A DNA stretch of 47,526 bases, from assembly GCA_030018315.1 (NCBI GenBank), contig JASEGA010000016.1, forward strand, positions 1 through 47,526, in the 5' to 3' direction. Of this stretch, positions 1 through 47,526 are shown one piece after another. This DNA comes from a bacterium. GTDB lineage: Bacteria > Hydrothermota > UBA3073 > JACQXS01 > JAGMCI01. Within the stretch, counting starts at the first letter, position 1. Every line of letters starts with the position of its first letter. A model generated the notes under the pieces. That model saw only the letters and a list, made by a program, of their open reading frames with translations. It was not told the origin of the DNA and did not search any database. The translations under genes were made by a program, and so were the position numbers.

Positions 1-22
1 TCCACCTTAATCCGTAAGTCAT
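1..22 (-). CDS. 5' end of junction-spanning HTH protein (partial here)
   Basis: An ATG at 22 follows a strong ribosome binding site (AAGGAGG, positions 36-42 on the minus strand) and reads MTYGLRW off the left edge. Joined to base 47526 it continues in frame into the helix-turn-helix segment that ends at 47342, giving one 68-residue protein. This is the main evidence that the window is a closed circle or a circularly permuted genome cut inside this gene. See the entry at 47342-47526 for the rest. Confidence 0.8.
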
Positions 23-257
23 TGTTATTGCCTCCTTATAATTTAGTGTTGCCCTGTCGGGTAATCTTATTTACCTGATAACCACTCCGTTAGCATACCT
101 CACATTCATCGGTTTACACCAGTTTCATGTTGCATCTACCACCACCTTCGTTTTCCTAACTTTTTCACACTTTTCTCAACTTTCTTCGAAAACTTCCACT
201 GCACTTTTGGGTATCCATCCCTCATACTCTATGCTCTCTATCATGTTCCTGATTAAT

Positions 258-581
258 TCAATATCTTCTTGGCTCTGTGGTATGTGGTAATGCTTGCCAC
301 ACTCTGGTCCAATTCCGTAGAGAACGCTCACTGGGTGTGCCAATCTTTCTGGCTAACCACTGCTTGATGTAAATTCTGGCTTGTCTGGTGGTGGGTTTCG
401 GCTGTAACTGTTGCTTCCTTCTGATATATAGTTTTGCTAGGTCGTTCCAAATTAATTCCTTATCTTCTGGATTATTTTCAAAATGTGTCTTGAGCCATGT
501 TGCTGTCCTGTTCAACTTTTCTAAACTCCTGGCTTGGAGCATCTCCTTTTCAGCCTTGTTGAAGGTTGTCAGTGTACACAT
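258..581 (-). pseudogene. Unknown small protein, probably frameshifted; continuation to 176
   Basis: The ATG at 581 has a GGAGGGG ribosome binding site and overlaps the end of the upstream gene. The frame gives 107 residues. The first half is helical and acidic and looks like a normal protein; the second half is a basic run (RRKQQLQPKPTTRQAR) that does not. The +1 frame instead reads ERLAHPVSVLYGIGPECGKH and runs on as coding-like sequence to a TGA at 176-178, with a TAG inside it near 356. The GIGPxC core resembles small DUF6011-type zinc domains, but the first cysteine pair is not visible. I read this as one gene of about 135 codons with one surplus base and an amber codon. The function is unknown, and a sequencing error is possible. 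Confidence 0.5.
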
Positions 582-582
582 G

Positions 583-819
583 TTATTCCCCTCCTACCAT
601 CATTTTGATAACTCCCACTCTCTTCAGTTCCAAGATAAACTCTCTTGCATCCCCATATCGTATTTGTTCACCATTCCAAATTTCACACCGTCTTGCTACA
701 CTCTCCATATACTCCTGCTTGCTCTGGGGAAGCCACATATCCAACTTCATGGCTCTCACCAGGTCTTCATAGTTCTCAGCTTCAAACCTTGCACCGTCTT
801 CACAGATTATCTTAATCAT
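583..819 (-). CDS. Small protein of unknown function
   Basis: A 78-residue protein starting MIKIICEDGARF. It overlaps the end of the gene upstream (812) and ends two bases before the next start, so it is translated as part of a tight operon with its neighbours. It has no cysteines arranged as a metal site, no membrane segment and no motif I recognise. It is mixed helix and strand, with a conserved-looking aromatic stretch (MWLPQSKQEYMESVARR). It lies in the early block downstream of the amidoligase. Confidence 0.8.
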   Translation of the reverse strand: MIKIICEDGARFEAENYEDLVRAMKLDMWLPQSKQEYMESVARRCEIWNGEQIRYGDAREFILELKRVGVIKMMVGGE

Positions 820-1096
820 CCTTTACACCCTCCTTTGTCCAAAGTATCAGCTTACCCTTGCTGATGTAATTCTCAGGTTTGCCGTCATAGTTCAAAGTTC
901 TGTCTGCTCTGTATGCTCTCAGGTCTTCTCCCAATTCTGCAAACTCTTTTGCTGCTTCATAGTCATAGTCAAAGTACCTTATCTCACGCTTACTGCTCAT
1001 AGCCTTCACTGTACCTAACATACTCTCCCATATCGCTGGTCTATGCTTCTTGGTTGGTTTCATCTTCCTACATTCAATCCCTAAGTAACTTGCCAT
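812..1096 (-). CDS. Small protein of unknown function
   Basis: The protein has 94 residues and begins MASYLGIECRKMKP. I chose the ATG at 1096 over the one at 1102 because AAGGAGG at 1105-1111 sits 8 bases before 1096 but only 2 before 1102. The sequence is charged and soluble, with many aromatic residues (YFDYDYEAAKEFAELGEDL). It overlaps the following gene by 8 bases, so translation is coupled. No family recognised. Confidence 0.8.
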   Translation of the reverse strand: MASYLGIECRKMKPTKKHRPAIWESMLGTVKAMSSKREIRYFDYDYEAAKEFAELGEDLRAYRADRTLNYDGKPENYISKGKLILWTKEGVKDD

Positions 1097-1155
1097 TCTC
1101 ATTACCTCCTTGTTTTGCCTGCCTTCATCAGTGGTGGGAGGCTATCCCCACCAGA

Positions 1156-1176
1156 CTTCCCCACCACCTGGGGAAG
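1156..1176 (-). terminator. Hairpin after the amidoligase gene
   Basis: A perfect 7-bp stem (CTTCCCC / GGGGAAG) with a 7-base loop lies just after the amidoligase stop codon on the minus strand. There is no clear T-run after it, so it may act as an attenuator or an mRNA-stabilising stem rather than a full terminator. Confidence 0.45.
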
Positions 1177-1185
1177 TTTCGGCTG

Positions 1186-2022
1186 TTAGCTTGCCAGTGC
1201 CATATTGTATTTCTTGGCTAAGGTGTTGCGTCTTTTGTTCAGGTAGCTGACTGCCTCCTGCTGAAGTTCATCTGCTCCCATCCAACCGTAGGCTCTTACC
1301 ACTTTCTTGAAGTTAAACCAGTCGGTTGCACCCTTCTTCAGTTGTATCTTACCTTGAACCGCTCTTTCTACCATCATTTGGGTAAAGATGACCCAGGCTG
1401 AAATCTTTTTGAACTCTGTGCTTCCCTGGTGTTGTCTGAATTCGATTGTGCCATGGCGTCTGAAGCTCTGGCAATTCAGTTTGATGTAACGGTCTGGATA
1501 AATGCTATTGATGATTTCTTCAACGCTGTTGGCATTTTGTAATGCTTCCAGGTTTGTTCTGGGACTCTTGCAGTAGGTGTTGTTCATTCCCCTTCTGCTC
1601 TTGGCAACCAGTTCGTCAATGCTATCTTCAAACCTTGCATACATGCCGTAGATATTTTTGAAGGTTGTCAGGCTGAAGTCGTTGGCATCATGGTGAACGT
1701 GAATTCCACAGCTCTTGTTGACTTTAGCTCCTGCTGCTTCCAGTGCTTTACAGACAGTTTCCAGTTGCTTCAGTCCGTCGTGTCCTTGGAGTATTGGGCT
1801 GACAATTTCTAACCCTTCGTAGTCTACGCTTGCATCTGTGACTATCTTCCAATAAGATCTGGTTGTGTGGTTGTATCCCTCGACGTGGCAGTTGATACCG
1901 TATTCCCTAACCTTCGCTGCAACCTCTTGTGCTCCTGCTCCTCTTTGGTGGCTCTGTTTCAGGAAGAATTCAATCTCTACTCCGAAAGTCCTCTTAGTGT
2001 TGAAGCCAGTGTTCTTTTTCAT
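1186..2022 (-). CDS. Amidoligase (glutamine-synthetase-like COOH-NH2 ligase family)
   Basis: A 278-residue protein. The N-terminus has the family signature FGVEIEFF, followed by a long alpha/beta core with WKIVTDASVDYEGLEIVSPIL, the metal-site segment SCGIHVHHDA, and RRHGTIEFRQHQGS near the C-terminus. These are the E-x-E, HVH and E-F-R-Q-H features of the PF12224 amidoligase family, which form amide or isopeptide bonds using ATP. Family members are often encoded near gamma-glutamylcyclotransferase-like (AIG2) genes, and one is encoded here at 46551-47000, about 2.7 kb away across the circular junction. The start has AAGGAGG 9 bases upstream. The substrate is unknown; peptide tagging or a peptide-like metabolite is inference. 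Confidence 0.85.
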   Translation of the reverse strand: MKKNTGFNTKRTFGVEIEFFLKQSHQRGAGAQEVAAKVREYGINCHVEGYNHTTRSYWKIVTDASVDYEGLEIVSPILQGHDGLKQLETVCKALEAAGAKVNKSCGIHVHHDANDFSLTTFKNIYGMYARFEDSIDELVAKSRRGMNNTYCKSPRTNLEALQNANSVEEIINSIYPDRYIKLNCQSFRRHGTIEFRQHQGSTEFKKISAWVIFTQMMVERAVQGKIQLKKGATDWFNFKKVVRAYGWMGADELQQEAVSYLNKRRNTLAKKYNMALAS

Positions 2023-2209
2023 TCTTGTTTCCTCCTTATTATTTGGTGGTGGGGAACTCTCTCTTCACTCTTATGTCCCCTTGGTTAATCTTATTATCAC
2101 TGACTTGGCAGATTTTCACACATCGGTTTTAACCTGATTAACGTCGGTTTGGACTATCCTCTGCTGGTATGCTCTTAATTGCTCCCATTTTCAGACTTTT
2201 TGAAATTTC

Positions 2210-2509
2210 CTAAAATTTTTCTGAAATTTTAAGCACCTGAGAGAAAGTCAGGTCTTCCAGCCTGGGTGTGTCCTGTGGGTTTAACCCAAGCTCACTCATC
2301 AGCTCTGTAGCACGAACCCTGCCCACCCCTGGTATACTCTCCAGGAAGTATTGAACTCTCATCCTTGCCACCTCACTTTTCACTCTTCTGAGAACTAAAA
2401 CCTCGGCTGGCTGCATTTCACCTGTGGACAGTTTCTTTCTGAAGTCAGCCTGCACCTGCCTGATATGTTGTCCTCTCAAAAGCAGTTCCTTACGTTGCCT
2501 ACTCAACAT
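2210..2509 (-). CDS. mIHF/sIHF-like nucleoid DNA-binding protein
   Basis: A 99-residue basic protein. The C-terminal half carries ESIPGVGRVRATELMSELGL, the helix-two-turn-helix (HhH-like) DNA-binding core of actinobacterial integration host factors (mIHF, sIHF). Upstream are the family's helical RxxRxxL and KxxLxxGxxxxxxVL segments, and the protein ends where the family usually ends (SEKF). It is the first gene after the late terminator and lies directly beside repeat region A, so it could shape DNA at that site. It terminates at TAG with no sensible extension. Family assignment is fairly secure; the role in replication or regulation is inferred. Confidence 0.75.
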   Translation of the reverse strand: MLSRQRKELLLRGQHIRQVQADFRKKLSTGEMQPAEVLVLRRVKSEVARMRVQYFLESIPGVGRVRATELMSELGLNPQDTPRLEDLTFSQVLKISEKF

Positions 2510-2629
2510 TCTCGTTGCCTCCCTCTAATGGATTGTGACAAGTAGTATGTTCCACCATTCCCAATACCATTCCAGGCAAACCGATATTTTTAATGCCATA
2601 CCTTCCCTCCAACCCAGAACTGCTTTCGT

Positions 2630-2842
2630 GAAAAAATTTCGTTCAACCTGAAAAAATTTTACCCCAACCTGGTTTCCAGCTTGCGACGAACCCTCGGTTT
2701 TAAAATGTCCATTTTACAGGCATTAGCCCAAAATCAAACCGACGTCAGTTTTGTGGATTAGCTTAAATCCTGTGGATTTAACTCAAATCCCACAACCTGT
2801 TTCAACCTGAAACAACCTGAAACAACCTGAAACAGGTTGAAA
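2630..2842. repeat. Repeat region A: inverted partner of 26803-27060
   Basis: This is part of a 534-base gene-free interval (2510-3043). Read on the plus strand it has, in order, two AAAAAATTT tracts, a CAACCTGGTTTCCAG element, TCGGTTTTAAAA, AAACCGACG, a palindrome AAATCC-TGT-GGATTT, and then the AACCTG array. The same elements in the same order appear on the minus strand at 26803-27060. The TGTGGATTA near 2753 differs from a DnaA box at one position. A-tracts, an AT-rich core and iterons together resemble a replication origin; a centromere-like or recombination site is an alternative. Confidence 0.8.
2793..2842. repeat. 10-bp-phased AACCTG array in region A
   Basis: Four units of the form AACCTGWWWC start at 2793, 2803, 2813 and 2823, exactly 10 bp apart. 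They are followed by an inverted unit (AGGTTGAAAA) at 2833. One unit per helical turn places all the sites on the same DNA face, as expected for cooperative protein binding. Single AACCTG copies also occur at 2645 and 2665. Confidence 0.85.
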
Positions 2843-2870
2843 AGAAAACCCTCCTCTATTTAGAGAAGGG
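2839..2870 (-). terminator. Terminator of the late (structural/lysis) operon
   Basis: On the minus strand a 9-bp stem (CCCTTCTCT / AGAGGAGGG, one G-T pair) with a 4-base AAAT loop occupies 2849-2870. It is followed by TTTTCTTTTC. It lies about 170 bases after the holin stop codon. The plus strand also shows a T-rich flank, so it may work in both directions. Between it and the holin gene (2871-3043) I see no gene. Confidence 0.8.
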
Positions 2871-3043
2871 ATTTTCCTTTAAAGTATGCTTTTATTCAAT
2901 TCTTTGTCAGTTGCATTACGTATTGTAAGGGTAGTTAATCAGGTAAGTGCTGATACCTCCACCGCTGAACGGACAAATTTCTCCATTTTCGCAGGGTTGT
3001 CCAGTATGCCAGGGCTTTTCGGCTTTAATCAACAAATCTCAAA

Positions 3044-3358
3044 TTATTTAGGTAAAGGTTGTCGCTTAGCCCAAGCCTTCAGTTCATCAAACACCTTCTG
3101 GATTAAAGCCTGATACATTTCCTCAGATAAAACGAACCGTAGCCACTTGGGTAGCAGGTGGTAGGTGTTGTTCTTTACCCAATTAAACTTGGTTTTACCT
3201 GAAATGAGAGCTAACCCTCTAGCCCGTTCTTCTGCTTGGAATATCATGGATGCAATTATCTTTTTGGCTTTACTGAAGTCATAGATAGCATAGATTGCAA
3301 TTGCAACCACTACTACTACCAACCCCCACCAGGAATTAAGCCCTTGTAAAAACTCCAT
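3044..3358 (-). CDS. Holin, LLH (superfamily 6) type
   Basis: A 104-residue protein with one N-terminal membrane helix (about residues 9-28, GLVVVVVAIAIYAIYDF). A soluble helical tail follows, with QAEERARGLALISGKTKFNWV, the layout of PF09682 holins (single membrane segment, then an AE-x-x-x-x-G-x-x-K region). The ribosome binding site is AGAAGGAGG, and the gene follows the amidase directly. It would form the membrane lesion that releases the endolysin. It is the last gene of the late operon. Confidence 0.8.
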   Translation of the reverse strand: MEFLQGLNSWWGLVVVVVAIAIYAIYDFSKAKKIIASMIFQAEERARGLALISGKTKFNWVKNNTYHLLPKWLRFVLSEEMYQALIQKVFDELKAWAKRQPLPK

Positions 3359-3372
3359 GTCTTCACCTCCTT

Positions 3373-4419
3373 CTATATTTTAATTAAATCGTTGACATTC
3401 ATGGCTGCAGTAACTGCACTGCCAATCCCTATTACCACTCGGTCTCCACGGACTTCAATGACATCATACACTCTCTGATACACAAAGCTTGCCAGGTTGC
3501 CACCTGTGTAGGTTTTGGCTCCCTGCTTCACCCGAACCTTATCTCCTACCCGAATAGGCTCAGGTGCTTCAGCCTTGCCAGGTGTTACAGGTCTGCCTGC
3601 TCTGGTGGTGATATAAATGTCATAACCGTTGCTCTTCAAGTCGTTAGCCAGCCTGTCAGCATTACTCCGTACCCTGAATGCTCCAGTCTGTACTCGGTAC
3701 AAGTCGTCATCACCTTGTACCATATAGGTGTCATAGCCATCAGCCTTCAACCTATGGTACATTCTGTCAGCATTAGCCTTAACTGCGAACGCTCCCACCT
3801 GGACACGGTACAGTACGTCGCTATCTTCGTCATCAGCCCCAGGTGCAATATACTTGACGCCTAGGATTTTACAAATTTCTTCGGCATGAACTTCTGCCAG
3901 TTTCTCAAGGTTATCCTCATTCTTAAGCCATGCTTCATCAATTGGGTTATCATGGAAGCCACTCTCAGCCAGGAACACATGGGGACAACCCACCGCCACA
4001 GCATTTCTGATTACTCCATAATAATCCAGGTCAGTTCTGCCAGGATACAACCTTGTCTTGGCTCCACGGTCTGGGTTATCCATTAACTTGGCAGAAGCAG
4101 CAGATATTGCTGCAGCATGCTGACGGTCTCCACTCCTCCTGACAGAGTAGTAAACCTCACAACCTCGTACTCGCCCATTGGCTGCATTACTGTGTTCACT
4201 GATGAACAAGTCGTACCCCCTTGCTGCCTCACCTCTCGCCTGCAGGCTTGGATTTTCGTTCTCCTTCCTGGTCAGGTCGGCTACAACACCACACCTCTCT
4301 AATGCTACCTTGAGACAGGTGGATACAATCCACATACCCCAATACTCATAGTAACCAGTTGGTCCACGGTTTGCATTCCCAGGTGCATGCCCTGGGTCAA
4401 TCATTACCTTCTTGGTCAT
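3373..4419 (-). CDS. N-acetylmuramoyl-L-alanine amidase endolysin with two SPOR repeats
   Basis: A 348-residue protein. Residues 1-190 are an Amidase_3 zinc hydrolase: VMIDPGH gives the first zinc histidine, FISEHSNA the second, and FLAESGF the catalytic glutamate. Two SPOR-type repeats follow (YRVQVGAFAVKANADRM and YRVQTGAFRVRSNADRL), which bind denuded glycan. An SH3-like tail comes last. It cuts the amide bond between muramic acid and the stem peptide. The ATG at 4419 is chosen because AAGGGGG lies 7 bases upstream; the in-frame ATG at 4437 has no such site. The TAG stop is immediately followed by the holin ribosome binding site, which shows TAG works as a true stop here. Confidence 0.9.
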   Translation of the reverse strand: MTKKVMIDPGHAPGNANRGPTGYYEYWGMWIVSTCLKVALERCGVVADLTRKENENPSLQARGEAARGYDLFISEHSNAANGRVRGCEVYYSVRRSGDRQHAAAISAASAKLMDNPDRGAKTRLYPGRTDLDYYGVIRNAVAVGCPHVFLAESGFHDNPIDEAWLKNEDNLEKLAEVHAEEICKILGVKYIAPGADDEDSDVLYRVQVGAFAVKANADRMYHRLKADGYDTYMVQGDDDLYRVQTGAFRVRSNADRLANDLKSNGYDIYITTRAGRPVTPGKAEAPEPIRVGDKVRVKQGAKTYTGGNLASFVYQRVYDVIEVRGDRVVIGIGSAVTAAMNVNDLIKI

Positions 4420-4473
4420 TGCCAATCCCCCTTTCATAGTTTATCTGAGAAACAACCCTATTAAAGTCACAAT

Positions 4474-4758
4474 CTACCCGCCCACAGCTATACCCAAGAG
4501 TATCATTTCTCTGGTGTCGCTAAAGGCTTGCCTCCTTCCAGCTTTACCAGCCTTTAGTTTTGTTAAGTCTGACACAGTACACTCAACAATCTTGGTTAGC
4601 TTCTCCTGTGACTCCATAACATCATTGAGTGTTCTCCTCAAGTCGTTATATTTTCTCATCTCAAGCTGGGTTTCTCTCAAGTCATTTTTAAGGCTGTTAA
4701 GCATTTCAAACAAATCTTTGTTACTGTACCACTGAGTATCATCCTTTCTATCTGGCAT
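4474..4758 (-). CDS. XhlA-like lysis protein, membrane segment cut by an in-frame amber
   Basis: The start is the ATG at 4758, which overlaps the upstream TGA (TGATG) behind GAGAGGAG. The 94-residue product is a charged coiled coil (LKNDLRETQLEMRKYNDL...) that ends in ILLGIAVGG at a TAG. In the same frame the next codons read IVTLIGLFLR before a TAA at 4441. Read through the TAG, the protein has 105 residues and a normal XhlA-type C-terminal membrane helix of about 20 residues. As written, only half a helix remains. Context (just before amidase and holin) supports a lysis role. A TGG to TAG change at a Trp codon would explain it; leaky readthrough setting two forms is a more speculative option. 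Confidence 0.7.
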   Translation of the reverse strand: MPDRKDDTQWYSNKDLFEMLNSLKNDLRETQLEMRKYNDLRRTLNDVMESQEKLTKIVECTVSDLTKLKAGKAGRRQAFSDTREMILLGIAVGG

Positions 4759-7610
4759 CACACACTCTCCTCTCTGTTTGCGTCTGGTAGGTAGGTGAAC
4801 AAGGTCATGTCCTCTTGCCCCAATGCCCACATACCTATGCCCTTAGCATTGTAGCCACGAATAATGTCTACAGTTCGGATGAACCCTTGGGCATCACCAT
4901 TCCAAGCAACAGAGAACCCCTCTGCATCACCAACATATATTGACCGCAACCAGATACCTGCATCAACAAATTGAACTTCTATCTCCTTACTACCCTGCCA
5001 AGATTGAACGGTTGCCAGTGGTGAATGACGGTAGTCCAAATCCCATGGATAAGGCTCTAACTCTGTGCTCCTCACATTAAGCCCTGAGTACTCCAGGTAG
5101 CCATATTGGTCGTACCCCACGCTTCGTGGCACTTCTCCGAACGTATAAGTTTGCTCATCGATTTTGACTGCCAACTTCTCCATTGGCTCGTATCGGTCAG
5201 TGGTGTTTATAATCAGGTTGTAAAGTCTAACCTGCCCACCTTTAACATAAGCACCCCAAGCTCCCTGTTCTACGGGTGTGGGTAGTTGCATATCAAAGTA
5301 CTGCCTGTTACCCACCACACCGATAAATCTGTTGTTGTGCACGGTTACTCTTATATCCACACTTGACCCTTGCAAACCTGCTAAAGCTGCACTCATTGGC
5401 TCTGTGGCTATCACCTGACCGTTATATATCAGCTTTACCGTGTTGTCTCGGTAGTCTACCAAAAACAAATACCCTTCATTGCTATTCCCTCTCTGACTTG
5501 CCAAGAACCTCATTCCTGCAGCTTGTTGTTGTCCTGTCTCAAAGAGCAACCTAACCTCCGCATGGATATTACACGAGAACCGCTTGTCTAAAATAAGCTG
5601 TCCGTTGCTGCAGGTTGCATACCCTGCAGGCTGGATAATCCACTCACCTGAACTAAACCCTACAGCACTCACCTGGCTGATACAAACCATCTGCTCTCCA
5701 GTCCAGTAAAGGTTTGGTCCACTTCCACTACTGTAGCTGGCTGGGTTTGCCCTCCTGTAATATGCTGTACGTGTCAAGTCGTTGTTCGGTATCTGCTGGT
5801 TGACATGTGGTGAGATATTGTCTTCCCAGATAATGACAGGTCTCGGCACTCTCCGTATCGTTTCAGCAGTTACCGTCAGCTCCTCTGGCAGAGAAGCCAG
5901 TCTCTTTTTTAGTACCTTTCCATCCACTTCGTCCCTCTCGTAAAACTGCTGAATGTTCGGTGTACAACGCATCACCCCTCCTAAGTTATTTTGGTCATAG
6001 CTCTGGCACACTATGAACCCGTATATGACAGCTTGGTTAGTGTTCCCCACCTCAATTGTATTCGTGCCAGAAAAATTCCATGAACCGCAGTCATAGAAAT
6101 GACTGCCCAACACATAGAACGGATACCAGTCTTCCAGGTTTTCTCCTCCTATAGTGAAAGGAGAACTGTTTACAGTAATACCTATGGTATCAGCTCCGTA
6201 TGTGGGGAAGCTAACCAAGGCTATCAGTCGGTAATTGCCTGTGGCATTAAACATATAGGTTATCTTTCCATCTTCTGAAAATATTGGCTCTTCTCCATCC
6301 CAACCAACCAAGGCTGGCACACATGCTTTCCGGTTTTCGTCATAAGCCCATTGACGGTTTCTTACTGTGTAGCCCTGGAAGGTGTGTTGCCCTAACCCCT
6401 CTTCATTCCTGGTAGCTTGCAAAGATAAGCTGGTTTCACCTGAACGAACACCTGATGTTAGAACCATCAGCACACCGCCAAAAACAGGTCTTTGTCTCTT
6501 GAAGTAACTGGTGATGAACCGCTCTTGGTTGTATGTGCCTCGGTTGATGTTCCTAACCGTCTCAATGTGTGGCTCTCTGAACATGTCATATACGTGCAAG
6601 TAACTCTTCTGGTAGTGGCTCTCGTCATCATGAGTACCACACCAAGGCAGGAATGGCTGGTTAACCCACCAGAATGAACCGTCTGGTCTCCTACTACCCT
6701 CGTTGTGTTTGAACAATCCGTTCTGCCACTGGATGAGCTGTTTGTAGGTTACAGTTGCTCCCCGTCCACCCTCAACGCTGATGTTCCAACGTCTGCCGTA
6801 TGCTGCGTTACCTATGAATGTTCTGTCAGGTGGAAGGCTCTGGGCAACCCAGCTCATGACATTCTGTAGCCACCACACAGGTGTACTTGGTCCAGGTGCT
6901 GAACCTGCCCAGGCGAAGTCATAGGTCATCAACTGGTACTCGTCACAGTTGGCTTGAGCCATTATTGGGTAGCTGTGCCAACCGTAGTAGCTTGGGTTAT
7001 TAACTCCAGTCATAGCATACAGGTTGACACGGTCTTCCAGTCCTAACGGTATGCAAACCTCTTGCTTAGTTCTTATCAACAGGTCTCTGTATTTCTCAGC
7101 ATCACCCTCACGTGTGCCCACCTTCTCGAAGTCGGTCTCAATGCCTGCTATGGGATATCCTGCTGCAAGGTAAAGCTCGGCAATCTTGTACAACTGGTCA
7201 ATATAGGTGTCTTGGCAACCATCTGTATTGTCCAACAATCGGTTAACCAGTGTGTCTCCAAAGGCTATCGTCTGTAAACTCCACTTGATGTTTGGGTATG
7301 TCTCCATCAGATATCTCAGTGATGTTGGAACCCAGGATTGTATTGCAGTGCCTGCACTGTTGAGCACGTTCAACCAAGTGGCTTTATAGTTGTATATAGT
7401 ACCGTCGTTTGCTACTCCGAAGTCGTGCAACCCAATAGCATAAATTTTCTCATGATACAGCTCAATCGCTTGGAGGAAGCCCCTGCTATTGACGCCCCAG
7501 TTCATAGGTGCATTTGGGTCAATTGTCACCCACTCACCGTTTATCTTCTGTTTGTATTGGTCAAAGTTTGCACTGCTGGGTGCATGTAAGCTCCATGACA
7601 GGAATTTCAT
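4758..7610 (-). CDS. Tail protein with N-terminal GH18-like glycosidase domain
   Basis: A 950-residue protein. Residues 1 to about 340 form a TIM-barrel-like domain resembling family 18 glycosidases: AGIETDFEK aligns with the DGxDxDxE motif, keeping the last Asp and the catalytic Glu but replacing the first two Asp. Further on, QLMTYDFAW and GNAAYGRRW match the barrel's later strands. The middle is beta-rich. Around residues 640-800 is a LamG/concanavalin-like segment (GYLFLVDYRDNTVKLIYNG). It overlaps the upstream tail gene by 4 bases and the XhlA start by 3. It is likely a tail-tip or fibre protein that binds or cuts cell-wall glycan. Confidence 0.75.
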   Translation of the reverse strand: MKFLSWSLHAPSSANFDQYKQKINGEWVTIDPNAPMNWGVNSRGFLQAIELYHEKIYAIGLHDFGVANDGTIYNYKATWLNVLNSAGTAIQSWVPTSLRYLMETYPNIKWSLQTIAFGDTLVNRLLDNTDGCQDTYIDQLYKIAELYLAAGYPIAGIETDFEKVGTREGDAEKYRDLLIRTKQEVCIPLGLEDRVNLYAMTGVNNPSYYGWHSYPIMAQANCDEYQLMTYDFAWAGSAPGPSTPVWWLQNVMSWVAQSLPPDRTFIGNAAYGRRWNISVEGGRGATVTYKQLIQWQNGLFKHNEGSRRPDGSFWWVNQPFLPWCGTHDDESHYQKSYLHVYDMFREPHIETVRNINRGTYNQERFITSYFKRQRPVFGGVLMVLTSGVRSGETSLSLQATRNEEGLGQHTFQGYTVRNRQWAYDENRKACVPALVGWDGEEPIFSEDGKITYMFNATGNYRLIALVSFPTYGADTIGITVNSSPFTIGGENLEDWYPFYVLGSHFYDCGSWNFSGTNTIEVGNTNQAVIYGFIVCQSYDQNNLGGVMRCTPNIQQFYERDEVDGKVLKKRLASLPEELTVTAETIRRVPRPVIIWEDNISPHVNQQIPNNDLTRTAYYRRANPASYSSGSGPNLYWTGEQMVCISQVSAVGFSSGEWIIQPAGYATCSNGQLILDKRFSCNIHAEVRLLFETGQQQAAGMRFLASQRGNSNEGYLFLVDYRDNTVKLIYNGQVIATEPMSAALAGLQGSSVDIRVTVHNNRFIGVVGNRQYFDMQLPTPVEQGAWGAYVKGGQVRLYNLIINTTDRYEPMEKLAVKIDEQTYTFGEVPRSVGYDQYGYLEYSGLNVRSTELEPYPWDLDYRHSPLATVQSWQGSKEIEVQFVDAGIWLRSIYVGDAEGFSVAWNGDAQGFIRTVDIIRGYNAKGIGMWALGQEDMTLFTYLPDANREESV

Positions 7611-8452
7611 ATCTTACCACCTCCCAACGTGTACTGAGTAAACTCCGCAACCCCTGTAAAGCCAATACCAGTATCTCTCATATATTGCACCTGGTCAACA
7701 CCGCCCCAGGCATTGGAAATTTCTTGGCTCACCCTCTTGTAGAATTCAACCCTTATTCGGTACGAACCCACAGGCATTACCATGAAGGATTGCCTTGGAG
7801 TGGTCAAAATTTTGGTCTCTCCATTGACTTCCCCCACGTTGAAGTGTCTTATCCCCTGTGGTTGGGGAACGCCACCCACAGTGGCTGTACGTGTGCTGGT
7901 ATGCAATTTAATCTCTGTACCTGCTGTAGCACCGCTCATATAAAATTCTTTAGTGTACCGCTTGTGCAGTGGGTGTTCTTCAAACAAACCCCAGTAAACC
8001 CTGTCCCAACTCTCTATCTGGGTGCCAAAATTAGTTGAAATCTTGAGTAAGTCGTAGTTATCCTTAGGATATATGGTTAAATCAAGCCCAGCCATCATTA
8101 TAGGCTTGGAATAGTCTTCATGATAAACGTTAGGGATGACAATTACCTCATGTCCACGCCCTATAAAGTTGAAAAACCTGTTCTTAACGCCTTCATAGAC
8201 TTCAGGTGGAAAGTTTTGATATTCGTCATTCCCTTGTGCTGTATCGTTCTCATTTATGGTACTTTCCACCAATTTCAAAATCTCTGATGTGTGGGGAATA
8301 TAAGCAGTAACTTGAGCACCGCCCTGGAACATGATATCGGTTATGGTCAACTCCCCTTCAAAATTGTTGGCAACCACCCTCAATTCCATGCTCTCTATTC
8401 GTTTATCTTTGTTGGGCTGGAACACCTGCAAATATCTTACAAACTCTCCCAT
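7607..8452 (-). CDS. Tail-associated protein with ITDIMFQGG motif
   Basis: A 281-residue protein whose N-terminus (MELRVVANNFEGELTITDI) is a paralogue of the 60-residue protein encoded directly upstream. The shared core (NF-G-L-ITDxMFQGG) is found in structural proteins of several Gram-positive phages. The rest is beta-rich (TSTRTATVGG, MPVGSYRIRVEFYKR), suggesting a receptor-facing or baseplate-accessory protein. Its stop overlaps the next gene's start (ATGA). Confidence 0.6.
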   Translation of the reverse strand: MGEFVRYLQVFQPNKDKRIESMELRVVANNFEGELTITDIMFQGGAQVTAYIPHTSEILKLVESTINENDTAQGNDEYQNFPPEVYEGVKNRFFNFIGRGHEVIVIPNVYHEDYSKPIMMAGLDLTIYPKDNYDLLKISTNFGTQIESWDRVYWGLFEEHPLHKRYTKEFYMSGATAGTEIKLHTSTRTATVGGVPQPQGIRHFNVGEVNGETKILTTPRQSFMVMPVGSYRIRVEFYKRVSQEISNAWGGVDQVQYMRDTGIGFTGVAEFTQYTLGGGKI

Positions 8453-8635
8453 TTACATCACCCACTTTATCTCAGAAGGGTGTCCAGTCCATTCTGTGGA
8501 TATGGTGCCACCCTGGAACATCAAGTCAGTAATATACAATGTCCCACTAAAATTCTTACCAACCAGTCGTATCTTGACTGACACAATTCTCTTGCCCCAG
8601 TCTGGTGTAACCACCTGTGCCTTTCTCCTAAACAT
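8453..8635 (-). CDS. Short paralogue of the 281-residue tail protein
   Basis: A 60-residue protein with MFRRKAQVVTPDWGK and then VGKNFSGTLYITDLMFQGGT. It matches the N-terminal part of the next gene almost residue for residue. It ends with SEIKWVM, where the longer protein goes on. This looks like a tandem partial duplication within the tail-tip cluster. RBS AGGAGGTG lies before the ATG, and the stop is directly next to the following start. Confidence 0.7.
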   Translation of the reverse strand: MFRRKAQVVTPDWGKRIVSVKIRLVGKNFSGTLYITDLMFQGGTISTEWTGHPSEIKWVM

Positions 8636-8646
8636 AGTTACACCTC

Positions 8647-10131
8647 CTAAACCAATGGCAAGAACACAATCTCTGTGCTGCCATCATCATATTTAATCTC
8701 CACTTCAATGCCTATCTTTGCACCGCTTGCTGGTTGTACTGCAGTTACATCAGCCTCAAAACTCACTGCAAAGTTATCACGGTTGGAAGGGTAAACCTTC
8801 TGCTCCATCACCTTCTCCTGTGTTGGGTGTCCCACACATTTGAAACTAGCTGCACCTGTCTTCCCCCTGGTGGCATCTACTTCCCAGCCCAGGTTACTCC
8901 AGTGAGCAAAACCTTCGTCTGCTCGGCTGTTAATCAGATAGTTGAATACCATCAGCTCAAGCATCTCACTCCTGTCAACCGTGTCAGCTTGCTCCAGTTG
9001 TCTTGCCACGTCTCTTACCTGGTTAAGCAACATACTCAAGTCTGGAGACTTGGCACTTAATTCCAGGTCGGTATCCCATGGTTTAACAACATTATACTCC
9101 CACCTGACTATCCTGGTCTTGACGAATATACCAAGGTCTTTATCAAAGGTTGTAACCTTATCCCCCAGCCTGAACACTTCGTGGCTAAGTCCAGTCTGGA
9201 ATGACAGGTCTGAAGCCTTAACAATATAACTCTCTCTCGGTCTGGATAACTCTTCTAAAATCTCTTCTGCCTTCTCCTTCAGGTGGAACGGATTAGTAAA
9301 CCGCTCATCTTTGAAGGTTTTTACCCTTACCTTGTCAGTGTACTGATAATTCTCCAAGAATTCCACACCGTTGTTTACGTCTCGAATGGTCATCATATTC
9401 TTGCCGTAAGGGTAAATTTTGGTGATTAACTCCTCTGTACTTGACTCACTCTCCATACTCCTCATATTTTTGCCTGTTACTATGGCAACCCCTGGGTCAC
9501 CACCTATCTGTTCTCTCAGGTGGACAACCTTGGTAAGAGTGTCAAACTCTATCTCTCCACCCCAAACTTCTGGAATATTCCACAAAGCACTCAGCCTGTT
9601 GGTTAACCCAGGCTCAAGCTCCAGGTTACGCTCTGTATCAATTTCAACGTCTCCAACACGCCAACCTGTGCCTGCCAAGATATCCGTCATTACCACCTTT
9701 GGAGTGGTTGCTACCCACTCTGATTCAACCATTGGCTCCATGTATTTGAGCTCATACCAAACCGCTTCACAGTACACTTCCATGTTAATACTGCCCTGCT
9801 CTGGTCTGACAGTAGTGATACGCCTGATGACATACTCACGGTCTACAACTCTGATTAAATTTTCAGTTTTAACATATTGTCTCTTGTCATCTTTGAATGG
9901 GAGAACAAAGGTCAGAGTGTGTTCACCATTAATCTCTTCAAAGATTATGATGTCTGTGGCATTCTCTAGCACCGCTAACACCTTTCGGTCTTCGCCCAGC
10001 ACCACTGGTCTGGCTTTGGCAAGCCTATCATAGAAGGTGGGCACAGGTGGTCTAATGTCAGCTCGGTCGTTGTACCGAACTACACCCAGTCGGTTATATC
10101 TAATTGTCCCTAACTGGTTATACCTTGCCAT
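8647..10131 (-). CDS. Tail-associated endopeptidase/baseplate hub protein (Prophage_tail family)
   Basis: A 494-residue protein. After a short N-terminal arm made of RYN-x-LG-x-x-RYN repeats, residues 40-350 match the prophage tail endopeptidase family: LAVLENATDIIIFEEINGEHTLTF, VREYVIRRITT-like, then EVFRLGDKVTTFDKDLG. These proteins form the hub below Dit in siphophage tails. The C-terminal 120 residues look like a carbohydrate-binding sandwich. It starts at ATG 10131 behind GGAGGTGAGG, and the stop overlaps the next RBS. Confidence 0.8.
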   Translation of the reverse strand: MARYNQLGTIRYNRLGVVRYNDRADIRPPVPTFYDRLAKARPVVLGEDRKVLAVLENATDIIIFEEINGEHTLTFVLPFKDDKRQYVKTENLIRVVDREYVIRRITTVRPEQGSINMEVYCEAVWYELKYMEPMVESEWVATTPKVVMTDILAGTGWRVGDVEIDTERNLELEPGLTNRLSALWNIPEVWGGEIEFDTLTKVVHLREQIGGDPGVAIVTGKNMRSMESESSTEELITKIYPYGKNMMTIRDVNNGVEFLENYQYTDKVRVKTFKDERFTNPFHLKEKAEEILEELSRPRESYIVKASDLSFQTGLSHEVFRLGDKVTTFDKDLGIFVKTRIVRWEYNVVKPWDTDLELSAKSPDLSMLLNQVRDVARQLEQADTVDRSEMLELMVFNYLINSRADEGFAHWSNLGWEVDATRGKTGAASFKCVGHPTQEKVMEQKVYPSNRDNFAVSFEADVTAVQPASGAKIGIEVEIKYDDGSTEIVFLPLV

Positions 10132-10144
10132 GTGTCCTCACCTC

Positions 10145-11215
10145 CTATTCTTTACGTCTTACAAATGCAGCAGGAAACATCTCATTTACCTCAGTACTTT
10201 GCATGGTTGCACCTGAAGGGAATGGGTTAGGCAAACTGTGCTCACTGCCTGTGTGAGTGTGACTAACCCTATAAGCCACATAACTTCTAGCTGGATTCCA
10301 ATCTGTAGCTATCACTGGTAAAGTCTTAGATCGAAGCCCTTGGAAGGCTTGAGTTGCATTGCTTACAAACCCTATCCAATAAAGCCCTTTTTCAAGTGTA
10401 AATTCTGCACTGCTTGTTCTTAAACCTGTTGTGGCTGATACAATTGGTCCACTGTCATGCACCAATTCCCCTGGATAGCCAGCACCGTTGTCCTTCCAGA
10501 TACCAAAATTTGTATAGTTTCCTCCTGGTGTTAACAGGTTTGACCCTATACTGTTAAAAGTCATGGTATGTGGTACAAACATGGGCAGTACCAACAGAGA
10601 ATTAGCTGATAGGCTTATACCACTGTTGTTATTTCTTTCACTGGCTCCATCACCAATCAGTGCAGCATTTTTGTAACTACCTACCGCATATATTGGGAAA
10701 CTGAGAGACTCAATATTCTCAAGTATTTCCACCCTTGTGTTCAGGTCTTCTATATCTTCAGTGTTATCTCCTACCTGTTCACCCAATTCCCCCAATGCAG
10801 TGACTAAACCGTCTACTTGGTCGGTCTTACTCTGCATATCGTCCAACCTCTGAGAAGTGGCAACTATATGTTCGAAGTCGGCTGTTACAACATCTCCAGG
10901 TTGTTGTTGCACGTGGAACACAATTGCACCGTGTCCTGGGTACACCACATATTCATCTGGGTCAACTTCTTCCTCATTACGGTAGATAACTGGCTCAGGC
11001 TCTTCCAACCAATTCTTTATATCTGCCTCGTAAATACGGTACTGGAGGCTGATGTCCTCTTGGTCTGCTACAGGTGTTAACTGGTAGCCTGTCTGGGTGT
11101 CTGTGTCCATGTCCAGAAGCTCCTCCAGTTTGTTGACGCCTGCCCCAAGCCCATTCATGTGGGCAGCAATTACGCTGTCTGCAGTGCCCAATTTTTTGAA
11201 GCCTGACTTACTCAT
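10145..11215 (-). CDS. Tail fibre/baseplate protein with coiled coil
   Basis: A 356-residue protein beginning MSKSGFKKLGTADSVIAAHMN. The ATG at 11215 is chosen because AAAGGAGGG lies 6 bases upstream; a longer in-frame start at 11284 would overlap the Dit gene and has no RBS. Residues 110-180 form a heptad-rich coiled coil (LDDMQSKTDQVDGLVTALGEL...NTRVEILENIE) and then a beta-rich C-terminal domain with LEKGLYWIGFVSNATQAF. This is the typical order for a phage fibre. The receptor is unknown. Confidence 0.65.
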   Translation of the reverse strand: MSKSGFKKLGTADSVIAAHMNGLGAGVNKLEELLDMDTDTQTGYQLTPVADQEDISLQYRIYEADIKNWLEEPEPVIYRNEEEVDPDEYVVYPGHGAIVFHVQQQPGDVVTADFEHIVATSQRLDDMQSKTDQVDGLVTALGELGEQVGDNTEDIEDLNTRVEILENIESLSFPIYAVGSYKNAALIGDGASERNNNSGISLSANSLLVLPMFVPHTMTFNSIGSNLLTPGGNYTNFGIWKDNGAGYPGELVHDSGPIVSATTGLRTSSAEFTLEKGLYWIGFVSNATQAFQGLRSKTLPVIATDWNPARSYVAYRVSHTHTGSEHSLPNPFPSGATMQSTEVNEMFPAAFVRRKE

Positions 11216-11228
11216 ATTTAACCCTCCT

Positions 11229-11972
11229 TTATAACCATCTACTTCTGCAGATGACTTTAATGCTGTTGATATCGGCTGAAGCACTGGTTACGCTAAAGTT
11301 GTTTAAGCCTGGTCTCGTCAGTAAGAATTCCAATGTACTCAAATCGTTAATGACACTCTTTCGCTCTTGTTGAGCATCAAGGATATAAGCTGTCATCCAC
11401 TTGCTGTCGATAACCAAGGTTTCTCCATACTCCAACCTTCCCAGAAAACTCATAACATTGCCGTTAAGGTCAATGTCCAACTGTCCGTGTGCCATTTCTC
11501 CTGTTATCTCAATAATAGGCTCACTCTCAACTGTCCCTTTTCTTACGAAGTCGTTCGTACCTACCTGCTCAAATTCAAATTCATCATCTTCCACCGCATA
11601 CCAAAAAGGCTCTGGGCAGAAGAAATTAAACGTTGCTTCTCCATGTGTAGCCAGAGTGGGCAGTGGAGACTCACCTACCAAGATACCCTCAATATACTTA
11701 TCAGGCTCGTCATGAAAAATCAACCGCTTAGGCTCATGTTTGTGTAAGGCTGCAGCTATTTCACGTCTCCTGGTGTTGAGAAGTTCCACGCTATCCTCTG
11801 CCACTACCACCTGGACAGGAAGGGTAATAGCCTCATGCTTCTTAAACATGAACAAAACACCGTGTCTACCTTCAATATTGACCGTCTCTAATGACTGGCT
11901 TGGCATAATCGGTCTTTGCACATCTCTGATAAACATCAATTCACCCAGGTCTACACCGTCATAGGTAATCAT
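11229..11972 (-). CDS. Distal tail protein (Dit)
   Basis: A 247-residue protein of the Sipho_tail family. N-terminal MITYDGVDLGEL and IEGRHGVLFMFKKHEAITLPVQVVV match the ring-forming domain, and KRLIFHDEPDKYIEGIL with FFCPEPFWYA matches the second part. It lies directly after the tape-measure gene, as in most siphophages, and would connect the tail tube to the baseplate. Confidence 0.85.
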   Translation of the reverse strand: MITYDGVDLGELMFIRDVQRPIMPSQSLETVNIEGRHGVLFMFKKHEAITLPVQVVVAEDSVELLNTRRREIAAALHKHEPKRLIFHDEPDKYIEGILVGESPLPTLATHGEATFNFFCPEPFWYAVEDDEFEFEQVGTNDFVRKGTVESEPIIEITGEMAHGQLDIDLNGNVMSFLGRLEYGETLVIDSKWMTAYILDAQQERKSVINDLSTLEFLLTRPGLNNFSVTSASADINSIKVICRSRWL

Positions 11973-11975
11973 AGT

Positions 11976-13988
11976 CTACCCCCTCCCTTTTGCCCTATCT
12001 CTGGCATTTTGTTTACGCATCAGGTTGGTGCTGATGTGTGGTGTTGTAGCCCTAGCTACCTCTCTACCATCAATGTACAGAGGAACGGTTATAACAAATT
12101 CTCCACCGCCACCACCTGAACCAATTCTATCGGCTATCGCCTGTGCTAGTCTTCCAAGCACACTCTCAGACAGTGGTAAAACTGCCTCATCATGCACACC
12201 TTCACCAATGATTGCAGGTGTCGGGTTTCCAGCCCTGATAAATCCACCTCGTGCCAGTTGGGGAATGTTGGGGATATTGAAGCCAATCGAACCGCCTCCC
12301 TTACCACCAATACCAGGAATCCAGTCAGGTATCTTAGGAATATTAATTTTCACCCTGTTCAAGGCATTAATCATTCCGTTCATTAACCCAATTATACCAT
12401 TGATAGGTGCTTTAATGATACCTACCATACTGTCCCAAATACTTCTGGTCGTGCTACGAACCCTCTCCCAAACACCTGTTATCTTACTGCTCATCCAGTC
12501 GAAGGTTGTGCCAATGACATTACGTATGGTATTAATCAGGTTTGTAATGGTGTTCTTGATACCGCCCCAGATGTTGCTGGTTACGTCTCGTACCCTGTTC
12601 CAGACATTCTGTATGGCATTCCATACAGCATTGAGAGCATTAGTGAAAATTTCTTTGATACGCTCCCAAACCTCTATGAAAAACTGAGATATCTCTTCCC
12701 AGTTGGCAATAATTATGCCTAATGGGTGGTATTTGAAGAACAAATCAACTATGAATGACAGTGCTTTCTGGAAAATCTCTTTAATCCAGTCCCAAATACC
12801 CACAAAGAAGTCGGCTATCGCCTGGAAGATTGCTGTAGCTTTGTCTTTTATCCACTCCCAGCTATTAACAAGCCACTCACTAACCGTGTCCCAGTTCTTC
12901 CAGAGGAGAACTATGGCTGCAATAAGCCCTACAATTAACACCACAATCCAGGTTATCGGGTTTGCCAAGAGTGCTGCTGTGAATGCCCAGGTAGCCTTAA
13001 CTGCTGCTAGGAACGCTGGCACCATACTCTTTAAGGATATGGTTGACAGTGCTTCCTTGGCTGTGCTTACGCCTTTTATAGCTAGTCCAAGTCCCATCAT
13101 CAGTGGTCCAAGGTCTTTAACTGGCTCCAGAAACGTGCCTATACTCCACATAGCACTGTCAATATTATGTTTCAGGTTAGCCCATACACCCAAGCTCCTG
13201 GTGTTAATCTCAGCAAGTTCATCAGTTAGTCCTGCACTGTTTTTGAGCCTCTTCCGCTGCTCTTCTAAGGTCTCGTTCGCTACACCAAGCTCCTGCCAGA
13301 ATTTATTTACATCACCTTCGGCATTGCGGATTGCTTCCTGGAAGCCCATAACTGCTCTTGGTCCACGCCTACCCTCTGCTTCCAGTGCAGCCATGGCAAC
13401 TACCACATCATCAACGCTCAAGCCCAAATCCTTCAAGGCTGGTGCTTCACGCCTCATCAACTGTCCCAGATTATCCATATTAACTGTGGTTTGGCTCGCC
13501 AAGAAGGTCAGGCTATCCAGGTGTTCTTCAGTCTCGGACAGAGGAATACCAAGTGCTGACAACATTCGGTCGAAGATATCAATACTCTCAACTATATCTT
13601 TCCCTGTGGCATCAGAGAACTTATCAAATGTGGGTAGCAGGTTTTCAAACTCAGCCTTGGTAGTCACACCAGACTGGATTAACCGCTCCATGCCCCTTAC
13701 TGCATCATCATTGGAGAAGGTGGCATTAGTCATGGCTTGTATCATCTTGCGTAATTCAGTCTCATTTTCACCTGTAATAGCAGCAGTACGCCTCAAACCG
13801 TCGTTAAGCTCAAAACTTCTGTTGGTCATCTTGGTCATAGCACCGCCTACAGCAACACCTGCAGCAGTAACCTTTACCCAGTTCTGTTCCATCCAGCTTG
13901 CTGCTTGCTTACTGTTCTTGCCAATCTTCTCAATAGTATCGCTTGCCTGGTCTATTGCTTTGATGATAATTTCCATTACGTTTGCCAC
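11976..13988 (-). CDS. Tail tape-measure protein
   Basis: A 670-residue protein with a helical N-terminus. The central region (EAEGRRGPRAVMGFQEAI...) has the TP901-type tape-measure signature. Two hydrophobic segments follow (AFTAALLANPITWIVVLIVGL, about residues 340-375), with a Gly-rich C-terminus (GGKGGGSIGFNIPNIPQLARGGF). It sets tail length and probably takes part in DNA entry. I prefer GTG at 13988 because GGAGG lies 8 bases upstream; a GTG at 13997 would crowd the RBS. At 670 residues it predicts a fairly short tail, roughly 100 nm by the usual 1.5 angstrom per residue rule. Confidence 0.85.
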   Translation of the reverse strand: MANVMEIIIKAIDQASDTIEKIGKNSKQAASWMEQNWVKVTAAGVAVGGAMTKMTNRSFELNDGLRRTAAITGENETELRKMIQAMTNATFSNDDAVRGMERLIQSGVTTKAEFENLLPTFDKFSDATGKDIVESIDIFDRMLSALGIPLSETEEHLDSLTFLASQTTVNMDNLGQLMRREAPALKDLGLSVDDVVVAMAALEAEGRRGPRAVMGFQEAIRNAEGDVNKFWQELGVANETLEEQRKRLKNSAGLTDELAEINTRSLGVWANLKHNIDSAMWSIGTFLEPVKDLGPLMMGLGLAIKGVSTAKEALSTISLKSMVPAFLAAVKATWAFTAALLANPITWIVVLIVGLIAAIVLLWKNWDTVSEWLVNSWEWIKDKATAIFQAIADFFVGIWDWIKEIFQKALSFIVDLFFKYHPLGIIIANWEEISQFFIEVWERIKEIFTNALNAVWNAIQNVWNRVRDVTSNIWGGIKNTITNLINTIRNVIGTTFDWMSSKITGVWERVRSTTRSIWDSMVGIIKAPINGIIGLMNGMINALNRVKINIPKIPDWIPGIGGKGGGSIGFNIPNIPQLARGGFIRAGNPTPAIIGEGVHDEAVLPLSESVLGRLAQAIADRIGSGGGGGEFVITVPLYIDGREVARATTPHISTNLMRKQNARDRAKGRG

Positions 13989-13993
13989 ACTGC

Positions 13994-14215
13994 TCACCTC
14001 CTCCTCTGTTCTACTTGAGCTTTAAGCAAACTCTTAGTGTCTGCAGAACCCTGCACCTTGCTGTTTTTGTTGTTCTCTATCTCTTGTTGCATATGGTTTA
14101 TAGCTTCTATGAAGAACTCTGTCTGTGCAGGTGTCAAATCCACCTGAGAGCAGTTGGTGAACGGTATTCCAGCAAGGTGCATCTGCAAAATTGTTTGTCC
14201 TTCTCTACTTCTTGC
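13994..14215 (-). CDS. Tail assembly chaperone T-frame, probably made by +1 frameshift from 14205-14639
   Basis: The open frame reads ARSREGQTILQMHLAGIPFTNCSQVDLTPAQTEFF..., the usual T-domain content of gpG/gpGT-type chaperones. It has no strong start of its own; AGAAGGA before a TTG near 14192 is the best alternative. It is in the +1 frame relative to the upstream gene. A good slip site is the TTT codon at 14217-14219: a Phe tRNA can move from UUU to UUC, with the next zero-frame codon CGC, three codons before the TAG. The fused product would be about 215 residues. Confidence 0.7.
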   Translation of the reverse strand, partial: ARSREGQTILQMHLAGIPFTNCSQVDLTPAQTEFFIEAINHMQQEIENNKNSKVQGSADTKSLLKAQVEQRRR

Positions 14216-14639
14216 GAAAGGAACGTACTTGCTCAATAGCCTCCTCTGATACACCTGAAATATTGAAAACAAACTCTGCAATCTCCTCTACCACTCCCAC
14301 TGGTCTCAATTGCTTTACCTCGTCAATTGTCCATTGCTCATCTATACTTAACGCAAAGGCAACTGCCATAGCCTTGGCTTCAAAGTCTAACAATTGTGTT
14401 TGCTTGGTGTCAATTTCCACCTCTAAGGCTTTCTCAGTTGCAGCCCTATCAATGTTGCCCTTCTTGTCGAACACAGGCTTACCGCTTACCTTGCCTGCAC
14501 TAGCTCGTGTAGCCTCAATCTCAGCCCACTCACCTTCTGTCAAAGGTCTTAGGTCAAGCTCACCATCCAGCTTTTCAAAGTATTGGGTATGAACCTGGTT
14601 TTTACCTTTGAGAATATCAGCTTTAGTCAGCTTAGCCAT
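14205..14639 (-). CDS. Tail assembly chaperone (gpG-like)
   Basis: A 144-residue acidic helical protein that starts MAKLTKADILKGKNQV and lies between the tail tube and tape-measure genes, exactly where gpG-type chaperones are found. It includes LDGELDLRPLTEGEWAEIEA, typical for this group. The start overlaps the upstream stop (TAATG). It ends in TAG after RSFRKK; the frame of the T-domain is open across the end, see 13994-14215. Confidence 0.8.
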   Translation of the reverse strand: MAKLTKADILKGKNQVHTQYFEKLDGELDLRPLTEGEWAEIEATRASAGKVSGKPVFDKKGNIDRAATEKALEVEIDTKQTQLLDFEAKAMAVAFALSIDEQWTIDEVKQLRPVGVVEEIAEFVFNISGVSEEAIEQVRSFRKK

Positions 14640-15622
14640 TAACCTTCACCACCTTCCTGGTCTACATCAACCAAGGATACATACACGTCAGTGGCAATCT
14701 CGGTTGTGCCATCGTTGAGTGTCAAGCTGTCCATATACGCCTTGGCACTAATCACCTGAACCAATTCATCCCTACCAGAAGGTTGAAGGTCAACGTTGGT
14801 ATGGATAACCCTTGGCATAAGGATTACCATTCCTTTACCATTGCCTGCATCAAAGTTGAATTCCAGGCTGTACTCTGTAGAACCTGTATCACTTGGTCCA
14901 GTTTCTCCTCCCCAATACCGCTCAAGCTCTTCAGTACCTTCGAAAAACATGTTAGCAGTCAGTGTTACCTCACGGTTGCTGGCTAACAACTTTCTGGGAT
15001 ATCTGCTCCCAATACTCCTACCAGCAGAGGCATCAAAACCATTTGTAATTGTCAGGGTGAAGCCCTTGATATCAGCAGATTTATCTCCGTTGTTAAGCTT
15101 GGCAGTTACCTCATGGAACGCCAACGGATAGTCTTCAGGTAGGATGAGCTCATGTTGCTCCTTCAGTGTTGCCTTGCTATCCTTAACCGCCACAATGTCT
15201 GCTGTAGCTTGGCAGAAGCTATCTTCCACTTGTATCTCCAGGGAATTAATCTTACATCCAACAAACACATGCTCAAACACGTCTTTACCCAGCCTTGCTG
15301 TAAAACTCGGCAGGTTTGTTCCGTCGCTGGCATAAATCTCATGCAGGTCTTCAGCTCCTGTGAACACATATCCACCCAAAGCCCACTTGAGTAACCATCT
15401 GATAGTCTTGATATCGAACGCATACACAATGTTACCGCTTGGACTGTAGAAGCCAGGTCTGTGTAGCCTTGCACCCCTACCCATACTACCTTCGAACTCC
15501 AGGTTGGTATCCCCAGGTGCATCCAGAGAAGCACTAGCAATATCCACGTGGAATTCAGCATTCTCAGCTTGGGCAAACTCTGTTTCTTCTGCTAATCCAA
15601 GATACCTCAAAATCTTAGGCAT
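14639..15622 (-). CDS. Major tail tube protein
   Basis: A 327-residue beta-rich protein with a Phage_tube_2-like pattern: MPKILRYLGLAEETEFAQ at the start, FEGSMGRGARLHRPGFYSPSGNI, and ITNGFDASAGRSIGSRYPRKL. Its position upstream of the chaperone pair and downstream of the tail-completion genes fits. It would polymerise into the tail tube. Confidence 0.8.
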   Translation of the reverse strand: MPKILRYLGLAEETEFAQAENAEFHVDIASASLDAPGDTNLEFEGSMGRGARLHRPGFYSPSGNIVYAFDIKTIRWLLKWALGGYVFTGAEDLHEIYASDGTNLPSFTARLGKDVFEHVFVGCKINSLEIQVEDSFCQATADIVAVKDSKATLKEQHELILPEDYPLAFHEVTAKLNNGDKSADIKGFTLTITNGFDASAGRSIGSRYPRKLLASNREVTLTANMFFEGTEELERYWGGETGPSDTGSTEYSLEFNFDAGNGKGMVILMPRVIHTNVDLQPSGRDELVQVISAKAYMDSLTLNDGTTEIATDVYVSLVDVDQEGGEG

Positions 15623-15641
15623 TTACACCATCCTCCTTCCT

Positions 15642-16115
15642 TTATTGGCTCGGCTCAAGTATGGTAAACAAGACTTCCACCACTGCTGCAGCCCCAAACA
15701 ATGAGCCTTGCTGGTGGTTTGGTCCACCTGCCTCGAACCGTAAGCTCTTAGTGTCTTGTACAAAATTCCTCAAGCCCAAGGTACGGTTTCTCAACACCGC
15801 ACTCCGAACCTTTGCAGCAAGCTCTGTAACTTGCCTATAACCCTCCTCTGGGTCATCATTCTTTACCGTCGTTGCAAATATTACAGGCAACCGCCATTGT
15901 TCTGCCAATGTCCTGGGTGATTGTTGCATCTGAGCCATGTCTGTAAAAATGAACACAGAAGGTGTCTCTGGTTTAGGTCTGGTCTTGTCACCTCGGACAA
16001 CCGTCTTCACTCCCTCCAGTAATCCCCCTTCTGTGATTTCTGCCTCTATGGTCTGGACAATGGCATCCAATATTTGGTTGATTGCCTGGTCAAGCCTTAT
16101 TTGATGTGGCATCAT
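15642..16115 (-). CDS. Tail terminator/completion protein
   Basis: A 157-residue protein. Its position between the HK97 gp10-like protein and the tail tube, together with its size, supports a tail-terminator role. It contains RPKPETPSVFIFTDMAQ and LRFEAGGPNHQQGSLFGAAAVVEVLF, the alternating strand pattern seen in these proteins. The start at 16115 overlaps the upstream stop (ATGA); a second ATG at 16112 is equally well spaced. Confidence 0.6.
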   Translation of the reverse strand: MMPHQIRLDQAINQILDAIVQTIEAEITEGGLLEGVKTVVRGDKTRPKPETPSVFIFTDMAQMQQSPRTLAEQWRLPVIFATTVKNDDPEEGYRQVTELAAKVRSAVLRNRTLGLRNFVQDTKSLRFEAGGPNHQQGSLFGAAAVVEVLFTILEPSQ

Positions 16116-16567
16116 GCTGCACCTCCTAAACCAGTTTCTCGTAAGGCTCTGCTAATGAACTCTTCAGTTCTCTTGCTTGCCTCATCCATGGCTCTGGTGG
16201 CATAAGGGTTTCCTGGTATCCCTGGGTGCATAACTCTGGCAACTGGATGGTCTGCACCTGCCCAGTACAATGCCTTCTTGTTAACTGGTCGTATCTCATA
16301 CGGTTGTCCAGTTGGTCCATGGATACCAGTTCCCTCATGCACGTGCAAAGCATAATGCACACCGCTCCAGATTTTCCAAGCCATTTCATCCAGTTGAGAA
16401 AGTTGGAATGAGCCAGCAAGCCTACCATGGTCTACAGGTGCTTCTTTCCTAATATTGCCCCACACCTCTGTGGCAGTGTACTTGATAGCCAGAACTAAAG
16501 CTTCTCTGGTGGCTTCAAGAAGTCGGTCTACATCTTCCTGTTTCCACCCTTCGAATTTTAGCTCCAT
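16112..16567 (-). CDS. HK97 gp10-like head-tail connector
   Basis: A 151-residue protein of the HK97-gp10_like family: RKEAPVDHGRLAGSF and then YALHVHEGTGIHGPTGQPYEI, with NPYATRAMDEASKRTEEFI at the C-terminus. The V-D-x-G-x-L and Y-x-x-x-V-x-E-G-T motifs are characteristic. It joins the head connector to the tail terminator. Confidence 0.85.
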   Translation of the reverse strand: MELKFEGWKQEDVDRLLEATREALVLAIKYTATEVWGNIRKEAPVDHGRLAGSFQLSQLDEMAWKIWSGVHYALHVHEGTGIHGPTGQPYEIRPVNKKALYWAGADHPVARVMHPGIPGNPYATRAMDEASKRTEEFISRALRETGLGGAA

Positions 16568-16574
16568 ACCTGGC

Positions 16575-16964
16575 TCACTCCTCTCTCTTCTTCATCACCA
16601 TCATACCAAACCGTGGTTTTCTGGGATATCTAGAAAGGTCTCTCATAATCGGCTCAGTAAAGATGTTGTCATCAACCATCTGCACCTTGTAATCATCCAC
16701 CTGAACAATGGTGCTTTCCCTCCTGAAGGAAGCTTGAGCCACCACGTTAGCACATACCCTCATTGCTATATGGTTTATGCCAGGAGGAACACCACCTTCT
16801 ACCTGGTGGTAATTTCGGTTACGGTCTTGGTCAATGATGTCTTTAATCTGAACTAACCAACCCTCCAGAACCTCTATCAATTCCTCGGTTTCTTCCAAGC
16901 CTAGGTCTTGGGGTTTTACGCCTGTATACTGCATCACCTCTTCAGGTGAGCTGTAATATTCCAT
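16575..16964 (-). CDS. Head-tail connector (gp6-like adaptor)
   Basis: A 129-residue helical protein that starts MEYYSSPEEVMQYTGVKPQDLGL. The opening S-x-x-E-V-x-x-Y-T-G and the long helices (ELIEVLEGWLVQIKDIIDQDRNRNY) are those of gp6/gp15-type adaptors that bind the portal ring. It is followed closely by the gp10-like gene. Confidence 0.75.
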   Translation of the reverse strand: MEYYSSPEEVMQYTGVKPQDLGLEETEELIEVLEGWLVQIKDIIDQDRNRNYHQVEGGVPPGINHIAMRVCANVVAQASFRRESTIVQVDDYKVQMVDDNIFTEPIMRDLSRYPRKPRFGMMVMKKREE

Positions 16965-16970
16965 TGTGGC

Positions 16971-17348
16971 TTACCCCCTTTCCCTGAACTCGTCGTATAA
17001 CTCCTTGTGAGATTGTCTGACATGTGCCAGTAACCCCATTCGGCTTGTTCCTTGGTAGTCTTCGCAGTATGGGCAGTCAAACTCACCCTTCTCCTGCTCT
17101 ACCTCGGGATTTTGTTCCTCCTCGGTTAAATCAGGCTCAACAGTTTCAACACTGTTGGGTAATCCGTCGCTGTCGCAGGGTTTTACCCTTGCCATTTTCA
17201 CTTGGAGATGAACACAAGCCTTGATTTCCCTCAATTGGTAATCACTTACCTCAACCTCTGTGGTTTCCAGAGGAGGAAAGTGTTTTCCTCCTCTGTGTAC
17301 CACGCTGGTGTACTTGTTTGTGACATTAACCTTGGACAATTTACTCAT
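16971..17348 (-). CDS. Capsid-region protein with C-terminal C2H2 zinc finger
   Basis: A 125-residue protein encoded right after the major capsid gene. The N-terminus is beta-like (VTNKYTSVVHRGGKHFPPLE). An acidic linker follows (EPDLTEEEQNPEVEQEKGEF). The last 35 residues form CPYC-x12-H-x4-H with the aromatic and Leu positions of a classical C2H2 finger. Its position suggests a minor capsid or decoration protein; the finger may bind DNA or help assembly. The fold assignment is solid but the role is inferred. Confidence 0.75.
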   Translation of the reverse strand: MSKLSKVNVTNKYTSVVHRGGKHFPPLETTEVEVSDYQLREIKACVHLQVKMARVKPCDSDGLPNSVETVEPDLTEEEQNPEVEQEKGEFDCPYCEDYQGTSRMGLLAHVRQSHKELYDEFRERG

Positions 17349-17364
17349 AGGGATTTACACCCCC

Positions 17365-18366
17365 TTATTCCGCAGGCTTTTCTTTGTCAACTAGTGCAAC
17401 TACAGCACCGTTTTCATCTTCATAGTGGCAATCAGCTTCGATTGTCAATACGAAATCAGTACGTCTTGCTTTGGCTTCACGCTCACGCTCAATAGTTACT
17501 TCATGGAACACACCCCAAGCCATGTTGTCAGGGTGTTGTAGCATAGCTACCCTACCAAGAGAACCAGCCCTCTCCAGCATTGGACAGTACACTACAGGGA
17601 TACCCTTGTAATACAGCCCATCACCAGTGGTTTGTGCCCTATCACCAAGTGCAGTACCACGTGCTTTCAACAGGTCTCTATACCCATCTTCAATCTCATA
17701 AGGTACGTAGAACCTCCACTCTGCACGGTTGAGCAAGTACTGCTTGGGAAGTCCATCCAGCAAAGCCTTCAAGACTTGCTCAGGATAATCGTCTGCCTCT
17801 TTGTTGAAGTCAGCATCTACACCAGCACCATACACCTTGTTCTTGGCTTTCTTCACCCAACCATCAGTCAACCATAGGATTTTATCCTGTGCATAAGTCA
17901 GGTCAGTGTCAGCGAAGATTGCCCATTCTTCAAGGTCACGCCCTGCAGCTTCACCGAACAGGTTGATAAGAGTAGTCTCAAACCCACCACGCTCAATGTT
18001 ACGCCTCAAAGCACGGTCTCTGATACCAGTTACCGCTTGCATCTCCTTGGCAATCAGTTTGTTGGTTGCGAATTGAGGTTTAACGAATTCGTTCTCAGTA
18101 AGAACGTGCTGCTCCTCTACGCTGTCAACTACTTTATTGCCAGAAGTCAACACCCTGCCAACAAATCCTACACGGTCAATCTCGGTAACATGAGACTGCA
18201 TCTCAATAAACCGTGCTTCAGGAAGAATGGTAGTCCTGTGTTGCATAGCACGTACAAATTGGTTGAACTTCTCAGGTGCTAAAATGCTCTCACCCAGGTT
18301 GTCCACAGTGATACTCTTGTAAGCTTCATCCAACTTCGCCAAAATCTGCTCATTGCTGTAAGTCAT
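17365..18366 (-). CDS. Major capsid protein (HK97 fold)
   Basis: A 333-residue protein that starts MTYSNEQILAKLDEAYKSITVDNLG. It has RAMQHRTTILPEARFIEM near the N-terminal arm and LNRAEWRFYVPYEIEDGYRDLL plus YKGIPVVYCPML in the axial domain, as in PBSX/XkdG-like capsid proteins. Directly preceded by the protease/scaffold gene. There is no sign of a long propeptide, which fits a separate scaffold. Confidence 0.85.
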   Translation of the reverse strand: MTYSNEQILAKLDEAYKSITVDNLGESILAPEKFNQFVRAMQHRTTILPEARFIEMQSHVTEIDRVGFVGRVLTSGNKVVDSVEEQHVLTENEFVKPQFATNKLIAKEMQAVTGIRDRALRRNIERGGFETTLINLFGEAAGRDLEEWAIFADTDLTYAQDKILWLTDGWVKKAKNKVYGAGVDADFNKEADDYPEQVLKALLDGLPKQYLLNRAEWRFYVPYEIEDGYRDLLKARGTALGDRAQTTGDGLYYKGIPVVYCPMLERAGSLGRVAMLQHPDNMAWGVFHEVTIEREREAKARRTDFVLTIEADCHYEDENGAVVALVDKEKPAE

Positions 18367-18367
18367 G

Positions 18368-18712
18368 TTATTTACCCTCCTTCACGTTTCTTTTTCTACC
18401 GAATAAATCTCGGTCTTCGTGCTGGGACTTGGTAGCCCCTCCCACTTCCTCACCGTCTTGCCCTTTCAGGCTTTTAGGTGTAGCACTCTTCTTACCTACC
18501 TTAGTTTCCAACGCCTCCAACTTCTCCATCACCTGAGACTTGAACGCTTCATATTCAGTGTTCTCAGCCTCTTCTTGCCCCTCGGTCTCCTCTGTGGTCT
18601 CAGCTTCATCAGCCTTTGCCTTCAGTGCTTCAAGCTCCTGCTGAATAGGCTCAACCGCAGACTTGACAGCCTCATCGATGAGATTTTTCAATTCTTCAGG
18701 CTTGATACTCAT
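18368..18712 (-). CDS. Nested scaffold protein from an internal start
   Basis: Inside the protease/scaffold gene an in-frame ATG at 18712 is preceded by AAGGAGG with 8 bases between it and the ATG, as good as any start in this genome. It would give a 114-residue product beginning MSIKPEELKNLIDEAVKSAV, containing only the charged coiled-coil scaffold. Phages such as lambda (C/Nu3) make protease and scaffold from one frame in this way. Confidence 0.65.
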   Translation of the reverse strand: MSIKPEELKNLIDEAVKSAVEPIQQELEALKAKADEAETTEETEGQEEAENTEYEAFKSQVMEKLEALETKVGKKSATPKSLKGQDGEEVGGATKSQHEDRDLFGRKRNVKEGK

Positions 18713-19795
18713 GTCTCCATCCTCCTTCTCTTTGTTAGATTTTTGTAAACCCTCACTGAACCCTACATCTCCTCCACCACGCTCCTGCTCTGCTTCAGTT
18801 ACCAACTCTGCCAAGGTTTCATAGGCTTGTTTCAACCTGCTATATGTCTCTTCAGAGAACCTCCTGCCTGCCTTGTGTGCCTCTTCCAGTTGTGCAACTG
18901 TTTCCACCACCTGCTCACTGTTATCCTTGGCAGCAGGCATCAGGATTTCTTTGACCTTTTGGTACCAGTTCTTGCTTTTATCCTTAGCCTTTAGTGCAAA
19001 GAACTTTGCCTTGGGCACTGCAGGCTCATCAACAATACTGACTGCACATGCTATCCAATCTGGTCCAAGGTCTCTAAGCAAGGTTTTCTTCAGTGCCACA
19101 TCTTTATTCTTGCTTACAGCTTCAAGTGTGGTACGCCTGATACCCATCACGCTGTAGCCTGTCAATTCGCCATTCTCTACCCTGCTCCAGGTGGCATCAT
19201 CCAAAACCTTGCTGGCTAACACCCACGTGCCTGCTGGCAGTAGTGTCTTAACCCCAGCCTGGTTAACCTCCATATCCATAGGTAGTACATAGCTCTCTAC
19301 AGGCACAGCCACGTTGTTCAGTGTGTGTTGTAGGTCTACATTACGGTAGCTCTGCATCCACTCGTGTGCTGCTTCCTCAATCTTCTCCTTGGTTACTGTC
19401 TCACCGTCGCTGTCCTCTTCACCTGGAACTAAGACTGCTGCATATGCCAGTCGCTTTCTGGCATTCTTCATGACAATTGGTCCAGTCAACTCACATATGT
19501 CTAACCCCTTGTTGGAGATATCTAAGCCAACTGCTTCCAACCGCTTCTGCACGTACATATTCTCAACTTCTCGTGGTTGTCCCAGGTAAACTTGGGTATC
19601 ACTTCTCATATATGGCACTTCATATAACTTACCACTCACCTCATCCTTAGCAATCACTGCATCATCAAACGTGTGTATTACGTAGAAGTCAGTAATGTCA
19701 CCTTGGCTAGAGTCATGGTTGTCCAACTCCCTGTACACCTTGCTTCTAAGCCTTTCCATGACAACTTCGTAACTGTCGTTTACTCTCCTGCTCAT
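18368..19795 (-). CDS. Head maturation protease fused to scaffold (XkdF-like)
   Basis: A 475-residue protein. Residues 1-270 match the XkdF-type serine protease: LTGPIVMKNARKRLAYAAVLVP, HEWMQSYRNVDLQHT, ELTGYSVMGIRR and VSIVDEPAVPKAKF. The remainder is a highly charged coiled coil typical of scaffolds (KAKADEAETTEETEGQEEAE). A separate in-frame start for the scaffold part is described at 18368-18712. RBS AGGTGAGACG lies before ATG 19795. Confidence 0.85.
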   Translation of the reverse strand: MSRRVNDSYEVVMERLRSKVYRELDNHDSSQGDITDFYVIHTFDDAVIAKDEVSGKLYEVPYMRSDTQVYLGQPREVENMYVQKRLEAVGLDISNKGLDICELTGPIVMKNARKRLAYAAVLVPGEEDSDGETVTKEKIEEAAHEWMQSYRNVDLQHTLNNVAVPVESYVLPMDMEVNQAGVKTLLPAGTWVLASKVLDDATWSRVENGELTGYSVMGIRRTTLEAVSKNKDVALKKTLLRDLGPDWIACAVSIVDEPAVPKAKFFALKAKDKSKNWYQKVKEILMPAAKDNSEQVVETVAQLEEAHKAGRRFSEETYSRLKQAYETLAELVTEAEQERGGGDVGFSEGLQKSNKEKEDGDMSIKPEELKNLIDEAVKSAVEPIQQELEALKAKADEAETTEETEGQEEAENTEYEAFKSQVMEKLEALETKVGKKSATPKSLKGQDGEEVGGATKSQHEDRDLFGRKRNVKEGK

Positions 19796-19808
19796 CGTCT
19801 CACCTCCT

Positions 19809-20678
19809 TTACACAGTAACTAAGTCACTCTCATAGAACCAGCTTGCACCTGTTGGTGGTCTCATACCCTCTGGTACCAGGAATGGCACAACCCTACACC
19901 TGCAGTTAATCCATTCCTTAATAGTCAGTTCACCGCCAGAACGGTCTCCTGGGTATTCCAACCCATTGCTGAAAGGCTCTCCCACACGTACAATCTGTCC
20001 GTGCATCTCGACGTGGCTGGCATCAACCTCATCTCTCACCCTTTCATCCAGTGCTGTATACCACATGTGATATTCAATACCAAGCTCTTGTTCGGTCAGG
20101 TAAGCACCTTCGTTCTGGAAACTGTTTATCTCAGTTCTGGCAACCCTCCTCAACTCATAGTCTTGCATTCTCTCAAACACCTTTCCAAGCTCTCCTGCTG
20201 CTTCATCTATACCAAGCCCCTCTTCATAGCTCTTGGCAAGATTGCCCATGACGTCACCTACAATACGCTGCATGGTACGGTCACTGGCTACAAACACATG
20301 CTCTAGGATTGTGTTCTGTACCCTCTCTGAGAAATCGCTGAACCCAATACTTACTCCCAACTTCTGCAGTTCACTAATGATACGGTTTCTACCGTACCTT
20401 GCTGCCTGCAATGCTTCTTCTCCCAGTAACTCCTCAAAGGTGTCCTTTGCTCTCATCACCTGGTTGATAATGGCTCTCATGGTCGTGTCGTCGGTGGGTA
20501 GTCTGTTTCGTCTGAGAACCTCCTGGATAGTTCTCTGACTTACATCAGCGAACAATGCCTGCAACTCTCTTGTCAATCGTGCTTCAGCTTGTAATTGCCT
20601 TGCTGGCAACCGCTTTAAAGCTCTTAATGACGTCAATGATTTCTCTATCTCCAGTGCCATCTTTATCGCTGTCCGCAT
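19809..20678 (-). CDS. Minor head protein (SPP1 gp7/Mu F-like)
   Basis: A 289-residue protein. Residues 140-260 carry the Mu F family signature: RVARTEINSFQNEG, EYHMWYTALDERVRDEVDASHVEMHGQIV and NCRCRVVPFL at the C-terminal end. The ATG at 20678 has GGAGGTGG 9 bases upstream and lies 95 bases inside the portal gene, an unusually long overlap read in a different frame. No better start exists after the portal stop. It is associated with the portal and DNA exit. Confidence 0.8.
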   Translation of the reverse strand: MRTAIKMALEIEKSLTSLRALKRLPARQLQAEARLTRELQALFADVSQRTIQEVLRRNRLPTDDTTMRAIINQVMRAKDTFEELLGEEALQAARYGRNRIISELQKLGVSIGFSDFSERVQNTILEHVFVASDRTMQRIVGDVMGNLAKSYEEGLGIDEAAGELGKVFERMQDYELRRVARTEINSFQNEGAYLTEQELGIEYHMWYTALDERVRDEVDASHVEMHGQIVRVGEPFSNGLEYPGDRSGGELTIKEWINCRCRVVPFLVPEGMRPPTGASWFYESDLVTV

Positions 20679-22119
20679 ACTTCTCTGCCACCTCCAGTAG
20701 CCTCTCTTGCAGGCTCATCAATGTTGCCTCCAACTCTGGTGCTACGTCAACCTCTAAGGTAATCGGCTTACCGTTTAGGTAGTGGGCATCCATAGCTGGG
20801 TGTTCCACTCGGTCAAGTCCAAACCTCTCCCCAAAGTGTAGGATAAGTTGATTAGGTGTCATTGCTGCCTTGTCAAAGAGCTTGATGGCAATTTCCATAT
20901 CGTGCTTCTCGTCGCTAGTGTCTATCTCAGCGAACTTAAACTCAAAATCAAACGCCTCAAAACCATCATACAGAATGTGTTTATTGATAAGCCCTTCTAG
21001 CATTTCTTGCCTTGGCTCTACCACCGAACGCTTGTAAATCTCGGTACTTTCTTGAGCTGTGTTACCTCCCAAGCTACCAGTCTCTGCTATACCCATTCTG
21101 TAAGGTGGCACACCGTGTGCTGCAAGTACCTCATCCCTGTTGTCCTTACGATATAACCTGAAGCTGGCTTCTTTAACATCAACGCTCAAAGGCTTGAACT
21201 CAATCTCCACTTCCCCCCGTCCATCAATGGTGGGTATTGACATTATCAGTGTTGAATGTGGAGACTTAGATAGCTCGTTAAAATGTTCCTCAATACTTTT
21301 CTCAAACTCACTCTTACCATCCTCATCCAATTCACCTGGGTCAAAGTTGCCTGTGATAAACACCGCATAAGCTGGCACGCCCCAGTTGTCAAAGAAGGCT
21401 ATATTGTAATCACGCCTTGCCGCATCACCATGGATAGCCCCCAGTGCAGGTATCACGTCTGGCAATCCGTAATAGTCGCTCCTGGGTGTATAGTTGACAA
21501 CCCAGAAAATTTCTGTGGCTCTACGCTCTGGTGCCAAGGAACCAAGCTCTTTAATGTGCCCTGTCTCAAAGTCCACATCATGCTCAAACCCAATACGCTT
21601 GAACCACCTGGTTTTGCTCCCTCTCACCTGGACGAACCTGTTGCCATCCCTGTGTACTCTCAATGTGTGGGCAGGAATGTGCACCAGGTCTGCAGGCTCA
21701 CCGTCGTGCTTATAATCAACCCTGGTCAGTTCTGCTGCACCATAACCAATTGCCTCATAGTCAAACATCACCTTGTCAAAGGTCTTGCTTACAGGCTCTG
21801 AAAGGTCACTGAAGAAGTCTTCAAGCATGGTCTGCATGCTCTCATTCGGTTTGTCCACTAGAGGAATAATCTGCCAACCTAGCCCAGCAACATCTCTGGC
21901 TTTGGTCTTGCAAGCCCTATAGTGGTAGGTGTTCAGCTCCAGTATTCGTGCCAATGCTTCAGGATTATACAATGGTTGCACCAACCCATGCTGGTTGTAG
22001 CTGTCTGTAAACATGTCGGCTGGTAACTGCTTGCTGGCAGACTTGTTGGCATACTGCTCCAAGATATCCTCTCTAACAACCCTGCCATTTTTGGTTACAA
22101 ATGCAAATGGTTTTCTCAT
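20584..22119 (-). CDS. Portal protein (PBSX family)
   Basis: A 511-residue protein. TYHYRACKTKARDVAGLGW, GYGAAELTRVDYKHDGEPADLVHIPAHTLRV and NYTPRSDYYGLPDVIPALGAI are portal stem/wing features of the PBSX-type family, and HGVPPYRMGIAETGSLGGN is the conserved C-terminal clip region. It lies between TerL and the Mu F-like gene. It forms the dodecameric DNA gate. Confidence 0.9.
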   Translation of the reverse strand: MRKPFAFVTKNGRVVREDILEQYANKSASKQLPADMFTDSYNQHGLVQPLYNPEALARILELNTYHYRACKTKARDVAGLGWQIIPLVDKPNESMQTMLEDFFSDLSEPVSKTFDKVMFDYEAIGYGAAELTRVDYKHDGEPADLVHIPAHTLRVHRDGNRFVQVRGSKTRWFKRIGFEHDVDFETGHIKELGSLAPERRATEIFWVVNYTPRSDYYGLPDVIPALGAIHGDAARRDYNIAFFDNWGVPAYAVFITGNFDPGELDEDGKSEFEKSIEEHFNELSKSPHSTLIMSIPTIDGRGEVEIEFKPLSVDVKEASFRLYRKDNRDEVLAAHGVPPYRMGIAETGSLGGNTAQESTEIYKRSVVEPRQEMLEGLINKHILYDGFEAFDFEFKFAEIDTSDEKHDMEIAIKLFDKAAMTPNQLILHFGERFGLDRVEHPAMDAHYLNGKPITLEVDVAPELEATLMSLQERLLEVAEKYADSDKDGTGDREIIDVIKSFKAVASKAITS

Positions 22120-22123
22120 CTAA

Positions 22124-23554
22124 TCACCGCCTTCCCACACTCTTTGCTCTGAGCTTTATTGGCTTAACCTCATTCTGCTTGGCAAACGCTAGCATCAACG
22201 CATCAGCCCTGTCAGGAGAAGGTAGCCCCCTCTTCTTCATGTCATCTTTACTCTCAACTTGTATCTGCCCTCTGCTGTTTATCTTGTACTTGATGTTGGC
22301 AAGCTGGGCAATCATTTCTTCATCATTCTCTATGTCAATGTCTCCATCTTCGAACCGCTCTCTCAAACCCCACCACCATTCAGCACGCTTGTTGGCGAAC
22401 CGTTCACTATCACTGGCTGCAAAACCTGAACGCATTTCTAAGGCTGGCTCATTAAGTTCTTTCAATCGGTCGAACACGCCTGCCCCCAACCCATCAGCAT
22501 CAACCTTAATCTTTGTTGCTCCTGTATCTCTCCTGGCAGATATTGACAACCCTGCTGTCTCCATTGTATCTCCCATTGGTCTGGTCTGGTATATTCTGGC
22601 TACCGAACCTCTTCTAAGCAACCACACACTCTCATCTGGTCCATACCTAGCCACATCTACACCCAATTCTACTGGCTCTCCAGGCTCAAGCTCTGCCCTG
22701 ACAGCTCGCTCTATCCAGTCCAGTGGTATTAATGTGTCTGTGCCTTGTGTTGGGAACTGCCCTAACACTCTAGCCTGGTATAGTGGAGAATTCTTGCCCC
22801 ACCTCTGGAACCGCTTGGCAACCCACTGTGGTGTTACCAGATATGGGTGTGGTAGGTTGTCTGTTATCTTGTTCTCCCAAGCACCGCTCTCAATATCCTT
22901 CTCGGTTATCCTAAACGTCGTAAAGTTTGGTGTGTCAAAGGCACTAATATAAAACTTCTTGATACCTGGTGTCTTAAACGCCTGACCGAACCTGCCTGTT
23001 GTACTCGTTGGGTTTCCTATCATCAACAATCTGGCATGTTCACTTGTCAGTACACCGTCAATTGCTTCATATATTTGTTCACTCACCCCTGCAGCTTCGT
23101 CAACTATTACCAAGATGTTGACTTCGTGGAAGCCCTGGAAACGGTCTGGGTCATACTCTGGTGCTGTGAAGCCCCAAGCCCACCAGTTGGTGTCTAACTT
23201 CAACTCCTGGGTTAACAGCTTGCCACCCAGTGGTAGTTTAGCCCTACTGTGTGCTAACCGTATCTCCTTCCACAAAATACCCTTTACCTGCCTGTCGGTA
23301 GGTGCAGTGGTGATAACCACGCTTGGTCTATGGTTGAACAGATACCACAGTGCTGTGTTCGCTGCAATGTAGCTTTTGCCAGCACCGTGGCAACTTGCTA
23401 CAACTGTCTCTTGGTTGACCCTGACCGAATTGATGATTTCCTCTTGCACACTCCATAGGTCGTTTCCTAAAATCTTTTTGACCCACCATGGTGGTTGCTG
23501 CTGGGAACGCTTCACCATTTCTCGGGCAACCTCTGGACTAATTGGTGTCTTCAT
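22124..23554 (-). CDS. terL: Terminase large subunit
   Basis: A 476-residue protein. The ATPase domain has Walker A SCHGAGKS (about residue 55) and Walker B ILVIVDEAA with the coupling motif GNPTSTTG. The nuclease domain has the acidic residues of GVDVARYG, DADGLGAG and PDRADALMLAF. It drives DNA packaging into the prohead. The start overlaps the end of the small-subunit gene in another frame. With the circularly closed sequence it suggests headful packaging. Confidence 0.93.
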   Translation of the reverse strand: MKTPISPEVAREMVKRSQQQPPWWVKKILGNDLWSVQEEIINSVRVNQETVVASCHGAGKSYIAANTALWYLFNHRPSVVITTAPTDRQVKGILWKEIRLAHSRAKLPLGGKLLTQELKLDTNWWAWGFTAPEYDPDRFQGFHEVNILVIVDEAAGVSEQIYEAIDGVLTSEHARLLMIGNPTSTTGRFGQAFKTPGIKKFYISAFDTPNFTTFRITEKDIESGAWENKITDNLPHPYLVTPQWVAKRFQRWGKNSPLYQARVLGQFPTQGTDTLIPLDWIERAVRAELEPGEPVELGVDVARYGPDESVWLLRRGSVARIYQTRPMGDTMETAGLSISARRDTGATKIKVDADGLGAGVFDRLKELNEPALEMRSGFAASDSERFANKRAEWWWGLRERFEDGDIDIENDEEMIAQLANIKYKINSRGQIQVESKDDMKKRGLPSPDRADALMLAFAKQNEVKPIKLRAKSVGRR

Positions 23555-24113
23555 CCATGCTTGCCACCAAGTCTATCCAGGTCTCCATGACGCTGGCTTT
23601 TCTACCCTCGGCATCTGTCCCCAGCAACTCAGCCTTAGTTTTCAAGCTCGTGTTGATGTTGGTATTCAACACCTTCAAGAAATCAGCCAGTGGTTTAGGA
23701 GCTATTTTCTGCTTAAGTTTGTCTGCCATCAGTTCGGCTGTTCGCTTGTACATAGCATAGTCAGTTTCTATCATATCATCCAACTTTTCAATCTCAGACA
23801 GGTTTTTATCAATGTACTGAGATTTCAAAAGTTTACTCTTCTCGTAAGCCAGGTCTACTTTGTCCTTCTTCTCTCCATATTCTTGAGCAGTCTTTTTATC
23901 AGCATACACCTGCTTGATAGTATCCTTGTCAACAAAGTGCTCACGCATATGCTTCCATATGGAAGTCCTGCCTATGCTTTCCTTGAGCTCCTTCTTAACC
24001 CTGTCAACACAATCAACCAGTGTAACGCCTTCCAACATCCACTGTTCAATTTTGTCACGGTTAGGGGAATTGCAAACCTTGCATCTAGTAGAATAACCCA
24101 AAGGTTTCGCCAT
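23538..24113 (-). CDS. terS: Terminase small subunit
   Basis: A 191-residue helical protein that starts MAKPLGYSTRCKVCNSPNRDKIEQWM. The CxxC near the N-terminus and a helix-turn-helix (LVDCVDRVKKELKESIGRTSIWKHMR) suit DNA recognition at the pac site; the rest is coiled coil for ring assembly. I chose ATG 24113 (GGTGGTGAG about 7 bases upstream) over a GTG at 24134. It is the first gene of the late operon. Confidence 0.75.
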   Translation of the reverse strand: MAKPLGYSTRCKVCNSPNRDKIEQWMLEGVTLVDCVDRVKKELKESIGRTSIWKHMREHFVDKDTIKQVYADKKTAQEYGEKKDKVDLAYEKSKLLKSQYIDKNLSEIEKLDDMIETDYAMYKRTAELMADKLKQKIAPKPLADFLKVLNTNINTSLKTKAELLGTDAEGRKASVMETWIDLVASMDEDTN

Positions 24114-24232
24114 GCTCCTCTCACCACCTTTCACAACTCTTTGTCAGCATTCCGCAGAGTTTGGGTAAACAATTCTTCTCAAACGGTTTCGCAATTATTT
24201 CAGCGGATTACCACTATATTTCTTCAATTTTC

Positions 24233-24238
24233 ATTATA
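24233..24238 (-). promoter_or_regulatory. Candidate late promoter -10 element
   Basis: A perfect TATAAT on the minus strand lies 115 bases before the terminase small-subunit start, in the only sizeable gap (24135-24296) of the region. The sequence 17 bases upstream (GTGCTT) is not a -35 match and also differs from the GGGTTRA element found elsewhere in this genome. That would fit a late promoter needing an activator. Confidence 0.45.
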
Positions 24239-24296
24239 CCTCATACGAAAAGGAAAAGCACATCCGAAAGTCTTTCATATTAAGCCTATATTTAGC

Positions 24297-25787
24297 TTAA
24301 ATGACGCATTTCTCACACTCTTCCACAATTACCTGGTTTTTTCTGCTTTTATCTCTGTATACTGTCAGTCCTTTACAGCCCATTCTGTAGGCATGCCAAA
24401 CTGCATCTTCCACATCACGCTTTGTAGCTCCACCTGGGAGATTAATGGTCTTGCTTATTGCATTATCCACGTGCTTCTGCCAAATTGCTTGATGTTCCAC
24501 GTGCCACACCCAATGTATCTGCCCTGCTGTCCTAAACAGCTCTTCATCATACTTACCCCATAATGGATGATATCGTGTGTACTCTATATCTGCCTGATGA
24601 CGTTTCTCAGACACGGCAAATATTGGCTCTATACCACTTGAACACCCTGCCAGGATACTTATGCTGCCTGTGGGTGCAATCGTTGTTACAGTGGCATTTC
24701 TACCAGCACTGGCTTGCTTTCCCACCTGTTGAATGAAGCCTCCAAGCTGGTCTGCAAGCTTCAATGCCTCATCGCTATCATATTTGATACTAAGCTTAAT
24801 GAGCATATCTGCCCAGCCCATTACACCCAGTCCTATTTTCCTGGTTTTCTTTGTCATCTCAGCAATCTCTGGTAAAGGGAAGTTGTTACAGTCAATTACC
24901 CCATTCAAAAACTCTACCGCATTAGTAACGGTATCAGCAAGCAGGTCATAATGCACTTCTCCACCTGGAAGAACATGCTCTGACAGATTGATTGACCCTA
25001 GGTTGCAACTCTCATATGGCAACAAAGGTTGCTCTCCGCAAGGGTTTGTAGCTTCCATCTCACCCAGTTCAGGCATAGCCCTATTCCTATTTATAGTGTC
25101 TATGAATAGCACTCCAGGCTCACCGTTGTACCAGGATTGTTCTATAATCAAATCCCAGATATCTTTAGCTCTAACGGTTTCCCAAACTTCGTTATTCCTG
25201 GGATTAATCAAATCAAAACTTGCATCCTGCTCCACTGCTCTCATAAATTCGTCTGTAATAGCCACGCTGATGTTGAAATTGCTGATAACTCCATCAACGT
25301 GTTTGCATTTGATAAACTCAACAATGTCTGGGTGGTCAACTCTCAACACACCCATATTGGCACCACGTCTCATACCTCCCTGTTTAACCGTGTCTGTGCC
25401 AACGTCGTAAACCCTCATAAAACTAATTGGTCCACTGGCTACCCCTCCAGTACTTTTGACCTTATCTCCTTTCGGTCGTAGCCTGCTAAAAGAGAACCCT
25501 GTTCCACCACCGCTCTTGTGTATCATGGCTGTGTGCCAGAGACTGCCAAAGATACTCTCCATGCTATCTTCTATTGGTAACACAAAGCAGGCTGACATTT
25601 GTCCAAGCTCTCTACCTGCATTCATCAATGTTGGACTGTTGGGTAAGAACCTGTTTTCTGCCATCAGTCGCTTACCATTGCCAACCTTGACGTAGTTTGC
25701 TACACGATCGAACATTTGTTCTGGTGTCTCATTTGGAGCTAAATACCTCCTCTTGAGCAATTCCAATTGAACTTCATCAAATTTCAT
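24297..25787 (-). CDS. nrdJ: Ribonucleoside-diphosphate reductase, adenosylcobalamin-dependent (class II, NrdJ type)
   Basis: A 496-residue protein. The barrel is intact: LPNSPTLMNAG, the radical-pair Cys in MSACFVLPIEDS, the active-site loop NPCGEQPLLPYESCNLGSINL, TIAPTGSISILAGCSSGIEPIF, and a C-terminal redox pair ECEKC. It reduces ribonucleotides to deoxyribonucleotides. It is much shorter than most class II enzymes (700-1000 residues): there is no ATP cone, and the usual linker after the LADQLGGFIQQ helix is missing. RBS AAAGGAGG. It lies at the end of the metabolic block. Confidence 0.85.
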   Translation of the reverse strand: MKFDEVQLELLKRRYLAPNETPEQMFDRVANYVKVGNGKRLMAENRFLPNSPTLMNAGRELGQMSACFVLPIEDSMESIFGSLWHTAMIHKSGGGTGFSFSRLRPKGDKVKSTGGVASGPISFMRVYDVGTDTVKQGGMRRGANMGVLRVDHPDIVEFIKCKHVDGVISNFNISVAITDEFMRAVEQDASFDLINPRNNEVWETVRAKDIWDLIIEQSWYNGEPGVLFIDTINRNRAMPELGEMEATNPCGEQPLLPYESCNLGSINLSEHVLPGGEVHYDLLADTVTNAVEFLNGVIDCNNFPLPEIAEMTKKTRKIGLGVMGWADMLIKLSIKYDSDEALKLADQLGGFIQQVGKQASAGRNATVTTIAPTGSISILAGCSSGIEPIFAVSEKRHQADIEYTRYHPLWGKYDEELFRTAGQIHWVWHVEHQAIWQKHVDNAISKTINLPGGATKRDVEDAVWHAYRMGCKGLTVYRDKSRKNQVIVEECEKCVI

Positions 25788-25844
25788 GGTTTTACCTCCT
25801 TTTTGTTGAATTTTGGTGAGAGGGTAGACTTCCCCTTATACCTT

Positions 25845-25872
25845 ATTATATCTCTATATTCTTCTCTTAACC
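25845..25872 (-). promoter_or_regulatory. Promoter of the ribonucleotide reductase gene
   Basis: On the minus strand GGTTAA (25867-25872), a 16-base spacer and TATAAT (25845-25850). It is the same GGGTTRA type as six others in this genome. Three TTCAACAAAA-like repeats flank it, two upstream around 25880-25912 and one over the leader at 25801-25812. They may form an operator. Confidence 0.6.
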
Positions 25873-25891
25873 CTACTTTCAACAAAAATTT

Positions 25892-26378
25892 TCAACATTT
25901 TATTTTGTTGAAATCCAATTTAAGGTCTTTCCTTGATGAAAGGTAGTCGCAAAGGTGGACATACCACTGTATGGTGCTGCTTGGCTTCGGCTCTCCCCAC
26001 TTACCCATGTGGGTGGCAATACATTCCCCTACACGCCACCTCAGTGAGCCTTCAGGTACGCCTGCACAGTACTTCTCCTGGGCAATCTTATCGTGTCCGT
26101 CAACAGTGTGTTCCTCAGTCTCACCGTGCTTCCAGGTGTCGTGTAATATCAGTGCAGCTATAACAATGTCCTCTTCTGTGCTGGTGAAGTCCATCAGCTC
26201 GAACAGATTGATTGCTACCCACACTGCTGCCCTGGTATGTCTTACCAACCCACCTTCACCCTGGGAGAACTCTGGCTGGCACTCTCCAGAAGTATTCTGG
26301 TGCTTGTTCCAGGCATTCCTCTACCCACTGTCTCAGTCTGTCGTGCTTAATCCACCTGGTACACCTCTTCAGCTCCAT
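25892..26378 (-). pseudogene. HD-domain phosphohydrolase split by a frameshift
   Basis: The first segment starts at ATG 26378 and reads MELKRCTRW...CLEQAPEYFWRVPA, then ends at a TGA (26256). The +1 frame continues with GEGGLVRHTRAAVWVAINLF, HDTWKHG and HTVDGHDKIA to a TGA at 25892. Together they have the order of the HD family that reads PEYFWxxPAS...GEGGLVRHT...HD. The total length, 487 bases, is one too many for a single frame, so one surplus base near 26260-26275 (for example in the CCC) would explain it. Without the N-terminal part, a TTG start at 26248 could still yield a short HD protein. The substrate is likely a nucleotide. Confidence 0.65.
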
Positions 26379-26668
26379 TTACCTTCACCTCCACATTCAG
26401 TACACCGCCAGATACCTGCATCAAAGGCACAGAATACCTGTTGGTTGAACTCGTCTCTGTCATCCACGCTGGTGCCACACTTTGGGCATTCAGTTGGTCT
26501 GTTATCTCCTAATGATAGCACGCTTGGCTTAGGTTGTGGTTGTACGCCCACCTCCTGCATAGCCAGTAGCCTGAACCAAGTACTCATTGATACACCCTTA
26601 CTCTTTGCTACTTTAGCTACCTGGTTGTACAACTCCTCATCCAGATATACGTTCACACCTTTCTTCAT
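26369..26668 (-). CDS. Ribbon-helix-helix DNA-binding protein with C-terminal zinc ribbon
   Basis: A 99-residue protein starting MKKGVNVYLDEELYNQVAKVAKSKGVSMSTWFRLL, a clear CopG/MetJ-type RHH domain. The C-terminus has CPKC and, further on, CTEC, a zinc ribbon. I chose ATG 26668 because GGGGGA lies 7 bases upstream; the longer frame to 26761 is not protein-like. It is encoded directly downstream of repeat region B. RHH proteins often bind tandem 7-11 bp repeats, so the phased CAGGTT sites are its probable target (inference). Confidence 0.75.
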   Translation of the reverse strand: MKKGVNVYLDEELYNQVAKVAKSKGVSMSTWFRLLAMQEVGVQPQPKPSVLSLGDNRPTECPKCGTSVDDRDEFNQQVFCAFDAGIWRCTECGGEGKWS

Positions 26669-26762
26669 TCCAATCCCCCATTTCTTAATCGTTAATTTTC
26701 GGCTTAAATGGCAATTTTCAAGCTCTCCGTTCACCGCTCCCCGCAGGTTTTTTCTCCACACT

Positions 26763-26798
26763 CCGCTCCGTTTACATCACTCCACACTGCTCCACGCA
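26763..26798. repeat. GTGGAG-type phased repeats beside region B
   Basis: On the minus strand the sequence GTGGAGCAGT-GTGGAGTGAT is followed by CGGAGCGGAG-TGTGGAG, with several GGAG elements spaced close to 10 bases apart. They sit between the CAGGTT array and the RHH gene. A short block of phased sites like this may be an operator; it is not found in region A. Confidence 0.4.
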
Positions 26799-26802
26799 AC
26801 TT

Positions 26803-26898
26803 CGCAGGTTGTTTCAGGTTGTTTCAGGTTGAAACAGGTTGGGACTTGGTCAAATTTCAGGTTGTTTCAGGTTGAAACAGGTTGAAACAGGTTGAATT
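26803..26898. repeat. 10-bp-phased CAGGTT array in region B (two blocks of four)
   Basis: CAGGTT occurs at 26805, 26815, 26825 and 26835, and again at 26858, 26868, 26878 and 26888, always 10 bases apart within each block. The linker bases alternate GTTT and GAAA. A 17-base spacer (GGGACTTGGTCAAATTT) separates the blocks. This is the same unit as in region A (AACCTG), in the opposite orientation. Confidence 0.88.
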
Positions 26899-27060
26899 TT
26901 AACCAAATCCCTGCGGATTTCATCTGTTTTGAACTTCCACCGTCGGTTAGCTTTTTGACTAAGCCCTGCTATTGGTGAACTTTTAAAACCGATATTCTCT
27001 CGCAACCTGAAAACCAGGTTGGTGTAAAAATTTTTTCGGCTGCAGAAAAATTTTTTACTA
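26803..27060. repeat. Repeat region B: inverted partner of 2630-2842
   Basis: This lies in a 471-base gene-free interval (26669-27139). Read on the minus strand it shows AAAAAATTTTT tracts, CCAACCTGGTTTTCAGGTTGCGA, TCGGTTTTAAAA, AACCGACG, a palindrome AAATCC-GCAG-GGATTT and then the AACCTG array. This is the same order as region A read on the plus strand. The distance from A is about 24.2 kb one way and 23.3 kb the other, so the two are nearly opposite on the circle. Beyond 27060 (27061-27139) I see no further elements. Confidence 0.8.
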
Positions 27061-27139
27061 AAAGGGTTTCTGCAAAATGCTCGAACCCTCGGTATTAGTA
27101 TCGGCTTGAAACAGTTATTTCAAGATAAACCACGTAATT

Positions 27140-27547
27140 TCAAGCTTTTGGGACTTCCCACTCTTCACCATCAAACCTCTCTGGTTTTACACCAGCCCAG
27201 GTTATACCTCTCTTGATGTCACTGATTGTCTCCTCCGACACACCGTAACGCTCTGCCAGTTCTACATTTGTGTACCCCTTACCCAGTAGTAACTTAATTC
27301 TGGCAACCTGTTCTTTCCCCAACTTGGCATTCCTTGGCTTACCCTCTGGTTTATAAGGCTTGGCAGGTGGCTCTGGTCGCTCCCAGTCATCTTCAAGTTT
27401 GACGTGTGCCCAGGTCTTACCGTGCTTGATGTCGCTGACCGCACCTGGAGATATACCGAATTCCCTGGCTACATAACTATTCTTGCAACCTACCTCCAGC
27501 ATCAGCTTAATCATCTTTACTTCCTTCTCTGACATCTTTCTGTTCAT
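27140..27547 (-). CDS. Protein with two HNH-endonuclease-type HTH repeats
   Basis: A 135-residue protein made of two copies of one module: VKMIKLMLEVGCKNSYVARE...GAVSDIKHGKTWAHV and VARIKLLLGKGYTNVELAER...ETISDIKRGITWAGV. The I-K-x-G-x-T-W-x-x-V ending is the DNA-binding tail found at the C-terminus of many phage HNH homing endonucleases, but no nuclease domain is present. The ATG at 27547 has GGGAGGT 6 bases upstream. It lies beside repeat region B. DNA binding is likely; the target is unknown. Confidence 0.75.
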   Translation of the reverse strand: MNRKMSEKEVKMIKLMLEVGCKNSYVAREFGISPGAVSDIKHGKTWAHVKLEDDWERPEPPAKPYKPEGKPRNAKLGKEQVARIKLLLGKGYTNVELAERYGVSEETISDIKRGITWAGVKPERFDGEEWEVPKA

Positions 27548-27693
27548 TGCTCCACCTCCCTAATGCTTCTGCTGCTTGCATGACAGCCTCTCTGGTCTCG
27601 GTAATCTGTCTTGCTACAAACTGCACATGTCGTCTCACCGCTTCTTGGTCTTCTGGAGATAATTGCCCAGAATTCTGCCTTAGTCTTAGCCAT
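27507..27693 (-). pseudogene. Small helical protein, frameshifted
   Basis: ATG 27693 overlaps the upstream stop and reads MAKTKAEFWAII, then turns into a non-protein-like run ending at 27544. The +1 frame reads LSPEDQEAVRRHVQFVARQI and TETREAVMQAAEALGRWSNE, clearly coding, to a TAA at 27507. Removing one A from GCAATT (near 27662-27664) would give a smooth 61-residue protein. The total length (187 bases) is one too many. Its end overlaps the following HTH gene. Function unknown. Confidence 0.5.
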
Positions 27694-28146
27694 TAAGTTC
27701 ATCCACCTCCCTTATATTGGCTGTAAAGAATTGGTAATATAAAGCATGCCTTACGCTATCCCTGCTGTGCCTCTGCCCTCGGTCATAAAACCCTAACATT
27801 TTGAGCCTGTCATCACCAAAGAACTTCTTCTGTGCAGGTGATTGCTTAACCAGCTTTACCCCTGCCTTGTAAGCGAACCACTTGATAACACCTATCACTT
27901 GTGGTGTCTCAAACTCACTACCAATCATAGCCTTGGCACTGCTCTTCCGCAAAGCATAGTTCTCATAGATAATTGTGTCGAACTCCTCAATACGCTCCTC
28001 TAACATATGGAGAAACTGGGTTACACCCAGTTCCCCCTGTTCTAGTCTCTCCTTCCCTTGCCAGATACTATAACCCACGGTCTCACCTAACCAGGGTCAA
28101 CAGAGATGTATCTAACGTCTTTTCCTAGCGTCTCTCCACTCTTCAA
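27686..28146 (-). pseudogene. RuvC/RNase H-like resolvase, one base missing
   Basis: The intact part, 27686-28078, has the later catalytic features: IIYENYALR (Glu) and HSRDSVRHALYY (Asp/His). The first motif, VRYISVDPG, with the first catalytic Asp, is upstream in another frame (28090-28120) and joins LGETVGYSIWQGKE only if the TT at 28089-28090 is TTT. The span 27686-28146 is one base short of a full reading frame. With that base restored, a 153-residue enzyme would start at TTG 28146. As it stands only a GTG start at 28078 can be used, which loses the first Asp and so the activity. It would cut branched DNA during recombination or packaging. Confidence 0.7.
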
Positions 28147-28330
28147 ACCCATTTGGCATCACTCCTTTCCAGGTTTTGCCCTGTGCAATTTTGTTTACTG
28201 CAGTCTGATAAACACCATATTTAACTGCAAGGTCTTTCACTAACTCACCCTTCATCAACCTCTCCCTGATTTCCATTACCTTATTTTCATCAAGCTTGCT
28301 GTTTGAGACTCTGCGTTTACCCCCCTTCAT
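28112..28330 (-). CDS. Small HTH protein (homing-endonuclease-type tail module)
   Basis: A 72-residue protein starting MKGGKRRVSNSKLDENKVMEI and ending ...AVNKIAQGKTWKGVMPNGFEEW. It is another copy of the module seen at 27140-27547, with no nuclease domain. The ATG at 28330 overlaps the upstream stop codon. An ATG at 28366 is possible, but neither has a strong RBS, so translation is probably coupled. Confidence 0.65.
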   Translation of the reverse strand: MKGGKRRVSNSKLDENKVMEIRERLMKGELVKDLAVKYGVYQTAVNKIAQGKTWKGVMPNGFEEWRDARKRR

Positions 28331-28649
28331 ACTGCCAAGTGTCCCACCCTTTTGGTCCAGGCTCATTGGAGTAACTATTCTTGTGTGCTATTTGGAGAAC
28401 CTGCCTATGTCCCATCCCAAGTTCCCTGGCAACCCTTTTTGCACTCGCACCTTCCATCAACCTAACCCTGATGTTATCCAACTCCTTCTTGGTCAAATTG
28501 CTCTTGGGATGGTTGAACCCCCATTGGGTAGGTGGTTTGTCTTTGTAGCTCCGAAGGTGGCTGTGCCCACCTTCCCACTCCTTGTCAGTGTTGTAGACAA
28601 TAACCCCCTCCGAAGCCTTGATAATGATAAACTGTATATCAGCAATCAC
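28317..28649 (-). CDS. Small phage protein fused to an HTH module
   Basis: A 110-residue protein with two parts. The N-terminus (IADIQFIIIKASEGVIVYNTDKEWEGGHSHLRSYK) resembles a small protein often found near phage polymerase genes. The C-terminal half (LTKKELDNIRVRLMEGASAKRVAREL...HRQVLQIAHKNSYS) is a further HTH module like those at 27140 and 28112. It starts at GTG 28649, overlapping the polymerase stop. Function unknown. Confidence 0.65.
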   Translation of the reverse strand: MIADIQFIIIKASEGVIVYNTDKEWEGGHSHLRSYKDKPPTQWGFNHPKSNLTKKELDNIRVRLMEGASAKRVARELGMGHRQVLQIAHKNSYSNEPGPKGWDTWQYEGG

Positions 28650-31471
28650 ATCACCCTCACCCTTGCTGCATAGATTTTCTGATACTGCTTGTTGTACTCT
28701 CCAGTTATCACTACTATACTATTCTCATTGATTTCAGCAAGCTCCTCCTGCAGGGTGATGTCAGCATATTTATACCTGTTGATTGTTACGTTCACTATGC
28801 CTGTTTCATCTCCAATCTCTAAATGAACGTATTTCTCATGTTCTGGGTCACGAACGTCATATTCCCTGCCTTGGCTCTCTATGACTTCACGTAGGTTTTT
28901 CACCTGCAGCTTGAGAACCTTACCAGCAATTCTCACATATTCACCAGGCTTGATTTTATCAATGGTATCACGCTCTGGTATCTCATCCAAACGTTCCTTC
29001 AGTGCCTCCAATCCCAGGTAATCACTCTCTCCCTGCTCTGGCTCAAACGCCCCAGCATCCTCTAATACTTGACGTATCTTACCTTCAGGCTCTTCCCCAC
29101 TTTCTAATTTCTCAGCATTCTTTAGTCCAATGCCATGCAAGGTCAGGTATCCTGCTCGTAACCCACCTTTGTCTATAGTCCAGGTGGCTTTGCTCCTGCC
29201 AAACTTGACGTTATACACCTTGCCCCCTGCCTGGATGTATTCCCTAAGCAAACTCTCATTGTCTGGCTCTACCACCAGGTTTGCCCAGTAGAACTCTAGT
29301 GGGTGGTGTACCTTAAGGTACATACAGTAATACCCCAGGAACGTGTAGCTGGTGCTGTGTGCAATATTGAATCCATAAGCACCGCTCTCACCACATCTGT
29401 GCCAAATCTCTTCTCCAAGCTCCTGGTCATGACTGTATGCTTGCAAGAACCTTTCTTTGATACCCACCAGTTTTTCAGCACCTTGTTTCTTGGTGATTAA
29501 CTTACGCACTGCTGTAACGTCTGCCCAATCCAGCTTACCAGCTTCTCTGAGAATTTTCATAATCTGCTCCTGGAACAATATCTGTCCTCTACTCCTGGCA
29601 GTGTACTTGGTTACAATTGGGTCAATGTCATCCACCCAACCGTTAATATAAGCCTCAGTAGCACCACTCTGAAGTGGTCCAGGTCTTGATAAAGCATTAA
29701 TATCAATCAATTCCTCAAATTTGCTTGGTTTTACTTGTTGGCACACCCTTCTGGTAGTTGCCCCCTCAAACTGGAATATGCCCTGGAAGGCTTTGGTAGA
29801 GAAGGCTCTGTAGGTAGCCTCATCATCGAGTGGTACGTCATTATACAACCACTCGCTATCTTTGCCTATTGCCTTCAGGCACTTGTCTAATATGGTCAGT
29901 GTGCGAAGGCTCAACACATCAATCTTCATTAACCCCAGATATTCTGCATCCCTGTGGTCAAGCATGATACCATCTTTACCTAAAGTAGTGAACTTTTCAA
30001 GCTTGTCGCTAGCCACAATCACCCCTGCAGCATGCACGGTTAACTGCCTTACCATTCCTTCCACCTTAGCCAGGTACTGGTGGTCTTCCCAACGCTCCCT
30101 GATAATTTCATCAACGTCTTTGGTGCCACCATTCTCAATAAGCTCGTTCTTTGCTTCTTCTATCTCAGCTTTGGGTATCTTGAGCACTCTGCCTATATCG
30201 TCCAATAGGCTCTTCGGCTTAAACATGCTGTAGCCTGCAATGTTGGCAACCCTGTCTAGCCCATACTTACCTCTGAGATATTCTTTAACCTCCTCACGCC
30301 TATCATCCTGGAAGTCTAAATCAATGTCAGGTGGGTCATACCTGCTCACGTCAATGAAACGCTCAAACAGTAAATCCCACTTAATTGGGTCAACCTCGGT
30401 TATCCCCAACAGGTATGCAGTCAATGAACCTGCCACAGAACCCCTTGCTGGTCCAACCATGATACCCTGGTCTTTAGCCCACTGTACCATGTCGGCAACC
30501 ACCAAGAAGTAGTCAACATAATCCTTATCTTTAATCAGGTCAAGCTCCCTAAACAACCGCTCACGGTATTCATCCCACTTGGGTTTGGGGATACCCCTCT
30601 TCTTCCAACCCTTCCTGCACCAGTCTACTAAAGTCTTGTAAGGATTGTCTATGCCAAACCTTACTGGCTCTGCTTTGGGTAGTTCAAAGGCTTCCACCAT
30701 ATCAGCAATTCTGGCTGTGTTTCGAACTGCTTCTACAGGTGAACCCCACTGCAGCATTTCCTCACCTGTAGCCAGGTAACACCGCTTGTCCATTGTTCCC
30801 CAGTCGTCATAGACATTCTTGCGTCTGCGAATGCTAGACAAGAACCATTGCACCTGTTCATCCCCTGGCTCCAGGTAATGTACGTCATTGGTTGCTACCA
30901 GTGGAATGTTAAGCTCTTGTGCCACAGCTATAAGCCCTCTGTTAGCTTGTTTGCTCTCTTCAAGGGTCAATGGCTGTATCTCAATATAGAAGTGGTCTAA
31001 AGCCTTGTTAAGCTTCTCTGCAACGGTTTTAGCCCCCTCCATATCCCCTTGCAACACCTTCTGGGTAATAAGTCCTTTTTGGCAACCACTGAGAATGATT
31101 AAATTCTCTTGGTTTTCCAACAGGTCAGTTAACCTGATTGCAGGTTGGTAATAGAACCTATCTTCAGTGTAAGCTAATGAGCTAAGTTTGAGCAAGTTGG
31201 CATACCCAGCCTCATTCTTAGCTAATACGGTTATGTGGTTTTTATCCTTTTGCTTGTGTTCTCCCATGTAGAATTCACAACCGTATATAGGCTTTATACC
31301 ATGTTCCTTGCAGGCTTGCTCTAGCTTTGGGTGACTGCTGGTGTTGCCATGCTCGGTTATGGCTAACGCCTTGTGTCCCAACTCCTTAGCTCGTGCCACA
31401 TATTGTTCTGGTGTACCGTAGCTGTCCAACAAGCTGAAGGTGGTGTGAGTGTGTAGGCTCACATACTCCAT
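28646..31471 (-). CDS. dnaE: DNA polymerase III alpha subunit (DnaE type), compact
   Basis: A 941-residue protein. Residues 1-200 are a PHP domain with intact metal-site motifs (LHTHTTFSLLDS, ITEHGN, NDVHYL), so it may have proofreading exonuclease or pyrophosphatase activity. The palm has GPARGSVAGS (340-349) and the catalytic PDIDLDF (381-387). The C-terminal 105 residues form an OB fold (YVRIAGKVLKLQ...VNVTINRYKYAD). It is shorter than host DnaE (about 1150 residues) and lacks the tau-binding tail. It is the replicative polymerase, with its own promoter and RBS AAAGGAGG. Confidence 0.92.
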   Translation of the reverse strand: MEYVSLHTHTTFSLLDSYGTPEQYVARAKELGHKALAITEHGNTSSHPKLEQACKEHGIKPIYGCEFYMGEHKQKDKNHITVLAKNEAGYANLLKLSSLAYTEDRFYYQPAIRLTDLLENQENLIILSGCQKGLITQKVLQGDMEGAKTVAEKLNKALDHFYIEIQPLTLEESKQANRGLIAVAQELNIPLVATNDVHYLEPGDEQVQWFLSSIRRRKNVYDDWGTMDKRCYLATGEEMLQWGSPVEAVRNTARIADMVEAFELPKAEPVRFGIDNPYKTLVDWCRKGWKKRGIPKPKWDEYRERLFRELDLIKDKDYVDYFLVVADMVQWAKDQGIMVGPARGSVAGSLTAYLLGITEVDPIKWDLLFERFIDVSRYDPPDIDLDFQDDRREEVKEYLRGKYGLDRVANIAGYSMFKPKSLLDDIGRVLKIPKAEIEEAKNELIENGGTKDVDEIIRERWEDHQYLAKVEGMVRQLTVHAAGVIVASDKLEKFTTLGKDGIMLDHRDAEYLGLMKIDVLSLRTLTILDKCLKAIGKDSEWLYNDVPLDDEATYRAFSTKAFQGIFQFEGATTRRVCQQVKPSKFEELIDINALSRPGPLQSGATEAYINGWVDDIDPIVTKYTARSRGQILFQEQIMKILREAGKLDWADVTAVRKLITKKQGAEKLVGIKERFLQAYSHDQELGEEIWHRCGESGAYGFNIAHSTSYTFLGYYCMYLKVHHPLEFYWANLVVEPDNESLLREYIQAGGKVYNVKFGRSKATWTIDKGGLRAGYLTLHGIGLKNAEKLESGEEPEGKIRQVLEDAGAFEPEQGESDYLGLEALKERLDEIPERDTIDKIKPGEYVRIAGKVLKLQVKNLREVIESQGREYDVRDPEHEKYVHLEIGDETGIVNVTINRYKYADITLQEELAEINENSIVVITGEYNKQYQKIYAARVRVM

Positions 31472-31493
31472 TTTTCATTCCTCCTTTCAATAT

Positions 31494-31522
31494 ATTATAT
31501 CGGTTTAAATGTGCTTTCAACC
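31494..31522 (-). promoter_or_regulatory. Promoter of the DNA polymerase gene
   Basis: On the minus strand GGTTGA (31517-31522), 17 bases, TATAAT (31494-31499). The -10 lies just 8 bases before the AAGGAGG, giving a leader of about 15 bases. Same type as the other GGGTTRA promoters. Spacing from the TTGAAA that overlaps it is only 15, too short for an ordinary vegetative promoter. Confidence 0.65.
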
Positions 31523-31534
31523 CTGGAAAAAGGC

Positions 31535-31559
31535 AAAAGAAAAGCCAGGTTTACACCTG
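31535..31559 (-). terminator. Terminator after thyX
   Basis: On the minus strand CAGGT-GTAA-ACCTG (31546-31559) is followed by GCTTTTCTTTTGCC. It is a short 5-bp stem with a T-rich tail, just after the ThyX stop and before the polymerase promoter. Confidence 0.55.
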
Positions 31560-31577
31560 ACTCAACCTCTCTGGGTT

Positions 31578-32264
31578 TTACTTGAATAACTCCTGTTTAG
31601 GACACTTTCTGTCATATATGCTCTCATAACCACACCGCTTATGACGGTCGCAATACATCACCAACATCTCAGCAAGCACAGGGTGAACCTTATCAGCAAT
31701 CTCCTGCTTCATCTGCTGGATTATACTGACCCAGTGTGGTTGGCTCTGAGTGCACAAACGAACCTCAGCTATCCCCATTAAAGTCTTCAGGTTATACTTT
31801 ACGCCTATATTGGTCAAAATGTTTATCGGGAGAACCCCTCTGGCATCCTGGGTAGCCACGCCTATGTCTAACAACTTCTCATAAGCATGCTGGATATTAA
31901 GCATCGCCTCGTTGTAGATTCCCAATTTCTCTTCGTTGTCAATGCTTGGTCCAACGTTATATTTGAATTGCTCTCCAGCTTTGGCTACAAACCGTAGGCT
32001 TTCTTGGGAGTATACAGCTCCCACTCTTGTTCGAACCATCTGGTGGGTTAATGCCCTTGGCACTCCTTGCACCTGGAAGGTGAAGTCAACATACTCAATT
32101 GGTCCACCAAGACTGGTCTTCTGCAACTCCCTTATAGTTTCAATTGCCTCCTGCTCGTCAATGGTGTCTAGGTCGGTTATGACGTTACCCATCATATTCT
32201 GGGTCATAGCATGTATAACTTGTAAAGGCTTGTTTGTCCAACTAACCAAGGTAACTTTCGGCAT
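31578..32264 (-). CDS. thyX: Flavin-dependent thymidylate synthase
   Basis: A 228-residue protein. The ThyX signature is present in a modified form: RTRVGAVYSQESLRF instead of RHR-x7-S-LRY, with Thr for His and one extra residue before the serine. C-terminal VRLCTQSQPHWVSIIQQM fits the FAD/dUMP-binding end. It methylates dUMP to dTMP with methylenetetrahydrofolate, FAD and NADPH. Start ATG 32264 behind AAAGGAGGAGG. With the deaminase and NTP-pyrophosphatase encoded here it would complete a dCMP to dTMP route. Confidence 0.85.
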   Translation of the reverse strand: MPKVTLVSWTNKPLQVIHAMTQNMMGNVITDLDTIDEQEAIETIRELQKTSLGGPIEYVDFTFQVQGVPRALTHQMVRTRVGAVYSQESLRFVAKAGEQFKYNVGPSIDNEEKLGIYNEAMLNIQHAYEKLLDIGVATQDARGVLPINILTNIGVKYNLKTLMGIAEVRLCTQSQPHWVSIIQQMKQEIADKVHPVLAEMLVMYCDRHKRCGYESIYDRKCPKQELFK

Positions 32265-32265
32265 A

Positions 32266-32325
32266 TTATTCCTCCTCCTTTAACCTCTGCAACATACGCT
32301 CCAACAGCACATGAGACATCACCAT
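32266..32325 (-). CDS. Possible 19-residue leader peptide before thyX
   Basis: The frame MVMSHVLLERMLQRLKEEE starts inside the end of the upstream gene and stops 1 base before the ThyX ATG (TAATATG). It could couple translation of ThyX to its upstream gene. There is no RBS of its own, so this is a weak call. Confidence 0.25.
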   Translation of the reverse strand: MVMSHVLLERMLQRLKEEE

Positions 32326-32573
32326 TGTTGGTGAGGAGGCAACCTTTTCATCACATTACTGACACTGTCTATTAGCATCTCAACAGATTGCATCAGCTCC
32401 ACCACACCCACACAACTTATGACAGAACCGTGATTTTTACCAACATGCAGCACCAGAAAATCTTCTGTAAAGGTTACCTCTTCTTTACAGTCTACTTTGA
32501 CGGTAACTGACATGTTAGGTTTGCTACTTTCTTCCTGCTTTTTCATTTGTTCCAAAATCTCTTTCAAGTCCAT
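32319..32573 (-). CDS. Small protein of unknown function
   Basis: An 84-residue protein starting MDLKEILEQMKKQEESSKPNMSV, with a helical N-terminus, a beta-rich middle (VTVKVDCKEEVTFTEDFLVLHV) and a C-terminal helix. It has its own promoter and RBS (AAAGGAGG) and immediately precedes thyX. No family recognised. Confidence 0.75.
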   Translation of the reverse strand: MDLKEILEQMKKQEESSKPNMSVTVKVDCKEEVTFTEDFLVLHVGKNHGSVISCVGVVELMQSVEMLIDSVSNVMKRLPPHQQW

Positions 32574-32594
32574 TCTTCATACCTCCTTTAATTT

Positions 32595-32623
32595 AGTATA
32601 TCTGCCTACCCCTGAACCTGACC
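32595..32623 (-). promoter_or_regulatory. Promoter before the 84-residue gene and thyX
   Basis: On the minus strand GGTCAG (32618-32623), 17 bases, TATACT (32595-32600), then AAATTAAAGGAGG. The -10 and short leader match the family; the -35 is less exact. Confidence 0.5.
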
Positions 32624-33346
32624 CGCATCAATTCTCAGAACATTGCCTGTAGCATAATCTCCTTTGGTTGTCACAAAGTATGCCCACTCTGCACATTCCT
32701 CTGGTGTCATGCCCCTGCCTATGGGGATATTGGCAGATAGCATATTTTCGGCTTGCTCCTCCGTGATACCTCTTTGCTCCATTAAATCTGTGATAGTTTT
32801 TCTATCCATGGGTGTATAAACCCTGCCAATAGCCAGTGCAGTTACCAACCAGTCGTCATTGTGGTATTTGTTCAGCTCTCTGGCTGTGCACCTGATGAAA
32901 TGGTTGGCTCCAGCCTTGCTTGCACCATAAGCAAAAGTGCTGGTCTTGGGTATCATGCCTGTATCGCTGGTGATAGCCACGAACGCCTTACGCTTGCCAT
33001 TGTTGTCAAACTCCCAGACATATGCCTGCAGCAGCAAAAAATTGCTTGTCAGGTTAACTGCTATGGTGGTGTTGAAATCCTCCAAGGTGTACCGTTCCAG
33101 CTTGTTCAGGATATTAACCCCAGCACTGTTGATGATAGCATCCAAGTGTTCAACCGTGTTGCTGATGGCTCTCATCATCAGGTGTATGGTGTTCGGGTTT
33201 GTTACATCACAGGTGTATTGCTCAAACTCATCATGGTCATAGGTTATGTCAGCAACCATAACCCTATGCCCCTCCTGCTCAAATTTCTTGGCTATAGCAT
33301 AGCCAATGTTGCCCTTCCTACCTGCTCCAATGATTAGTGTGTTCAA
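32606..33346 (-). CDS. Short-chain dehydrogenase/reductase 1
   Basis: A 246-residue Rossmann enzyme. The cofactor loop is LIIGAGRKGNIGYAIA, with NSAGVN, the catalytic Ser in AITSDTG and YGASKAGANHF (Y-x-x-x-K). It starts with TTG at 33346 behind AAGGAGGG. The substrate is unknown; the small-molecule context includes a second SDR (34204-34866), an FAD oxidoreductase and nucleotide enzymes. SDRs are rare in phages of this size, so a specific metabolite such as a modified nucleotide or sugar is likely. Confidence 0.8.
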   Translation of the reverse strand: MNTLIIGAGRKGNIGYAIAKKFEQEGHRVMVADITYDHDEFEQYTCDVTNPNTIHLMMRAISNTVEHLDAIINSAGVNILNKLERYTLEDFNTTIAVNLTSNFLLLQAYVWEFDNNGKRKAFVAITSDTGMIPKTSTFAYGASKAGANHFIRCTARELNKYHNDDWLVTALAIGRVYTPMDRKTITDLMEQRGITEEQAENMLSANIPIGRGMTPEECAEWAYFVTTKGDYATGNVLRIDAGQVQG

Positions 33347-33424
33347 CTCAATCCCTCCTTATATTTTGTTGGCAGTGCAGCAACCCACTCTTTTGAGTTA
33401 CTGCACCGCCTCAGTTGCTTCTGT

Positions 33425-33694
33425 TTAGGCTTCAGGTTGCTCGTAGGACTTTTTGACCTGGTTTAAGGTCTTTCTGTCAGCATCAGGAAGTTCTTCCAGA
33501 ATAACCAACTCCAGGTTATCTTTGCCATATTTGTCAAATTCACTCTGAAGCTCCTTATTGGTGTGTTTACCGTTGTTCAACCACTTAATGTAATCCCTGA
33601 AACACACTTCAATCTGGCTGGAAGCTCCGAAGAACTCCTTACCGCTCTCCTTGCTGACAATCTTGAATACGCCTTTAGTTTTAGTCCTCGCCAT
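33425..33694 (-). CDS. Degenerate GIY-YIG-like protein
   Basis: An 89-residue protein that aligns with the GIY-YIG nuclease core: GVFKIVSKESGKEFFGASSQIEVCFRDYIKWLNNGKHTNKELQSEFDKYG. The GIY is GVF and the YIG is FFG, and the catalytic Arg region is changed (VCFRDY). It lacks the C-terminal DNA-binding tail. It is probably an inactive remnant or a domain with a new binding role. It sits between an SDR and the Nmad1-like gene. Confidence 0.65.
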   Translation of the reverse strand: MARTKTKGVFKIVSKESGKEFFGASSQIEVCFRDYIKWLNNGKHTNKELQSEFDKYGKDNLELVILEELPDADRKTLNQVKKSYEQPEA

Positions 33695-34154
33695 TGCTCA
33701 ATTCCTCCTTAATTTTTGATAGCATGCTTTGCAGATGTTCTCTCCTGCTCTGCTCACCGTCGTAGTTTCCTTCGTCGTGGCAGATAACTCCATACACAGC
33801 ATACGCTGCAATGTCCATCAGGGTATCCCTGACTGACTCACCTTTCACCTTCGGCTGTTTACCCTTCCAAACAAGCTCTCTGAGCCTGCCCTCTTTAATC
33901 ATCAGCTTGATGTAAATACCGACAAGCCCAGTTCTTGTCCAGGTTTCGCCATAATCGTCAGTTTTACCACCCCCTCCTCTGGCTAACTGGTAAACCTGGT
34001 CAAGCACTCCTTTGAACAGAGCATCATATTTTTGACGCTCGGTCTTGGTAATACTCTCCCAACCACAACCGAAGCAGTGAAGGTCTTCTTTTGTATCTCC
34101 AGGTCTGGTAAAGTCATAAACCTCGTTGCCACAATCAGGACATTCATTCCTCAT
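33681..34154 (-). CDS. Nucleotide-modification-associated (Nmad1/DUF1599-like) protein with N-terminal zinc ribbon
   Basis: A 157-residue protein. Residues 1-32 hold CPDC...CFGC, a zinc ribbon. The rest has YGETWTRTGLVGIYIKLMIKEGRLRELV and ESVRDTLMDIAAYAVYG, the DUF1599/Nmad1 pattern, a MazG-like helical fold linked by genome context to nucleotide modification in phages. It follows a promoter and a good RBS (GAGGAGG). Family assignment is moderately secure. A role in making or sanitising an unusual nucleotide is inferred from the family and the neighbourhood. Confidence 0.7.
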   Translation of the reverse strand: MRNECPDCGNEVYDFTRPGDTKEDLHCFGCGWESITKTERQKYDALFKGVLDQVYQLARGGGGKTDDYGETWTRTGLVGIYIKLMIKEGRLRELVWKGKQPKVKGESVRDTLMDIAAYAVYGVICHDEGNYDGEQSRREHLQSMLSKIKEELSNGED

Positions 34155-34174
34155 CTCTCCACCTCCTCAATTAT

Positions 34175-34203
34175 AGTATACACATGGTGTTCCATTTTCA
34201 ACC
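34175..34203 (-). promoter_or_regulatory. Promoter of the Nmad1-like gene
   Basis: On the minus strand GGTTGA (34198-34203), 17 bases, TATACT (34175-34180), then ATAATTGAGGAGG. One of the best matches to the shared consensus. Confidence 0.65.
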
Positions 34204-34866
34204 CTACCTCTTGTCACCATTCGCCAAATAAATATTTTCACCGTTCAACCACTTGCAACCCAGCACCTTCGCCACCACATCTGCAATTTCTGTGGGTGTT
34301 ATTGTACCTCTGTACAGGTCTTCCACCTGCTCAAGGGTAAAACCCCTTTCGTTACGTAGCTGTGCCTTAACACGCCTTGTGAGTGGTGTACCGTCTACAT
34401 TTCCTGGGTGCAATCCCACCACCACAAATTCATCACCAAACTTCAACTTGGCATCATAACCTATACAAGCTACAAAGTGTGCCAAACCTGCCTTGCTTGC
34501 ACAGTAAGCAGCACCGTTGGTGGCATGCTTCCTGCTCCAAAGACTGCCCAGGTGAATAATAGTCTTAGTTCCTTCTGTCCTGCTGGTGTCTCTGATGAAG
34601 TCTGAAGTCAACTTGATTGCACCCGTCAGGTTGGTAGATATGATACGGTCAGTTTTGTCCCAATCCCACTCATCTGCCTCGGCTGTGTCAGTAACCCCTG
34701 CTGTGTTCACTAATACCTTGCAGTCCAGTGGGAAGGGATACCCCTCACGAATATCCCAATTCTCCTCTGGAACAATAACTTCATAACCAAGCTCTAACAG
34801 TTTGTTCTTGATAGCATCAGATATGCTTCCAGGTCTTACTTTGGTTACGAACGCTAATTTACCCAT
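34204..34866 (-). CDS. Short-chain dehydrogenase/reductase 2
   Basis: A 220-residue protein. VLVNTAGVTDTAE corresponds to the NNAG segment, HLGSLWSR carries the catalytic Ser, and AAYCASKAGLAHF has Y-x-x-x-K. The glycine loop is weak (FVTKVRPGSISDAI). I start it at ATG 34866 (GGGGAGG, 9 bases upstream), overlapping the preceding small gene's stop. The substrate is unknown; it is not a close copy of the SDR at 32606. Confidence 0.75.
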   Translation of the reverse strand: MGKLAFVTKVRPGSISDAIKNKLLELGYEVIVPEENWDIREGYPFPLDCKVLVNTAGVTDTAEADEWDWDKTDRIISTNLTGAIKLTSDFIRDTSRTEGTKTIIHLGSLWSRKHATNGAAYCASKAGLAHFVACIGYDAKLKFGDEFVVVGLHPGNVDGTPLTRRVKAQLRNERGFTLEQVEDLYRGTITPTEIADVVAKVLGCKWLNGENIYLANGDKR

Positions 34867-35008
34867 CAATGTAAACCTCCCCAGCATCGAATTCCACTAT
34901 ATAACTGTAGTCCATTTCAACCAGAACCTTGCCTGTGTGCCCAATAAACTCGACAAACTTGCCAATCCCTTGTGGCGTCTGCACGCTACCTGCAGTTATG
35001 TCGTACAT
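34859..35008 (-). CDS. 49-residue beta-rich protein
   Basis: The ATG at 35008 has GGAGGAGG 9 bases upstream and overlaps the end of the nucleotidase gene. The product MYDITAGSVQTPQGIGKFVE...EFDAGEVYIDG looks like a small beta-barrel (SH3/KOW-like) domain. It overlaps the next gene's start. Function unknown, but the RBS and spacing make it a convincing gene. Confidence 0.7.
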   Translation of the reverse strand: MYDITAGSVQTPQGIGKFVEFIGHTGKVLVEMDYSYIVEFDAGEVYIDG

Positions 35009-35936
35009 CAGCAATAACCTCCTCCAAATTATTTACTCTGATTATCCCCTCTCTAAGGCTAACCCCCACATTGTAAGGTCTGGTTACAAGGTAGCAAGGT
35101 ACACCAAGTCTGGCTATGGTGTTGGCATTGCTTGCAACGTCATCAACAAAGAATTCAATCTTGTTAGCACCGAATTCTTTAACTAACCGCTCCTCCTTCT
35201 TCTTATCGAAAATGATTGAATCAAAAACCAACCCATTTTTCTGTAACCACTCCATAGTATCAGCAAAAATACGCTTATACTGTGGGTAAGGTCTTGCTGT
35301 CAACAACATTATCTTATAACCAAGGTTGCGTAACTCCTGTAGGAACTCAACTGCACCTGGAATGACAGGTATAAACCTCTTCTGTCCTGTTTGACGGTAA
35401 CGGTCTTTGATACGCATGCCAATCTCTGTCGGGATACCAAGGCAGTCATAAATGTCGTAACTTGTTACTTTATCCATGGTGTAATTGGTGCCAAGCTCTT
35501 TGTTAATGAAATCAACAAAGCTCCTGGGATAATCTGCTAACACACCGTCAATATCCACGCCTACAACCTTACAACCTTCTGTGTTAATCTGTTCCACAAG
35601 CTCTTGTTTGTGTCTCTGCACCACCACATCTGATTTACGATAATACTCTTTCTCAATATCTTCCAGGCTGAAGCCATGTAGCTGGCACAAACACATCCAA
35701 TATTTTAAGCAATCAACTAATTCCTCAAGAGTGTTGGACTTAATCTTAGGTTTATCCTCCTTACGGTGGATTTTCCAGTTTACGGTATCCAACACCTCGC
35801 TGACTTCCCTATGCAAAGCTAAGGTATAGAAGTTATTCCACTTCTGAAATTCTTCCTTATCTTCTTGAACCTTGTTAAAATCCACCAATTTACTGTTAAA
35901 GCCTAGTTGGTTTTCCCATATGCTCTTAAAATCCAT
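34986..35936 (-). CDS. Fusion of all-alpha NTP pyrophosphatase (dUTPase/MazG type) and HAD 5'-nucleotidase
   Basis: A 316-residue protein. The N-terminal half (to about 130) has LALHREVSEVLDTVNWKIHR and ELVDCLKYWMCLCQLHGF, the ExxE...EexD helical metal site of dimeric dUTPase/MazG enzymes. The second half begins KVVGVDIDGVLADYPRSF, an HAD phosphatase motif 1 (DxDG), with LLTARPYPQY (motif 2) and VDDVASNANTI (motif 4), as in 5'(3')-deoxyribonucleotidases. I start at ATG 35936 (GGAGG 10 bases upstream). Such a fusion could take a dNTP to nucleoside level via the monophosphate. It may remove an unwanted nucleotide from the pool; which base is unknown. Confidence 0.75.
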   Translation of the reverse strand: MDFKSIWENQLGFNSKLVDFNKVQEDKEEFQKWNNFYTLALHREVSEVLDTVNWKIHRKEDKPKIKSNTLEELVDCLKYWMCLCQLHGFSLEDIEKEYYRKSDVVVQRHKQELVEQINTEGCKVVGVDIDGVLADYPRSFVDFINKELGTNYTMDKVTSYDIYDCLGIPTEIGMRIKDRYRQTGQKRFIPVIPGAVEFLQELRNLGYKIMLLTARPYPQYKRIFADTMEWLQKNGLVFDSIIFDKKKEERLVKEFGANKIEFFVDDVASNANTIARLGVPCYLVTRPYNVGVSLREGIIRVNNLEEVIADVRHNCR

Positions 35937-36684
35937 ACTTCTCAATCCTCCTTAATATTTTGTAATAAGCTTGATGTGCCAAGAATTTTCTGTTCCATTG
36001 CCCCCACCTGCCTAGCAGGATAACCCTGTCATCAGGTGGCTCAAAGTTTGAGTCAACCACCTTCTTTAGGATGAACTCACCTCCTTGCTTTACCTCTGTC
36101 CACTCTACCCCAAACACCCTGCTGTATCTATACCAGTTGGTGTTCTCCTCAATGTTGTACACCACCTGGTTGGCTCCAGGCAGTTTGGGTATACCTCTTG
36201 GTCTGCCACGAACAGCCTGCACCTCCACGAATTTACAAGTAGCTTCAGGGTATACCACTGGTAACGGTAATGTGCTGATAACTAGGTCAAATTTTTCCAG
36301 GAAGTATTTCAGCATGTCTGCCTCAAAGTTGCACCTTTGGATATTGCCTTTCATCAAGTGTAGCAATATCTTGTATGCCTCCTGGAAGTTGTACACCATA
36401 CTGAACGCTGGCAATTCAACCAAAGAATTGTTTAGTGGTGTCCCCAACTTTCGGCTGTATTGTTCGTGTGGGTGTTCCCCATCCTTGCAGCCAATGATAT
36501 AATTGTGGACTATTTGTGGTTTTAGCGGGAGATTGCAGTTGTCGTGTAGGTAATGTAGTCCTTGGCTACTGCTTACCCCCTCGTTGGGATTTTTGTCATA
36601 CAGGGTGAATTCAATGTCATGTTCTGCTAATGCCTTCGCTGCAAGCAACCCTGTCATGCCTGCTCCTAAAATTGCTACTTTCAA
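35926..36684 (-). CDS. FAD-dependent oxidoreductase (Rossmann)
   Basis: A 252-residue protein that begins (M)KVAILGAGMTGLLAAKALAEHDIEFTLYDKNP, the FAD/NAD GxGxxG fold. It starts at TTG 36684, with GGAGG 9 bases upstream; the frame extends upstream but that part lies over a separate 55-residue gene. The C-terminal region RVILLGRWGQWNRKFLAHQAY resembles UDP-galactopyranose-mutase/amine-oxidase-like proteins seen in some phages. It is short and lacks a full substrate domain. The reaction is not known; it is a candidate for base or sugar modification. Confidence 0.7.
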   Translation of the reverse strand: MKVAILGAGMTGLLAAKALAEHDIEFTLYDKNPNEGVSSSQGLHYLHDNCNLPLKPQIVHNYIIGCKDGEHPHEQYSRKLGTPLNNSLVELPAFSMVYNFQEAYKILLHLMKGNIQRCNFEADMLKYFLEKFDLVISTLPLPVVYPEATCKFVEVQAVRGRPRGIPKLPGANQVVYNIEENTNWYRYSRVFGVEWTEVKQGGEFILKKVVDSNFEPPDDRVILLGRWGQWNRKFLAHQAYYKILRRIEKYGF

Positions 36685-36688
36685 GCCC

Positions 36689-36856
36689 TTACACCTCCTT
36701 GTCTCTGCCCATGTAAACAACCATGAACGTGTACTCTCCACCACTTACCTGCAATTGGATATCATATATCCACCTCTTCTGGCAGAATTCATTAACCATG
36801 TCTTCTAATAATTGCAGGTTTGTACCATGGAAGGTCTTAATTCTTGGCTTACTCAC
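36689..36856 (-). CDS. 55-residue protein of unknown function
   Basis: GTG 36856 has AAAGGAGTGG 6 bases upstream and overlaps the upstream stop (GTGAGTAA). The product MSKPRIKTFHGTNLQLLEDMVNEF...GEYTFMVVYMGRDKEV shows one helix followed by two strands, similar in layout to small phage proteins with a YxAxV-like strand. It ends in the RBS of the FAD gene. Confidence 0.7.
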   Translation of the reverse strand: MSKPRIKTFHGTNLQLLEDMVNEFCQKRWIYDIQLQVSGGEYTFMVVYMGRDKEV

Positions 36857-37321
36857 GGTTTACCACTCCTTTTTCAGCAAGAACTAAAACAGTTCTCCTA
36901 CCCCAGGCTCGTGCTTCCTCATGGGTGTGGAAATACAGGTCTATCAGGTCTGTTCTGCTCCGCATAGCTCCACCTGTATCTTCAGCAATTCCCCACCCAT
37001 AACCTTGGATGAAAATCCTGGTACCATAAGGGATAACCTGGGGATTGACGGCAATCACCCCAGGTCTTGGTCTTGTGCCTGTGGCAGTTACATTGGGATT
37101 ACCGTCGTGGTTTAGCCCTGTCCTGTCGTCGAAGGGTGAATAGCCAGTCGCTTCGAACTCAAAGATTTCGAACTTTTCAAGCTCTTGCACCCTTCGTTTT
37201 ATTATATCCAATTCCTCCTCCAGTTCACCCCTAATTTCATAAATTTTTCTAACTCTTGCTTAAGTTCACTAACCGCCTGGGTCAGCACTATTGTTGCCAC
37301 CAGCAATGTCGCTATCGTCAT
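36849..37321 (-). pseudogene. 3D-domain (lytic transglycosylase-like) protein, one base missing in an A-run
   Basis: The 3D domain is intact: FEFEATGYSPFDD, VTATGTRPRPGVIAVNP, VIPYGTRIFIQGYGWGIAEDTGGAM and TDLIDLYF (the Asp residues of the fold). Upstream, in another frame, the sequence from ATG 37321 reads MTIATLLVATIVLTQAVSELKQELEK, an N-terminal membrane anchor or signal. It joins IYEIRGELEEELDIIKRRVQ as one heptad coiled coil if the A5 at 37244-37248 is A6. The total, 473 bases, is one short of a full frame. As written, only TTG 37211 (GGAGGAGGAA just before) can make a cytosolic form. It overlaps the primase gene end. It would cut cell-wall glycan; the envelope location is inferred. Confidence 0.7.
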
Positions 37322-40184
37322 CCTCGTCAGTGCCTTTGCCATTCTTCCACTCCCCTTCACGCAGTATCTCAATGAAGGCTGGTTGCTTGGTGTAACCTCT
37401 GGCTCCCTTGCCTATCATACCGTTCTTGGCTAAGAACTTGAGATACCTTCTTACCGTCTGACTATCCAAGTCGCACAGGTCTTCCAGGTCTTTACTCACC
37501 ACAAAACCATACTGCAGGAATACCCTGGCAACCTCTTTGTTTTGACGCAAGAATTTAACAACCTTTTCACGTGCTTTCTCAGCAGCACTTTCCTGTTCTC
37601 TAACCTGCTGGCTTAAATCCCAGTAGCCCAAGGAAGGTTTCTTATAAACTTGCATCAGGAAGTCATATACAAACTCCACATGTTCAGGCTTGACAATAAC
37701 CCTCTCACCGTCTTCTGTGCTGTACATTCTGCAGGCTGTGGCAACCGCCATACGTGCCAACTTGATACGCTGGTTGGCTCCTTCCACCAATGGGATTTCA
37801 CTGACAAAATCCCTTGCCATACGCTTGGCTAATTTCAGAATAAGATTTACTGCCTTATCTGTAAAGTGTATCTGTTCTTCTGTCCTGCTCCAAGCCCACA
37901 GAACCAACTGCTTACATACGTCGTAGGTATATATGTGGGGAACTTGCCCTATCTCGCTAGCATGCCTGTTGATTAAGTCCATACTGACTTCCTCACTGGC
38001 ACAGCTTACCACGAACTCAAACCTGGCTATATCCTCATTCTTACCAATAAGCTCCTTCACCGCTTCAACTCCAAACCCATACTGTTTCAAGGCTCTTCCT
38101 GTCCTGGTGTTGGATATCCATAGCAACCGTGTCCTGGCATGTGTTTTCTCCTGGTGGATTTTGATAATCTCTGCCACCCCACTGGAACGTACACCTGACA
38201 TATTACCAATGGCATCCTCGGACAATCCTGAAGCCTCGTCGATAACCACTAACCTTCTGTCATTGAGTGGTATCTTACCCCAAGATACGAACCATCTCTT
38301 CTGGGTTTGCTGCATACCACCGATAAGCCCAGCATAGGTGGTGTTCTCGCCTGTGACGAATTCTCCTAGTTTGTAGTGATTCATTACTGCCTGTGCTGTT
38401 TCTGATTTACCAGTCCTGGTGTCCCCAATTACAAGCCCTTCTACCCAACCCCTCGGTATTAGCTGGTCTTGGAACCTGAAACTGAGAACGCTGTGGTAAA
38501 CCAGGTCTGCTGCTGCAAGCACGTCATCCCTGCCGTAAATGTGAGTGACATTGTTGGTCAAGTCATTGTAAATCTCAGCGAACTTCTCCTTAACCGTCTG
38601 CCCCTCTGCAGGTTGGAATATCTTCAGTCGCTCGTGCTTCTCTGGTGTCATCTTAAAGCTGGATACGTTGTCCTGGCTCGGCTGGGCATTTGATATCAGG
38701 TGGGTAACATACTGGTGTCTTGGGTCAGTAATGGTCACTCCTTCCATTCGGTAACTCATGTTAACCTGCAATCCATGCCCTATGACGTAAGAAACTCTGG
38801 TTGTATACTCCCTTGCTTCTGCAGAGAAGTCTAGTTCTGGTTGTAGGATAACCTCTTCAATGTTACCCTTCTCCTCAACCTCTAAACAGAACGAATTGCA
38901 CGCCTTAGGGATACCTGCCTTAGCTTTCACAACCGTTTTTTGTTGGCTGTCTGTGCAATCAATAAGCTGTAGCAAGGTACGGTCATCATCTCTGAAAAAT
39001 ATTGTCCGTTCACCACTGCTCATCCCCACTAAGCATGTCGCACATTTATTGCCATTGTCAGGTGTGCAGCTTATGGTGATTTTCTTTGGGTAGCCATATG
39101 GTCCAATGTCCTTCCCTGATACCATAACGTCCATGCTGATTTTCTTGTTAATATAGTCTGCATGGCTGGCTTGGGATAAATGAACCTTGGCAGGTTTACT
39201 GTCGTCTTCCTCTGGCTCTTCATTCCCAGGTACAAACGTGTGAGCCTTCTTGATAACCAGGTCTAAATCTTCCTTGGTATGTCCCAATGCCACAAAGTAG
39301 TCAGTTAGGTCTCCATCTGGTGGGTCAACTATAGGTAGCTTGATAATCTTAATCTGCTTGGCTATACCGTGCAGATTTCTTGCCACCTTCTCTGCACCAG
39401 ACTGTCCAGCCTTGTCAATATCGTAGCATATATGCAACGTCTTGCCCTGGAAAAGGCTATTCCATTGGGCACGCCATGTGTTAGCCCCACCTGTGGTTGT
39501 CATGGCATTGTAACCCATCTGGTTGGCTAATAGACAGTCCATTTCACCCTCCACCAATAATATGGTGTCTCCAGCAATGTTCTCAATAGGGTACAACCTG
39601 GCTGTGCCTGAACCGCGCCTGTAGCTAATCATCTTAACCTTACTCTTAGCTTCAGGTGAATATCTCCTTATATTGACACACCCACCTTTACTGTCATAGA
39701 TAGGTATGGTGATACGTTCCACGTCGTAACCAATTTTATACTTCTCAATAGTCTCACGCTTGAGCCCACGCTTGTTCAAGAGAAAGTGTAGCATTTTGTT
39801 GGACTGCAATAAAATCCTGTGGTGCTTCTGCACATCACGCTCTGATATATAATCTACTTCTTCTTCTTCGAATTCTGCTGTTTTCACCTCTGGGTTTTTC
39901 TCAGGCTCGCTTTGTGGTCTCACGCCATACTGCTCTTCAATTGTTCGAACCATACGCCTGAACTCACTCTTCTGGTAGCCCTCTGCACGCCTGTAATATT
40001 CATACTCGTCTCCTCCAATATCACAAGCATGGCAGTAGAACAGCCCTGTGTTCAAGTTGACGCTCATTGACTCACGGTTATCGTCATGCCAGGGACATTT
40101 AACCGCACACTCTCCATCTGTCCCTGGATTAAGGTCTGTAAAGTAGTCGCTGTAGAAATTCTCAGCCCACTGCCTTCTGTCCAT
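37269..40184 (-). CDS. Primase-helicase: CHC2 zinc finger, TOPRIM, MCM-like AAA+ and winged helix
   Basis: A 971-residue protein. Residues 30-54 form the primase zinc finger (C30, H33, C51, C54). TOPRIM spans about 205-262 (LLVEGEMD and DIDKAG). A middle region with Cys pairs (C381, C384) may be an OB/zinc domain. Residues 575-720 form an AAA+ ATPase with Walker A GDTRTGKSE (587-595), Walker B RLVVIDEAS and sensor-1 ISNTRTGR, in an arrangement close to MCM. The C-terminus has a winged helix (KDLEDLCDLDSQTVRRYLKF) and an acidic tail. It makes primers and unwinds DNA. RBS AAAGGAGG; its own promoter. Confidence 0.85.
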   Translation of the reverse strand: MDRRQWAENFYSDYFTDLNPGTDGECAVKCPWHDDNRESMSVNLNTGLFYCHACDIGGDEYEYYRRAEGYQKSEFRRMVRTIEEQYGVRPQSEPEKNPEVKTAEFEEEEVDYISERDVQKHHRILLQSNKMLHFLLNKRGLKRETIEKYKIGYDVERITIPIYDSKGGCVNIRRYSPEAKSKVKMISYRRGSGTARLYPIENIAGDTILLVEGEMDCLLANQMGYNAMTTTGGANTWRAQWNSLFQGKTLHICYDIDKAGQSGAEKVARNLHGIAKQIKIIKLPIVDPPDGDLTDYFVALGHTKEDLDLVIKKAHTFVPGNEEPEEDDSKPAKVHLSQASHADYINKKISMDVMVSGKDIGPYGYPKKITISCTPDNGNKCATCLVGMSSGERTIFFRDDDRTLLQLIDCTDSQQKTVVKAKAGIPKACNSFCLEVEEKGNIEEVILQPELDFSAEAREYTTRVSYVIGHGLQVNMSYRMEGVTITDPRHQYVTHLISNAQPSQDNVSSFKMTPEKHERLKIFQPAEGQTVKEKFAEIYNDLTNNVTHIYGRDDVLAAADLVYHSVLSFRFQDQLIPRGWVEGLVIGDTRTGKSETAQAVMNHYKLGEFVTGENTTYAGLIGGMQQTQKRWFVSWGKIPLNDRRLVVIDEASGLSEDAIGNMSGVRSSGVAEIIKIHQEKTHARTRLLWISNTRTGRALKQYGFGVEAVKELIGKNEDIARFEFVVSCASEEVSMDLINRHASEIGQVPHIYTYDVCKQLVLWAWSRTEEQIHFTDKAVNLILKLAKRMARDFVSEIPLVEGANQRIKLARMAVATACRMYSTEDGERVIVKPEHVEFVYDFLMQVYKKPSLGYWDLSQQVREQESAAEKAREKVVKFLRQNKEVARVFLQYGFVVSKDLEDLCDLDSQTVRRYLKFLAKNGMIGKGARGYTKQPAFIEILREGEWKNGKGTDEDDDSDIAGGNNSADPGG

Positions 40185-40209
40185 GTGTGCTTAACCTCCT
40201 TTCCCTTTT

Positions 40210-40237
40210 AGTATATTGCTTCGATGAAAAATCAACC
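40210..40237 (-). promoter_or_regulatory. Promoter of the primase-helicase gene
   Basis: On the minus strand GGTTGA (40232-40237), 16 bases, TATACT (40210-40215), then AAAAGGGAAAGGAGG. It overlaps the stop of the deaminase gene. Confidence 0.65.
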
Positions 40238-40672
40238 CCTTTTGAGCTTTTCTGCAATAAAATGTGGAATAAGGGAGAATGTAAGTTCATCAGGGTAGCC
40301 CTCCTGGTATATCACTTTATGAACGCCTGCATTGAGAAGTATCTTGGCACACATGAAACAAGGCTGGTGAGTGCAATACAAAACCGCTCCCTCAGTCTTA
40401 ACCCCATGGAATGCAGCTTGGGCAATGGTGTTCATCTCAGCATGAACAGCCCTACACAATTCGTGCCTTTCACCTGAAGGAATATTCATCTCTTGTCGCA
40501 TGCAGCCCTGTTCACTGCAATGAGTTACCCCACTGGCTGCACCGTTATACCCTGTAGATAGAACATGCTTATCTTTGACAAGCACTGCTCCAACTTTTCT
40601 TCTCACGCAGGTGGAACGCTCCGCAACTACTTCTGCCATCTTCATAAAATACGTGTCAATATCTGGTCGCAC
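40232..40672 (-). CDS. dCMP/deoxycytidylate deaminase family
   Basis: A 146-residue zinc deaminase. HAEMNTI supplies the zinc histidine and catalytic Glu, and THQPCFMCAKIL the two zinc cysteines. RRKVGAVLVKDKHVLSTGYNG and the second metal-like segment HCSEQGCMRQ are those of dCMP deaminases. It turns dCMP into dUMP, the substrate of ThyX. RBS AAAGGAGG; preceded by a terminator. Confidence 0.88.
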   Translation of the reverse strand: MRPDIDTYFMKMAEVVAERSTCVRRKVGAVLVKDKHVLSTGYNGAASGVTHCSEQGCMRQEMNIPSGERHELCRAVHAEMNTIAQAAFHGVKTEGAVLYCTHQPCFMCAKILLNAGVHKVIYQEGYPDELTFSLIPHFIAEKLKRG

Positions 40673-40698
40673 CGTATTAACCTCCTTTACGTAAAATT

Positions 40699-40727
40699 GG
40701 GGAAGGAAGGTTTTACCCTCCTTCCCC
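40699..40727 (-). terminator. Terminator after the DUF669-like gene
   Basis: On the minus strand GGGGAAGGAGGG-TAAAA-CCTTCCTTCCCC forms a 12-bp stem with one mismatch, followed by AATTTTAC. It separates the recombination genes from the deaminase. Confidence 0.75.
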
Positions 40728-40747
40728 TAAGCAGTGGTGCTGGATTT

Positions 40748-41155
40748 TTAGAATGGCTCTTCGTCTTCTTCGTCCACGTCTTCACCTTCGAACGGTTTCA
40801 AGGTCTGGACATCTTCCCTGTCCTTACCCTGCCATTCTCTGTGACCCACAACCGCTATGCACTTCTTGCCCAACAACTCGTCAAAGTCAATGTCTATTGC
40901 AGCCTTGGGCACTTCCATACCAAAGATTTCCAATGTCTCCTTAATCTTCTACATGGTGGAAGGCATCACGGGCAGGTTGTAGAACAGTTGACGCCCTTTG
41001 TACTCTCCACTGGCAACCCTGAGAACCAACACATACATGTCGTCTCCGTTCTTGGTCTCCTTGTGGTTTACGTCGAATAGGAAACAAGGGTATTCACCTT
41101 TTGGTATCAATTTAAAACCGTCGTTGACATTAGTAAAATCCAATTTAGCCTTCAT
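40748..41155 (-). pseudogene. DUF669-like (single-strand-binding/recombination associated) protein with in-frame amber
   Basis: Starts at ATG 41155, overlapping the ATPase stop: MKAKLDFTNVNDGFKLIPKGEYPCFLFDV...YKGRQLFYNLPVMPSTM, then TAG at 40949. The same frame continues KIKETLEIFGMEVPKAAIDIDFDELLGKKC and ends EEDEEPF at 40748, so the full frame is 135 codons. DUF669 proteins have a Trp where the TAG lies (LWKLKE-like), so a TGG to TAG change is likely. The second half could also start at TTG 40933, with AAGGAG just 3 bases away. In this family the C-terminal part is usual, so the whole protein was once made as one. It lies beside the Sak4-like ATPase. Confidence 0.75.
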
Positions 41156-41942
41156 GCTTCTTTACCTCCTCAATAATTTTATTAACAAACTCAGGTATCT
41201 TAACCTGACCGTCTGTGATTTTGTTGAACACCTCGAACATGGTCGGCTCCAACATACCTATGCCCAGTTTACCACTCCTGTCCTTAGCCAGGTACTTACC
41301 CTTCGGCTGGGTTAACAGCTTACGAACTCCTTCCTTGCCCTTATCATTTGACACAAACATATAACCTACCACGTCAACGTAGCCCATTACATCTGATGCA
41401 AGTTTGGGTGTCAAGCTTGGTCCAATCTTCACACTGCCGTCAGTCTCATCCTTACTCTCTCCTGCTAGACAGGTGAACACCACATTCATAGGCAGGTCTC
41501 TGAAGGCTCTTACCAGTCTTCTCAATTGTTGGGTGTTTTTGCCATAGTCTTGGAGAATTGGTGTGTCCCTGTCGTACTTGTCATCACGTTTTGGGTCAGC
41601 CAAAATTTCATCCATGGACATACGTTGGATTTCACTTAGGCTGTCCAGAATGACCGTCTGCCTGTCATGCTCTCCACTCTTGAGATACCAGAATATCTCT
41701 TGAAGCTCTTTAATGCTGTCAGGCTTGAAAGTTTTAATATCCAGCTTCTTGTAATACTCCTTGAACTTGTTCAGGCACAATGTGCCACCTTCACAGTTAA
41801 TAATCAGTGGCTTGGGTGATAATGCTGCTGCAGTGGTCTTACCCACACCTGGGTCAGAGTACAAGAGAACCTTGGCAGTTATCGGCATCTGTTCAATGTC
41901 GGCTATCCTGCCTTGCAACTTCTCAAGAACTTTCTTATCCAC
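41145..41942 (-). CDS. RecA-like ATPase, Sak4-type recombinase
   Basis: A 265-residue P-loop protein. Walker A is LLYSDPGVGKTTAA, Walker B TVILDSLSEIQR, followed by RRLVRAFRDLPMNVVFTC. Similar AAA_24/Sak4 proteins are single-strand annealing recombinases of phages and lie next to DUF669/SSB genes, as here. It is likely to load on single strands during recombination-dependent replication. Confidence 0.8.
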   Translation of the reverse strand: MDKKVLEKLQGRIADIEQMPITAKVLLYSDPGVGKTTAAALSPKPLIINCEGGTLCLNKFKEYYKKLDIKTFKPDSIKELQEIFWYLKSGEHDRQTVILDSLSEIQRMSMDEILADPKRDDKYDRDTPILQDYGKNTQQLRRLVRAFRDLPMNVVFTCLAGESKDETDGSVKIGPSLTPKLASDVMGYVDVVGYMFVSNDKGKEGVRKLLTQPKGKYLAKDRSGKLGIGMLEPTMFEVFNKITDGQVKIPEFVNKIIEEVKKHEG

Positions 41943-41956
41943 AATATCCCTCCTTG

Positions 41957-42274
41957 TTATTTGAATTCTTTGTAGCTTATTTCCCTGGGTACATACTCCT
42001 TGCGAATTACATCATACAGTAGAAGTTTCACCTCCCTATGTTTGGCAAGAGCAACCGTTACAGCAAGCACATTGAGAACTGTGTTGCCACTGAGCAATAT
42101 CCAGTCATCCTTCTGGTGATTAACCATCTTGCCCTTGAACTCATGAATAAGCCTCTCAACGTTGAATATATTCACTTTGCCTGCTGTCAATGGTATCATC
42201 TCTTCCCCAAATTCTTTGGCAGCATCAAAGTTGTGCCCTGATGAATTTACAATCCAAACTTTTGTCGGCTGCAC
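41957..42274 (-). CDS. Conserved small phage protein
   Basis: A 105-residue protein (M)QPTKVWIVNSSGHNFDAAKEFG...LTAGKVNIFNVERLI...ILLSGNTVLNVLAVTVALAKH...LLLYD. The pattern SGHxxxxAxxFG and LLSGxxxxN is found in small proteins of many phages; its function is not known. I chose GTG 42274 because GGGAGG lies 8 bases upstream; another GTG at 42283 is too close. It has its own promoter. Confidence 0.7.
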   Translation of the reverse strand: MQPTKVWIVNSSGHNFDAAKEFGEEMIPLTAGKVNIFNVERLIHEFKGKMVNHQKDDWILLSGNTVLNVLAVTVALAKHREVKLLLYDVIRKEYVPREISYKEFK

Positions 42275-42298
42275 CGTGCCCACCTCCCTTCATATATT

Positions 42299-42327
42299 AG
42301 TATATTGTCTTGGGCACGGTTTTAACC
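42299..42327 (-). promoter_or_regulatory. Promoter of the 105-residue gene and recombinase operon
   Basis: On the minus strand GGTTAA (42322-42327), 17 bases, TATACT (42299-42304), then AATATATGAAGGGAGG. It overlaps the stop of the nuclease gene. Confidence 0.65.
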
Positions 42328-43293
42328 CTCGTTTTTGGTGAAATTCGCATCAATATAGAAGTCGTCTTTTACTCCCTTATACTCCATTATGCAAAGTTCA
42401 CGGTACGGACAATCCCAACTGCAGTCCTTGGTGGCATTCCTGAACACTCTACACCCACGCATATCCCTGGAAATTTCATATAACTCCGCACCCACTTCAG
42501 CTATCTCTTCGGGTGTCCTGTGAACGTAGTGTCTCTTGAAGAACGGTTTTTCATTGTCTCTAACATGGGTCAAGAAGTCAGCATAATCTTTAGGATTGAG
42601 CTTATTGTCCTTGATAGCCTGAAGGTAGGTCTCCACGTCTGTGTCAATATTCTTAGCTTTGGACAACCCACCCTTTTTCAACAACTGGGGAACAGTCGGT
42701 AGTTTGGTACGCACCAGGTTGAATATGATACCTGCCACCGCACTATGATTATTCAACATCTCAGCTAACGCCCACAGGTAGTAGTTTGCTTGTTCGTCAA
42801 GAACTAAATTCTCTTCATACTTATCCAAGTCAATGCTGGTGAACTTGTGGTCAACCAACCAAATTTCATTGGTGCCATCCTCAACAACCAAGTCAAGCAC
42901 GCCTTGTAATGCTGACTGAGACTTGTTACCCTTGGGTGTTGGTATATTCGTAGTGAAGTGTTCCTCTACCGCATAAATTTTCCAAGGCTCTTCCTTACCG
43001 TAGTGCTTAATATAACACCCAACCAGTTGTTCAGCTTGCTGCCGAACCTCTTCAAACTCCAACATTTCCTCCTGGAACATGTTCTCAGTCTGCTCCAGCC
43101 AATACTTGTTGCTAACTTCTGACAGGTCTTCTCCTCTGTAATGTGCCTCCAGCAGTGCATGACCGTAGTTGCCCAACTCAATCTTTTTGACACGCTCTTT
43201 GGGCACAAGCCCTCTCACATAACGGTAAAACCACTTCTGCCTGCACCGTTTCCAGGTTTTAATCTGAGTGTAGCTTAATACTTTCCTTGTCAT
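42322..43293 (-). CDS. RecB/Cas4-like PD-(D/E)XK nuclease with Fe-S cluster motif
   Basis: A 323-residue protein. N-terminal YTQIKTWKRCRQKWFYRYV has the first cluster Cys. The nuclease core has QGVLDLVVEDGTNEIWLVDHKF (motifs II and III, D...D-x-K). The C-terminus has CSWDCPYRELC, the three remaining Cys of the 4Fe-4S site. A single-strand or end-processing nuclease paired with the Sak4/DUF669 genes would prepare ends for annealing. Confidence 0.85.
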   Translation of the reverse strand: MTRKVLSYTQIKTWKRCRQKWFYRYVRGLVPKERVKKIELGNYGHALLEAHYRGEDLSEVSNKYWLEQTENMFQEEMLEFEEVRQQAEQLVGCYIKHYGKEEPWKIYAVEEHFTTNIPTPKGNKSQSALQGVLDLVVEDGTNEIWLVDHKFTSIDLDKYEENLVLDEQANYYLWALAEMLNNHSAVAGIIFNLVRTKLPTVPQLLKKGGLSKAKNIDTDVETYLQAIKDNKLNPKDYADFLTHVRDNEKPFFKRHYVHRTPEEIAEVGAELYEISRDMRGCRVFRNATKDCSWDCPYRELCIMEYKGVKDDFYIDANFTKNEG

Positions 43294-43342
43294 TTAACTA
43301 ACCTCCATTCTCTCAATTTTCTCCTACCTGCACACTCGTTCC

Positions 43343-43531
43343 CTATTCATCTTCGTCATCCTCCTCAAAATCTGGCTTGGGTAGTGCCTCCAGTTCTTGG
43401 AGAAGGTCTTCAACTTTGGCAGACAACCTCTCAAAGGTGGAACGGTCTATCTCCCCTCTGCCGTAAGCCCTGCCTACCCTGTTCTTGAAAAAACCAAGCT
43501 CCTGCAGCCCACCAGTTTTCAAGCTCTTCAT
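43343..43531 (-). CDS. 62-residue acidic protein
   Basis: MKSLKTGGLQELGFFKNRVGRAYGRGEIDRSTFERL and an acidic tail (DFEEDDEDE). The ATG overlaps the stop of the upstream DUF4326-like frame, and the RBS is GAGGAGGG. The N-terminal half resembles small basic-helical phage proteins; the acidic tail might mimic DNA or bind the nuclease next door. No family recognised. Confidence 0.7.
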   Translation of the reverse strand: MKSLKTGGLQELGFFKNRVGRAYGRGEIDRSTFERLSAKVEDLLQELEALPKPDFEEDDEDE

Positions 43532-43652
43532 AATAATCCCTCCTCTCTGGCTAACTTTATCAACATATCACCGTGGCAAGCAAGTGGTTTGCAGTAGCAC
43601 CCTAACCGCTTACCAACTAGGCTGGGTAAGCTCAATATAGTACTTCCAACAT
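43528..43652 (-). pseudogene. DUF4326 C-terminal fragment with one missing base
   Basis: The frame LSLPSLVGKRLGCYCKPLACHGDML followed by IKLAREEGLL has the Cys-rich signature of DUF4326 (LGCWCKPxxCHGDVL). It is open only from 43636 on. The only well-placed start is ATG 43652, behind GGAGGGGCGGAT and a promoter. It reads MLEVLY and stops at TGA, but a third T in the TT at 43634-43635 would join it to the DUF4326 sequence. This gives a 41-residue protein that lacks the usual N-terminal half of the family. Confidence 0.6.
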
Positions 43653-43670
43653 ATCCGCCCCTCCTAATTA

Positions 43671-43698
43671 AGTATATCGCAGTTAACTGTCATTAACC
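43671..43698 (-). promoter_or_regulatory. Promoter of the DUF4326-fragment and nuclease operon
   Basis: On the minus strand GGTTAA (43693-43698), 16 bases, TATACT (43671-43676), then TAATTAGGAGGGG. A GTTAAC palindrome lies in the spacer. Confidence 0.65.
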
Positions 43699-43718
43699 CT
43701 ATTCTAGTGTTTTTTCAT

Positions 43719-43747
43719 AAAAAATTACCTTCCCTATTCAGAGAAGG
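43719..43747 (-). terminator. Terminator overlapping the end of the 51-residue gene
   Basis: On the minus strand CCTTCTCT-GAAT-AGGGAAGG (43728-43747, one G-T pair) is followed by TAATTTTTT. The TAG of the upstream gene is within the loop and stem. Confidence 0.75.
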
Positions 43748-43889
43748 CATCAATAACTTCCTGTGCTTCTTCTCGGTCTTTGACAGGTATGAGCATGCCT
43801 TTGCCTACTACATACCAACCGTCTTTTCTCTTCTCAACTCTGAGCTCGCCACTGGTGTCAAACTCCTCACCGTCAGTGAACTTAATCAA
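43734..43889 (-). CDS. 51-residue protein of unknown function
   Basis: Starts at TTG 43889 (GGTGAT 6 bases upstream), overlapping the lipoprotein stop. The product MIKFTDGEEFDTSGELRVEKRKDGWYVVGKGMLIPVKDREEAQEVIDAFSE is a small beta-hairpin followed by a helix. It ends in a terminator. Not recognised. Confidence 0.65.
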   Translation of the reverse strand: MIKFTDGEEFDTSGELRVEKRKDGWYVVGKGMLIPVKDREEAQEVIDAFSE

Positions 43890-44385
43890 GATTAATCACC
43901 AGCTTTGCCTCCTGGTTGGCTATTGCCCAGGCTGGGATACGGTCTTCATGCACTCCAGAAGCACGCCCTATTGTGCCACCCAGGTTGTTCCACACCGTAT
44001 TATGGTCGTGGTCTGCTCTGGAGAAGTCACCTTCCTTCCACCTGATGACAATATCCAACAACTGCTCTCTGCCAAAGTCTGTCTCAAACTTGGTGCTTTC
44101 AGCAATCTCCACTATCAAGTAATTTACACGCTCTTCAGTCAATGGCTGGTATCCCCACTTTTCCCTTGCCTCAATTACGTGGTGGCTCATCTGGTGAATA
44201 GCTTGCCATATGGTAGGCTTATCCCTGAAATCTTTCAGGTCTGCCTCCCCAGTCTCCAACCAGTGATTGAATGCTTCATTGCTCATCTCATAACCATCAT
44301 TCAACACCGCATCAATACCCTTGCTCTTGCTACACCCTGTTATCAGCAGGAGTGCCAATGCTACTATCACAACTTTTCTCATCAT
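43882..44385 (-). CDS. Lipoprotein with DUF6241-like domain
   Basis: A 167-residue protein with a lipoprotein signal peptide (KVVIVALALLLITGC, Cys as the lipidated residue). The mature part reads YEMSNEAFNHWLETGEADLKDF, AIHQMSHHVIEAREKWGYQPLTEERVNYL, the pattern of DUF6241 secreted proteins. A phage-encoded surface lipoprotein often blocks superinfection; this is inferred. ATG 44385 or 44382 (AAGGAGG). It overlaps the helicase gene by 56 bases. Confidence 0.75.
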   Translation of the reverse strand: MMRKVVIVALALLLITGCSKSKGIDAVLNDGYEMSNEAFNHWLETGEADLKDFRDKPTIWQAIHQMSHHVIEAREKWGYQPLTEERVNYLIVEIAESTKFETDFGREQLLDIVIRWKEGDFSRADHDHNTVWNNLGGTIGRASGVHEDRIPAWAIANQEAKLVINLD

Positions 44386-46039
44386 TTTTACCTCCTTGTA
44401 ATTTAGCTATTTCCATGCCGAATATTTGTTTCAGGTCTTCGGCTGTAACCTGTCCATTGATAATGTTGTCAAAACCTTCCTTTTTCTTCTCAAGCAACCA
44501 CTCAATGTATTCCTCAACAGTGCCTTTAGCAACCAGGTTTATTATGGTTACACTATTCTTCTGTCCTATCCTGTGCAAACGGTCTTCAGCTTGAGTATTA
44601 ATGGCAGGTGTCCAGTGCCTATCCAAGAACACCGCTATGTCTGCTGCTGTCCAGGTAAGCCCATGTGCTGCAGCTTCAATGGTAGCTAACATAACCCTTG
44701 TCTCAATATCCTCCTGGAAGCTCTTGGTTGCTTGGTGTCGGTCATCTTGCTTAACCTTGCCTGTAACTGCTACCCACTTGATACCTGCTTCGTCCAGTTT
44801 CTTACTGAATAACTCTACAGCCTTCCTGAACTGGCTAAATACCACAATCTTATGGTTATCTTTGTTGTCCTGGATAAGCTCCAACAATACCTCAAACTTT
44901 GCACTCTCTGCCACCTGGTCACTCAAAAGCTGAGTGGATATGGCTATCTGCCGTAATCGTGTAATCTGGGCAATCACCACAGGTGCTGCAATAGTCTCTC
45001 CACTAGTCAGTGTTGCTATAGCATCCTCCTCCATGGTCTTGTAGGCTTCGGCTTGCTTACCTTTCAACTCAACCAGGTGTCTCTGGTGTATTTTATCAGG
45101 TAGTTCAGTCAGCACTTCCTGCTTGGTACGTCTCAACATTATTGGTGCAAGCAACCGCTTCAACTCTTCCTGTTGTTCAGATGTACCTATGCCTATATCT
45201 TTCCCCCAACCGTTGTCAACCATACTACAATATCGCTCTACAAATCTCCAATAGCTCCTGAACTTGTCAGGGTATAACCTGTTCAGCAAACTCCACAGTT
45301 CGTCAGGTCTGTTGAGCATTGGTGTGCCTGACAACAGGTAGACACGGTTTGCCTTGAGCTTCTTTGCTGCCTTGGTCTGTTGTGCCTTCCTGTTCTTAAT
45401 CTTGTGAGCCTCATCCAGTATCAGCACATCCCACTCAATGTTTTGAAGCTCCTCGTGTAACCGCAACGCCTCATAGTTGATTATCAAGTATTTACCCTGG
45501 AATTCACTGATAGCCTTCTCACGCTTTTTCTTGGCTCCGTCCACCACAACCGCCTTGCTGTCAGTCCATTTATCAATCTCATCAAACCAGTTCCATTTCA
45601 AGGTGTTAGGACAAACCACCAACACCCTTTCTGCTCCTTGGTCTTCACAGGCAGTTATCGCCTGAAGGGTTTTACCTGTACCCATGTCGTCAGCCAGTAT
45701 ACACTTGCTGGTGTTGTTCAGAAAATGTGCTCCTACCCTCTGGTAATTGCGTAGCTTGTCGGCAAACGGTACGCCCAACTCAACGTCTTCAACCTGTTTC
45801 AGCTCAAGCAGTTGCATCCTCTTACGCTCAATACGCTTGATGTGGTCTCTTACTGCCTGGGCAATCTTAAGGTTGGGGAAAATTGATTTTAGTTGGTCTA
45901 CAGTCTCTTTCTCAACTGGGTATTCCCAAACCTTCATCTCACCATTCCACTTCCAACCTGGAACAGACTTGGCAAGCTCCTTCTCATCGAAGGAGCATTT
46001 CAGTGCCAGCTTTTTATCAAACAGAAGCAATACAGCCAT
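44330..46039 (-). CDS. SNF2-family DEAD-like helicase
   Basis: A 569-residue protein with the SNF2 order: CILADDMGTGKTLQAI (motif I), ILDEAHKIKN (II), LLSGTPMLNRPDELW (III), and C-terminal VVFSQFRKAVELFSKKL (IV), ATIEAAAHGLTWTAA (V) and DRLHRIGQKNSV (VI). The N-terminus has a small HARP-like region with WKWNGEMKVWEYP. I use ATG 46039 (GGGAGG, 9 bases upstream). It likely remodels protein-DNA or forks. Confidence 0.9.
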   Translation of the reverse strand: MAVLLLFDKKLALKCSFDEKELAKSVPGWKWNGEMKVWEYPVEKETVDQLKSIFPNLKIAQAVRDHIKRIERKRMQLLELKQVEDVELGVPFADKLRNYQRVGAHFLNNTSKCILADDMGTGKTLQAITACEDQGAERVLVVCPNTLKWNWFDEIDKWTDSKAVVVDGAKKKREKAISEFQGKYLIINYEALRLHEELQNIEWDVLILDEAHKIKNRKAQQTKAAKKLKANRVYLLSGTPMLNRPDELWSLLNRLYPDKFRSYWRFVERYCSMVDNGWGKDIGIGTSEQQEELKRLLAPIMLRRTKQEVLTELPDKIHQRHLVELKGKQAEAYKTMEEDAIATLTSGETIAAPVVIAQITRLRQIAISTQLLSDQVAESAKFEVLLELIQDNKDNHKIVVFSQFRKAVELFSKKLDEAGIKWVAVTGKVKQDDRHQATKSFQEDIETRVMLATIEAAAHGLTWTAADIAVFLDRHWTPAINTQAEDRLHRIGQKNSVTIINLVAKGTVEEYIEWLLEKKKEGFDNIINGQVTAEDLKQIFGMEIAKLQGGKNDEKSCDSSIGTPADNRV

Positions 46040-46511
46040 TCTCAACAACCTCCCTGATTTTAGACTTCGCCCTCAAGAATATTCTACTCACTTGAGACTG
46101 ACTTAACCCTATTTCTGTGGAAATTTCTTTTTGGTTGAAGCCCTCCGCAGTCATCATAACCACCTTATATTCTTGCTCTGATAAAACTTCTTGAACCTCC
46201 CCCCAGTTAAGCTTGTGGTGTGCCAGTTCCTCTGGGTTGTGCACGTTCTTGATTGTCTCTGGCTCCACGTCGTAAACCCTCAAATACTCCTTGTCAAACC
46301 TCCTGAACTCTTTCTGGATTTCATTCTTCATCACTTTGTAAACGTAGGTGGAGAACGGCATCCCTTCCTTATACTTTTTCTCAGTCAAAGTCTTGTGCAG
46401 CCCCATCAAAGCCAACTGTATCAGGTCATCCCTATCTATCATCACGTTTTTATCACAGGTAAACTTACTTGCCAGGTGATATGCCATGTTAACATAATCT
46501 TCAAACTTCAT
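46017..46511 (-). CDS. Sigma-70-like RNA polymerase sigma factor
   Basis: A 164-residue protein with region 2 (DRDDLIQLALMGLHKTLTEK and MPFSTYVYKVMKNEIQKEFRR) and region 4 (LSEQEYKVVMMTAEGFNQKEISTEIGLSQSQVSRIFLRA). It lacks region 1 and most of region 3, as in sporulation or ECF-type sigma factors. It may recognise the GGGTTRA/TATACT promoters seen at 25.8-43.7 kb, or late promoters; both are inference. Confidence 0.85.
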   Translation of the reverse strand: MKFEDYVNMAYHLASKFTCDKNVMIDRDDLIQLALMGLHKTLTEKKYKEGMPFSTYVYKVMKNEIQKEFRRFDKEYLRVYDVEPETIKNVHNPEELAHHKLNWGEVQEVLSEQEYKVVMMTAEGFNQKEISTEIGLSQSQVSRIFLRAKSKIREVVENGCIASV

Positions 46512-46550
46512 TACTCTTCCTCCTCTTTTATATCGATTTTCAGAAGAGTG

Positions 46551-47000
46551 TTACCCCTTGACCGCTATTGATAACCTAACAGAACCCAAATCTGTGACCG
46601 TGTTTTCTAAGGCTTCAATTGGGAGTGCCCAGTTTCGATAACCTTCCTCAATTACCTTGTAATAACCTGTTCTTGGTAGGCTCGGTCGGTAACACTTGTG
46701 CATCATGTAGGTTATCGCTTTTACTTCTCCCATCCCCCTGGTTTCCACCTGGAGAAGCTCTCTGTAATATAGTATCGGATAACCCTCATATCTGTCCAAT
46801 GCAGCCAGGTCTCTCTTGCTGATTTTGTAAACCGCTCCGAACACTCTATCACGCTTGCTGGCTTTCTCTACTGTGGCTACCCCACGTCGGTATATCATTT
46901 GGTAGCCTTCTAATATCGCCTGGGTCAGTGGCTCTGCATCCTTACACCGCTCCAACATCTGTTCCAAGTGCAGGTTGCTGCCATAAGCAAAGTATAACAT
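46551..47000 (-). CDS. Gamma-glutamylcyclotransferase-like (AIG2/GGCT) protein
   Basis: A 149-residue protein. MLYFAYGSNLHLEQMLERC is the substrate-loop motif (YGSNL) of the GGCT fold, and ALDRYEGYPILYYRE contains the catalytic Glu. It closes or cleaves gamma-glutamyl amides. In Iyer-type amidoligase neighbourhoods GGCT-like proteins are common partners; the amidoligase here lies 2.7 kb upstream across the junction. RBS GGGAGGTGG. Confidence 0.85.
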   Translation of the reverse strand: MLYFAYGSNLHLEQMLERCKDAEPLTQAILEGYQMIYRRGVATVEKASKRDRVFGAVYKISKRDLAALDRYEGYPILYYRELLQVETRGMGEVKAITYMMHKCYRPSLPRTGYYKVIEEGYRNWALPIEALENTVTDLGSVRLSIAVKG

Positions 47001-47002
47001 GT

Positions 47003-47131
47003 TTAATCCACCTCCCTGAATGGAAAACCTCCACCACTCTTGCTTTGGACGAAAAACTCCTGATTGCTATCGTGCCATTTAAGTTTGAACAATTCGTTGC
47101 TTTTCTCAACTATTGCCCACACCACTCTCAT
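47003..47131 (-). CDS. 42-residue protein of unknown function
   Basis: MRVVWAIVEKSNELFKLKWHDSNQEFFVQSKSGGGFPFREVD. The ATG at 47131 lies within the end of the previous small gene, with only GGATGG upstream. A longer frame to GTG 47191 is possible but overlaps a better gene. It ends directly before the GGCT gene. Confidence 0.5.
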   Translation of the reverse strand: MRVVWAIVEKSNELFKLKWHDSNQEFFVQSKSGGGFPFREVD

Positions 47132-47246
47132 ACCATCCATCCAACCGTCTATGAAAATCAATGTAGTCTTTGGGTATTGGCACCAACCCACATCGCCACA
47201 ATTCCATTTGCCTCTTTACGTCATCTGGCAATTCCAATTTCCTCAT
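47106..47246 (-). CDS. 46-residue protein of unknown function
   Basis: MRKLELPDDVKRQMELWRCG...PKDYIDFHRRLDGWYESGVGNS behind AGAAAGGAG. It is a small helical protein with well-placed RBS; it overlaps the next small gene by 26 bases. No family recognised. Confidence 0.65.
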   Translation of the reverse strand: MRKLELPDDVKRQMELWRCGLVPIPKDYIDFHRRLDGWYESGVGNS

Positions 47247-47306
47247 TATAATCTCTCCTTTCTGGTTGACCTGTCATCATCAGGCTGGGTAGGTCATTTC
47301 CCAGCT

Positions 47307-47333
47307 ACCACCTGCCTTCCACCAGCAGGTGGT
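47307..47333 (-). terminator. Hairpin after the junction HTH gene
   Basis: A perfect 9-bp stem (ACCACCTGC / GCAGGTGGT) with a 9-base loop, 9 bases after the stop codon. No T-run follows, so it may be an attenuator or a mRNA 3' protector. The rest of the gap 47247-47341 shows nothing else. Confidence 0.45.
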
Positions 47334-47341
47334 TTCGACAA

Positions 47342-47526
47342 TCACCTTGCAGCATTCCTGATGTTGTAAACAGTTGACTTGCTAACACCAAAGGCTTCAG
47401 CCACATCTGCCACGCTGTCTCCTGTTTGTAACCGCTCCAGGATAAGCTCATTACGCTGTTTCACAGTCATATCTCCTGGGTCAAGCTCGTCGGTCTCTGG
47501 CTCGTTACCTGCCAGTTGGTCTTTCC
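47342..47526 (-). CDS. HTH protein, 3' part of the junction-spanning gene
   Basis: Reads KDQLAGNEPETDELDPGDMTV and KQRNELILERLQTGDSVADVAEAFGVSKSTVYNIRNAAR to a TGA at 47342. The last 40 residues are a resolvase/homeodomain-like helix-turn-helix. With the 22 bases at the left end it makes a 68-residue protein (MTYGLRWRKDQL...). It probably binds DNA as a small regulator in the early operon. The frame and reading continue exactly across the ends. Confidence 0.85.
   Translation of the reverse strand, partial: KDQLAGNEPETDELDPGDMTVKQRNELILERLQTGDSVADVAEAFGVSKSTVYNIRNAAR

Follow-up and report, generated by a model that had tools for sequence, protein, structure and literature searches.

The 47.5 kb window (the whole stretch of DNA that was analyzed) is a siphophage genome in which all recognised genes lie on one strand. 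It carries two homologous non-coding elements in inverted orientation, R1 on the plus strand (positions 2624–2842) and R2 on the minus strand (26803–27062), which occupy both junctions between the replication and structural modules. Both loci and their polarity are kept in a sister clade, in which the repeat unit has changed jointly at the two sites. We favor, with moderate confidence, the interpretation that R1 and R2 form a two-part, mirror-arranged replication origin in the manner of ori/crr of P4 or oriL/oriR of SPP1, with an RHH-like protein as the likely binder. Relatives suggest that a single viral protein binds both elements, probably starting or steering DNA copying in this way.

R1 and R2 are homologous elements in inverted orientation

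Local alignment of R1 with R2 gave a score of 121, whereas 500 dinucleotide shuffles scored at most 34. The parts upstream of the arrays alone scored 83 (shuffles, at most 34). When 8 of the 16 intergenic regions listed at 60 nt or longer were compared in both orientations (56 comparisons), the inverted R1/R2 pair scored 121 and the runner-up 36, and 943 random window pairs scored at most 29. Further, R1/R2 was the top repeat when the window was compared with itself, and a search of the 1.95 Mb assembly with a 261-base R1 query returned R1 and R2 and nothing else. Approximately 210 bp of the two elements align. The sequence-only reading of this DNA, which had described shared motifs in the same order and inverted and had proposed alignment against shuffled sequence as a check, was borne out on both points.

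Each element is a composite of a conserved core, containing two A-tracts and an operator-like motif, followed by an array of heptads phased at 10 bp. The core of R1 contains a pair of A-tracts (2631–2659, plus strand), in which AAAAAATTT at 2631 and 2651 surrounds one CAACCTG heptad at 2644. This is followed on the same strand by a CCAACCTGGTTTCCAGCTTGCGA block aligned with R2 (2664–2686), TCGGTTTTAAAA (2694–2705), AACCGACG (2737–2744) and an AAATCC...GGATTT palindrome (2765–2779). Comparison between the clades suggests that the R1 copy of TCGGTTTTAAAA is perhaps one half of an operator palindrome, TCGGTTTTAAAACCGA. The R1 array (2793–2839, plus strand) comprises four CAACCTG heptads and then a single inverted CAGGTTG at 10-bp spacing. 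On the minus strand, R2 has the corresponding A-tract pair (27028–27056, with AAAAAATTT at 27028 and 27048), a CCAACCTGGTTTTCAGGTTGCGA block consisting of two inverted heptads (27000–27022), TCGGTTTTAAAA (26981–26992), AACCGACG (26941–26948) and the AAATCC...GGATTT palindrome (26905–26920). Its array consists of two blocks (26858–26894 and 26805–26841, minus strand), each with four CAACCTG heptads at 10-bp spacing.

AAAAAATTT occurs four times in the window, twice in R1 and twice in R2, and the copies are 20 bp apart in each. Three successive CANNNTG heptads at a 10-bp pitch start at seven sites, all within R1 and R2, and such triplets were absent from every one of 20 mononucleotide shuffles. 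No further array of this kind was found elsewhere in the window.

The arcs between the centers of R1 and R2 measure 24,195 and 23,331 bp, in agreement with the 24.2 and 23.3 kb initially estimated. For two random points, this closeness to an antipodal arrangement has p = 0.018, a post-hoc figure, and the placement may be a consequence of the two gene modules being almost equally large. The layout is that of a mirror: both arrays face the structural arc and both cores face the replication arc.

Gene setting of the two elements

R1 heads the early module and is separated from the late module by a terminator-like hairpin (2849–2870, minus strand); two terminator-like sites were found in the R1 region, compared with a shuffle mean of 1.1. 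R2 immediately precedes the gene for the RHH-like protein and the late module. The phage genome is probably circular. This is supported, short of proof, by a helix-turn-helix reading frame that crosses the contig join together with a ribosome-binding-like sequence; an exact terminal repeat of 9–200 nt is absent from the contig ends.

The phage encodes replication and recombination genes, including a fusion of a DnaG-type primase with an MCM-like helicase (37269–40184, minus strand), a DnaE polymerase, a PD-(D/E)XK exonuclease, Sak4 and a RuvC-like gene product. No DnaB family member was named among the 25 large minus-strand frames, and the primase-MCM-like protein is the candidate replicative helicase. 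An integrase was never the best match in the PHROGs and Pfam scans, and a plasmid or lysogenic state is therefore not indicated.

The phage is linked to its host through binning alone. A scan of the genome contigs for the primase returned 98 pattern stretches, none of which held a relative. The tail protein matched Geobacillus and Halalkalibacterium at 41–43% (two loci), which is too distant for host assignment.

Both loci are conserved in a sister clade

In IMG/VR, contigs of a sister clade carry the two loci at matching gene junctions and with unchanged core-to-array mirror polarity, so that the placement recurs in relatives, a comparison that the sequence-only reading had proposed. R1 counterparts were present in three contigs (G159/L022, G164/L044 and G163/L042), with a fourth, L041, reaching only to the edge, and R2 counterparts in three (G150/L008, G153/L011 and G171/L088). 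Because no single relative contig carries both elements, their spacing was taken from overlapping contigs; the overlaps linking G150 (R2), G161 and G159 (R1) were 99.69% identical over 7,984 nt and 99.95% over 10,650 nt. Gene order and orientation in these contigs were the same as in the window, and site-specific inversion, one of the roles initially suggested, is therefore not indicated.

The heptad changed jointly at R1 and R2 between the clades. The window arrays consist exclusively of CAACCTG/CAGGTTG, and the six arrays of the relatives consist of CACCTTG/CAAGGTG at a 10-bp pitch within blocks, three of these arrays containing single variants. Every one of the eight arrays includes a block of four or more phased heptads, and seven are of mixed orientation. 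Across the clades, some parts of the core are conserved while adjoining parts have diverged. In the overlapping G150/G161/G159 set, the R1 and R2 cores have an identical run of 125 nt in common, in place of which R2 of G153 and G171 carries a different segment. Thus, the R1 and R2 copies recombine and exchange sequence.

At the R2 locus, the array and the RHH-like gene occurred together in all four genomes with an array (the window, G150, G153 and G171). Two contigs from the same metagenome, G165 and G152, span this locus and have neither. Their primase-helicase also differs, giving a partial match only and lying in a different place, and this protein therefore stays a candidate binder.

In IMG/VR, the CAACCTG-type pattern gave four stretches, none with matches to 13 flanking proteins. 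Among 18 stretches with the CAAGGTG-type pattern, six were loci of the clade (L042, L073, L078, L079, L083 and L088); the other 12 had no match to the 13 flanking proteins and were dropped. The window-core pattern was found in no IMG/VR contig and the relative-core pattern in five, all previously found. A general array pattern matched 7 of the 22 records searched, one of which (G170/L075) was unrelated and was dropped. Iteron-like clusters of direct repeats in the distant relatives G155 and G156 were rejected because they fall in acidic coding sequence.

Candidate binding proteins

The likeliest binder of the arrays is the RHH-like/zinc-ribbon protein whose gene lies directly downstream of R2 (26369–26668, minus strand; 99 aa from the ATG at 26668). 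In Pfam, it matched RHH_5 (E = 6e-4) and RHH_1 (E = 0.03), both under the cut-off; there was no PHROG match, and NCBIfam returned a rubredoxin-like domain alone (E = 0.004). Among RHH proteins of solved structure, those closest to it are regulators, for example CopG (E = 0.015) and AvtR (E = 0.07). The predicted structure (pLDDT 69) has two helices, and its top fold matches were Arc and ORF56 (E = 0.25), with CopG at 0.88. We regard the RHH assignment as weak. A tandem helix-turn-helix gene upstream of R2 (27140–27547, minus strand) encodes a second candidate. The primase-helicase would be the third, or else a helicase recruited to the origin.

Search for sequence signals of replication initiation

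Paired origins were among the roles initially suggested and are the best reading, although the GC-skew check that went with the suggestion gave it no support. Third-position GC skew was 0.120 in one arc and 0.131 in the other, with no change at R1 or R2, and at fourfold sites the four half-arcs showed nothing beyond error. The skew of the co-directional halves (0.040 and 0.088) did not differ significantly from that of the head-on halves (0.017 and 0.037; bootstrap standard deviation, 0.03–0.06), and skew was rejected as an origin signal. In DNA stability profiles at four window sizes, the R1 end was moderately among the ten least stable stretches and R2 never was, A-tracts being present at both alike; the least stable site for windows of 50–200 bp lay at approximately 25,800. 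When host dnaA loci were fetched and DnaA boxes were sought, R1 had one box with one mismatch, R2 had none and the window had 20 with at most one mismatch, indicating no enrichment.

Comparison with known two-site systems

P4 and SPP1 are among the closest parallels. The α primase-helicase of P4 binds the type 1 repeats, and P4 circularises. As in R1/R2, identical repeats lie at two separated P4 regions in both orientations. Between the annotated sites, crr and ori have an inverted similarity of 37 nt (84%, E = 7.7e-4), and, with the genome taken as a circle, they are 4.85 and 6.77 kb apart. In view of this similarity, the initial statement that such a symmetric inverted pair had not been described needs to be tempered. 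Further, crr adjoins an annotated terminator and R1 adjoins a terminator-like hairpin. P4 differs in its irregularly spaced 8-bp units, its genome of 11.6 kb and the shortness of the shared part (37 nt compared with approximately 210 bp), and we know of no RHH protein in P4. GGTGAA is present in the repeats of the relatives, as in those of P4, but not in those of the window; the motif is short and chance is likely.

The window holds a pair of similar non-coding repeat regions, as expected of an SPP1-type dual origin. SPP1 is described as a lytic siphophage with transcription reported from one strand, in which oriL and oriR are similar sites composed of direct repeats and AT-rich DNA and are recognized by one origin-binding protein, and a theta-to-sigma switch with an exonuclease, an annealing protein and a resolvase is proposed (PMC6316719, PMC3485210, PMC5615212). 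In the 44 kb of SPP1, approximately 12–13 kb separate oriR from oriL, which is located within gene 38, and the binder gp38 acts together with a loader and a helicase of the DnaB type, in contrast to the primase-MCM-like helicase candidate here. In the titles and abstract openings of the matches listed, from a scope outside of which most subscription journals fall, neither an inverted antipodal origin pair nor a phage RHH initiator appeared.

Alternative explanations

Arrays located before the gene of their own RHH protein mostly serve repressors or partition proteins, a point against the favored origin. In the main rival explanation, which we take seriously but consider doubtful, R1 and R2 would be operator arrays of a transcriptional switch, at which the RHH-like protein represses or activates the late and early modules in turn. 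It fits the start of the early module at R1 behind the terminator-like hairpin, the location of R2 immediately ahead of that protein's gene and the late module, the regulators nearest to the 99-aa protein, and the core motif AAACCGA, which is intergenic in 8 of its 10 occurrences in the window, including those before the polymerase and amidoligase genes. However, in both clades the polarity of the composite relative to gene direction is opposite at R1 and R2, an arrangement for which a shared promoter module has no need; sigma-70-like sites occur near the shuffle level (3 against a mean of 2.0, and 1 against a mean of 1.8); and 5–15 heptads per array together with a long conserved core are more than a simple operator would involve.

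It is unlikely that filaments on R1 and R2 join, folding the early and late halves into loops, or stop forks as a non-origin barrier: the arrays do point toward the structural arc and the cores toward the replication arc, and sequence exchange implies that the copies can meet, but homology alone suffices for gene conversion and the family scans performed named no partner such as Tus or SMC. A centromere pair, also suggested initially, is more improbable still. The model for such a pair would be ω of pSM19035, which has an array before its own gene. This RHH-type ParB binds contiguous heptads, of which at least four are needed and whose orientations are equivalent (PMC9499535), and the arrays here resemble its sites in their blocks of at least four phased repeats, mixed orientation (seven of eight) and proximity to an RHH-like gene, the weak assignment notwithstanding. 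In contrast, the pitch here is 10 bp rather than 7 bp, ω is not among the 16 solved-structure matches (E ≤ 1) of the 99-aa protein, plasmid or lysogenic maintenance is not indicated, and the NTPase partner is lacking: no ParA, ParM or TubZ family member was found in 25 of 25 minus-strand frames of at least 200 aa (PHROGs) or in the Pfam scans. If R1 and R2 were the products of an old duplication that gene conversion keeps similar, serving no joint function, the R1–R2 exchange in one relative would be accounted for; this is very hard to reconcile with loci and polarity retained in two clades, a heptad switched together and core parts conserved beside diverging neighbors.

Proposed mechanism and implications

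In the two-part origin that we favor, R1 and R2 would be cis-acting sites at which the same phage protein or proteins assemble. RHH-like dimers would sit on consecutive CANNNTG heptads, each a helical turn from the next, and form a filament; the A-tract core would then bend or open the DNA for loading of the primase-MCM helicase and DnaE polymerase. One site might fire while its bound partner pauses the incoming fork, leading to recombination-dependent concatemer synthesis with the PD-(D/E)XK exonuclease, Sak4 and the RuvC-like gene product. More speculatively, the phage may be a mirror-symmetric two-origin replicon, in which RHH filaments on the two inverted junction sites turn an identical face toward each arc, cause the early and late halves of the one-strand genome to be copied or insulated differently, and gene conversion keeps the sites matched; we put this forward only tentatively.

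To our knowledge, very few models of two-site origins in phages exist. This family offers a natural experiment, with two clades of the same architecture, a jointly altered recognition repeat, and distant relatives that lack the element at the loci covered. It would allow one to ask whether an RHH protein is able to license replication and why the two sites stand in mirror orientation at the module junctions.

Mirrored elements at two module junctions

The window covers all of C16 (47,526 bp), within an assembly totaling 1.95 Mb in 74 contigs, and is a siphophage genome in which the recognized genes lie on the minus strand. These include genes for terminase, portal, protease, tape measure, tail, endolysin, DnaE-type polymerase, primase-helicase, exonuclease, Sak4, thymidylate synthase, ribonucleotide reductase, and a sigma-like factor. 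Support for a circular genome comes from an HTH frame, bearing a Shine-Dalgarno-like sequence, that spans the contig join; no exact terminal repeat was found at the window ends. Transcription runs leftward. The non-coding element R1 (2624-2842, plus strand) is preceded in transcription order by the endolysin gene, p3044, and a terminator-like hairpin, and is followed by early genes and the replication module. Its homologue R2 (26803-27062, minus strand) lies after the end of the replication module, ahead of an RHH-like gene, ribonucleotide reductase, terminase, and virion genes. Thus, R1 and R2 mark the two module junctions.

The sequence-only reading, which described two homologous inverted regions with the same order of parts at nearly opposite points of the circle, was borne out. 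The inverted alignment (approximately 210 bp at 71%) scored 121 compared with at most 34 in 500 shuffles, and the cores without the arrays scored 86 inverted versus 23 direct. The order of parts in both elements is an A-tract pair at 20-bp spacing, CCAACCTGG, TCGGTTTTAAAA, AACCGACG, an AAATCC/GGATTT palindrome, and an array of 10-bp-phased heptads (CANNNTG). No further array of this kind was found in the window genome. The arcs between R1 and R2 are 24,195 and 23,331 bp, and this near-antipodal placement could simply reflect two modules that are similar in length. In relatives, the arcs of approximately 24,970 and 22,540 bp (chance figure 0.051) are composites of overlapping contigs, the late arc joining G150, G161, and G159 at 99.69-99.95% identity, and the early arc joining G164 to G154 at 93-95% and G154 to G153 through ends that are identical over 127 nt. 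Among the contigs examined, the window alone carries R1 and R2 together.

Conservation and joint change in relatives

IMG/VR scans yielded sister-clade contigs with polymerases 84-85% identical where covered. R1 counterparts (L022, L044, and L042) are flanked by the p3044 and amidoligase homologues, and R2 counterparts (L008, L011, and L088) by the tandem-HTH (window 27140-27547, minus strand) and RHH-like homologues. As L022 and L044 (99.8%) and L011 and L088 (98.6%) are near-duplicates, the independent cases number fewer than six. Approximately 650 extra bases precede R1 in L022 and L044. In the window, p2210 (2210-2509, minus strand), directly downstream of R1, separates R1 from the amidoligase gene; this small protein contains an S13-like H2TH domain (E 5.5e-11) and had no match in the sister-clade contigs. 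Neither the RHH-like gene nor the array was present at the R2 locus of G165 and G152, from one metagenome; G165 stops 483 bp upstream of its own amidoligase gene, which is too short for it to extend to any R1 array. Neither array nor inverted pair was found in the distant contigs G155 and G156, which are probably complete circles because their ends repeat.

In the window, both sites are built of CAACCTG heptads; in the sister clade, both are built of CACCTTG/CAAGGTG. This joint change indicates a common trans-acting factor for R1 and R2. The core-to-array order is mirrored between the loci in both clades; heptad direction is not, most sister-clade heptads having the same genome direction at both loci. 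Because the heptad is nearly palindromic, a symmetric dimer could be indifferent to its direction. Further, in the strain pieced together from G150, G161, and G159, R1 and R2 are identical over a run of 125 nt. A different segment occupies this position in R2 of G153 and G171, and the R1-type segment is present there in R1 of L042 (G163) in diverged form. Most simply, R2 acquired a copy of an R1 segment.

Candidate binding protein and neighboring genes

The protein encoded by the first gene past R2 (26369-26668, minus strand) combines an RHH-like N-terminus with a four-cysteine zinc ribbon and is likely the binder of the arrays. The evidence is weakly consistent with an RHH fold: Pfam scores fell below the cut-off, the model pLDDT was 69, and there was no PHROG match and no fold match at E ≤0.001. 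In the search of solved structures, the lowest E belonged to a zinc-finger chain of which no single stretch passed; CopG (0.015) came next. Homologues were detected in three IMG/VR contigs (among 94 pattern stretches), in one of 390 genomes, namely the window's own, and in none of 50,697 phage records (cut-off E 0.1). The putative DNA-facing strand residues, GVNV in the window, are SISV in the sister clade, a change that appears to parallel that of the heptad.

The RuvC-like gene (27686-28078 and upstream, minus strand), whose L011 homologue matches a Holliday junction resolvase family (E 1.6e-4), has a 5-nt insertion in the catalytic DPGET region (28079-28098). The insertion brings in a stop codon that immediately follows a GGT codon, with a second GGT just beyond. 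G150 carries the same insertion (75-78% identical DNA over larger aligned pieces), and the frame is uninterrupted in G153, G152, and G165. This could represent a very short translational bypass, for which T4 gene 60 provides a comparison, a -1 frameshift, or a broken gene.

Promoter-like motifs

The 7-mer AAACCGA/TCGGTTT is intergenic in 8 of its 10 window occurrences (listed positions 109, 2123, 2144, 2578, 2694, 2736, 26986, and 31500), and in relatives AAACCGA is retained before early genes, where it precedes TATAAT-like boxes by a few bases. This element, common to R1 and R2, probably serves as a phage promoter or operator. A second short 10-bp repeat, AAAGTTTGAA, occurs in approximately three copies ahead of those early promoters of relatives that contain AAACCGA (L042 796-828 and 2658-2688; L022 14035-14070; L044 3360-3395; L041 2040-2070), with a weaker trace at window 2197-2230. 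Arrays of CAAGGTGTGC with the same 10-bp pitch as those of R1 and R2 occur at L075 12920-13157; none of 13 flanking proteins of the window phage matched L075, an unrelated contig.

Discussion

R1 had five matches in phage records, all at E 0.3 or worse, and none in plasmid records; the R2 region of L008 matched neither. Judged by these comparisons, phage and plasmid records contain no convincing match to the elements, and phage records none to the RHH-like protein. A two-site repeat system in phage is already known; this one is set apart by the predicted RHH link, by how large the mirrored homology is, and by a repeat that changed jointly at both sites.

The main alternative to an origin, a transcriptional switch at R1 and R2, fits their gene context well and seems to us rather unlikely. 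We give about an even chance to a two-part replication origin. This reading is favored because two composite sites hold arrays, A-tracts, and operator-like motifs in a genome with no other such array, and because the phage encodes a polymerase, a primase-MCM-like helicase, an exonuclease, Sak4, and a RuvC-like gene. The helicase gene (37269-40184, minus strand) fuses a DnaG-type primase to an MCM-like helicase; it matched 308 phage records by tblastn, 47 covering at least 80% of its length, the best being Microbacterium phages (33%). GC skew, suggested earlier as a check, was of no help to the origin reading, and neither DNA stability nor DnaA boxes in the window supported it. The least stable stretch for 50-, 100-, and 200-bp windows lies at approximately 25,740-25,890 (25788-25891), in the interval separating the ribonucleotide reductase gene from the HD gene, at a distance of approximately 1 kb from R2.

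Two precedents also favor a two-part origin. The SPP1 literature describes two origins of direct repeats and AT-rich DNA, with the bound initiator stalling the fork at oriR as a proposed trigger of concatemer synthesis (PMC6316719, PMC3485210, PMC5615212). In P4, self-comparison revealed a 37-nt similarity in inverted orientation (E 7.7e-4) between the annotated ori and crr, which have their repeats in common. If R1 and R2 form a two-part origin, replication of this phage would initiate at R1/R2, and the fork could pause at the bound site.

Follow-up and report, generated by a model that had tools for sequence, protein, structure and literature searches.

Regions A and B of a tailed-phage genome are inverted copies of a single element of about 300 bp, in which an array of the heptad CAGGTTG on a 10-bp lattice adjoins a box of approximately 160–240 bp. 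In sister phages the layout of these elements is kept and the heptad is CAAGGTG. A protein combining a ribbon-helix-helix (RHH) domain with a zinc ribbon is encoded by the first gene after array B. Judged from sequence comparisons, the chances are about even that dimers of this protein bind in rows to both arrays, by which it would control its own operon from B and an early operon from A.

Two inverted elements in a phage genome

The window, i.e. the whole stretch of DNA analysed, is one complete contig of 47,526 bp (contig 16 in a 74-contig assembly of 1.95 Mb) and is a tailed-phage genome. Its main phage genes all lie on the − strand, with lysis and structure genes at approximately 3–26 kb and replication and metabolism genes from approximately 27 kb onward; a Sak4-like annealing protein is among the encoded products. 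The genome appears to be circular or circularly permuted, since a 68-aa open reading frame (MTYGLRW joined to RKDQLAG...) continues in frame from the left end of the window into its right end, and since both ends are matched on a single piece of DNA in the sister contig L046, with approximately 490 bp extra between them. No terminal overlap was found between the window ends. Elements A and B and their immediate surroundings comprise the following features.

2210–2509, − strand: S13-like H2TH protein (PF22525), first gene after element A
2510–2791, − strand: box of element A
2793–2839, − strand: array A, with CAGGTTG on the − strand at 2793, 2803, 2813 and 2823 and an inverted unit (+ strand) at 2833
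2849–2870, − strand: terminator-like hairpin, which ends the unit transcribed towards array A
26805–26841, + strand: block 1 of array B, CAGGTTG four times with a 10-bp period and spacers TTT, TTT and AAA
26858–26894, + strand: block 2 of array B, CAGGTTG four times with a 10-bp period
26897–27139, + strand: box of element B, homologous in part to box A and in the same orientation relative to its array

The first-pass annotation had described array B as eight CAGGTT units in two blocks of four, all 10 bp apart. The units and the blocks are confirmed (+ strand starts at 26805, 26815, 26825 and 26835, then 26858, 26868, 26878 and 26888), but the step is not uniform, with 23 bp separating the start of the last unit of block 1 from the start of block 2. 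Tandem Repeats Finder also detects array B, as a 53-bp super-unit with a score of 138. The smaller array proposed for region A is present, with five units on a single 10-bp lattice throughout. Allowing up to two mismatches, CAGGTTNNNNCAGGTT has 22 matches in the window, where shuffles give 5.6 ± 2.2 (maximum 11). All nine of its perfect occurrences are inside arrays A and B. The 10-bp lattice is thus the informative feature of the arrays; the bare hexamer CAGGTT (93 occurrences in the window against 35 expected) is not, because it is common across the whole genome.

The boxes show that the duplication goes further than the earlier proposal that the RHH protein may mark both regions. Arrays do occur at both, yet this understates the case, as whole elements of about 300 bp are duplicated in inverted orientation. 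This follows from the homology of the boxes when the two are aligned in the same orientation relative to their arrays (117 identities in 157 columns, z = 25 against dinucleotide shuffles). Box B contains CGTCGGTT, TTTTAAAACCGA and the palindrome CAACCTG-AAAAC-CAGGTTG (27003–27021), and box A has the core GGGGTAAAATTTTTTC, a slightly altered version of which is found at element A of the sister phages. Both elements face the replication arc, and in each the array is at the end towards the structural arc. Another recurrent motif, AAACCGA/AACCGA, occurs in both orientations around elements A and B (2123–2150, 2578–2584, 2694–2742 and 26943–26992), in the sister elements and also elsewhere; it has stayed the same while the heptads changed.

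Several observations concern the surroundings of element A. The S13-like H2TH protein is possibly related to actinobacterial mIHF, and its gene was not found in the sister loci L046, L057, L059 and L060. A Type II hammerhead ribozyme (1113–1184, − strand; 52.1 bits, cut-off 37) stands in the gap separating the amidoligase gene from the next one, and is likewise found right after the amidoligase gene in these four loci.

Sister phages: conserved lattice, different heptad

A search with the TerL protein returned five IMG/VR contigs at 82–83% identity; more distant TerL relatives (L048–L051) have little in common with the window beyond TerL itself. The RHH gene is present in L011, L013 and L015, each time with an array in front of it in which every unit is CAAGGTG. 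A lack of arrays in relatives that keep the RHH gene would, according to the first-pass annotation, have refuted its proposal; an array is present at the same place in three of three such loci. Searching with the RuvC-like neighbour gave no further B loci. Sister loci for element A (L046, L059 and L060) were obtained by a pattern scan combined with an amidoligase search, and their units are again CAAGGTG except for one degenerate CACTGTG. In the sisters, element A is preceded immediately by a hairpin and followed by the amidoligase gene, and in L046 the terminator-like hairpin is at the position equivalent to 2849–2870 of the window. The stretch from element A to the amidoligase gene also contains, apart from the heptads, short tandem repeats of the GTTTGAAAAA type with a 10-bp step in L046 (780–840) and L059 (3825–3860).

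The window and its sisters thus have in common the 10-bp step, the A/T triplet spacers (TTT, AAA, AAT, ATT) and the outer CA...TG frame of the heptad, and differ in its central three bases, GGT versus AGG. The orientation of units within one and the same element also varies, reading >>>><>><>>> in L046 and ><<>>><>>> in L059, and in all seven arrays with both orientations the inverted units hold the 10-bp lattice and an identical 7-bp frame. Such inversions in place fit a protein dimer with two-fold symmetry well, and are not explained by slippage.

Spacing between blocks carries a weaker signal. An uninterrupted row at 10-bp steps drifts off one face of a helix with 10.5 bp per turn. The inter-block gaps of 14, 23 and 24 bp in the window and sister arrays return the units toward one face at this pitch, with block starts near whole turns (5.05, 6.10, 4.19, 6.10 and 7.05). 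Array by array the fit is unremarkable, being equalled by 14–29% of gap choices, and the arrays are mutually related; the placement of units on one helical face is suggestive only.

Elements A and B are kept alike within a phage type. The sister boxes A and B agree at 210 of 233 positions (L059 A against L015 B), closer than window A and sister A (131 of 172), in a pairing made across contigs that come from one sample or from related ones, with no single sister contig spanning both elements. This is concerted evolution, probably by gene conversion, and it could account in part for a joint change of units without selection on a protein.

Four further viral contigs with CAGGTTG at 10-bp spacing (L007–L010) were rejected as relatives: tblastn matched none of 21 window proteins, their spacers differ from those of the window, and no neighbour of the array could be recognised as an RHH gene on reading their open reading frames.

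The RHH-zinc-ribbon protein as candidate reader

Two genes flank element B, and each encodes a possible DNA-binding protein.

26369–26668, − strand: RHH and zinc-ribbon protein (99 aa), first gene after array B and candidate reader of both arrays
27140–27547, − strand: double helix-turn-helix (HTH) protein, on the far side of element B from the RHH gene and a rival array reader

The start codon of the RHH gene is 137 bp from array B. The assignment made in the first-pass annotation, an RHH domain fused to a zinc ribbon, holds: the sister protein (L013:3704–3991) matches RHH_1 at 27.4 bits, above the Pfam cut-off of 20.5, and a PDB profile search with the RHH protein has CopG and AvtR among its matches. 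The window protein itself is below the Pfam cut-off (RHH_5, 20.1 against 26). Its predicted model has helices at residues 11–24 and 28–40 after an extended N-terminus (pLDDT 72), the strand being unassigned in the monomer. In a fold search the top matches are Arc, CopG and further RHH chains, with AmrZ also present, at the low significance to be expected of a domain this short (best E 0.17).

Comparisons with databases found the protein in this phage group. It had no match among annotated phages (nor had the DNA of region B), matched only its own genome among those of the phylum, and was unmatched outside the phage group in phage records, IMG/VR and genome collections. The sole match from a genome collection, L055 (Anaerotignum), was rejected, as the zinc ribbons alone are in common and there is no RHH domain.

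Most proteins of the window are 60–85% identical to their sister counterparts, whereas the RHH protein is 39–41% identical to those of the sisters (41–43% over its whole length in the comparison with the L013 protein). The RHH part accounts for more of this divergence (12 of 38 residues identical) than the zinc ribbon (22 of 39). Within the RHH strand, MKKGVNVYL in the window corresponds to VKKSISVYL in the sister, such that strand positions 4 and 6 differ (G and N versus S and S) and position 8 is the same (Y). By analogy with AmrZ, for which the alternate strand residues K18, V20 and R22 are important in binding DNA (PMC3325190), positions 4, 6 and 8 would be expected to face the DNA. Other proteins with low identity are the double-HTH protein (37–42%), a small HTH protein (28112–28366; 37–40%, possibly a match to a paralogue), the sigma factor (47%), a structural protein (16971–17348; 50%) and the tape measure protein (32–46%).

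Two genes downstream of the RHH gene also differ between the phages. The HD-domain gene that follows it (25892–26380) looks split in the window, with a 118-aa open reading frame from a TTG start, and is one 171-aa frame in the sisters; the length seems to differ near 26270–26290, and the apparent split may be real or an assembly error. Ribonucleotide reductase genes are swapped at one site: the window gene (24297–25787) matches an NrdA/NrdJ-type barrel (PF02867), and the sisters have an anaerobic NrdD with a radical-SAM activase-like gene (L013 4601–6804).

In the proposed mechanism, every pseudo-symmetric heptad, CA-NNN-TG, would be occupied by a single RHH dimer, and neighbouring dimers would be one helical turn apart (7 bp plus 3 A/T bp), so that a row of dimers could fill cooperatively along one face of the DNA. 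At B, the protein would limit its own operon (RHH, HD, ribonucleotide reductase, terminase, structure and lysis genes); at A, it would control the unit starting there, from the amidoligase gene onward to the replication genes. We infer all three of the binder, the cooperativity and the direction of control. The proposal draws on the joint retention of gene and array in L011, L013 and L015 together with the CAAGGTG unit at both sister B and sister A, on the greater divergence of the RHH part and the differences at strand positions 4 and 6, on the inverted units that keep lattice and frame as a two-fold-symmetric dimer would, on the precedent of Omega, and, suggestively, on the inter-block gaps.

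Omega (ParB of pSM19035) with its parS arrays is the nearest known working model. It is an RHH protein that binds rows of 7-bp non-palindromic units in both orientations, with one dimer per heptad and several arrays per replicon, and its arrays overlap promoters, among them the one from which Omega itself is expressed (PMC9499535). The Omega heptads (WATCACW) are contiguous at a 7-bp step, whereas the phage units are at a 10-bp step (7 + 3) in every block; Omega also has a ParA partner, whereas no ParA was found among the phage proteins scanned, and the phage RHH protein carries a zinc ribbon. On account of the step and of Omega's ParA partner, the phage arrays are not classed as a parS system. 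CopG aligns with the N-terminal RHH part over 43 residues including the strand MKKxxxxxL (E = 0.018), a weak match in sequence only, and differs in being 45 aa long without a zinc ribbon. The CopG operator is a short pseudo-symmetric element and not a long array. StbA of plasmid R388 belongs to a different protein family than the RHH-zinc-ribbon protein. Its stbDRs resemble the phage arrays in that direct repeats, grouped into two sets, lie upstream of the operon that encodes the protein binding them, and more copies are found at other promoters (PMC3098194). They differ in having 9-bp repeats with 2-bp spacers (11-bp step) and a function in plasmid stability. AmrZ is likewise an RHH protein in which strand residues i, i+2 and i+4 are important for DNA binding, but it is a bacterial regulator and, to our knowledge, has no zinc ribbon. 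For autorepression it uses two sites (PMC3325190) rather than arrays.

Alternative readings and what the elements may mean

The joint change of unit and protein favours a reader encoded by the phage, which would fit the double-HTH protein as well. This protein lies beside B in the sister loci too, has diverged as much as the RHH protein and is predicted to have two tandem HTH units, which could grip adjacent heptads one turn apart; it is a serious rival as the actual binder of the heptads. That it fills this role in place of the RHH protein is nonetheless unlikely, as its first recognition region has kept the SDIK/KTW part although all array units changed, and a non-symmetric binder gives no reason for the identical 7-bp frame of inverted units. 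Further points count against the RHH reading. The sigma factor is also low in identity, gene conversion between A and B could spread a change of unit without selection on a protein, and scans for sigma-70 promoters near arrays A and B gave chance levels with none standing out. In addition, A and B are oppositely oriented while all genes run one way. Simple promoter control would not lead one to expect this, and with whole elements duplicated in inversion an origin, bridging, centromere-like or other direction-independent role is conceivable.

Replication origins are one such role, in which the heptads would be iterons and the box a hairpin-prone, A/T-rich start marked or regulated by the RHH or the HTH protein. 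A circular DNA would be served by an inverted pair of origins separated by roughly half its length, and the element centres are 24.03 kb apart where half the genome is 23.76 kb; array and box are duplicated together, so that the function looks direction-independent, and the boxes fold as single strands better than shuffles in four of four cases tested (z −2.2 to −3.3). Folding scores are, however, a weak type of evidence, a switch in GC skew is absent at A and B, and no Rep-type initiator was recognised among the proteins scanned, which makes the origin role doubtful. Partitioning or tethering of phage DNA by RHH-coated arrays, as in ParB-type RHH systems, is improbable. The likeness to Omega and parS speaks for it, as does R388 StbA, which stabilises its plasmid through direct-repeat sets without the ATPase partner StbB (PMC3098194), and an integrase was not noticed in the phage. 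Against this, no ParA, ParM or TubZ was found in Pfam and PHROG scans of approximately 24 window proteins or on reading the other translations, and with its structural, lysis and replication genes the phage looks like an ordinary one. It is very improbable that no specific protein is involved and that the arrays are slippage repeats or phased A/T tracts that curve the DNA, homogenised between inverted copies by recombination. A/T triplets do recur every 10 bp, A and B are strongly alike within one phage type, and the Sak4-like protein is at hand, but to curve DNA, three-base tracts would be short, the heptads are constant where the bases of the spacers vary, place and lattice are conserved though the flanking DNA has diverged, and slippage does not invert a heptad in place.

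A broader form of the RHH reading is put forward only tentatively, and is doubtful: the RHH-zinc-ribbon protein and its arrays may have changed specificity jointly (CAGGTTG versus CAAGGTG), and the inverted pair may be direction-independent control or organising elements at roughly opposite points of the genome. A and B might, for example, be bridged to divide the genome into two loops, or might couple the start of replication to an early/late switch. A natural case in which a protein and its whole set of sites change together would offer a direct route to how specificity evolves. The candidate change is small, comprising two strand residues and three central bases, and several sister contigs show it at their elements, so that it could be tested by binding assays alone.
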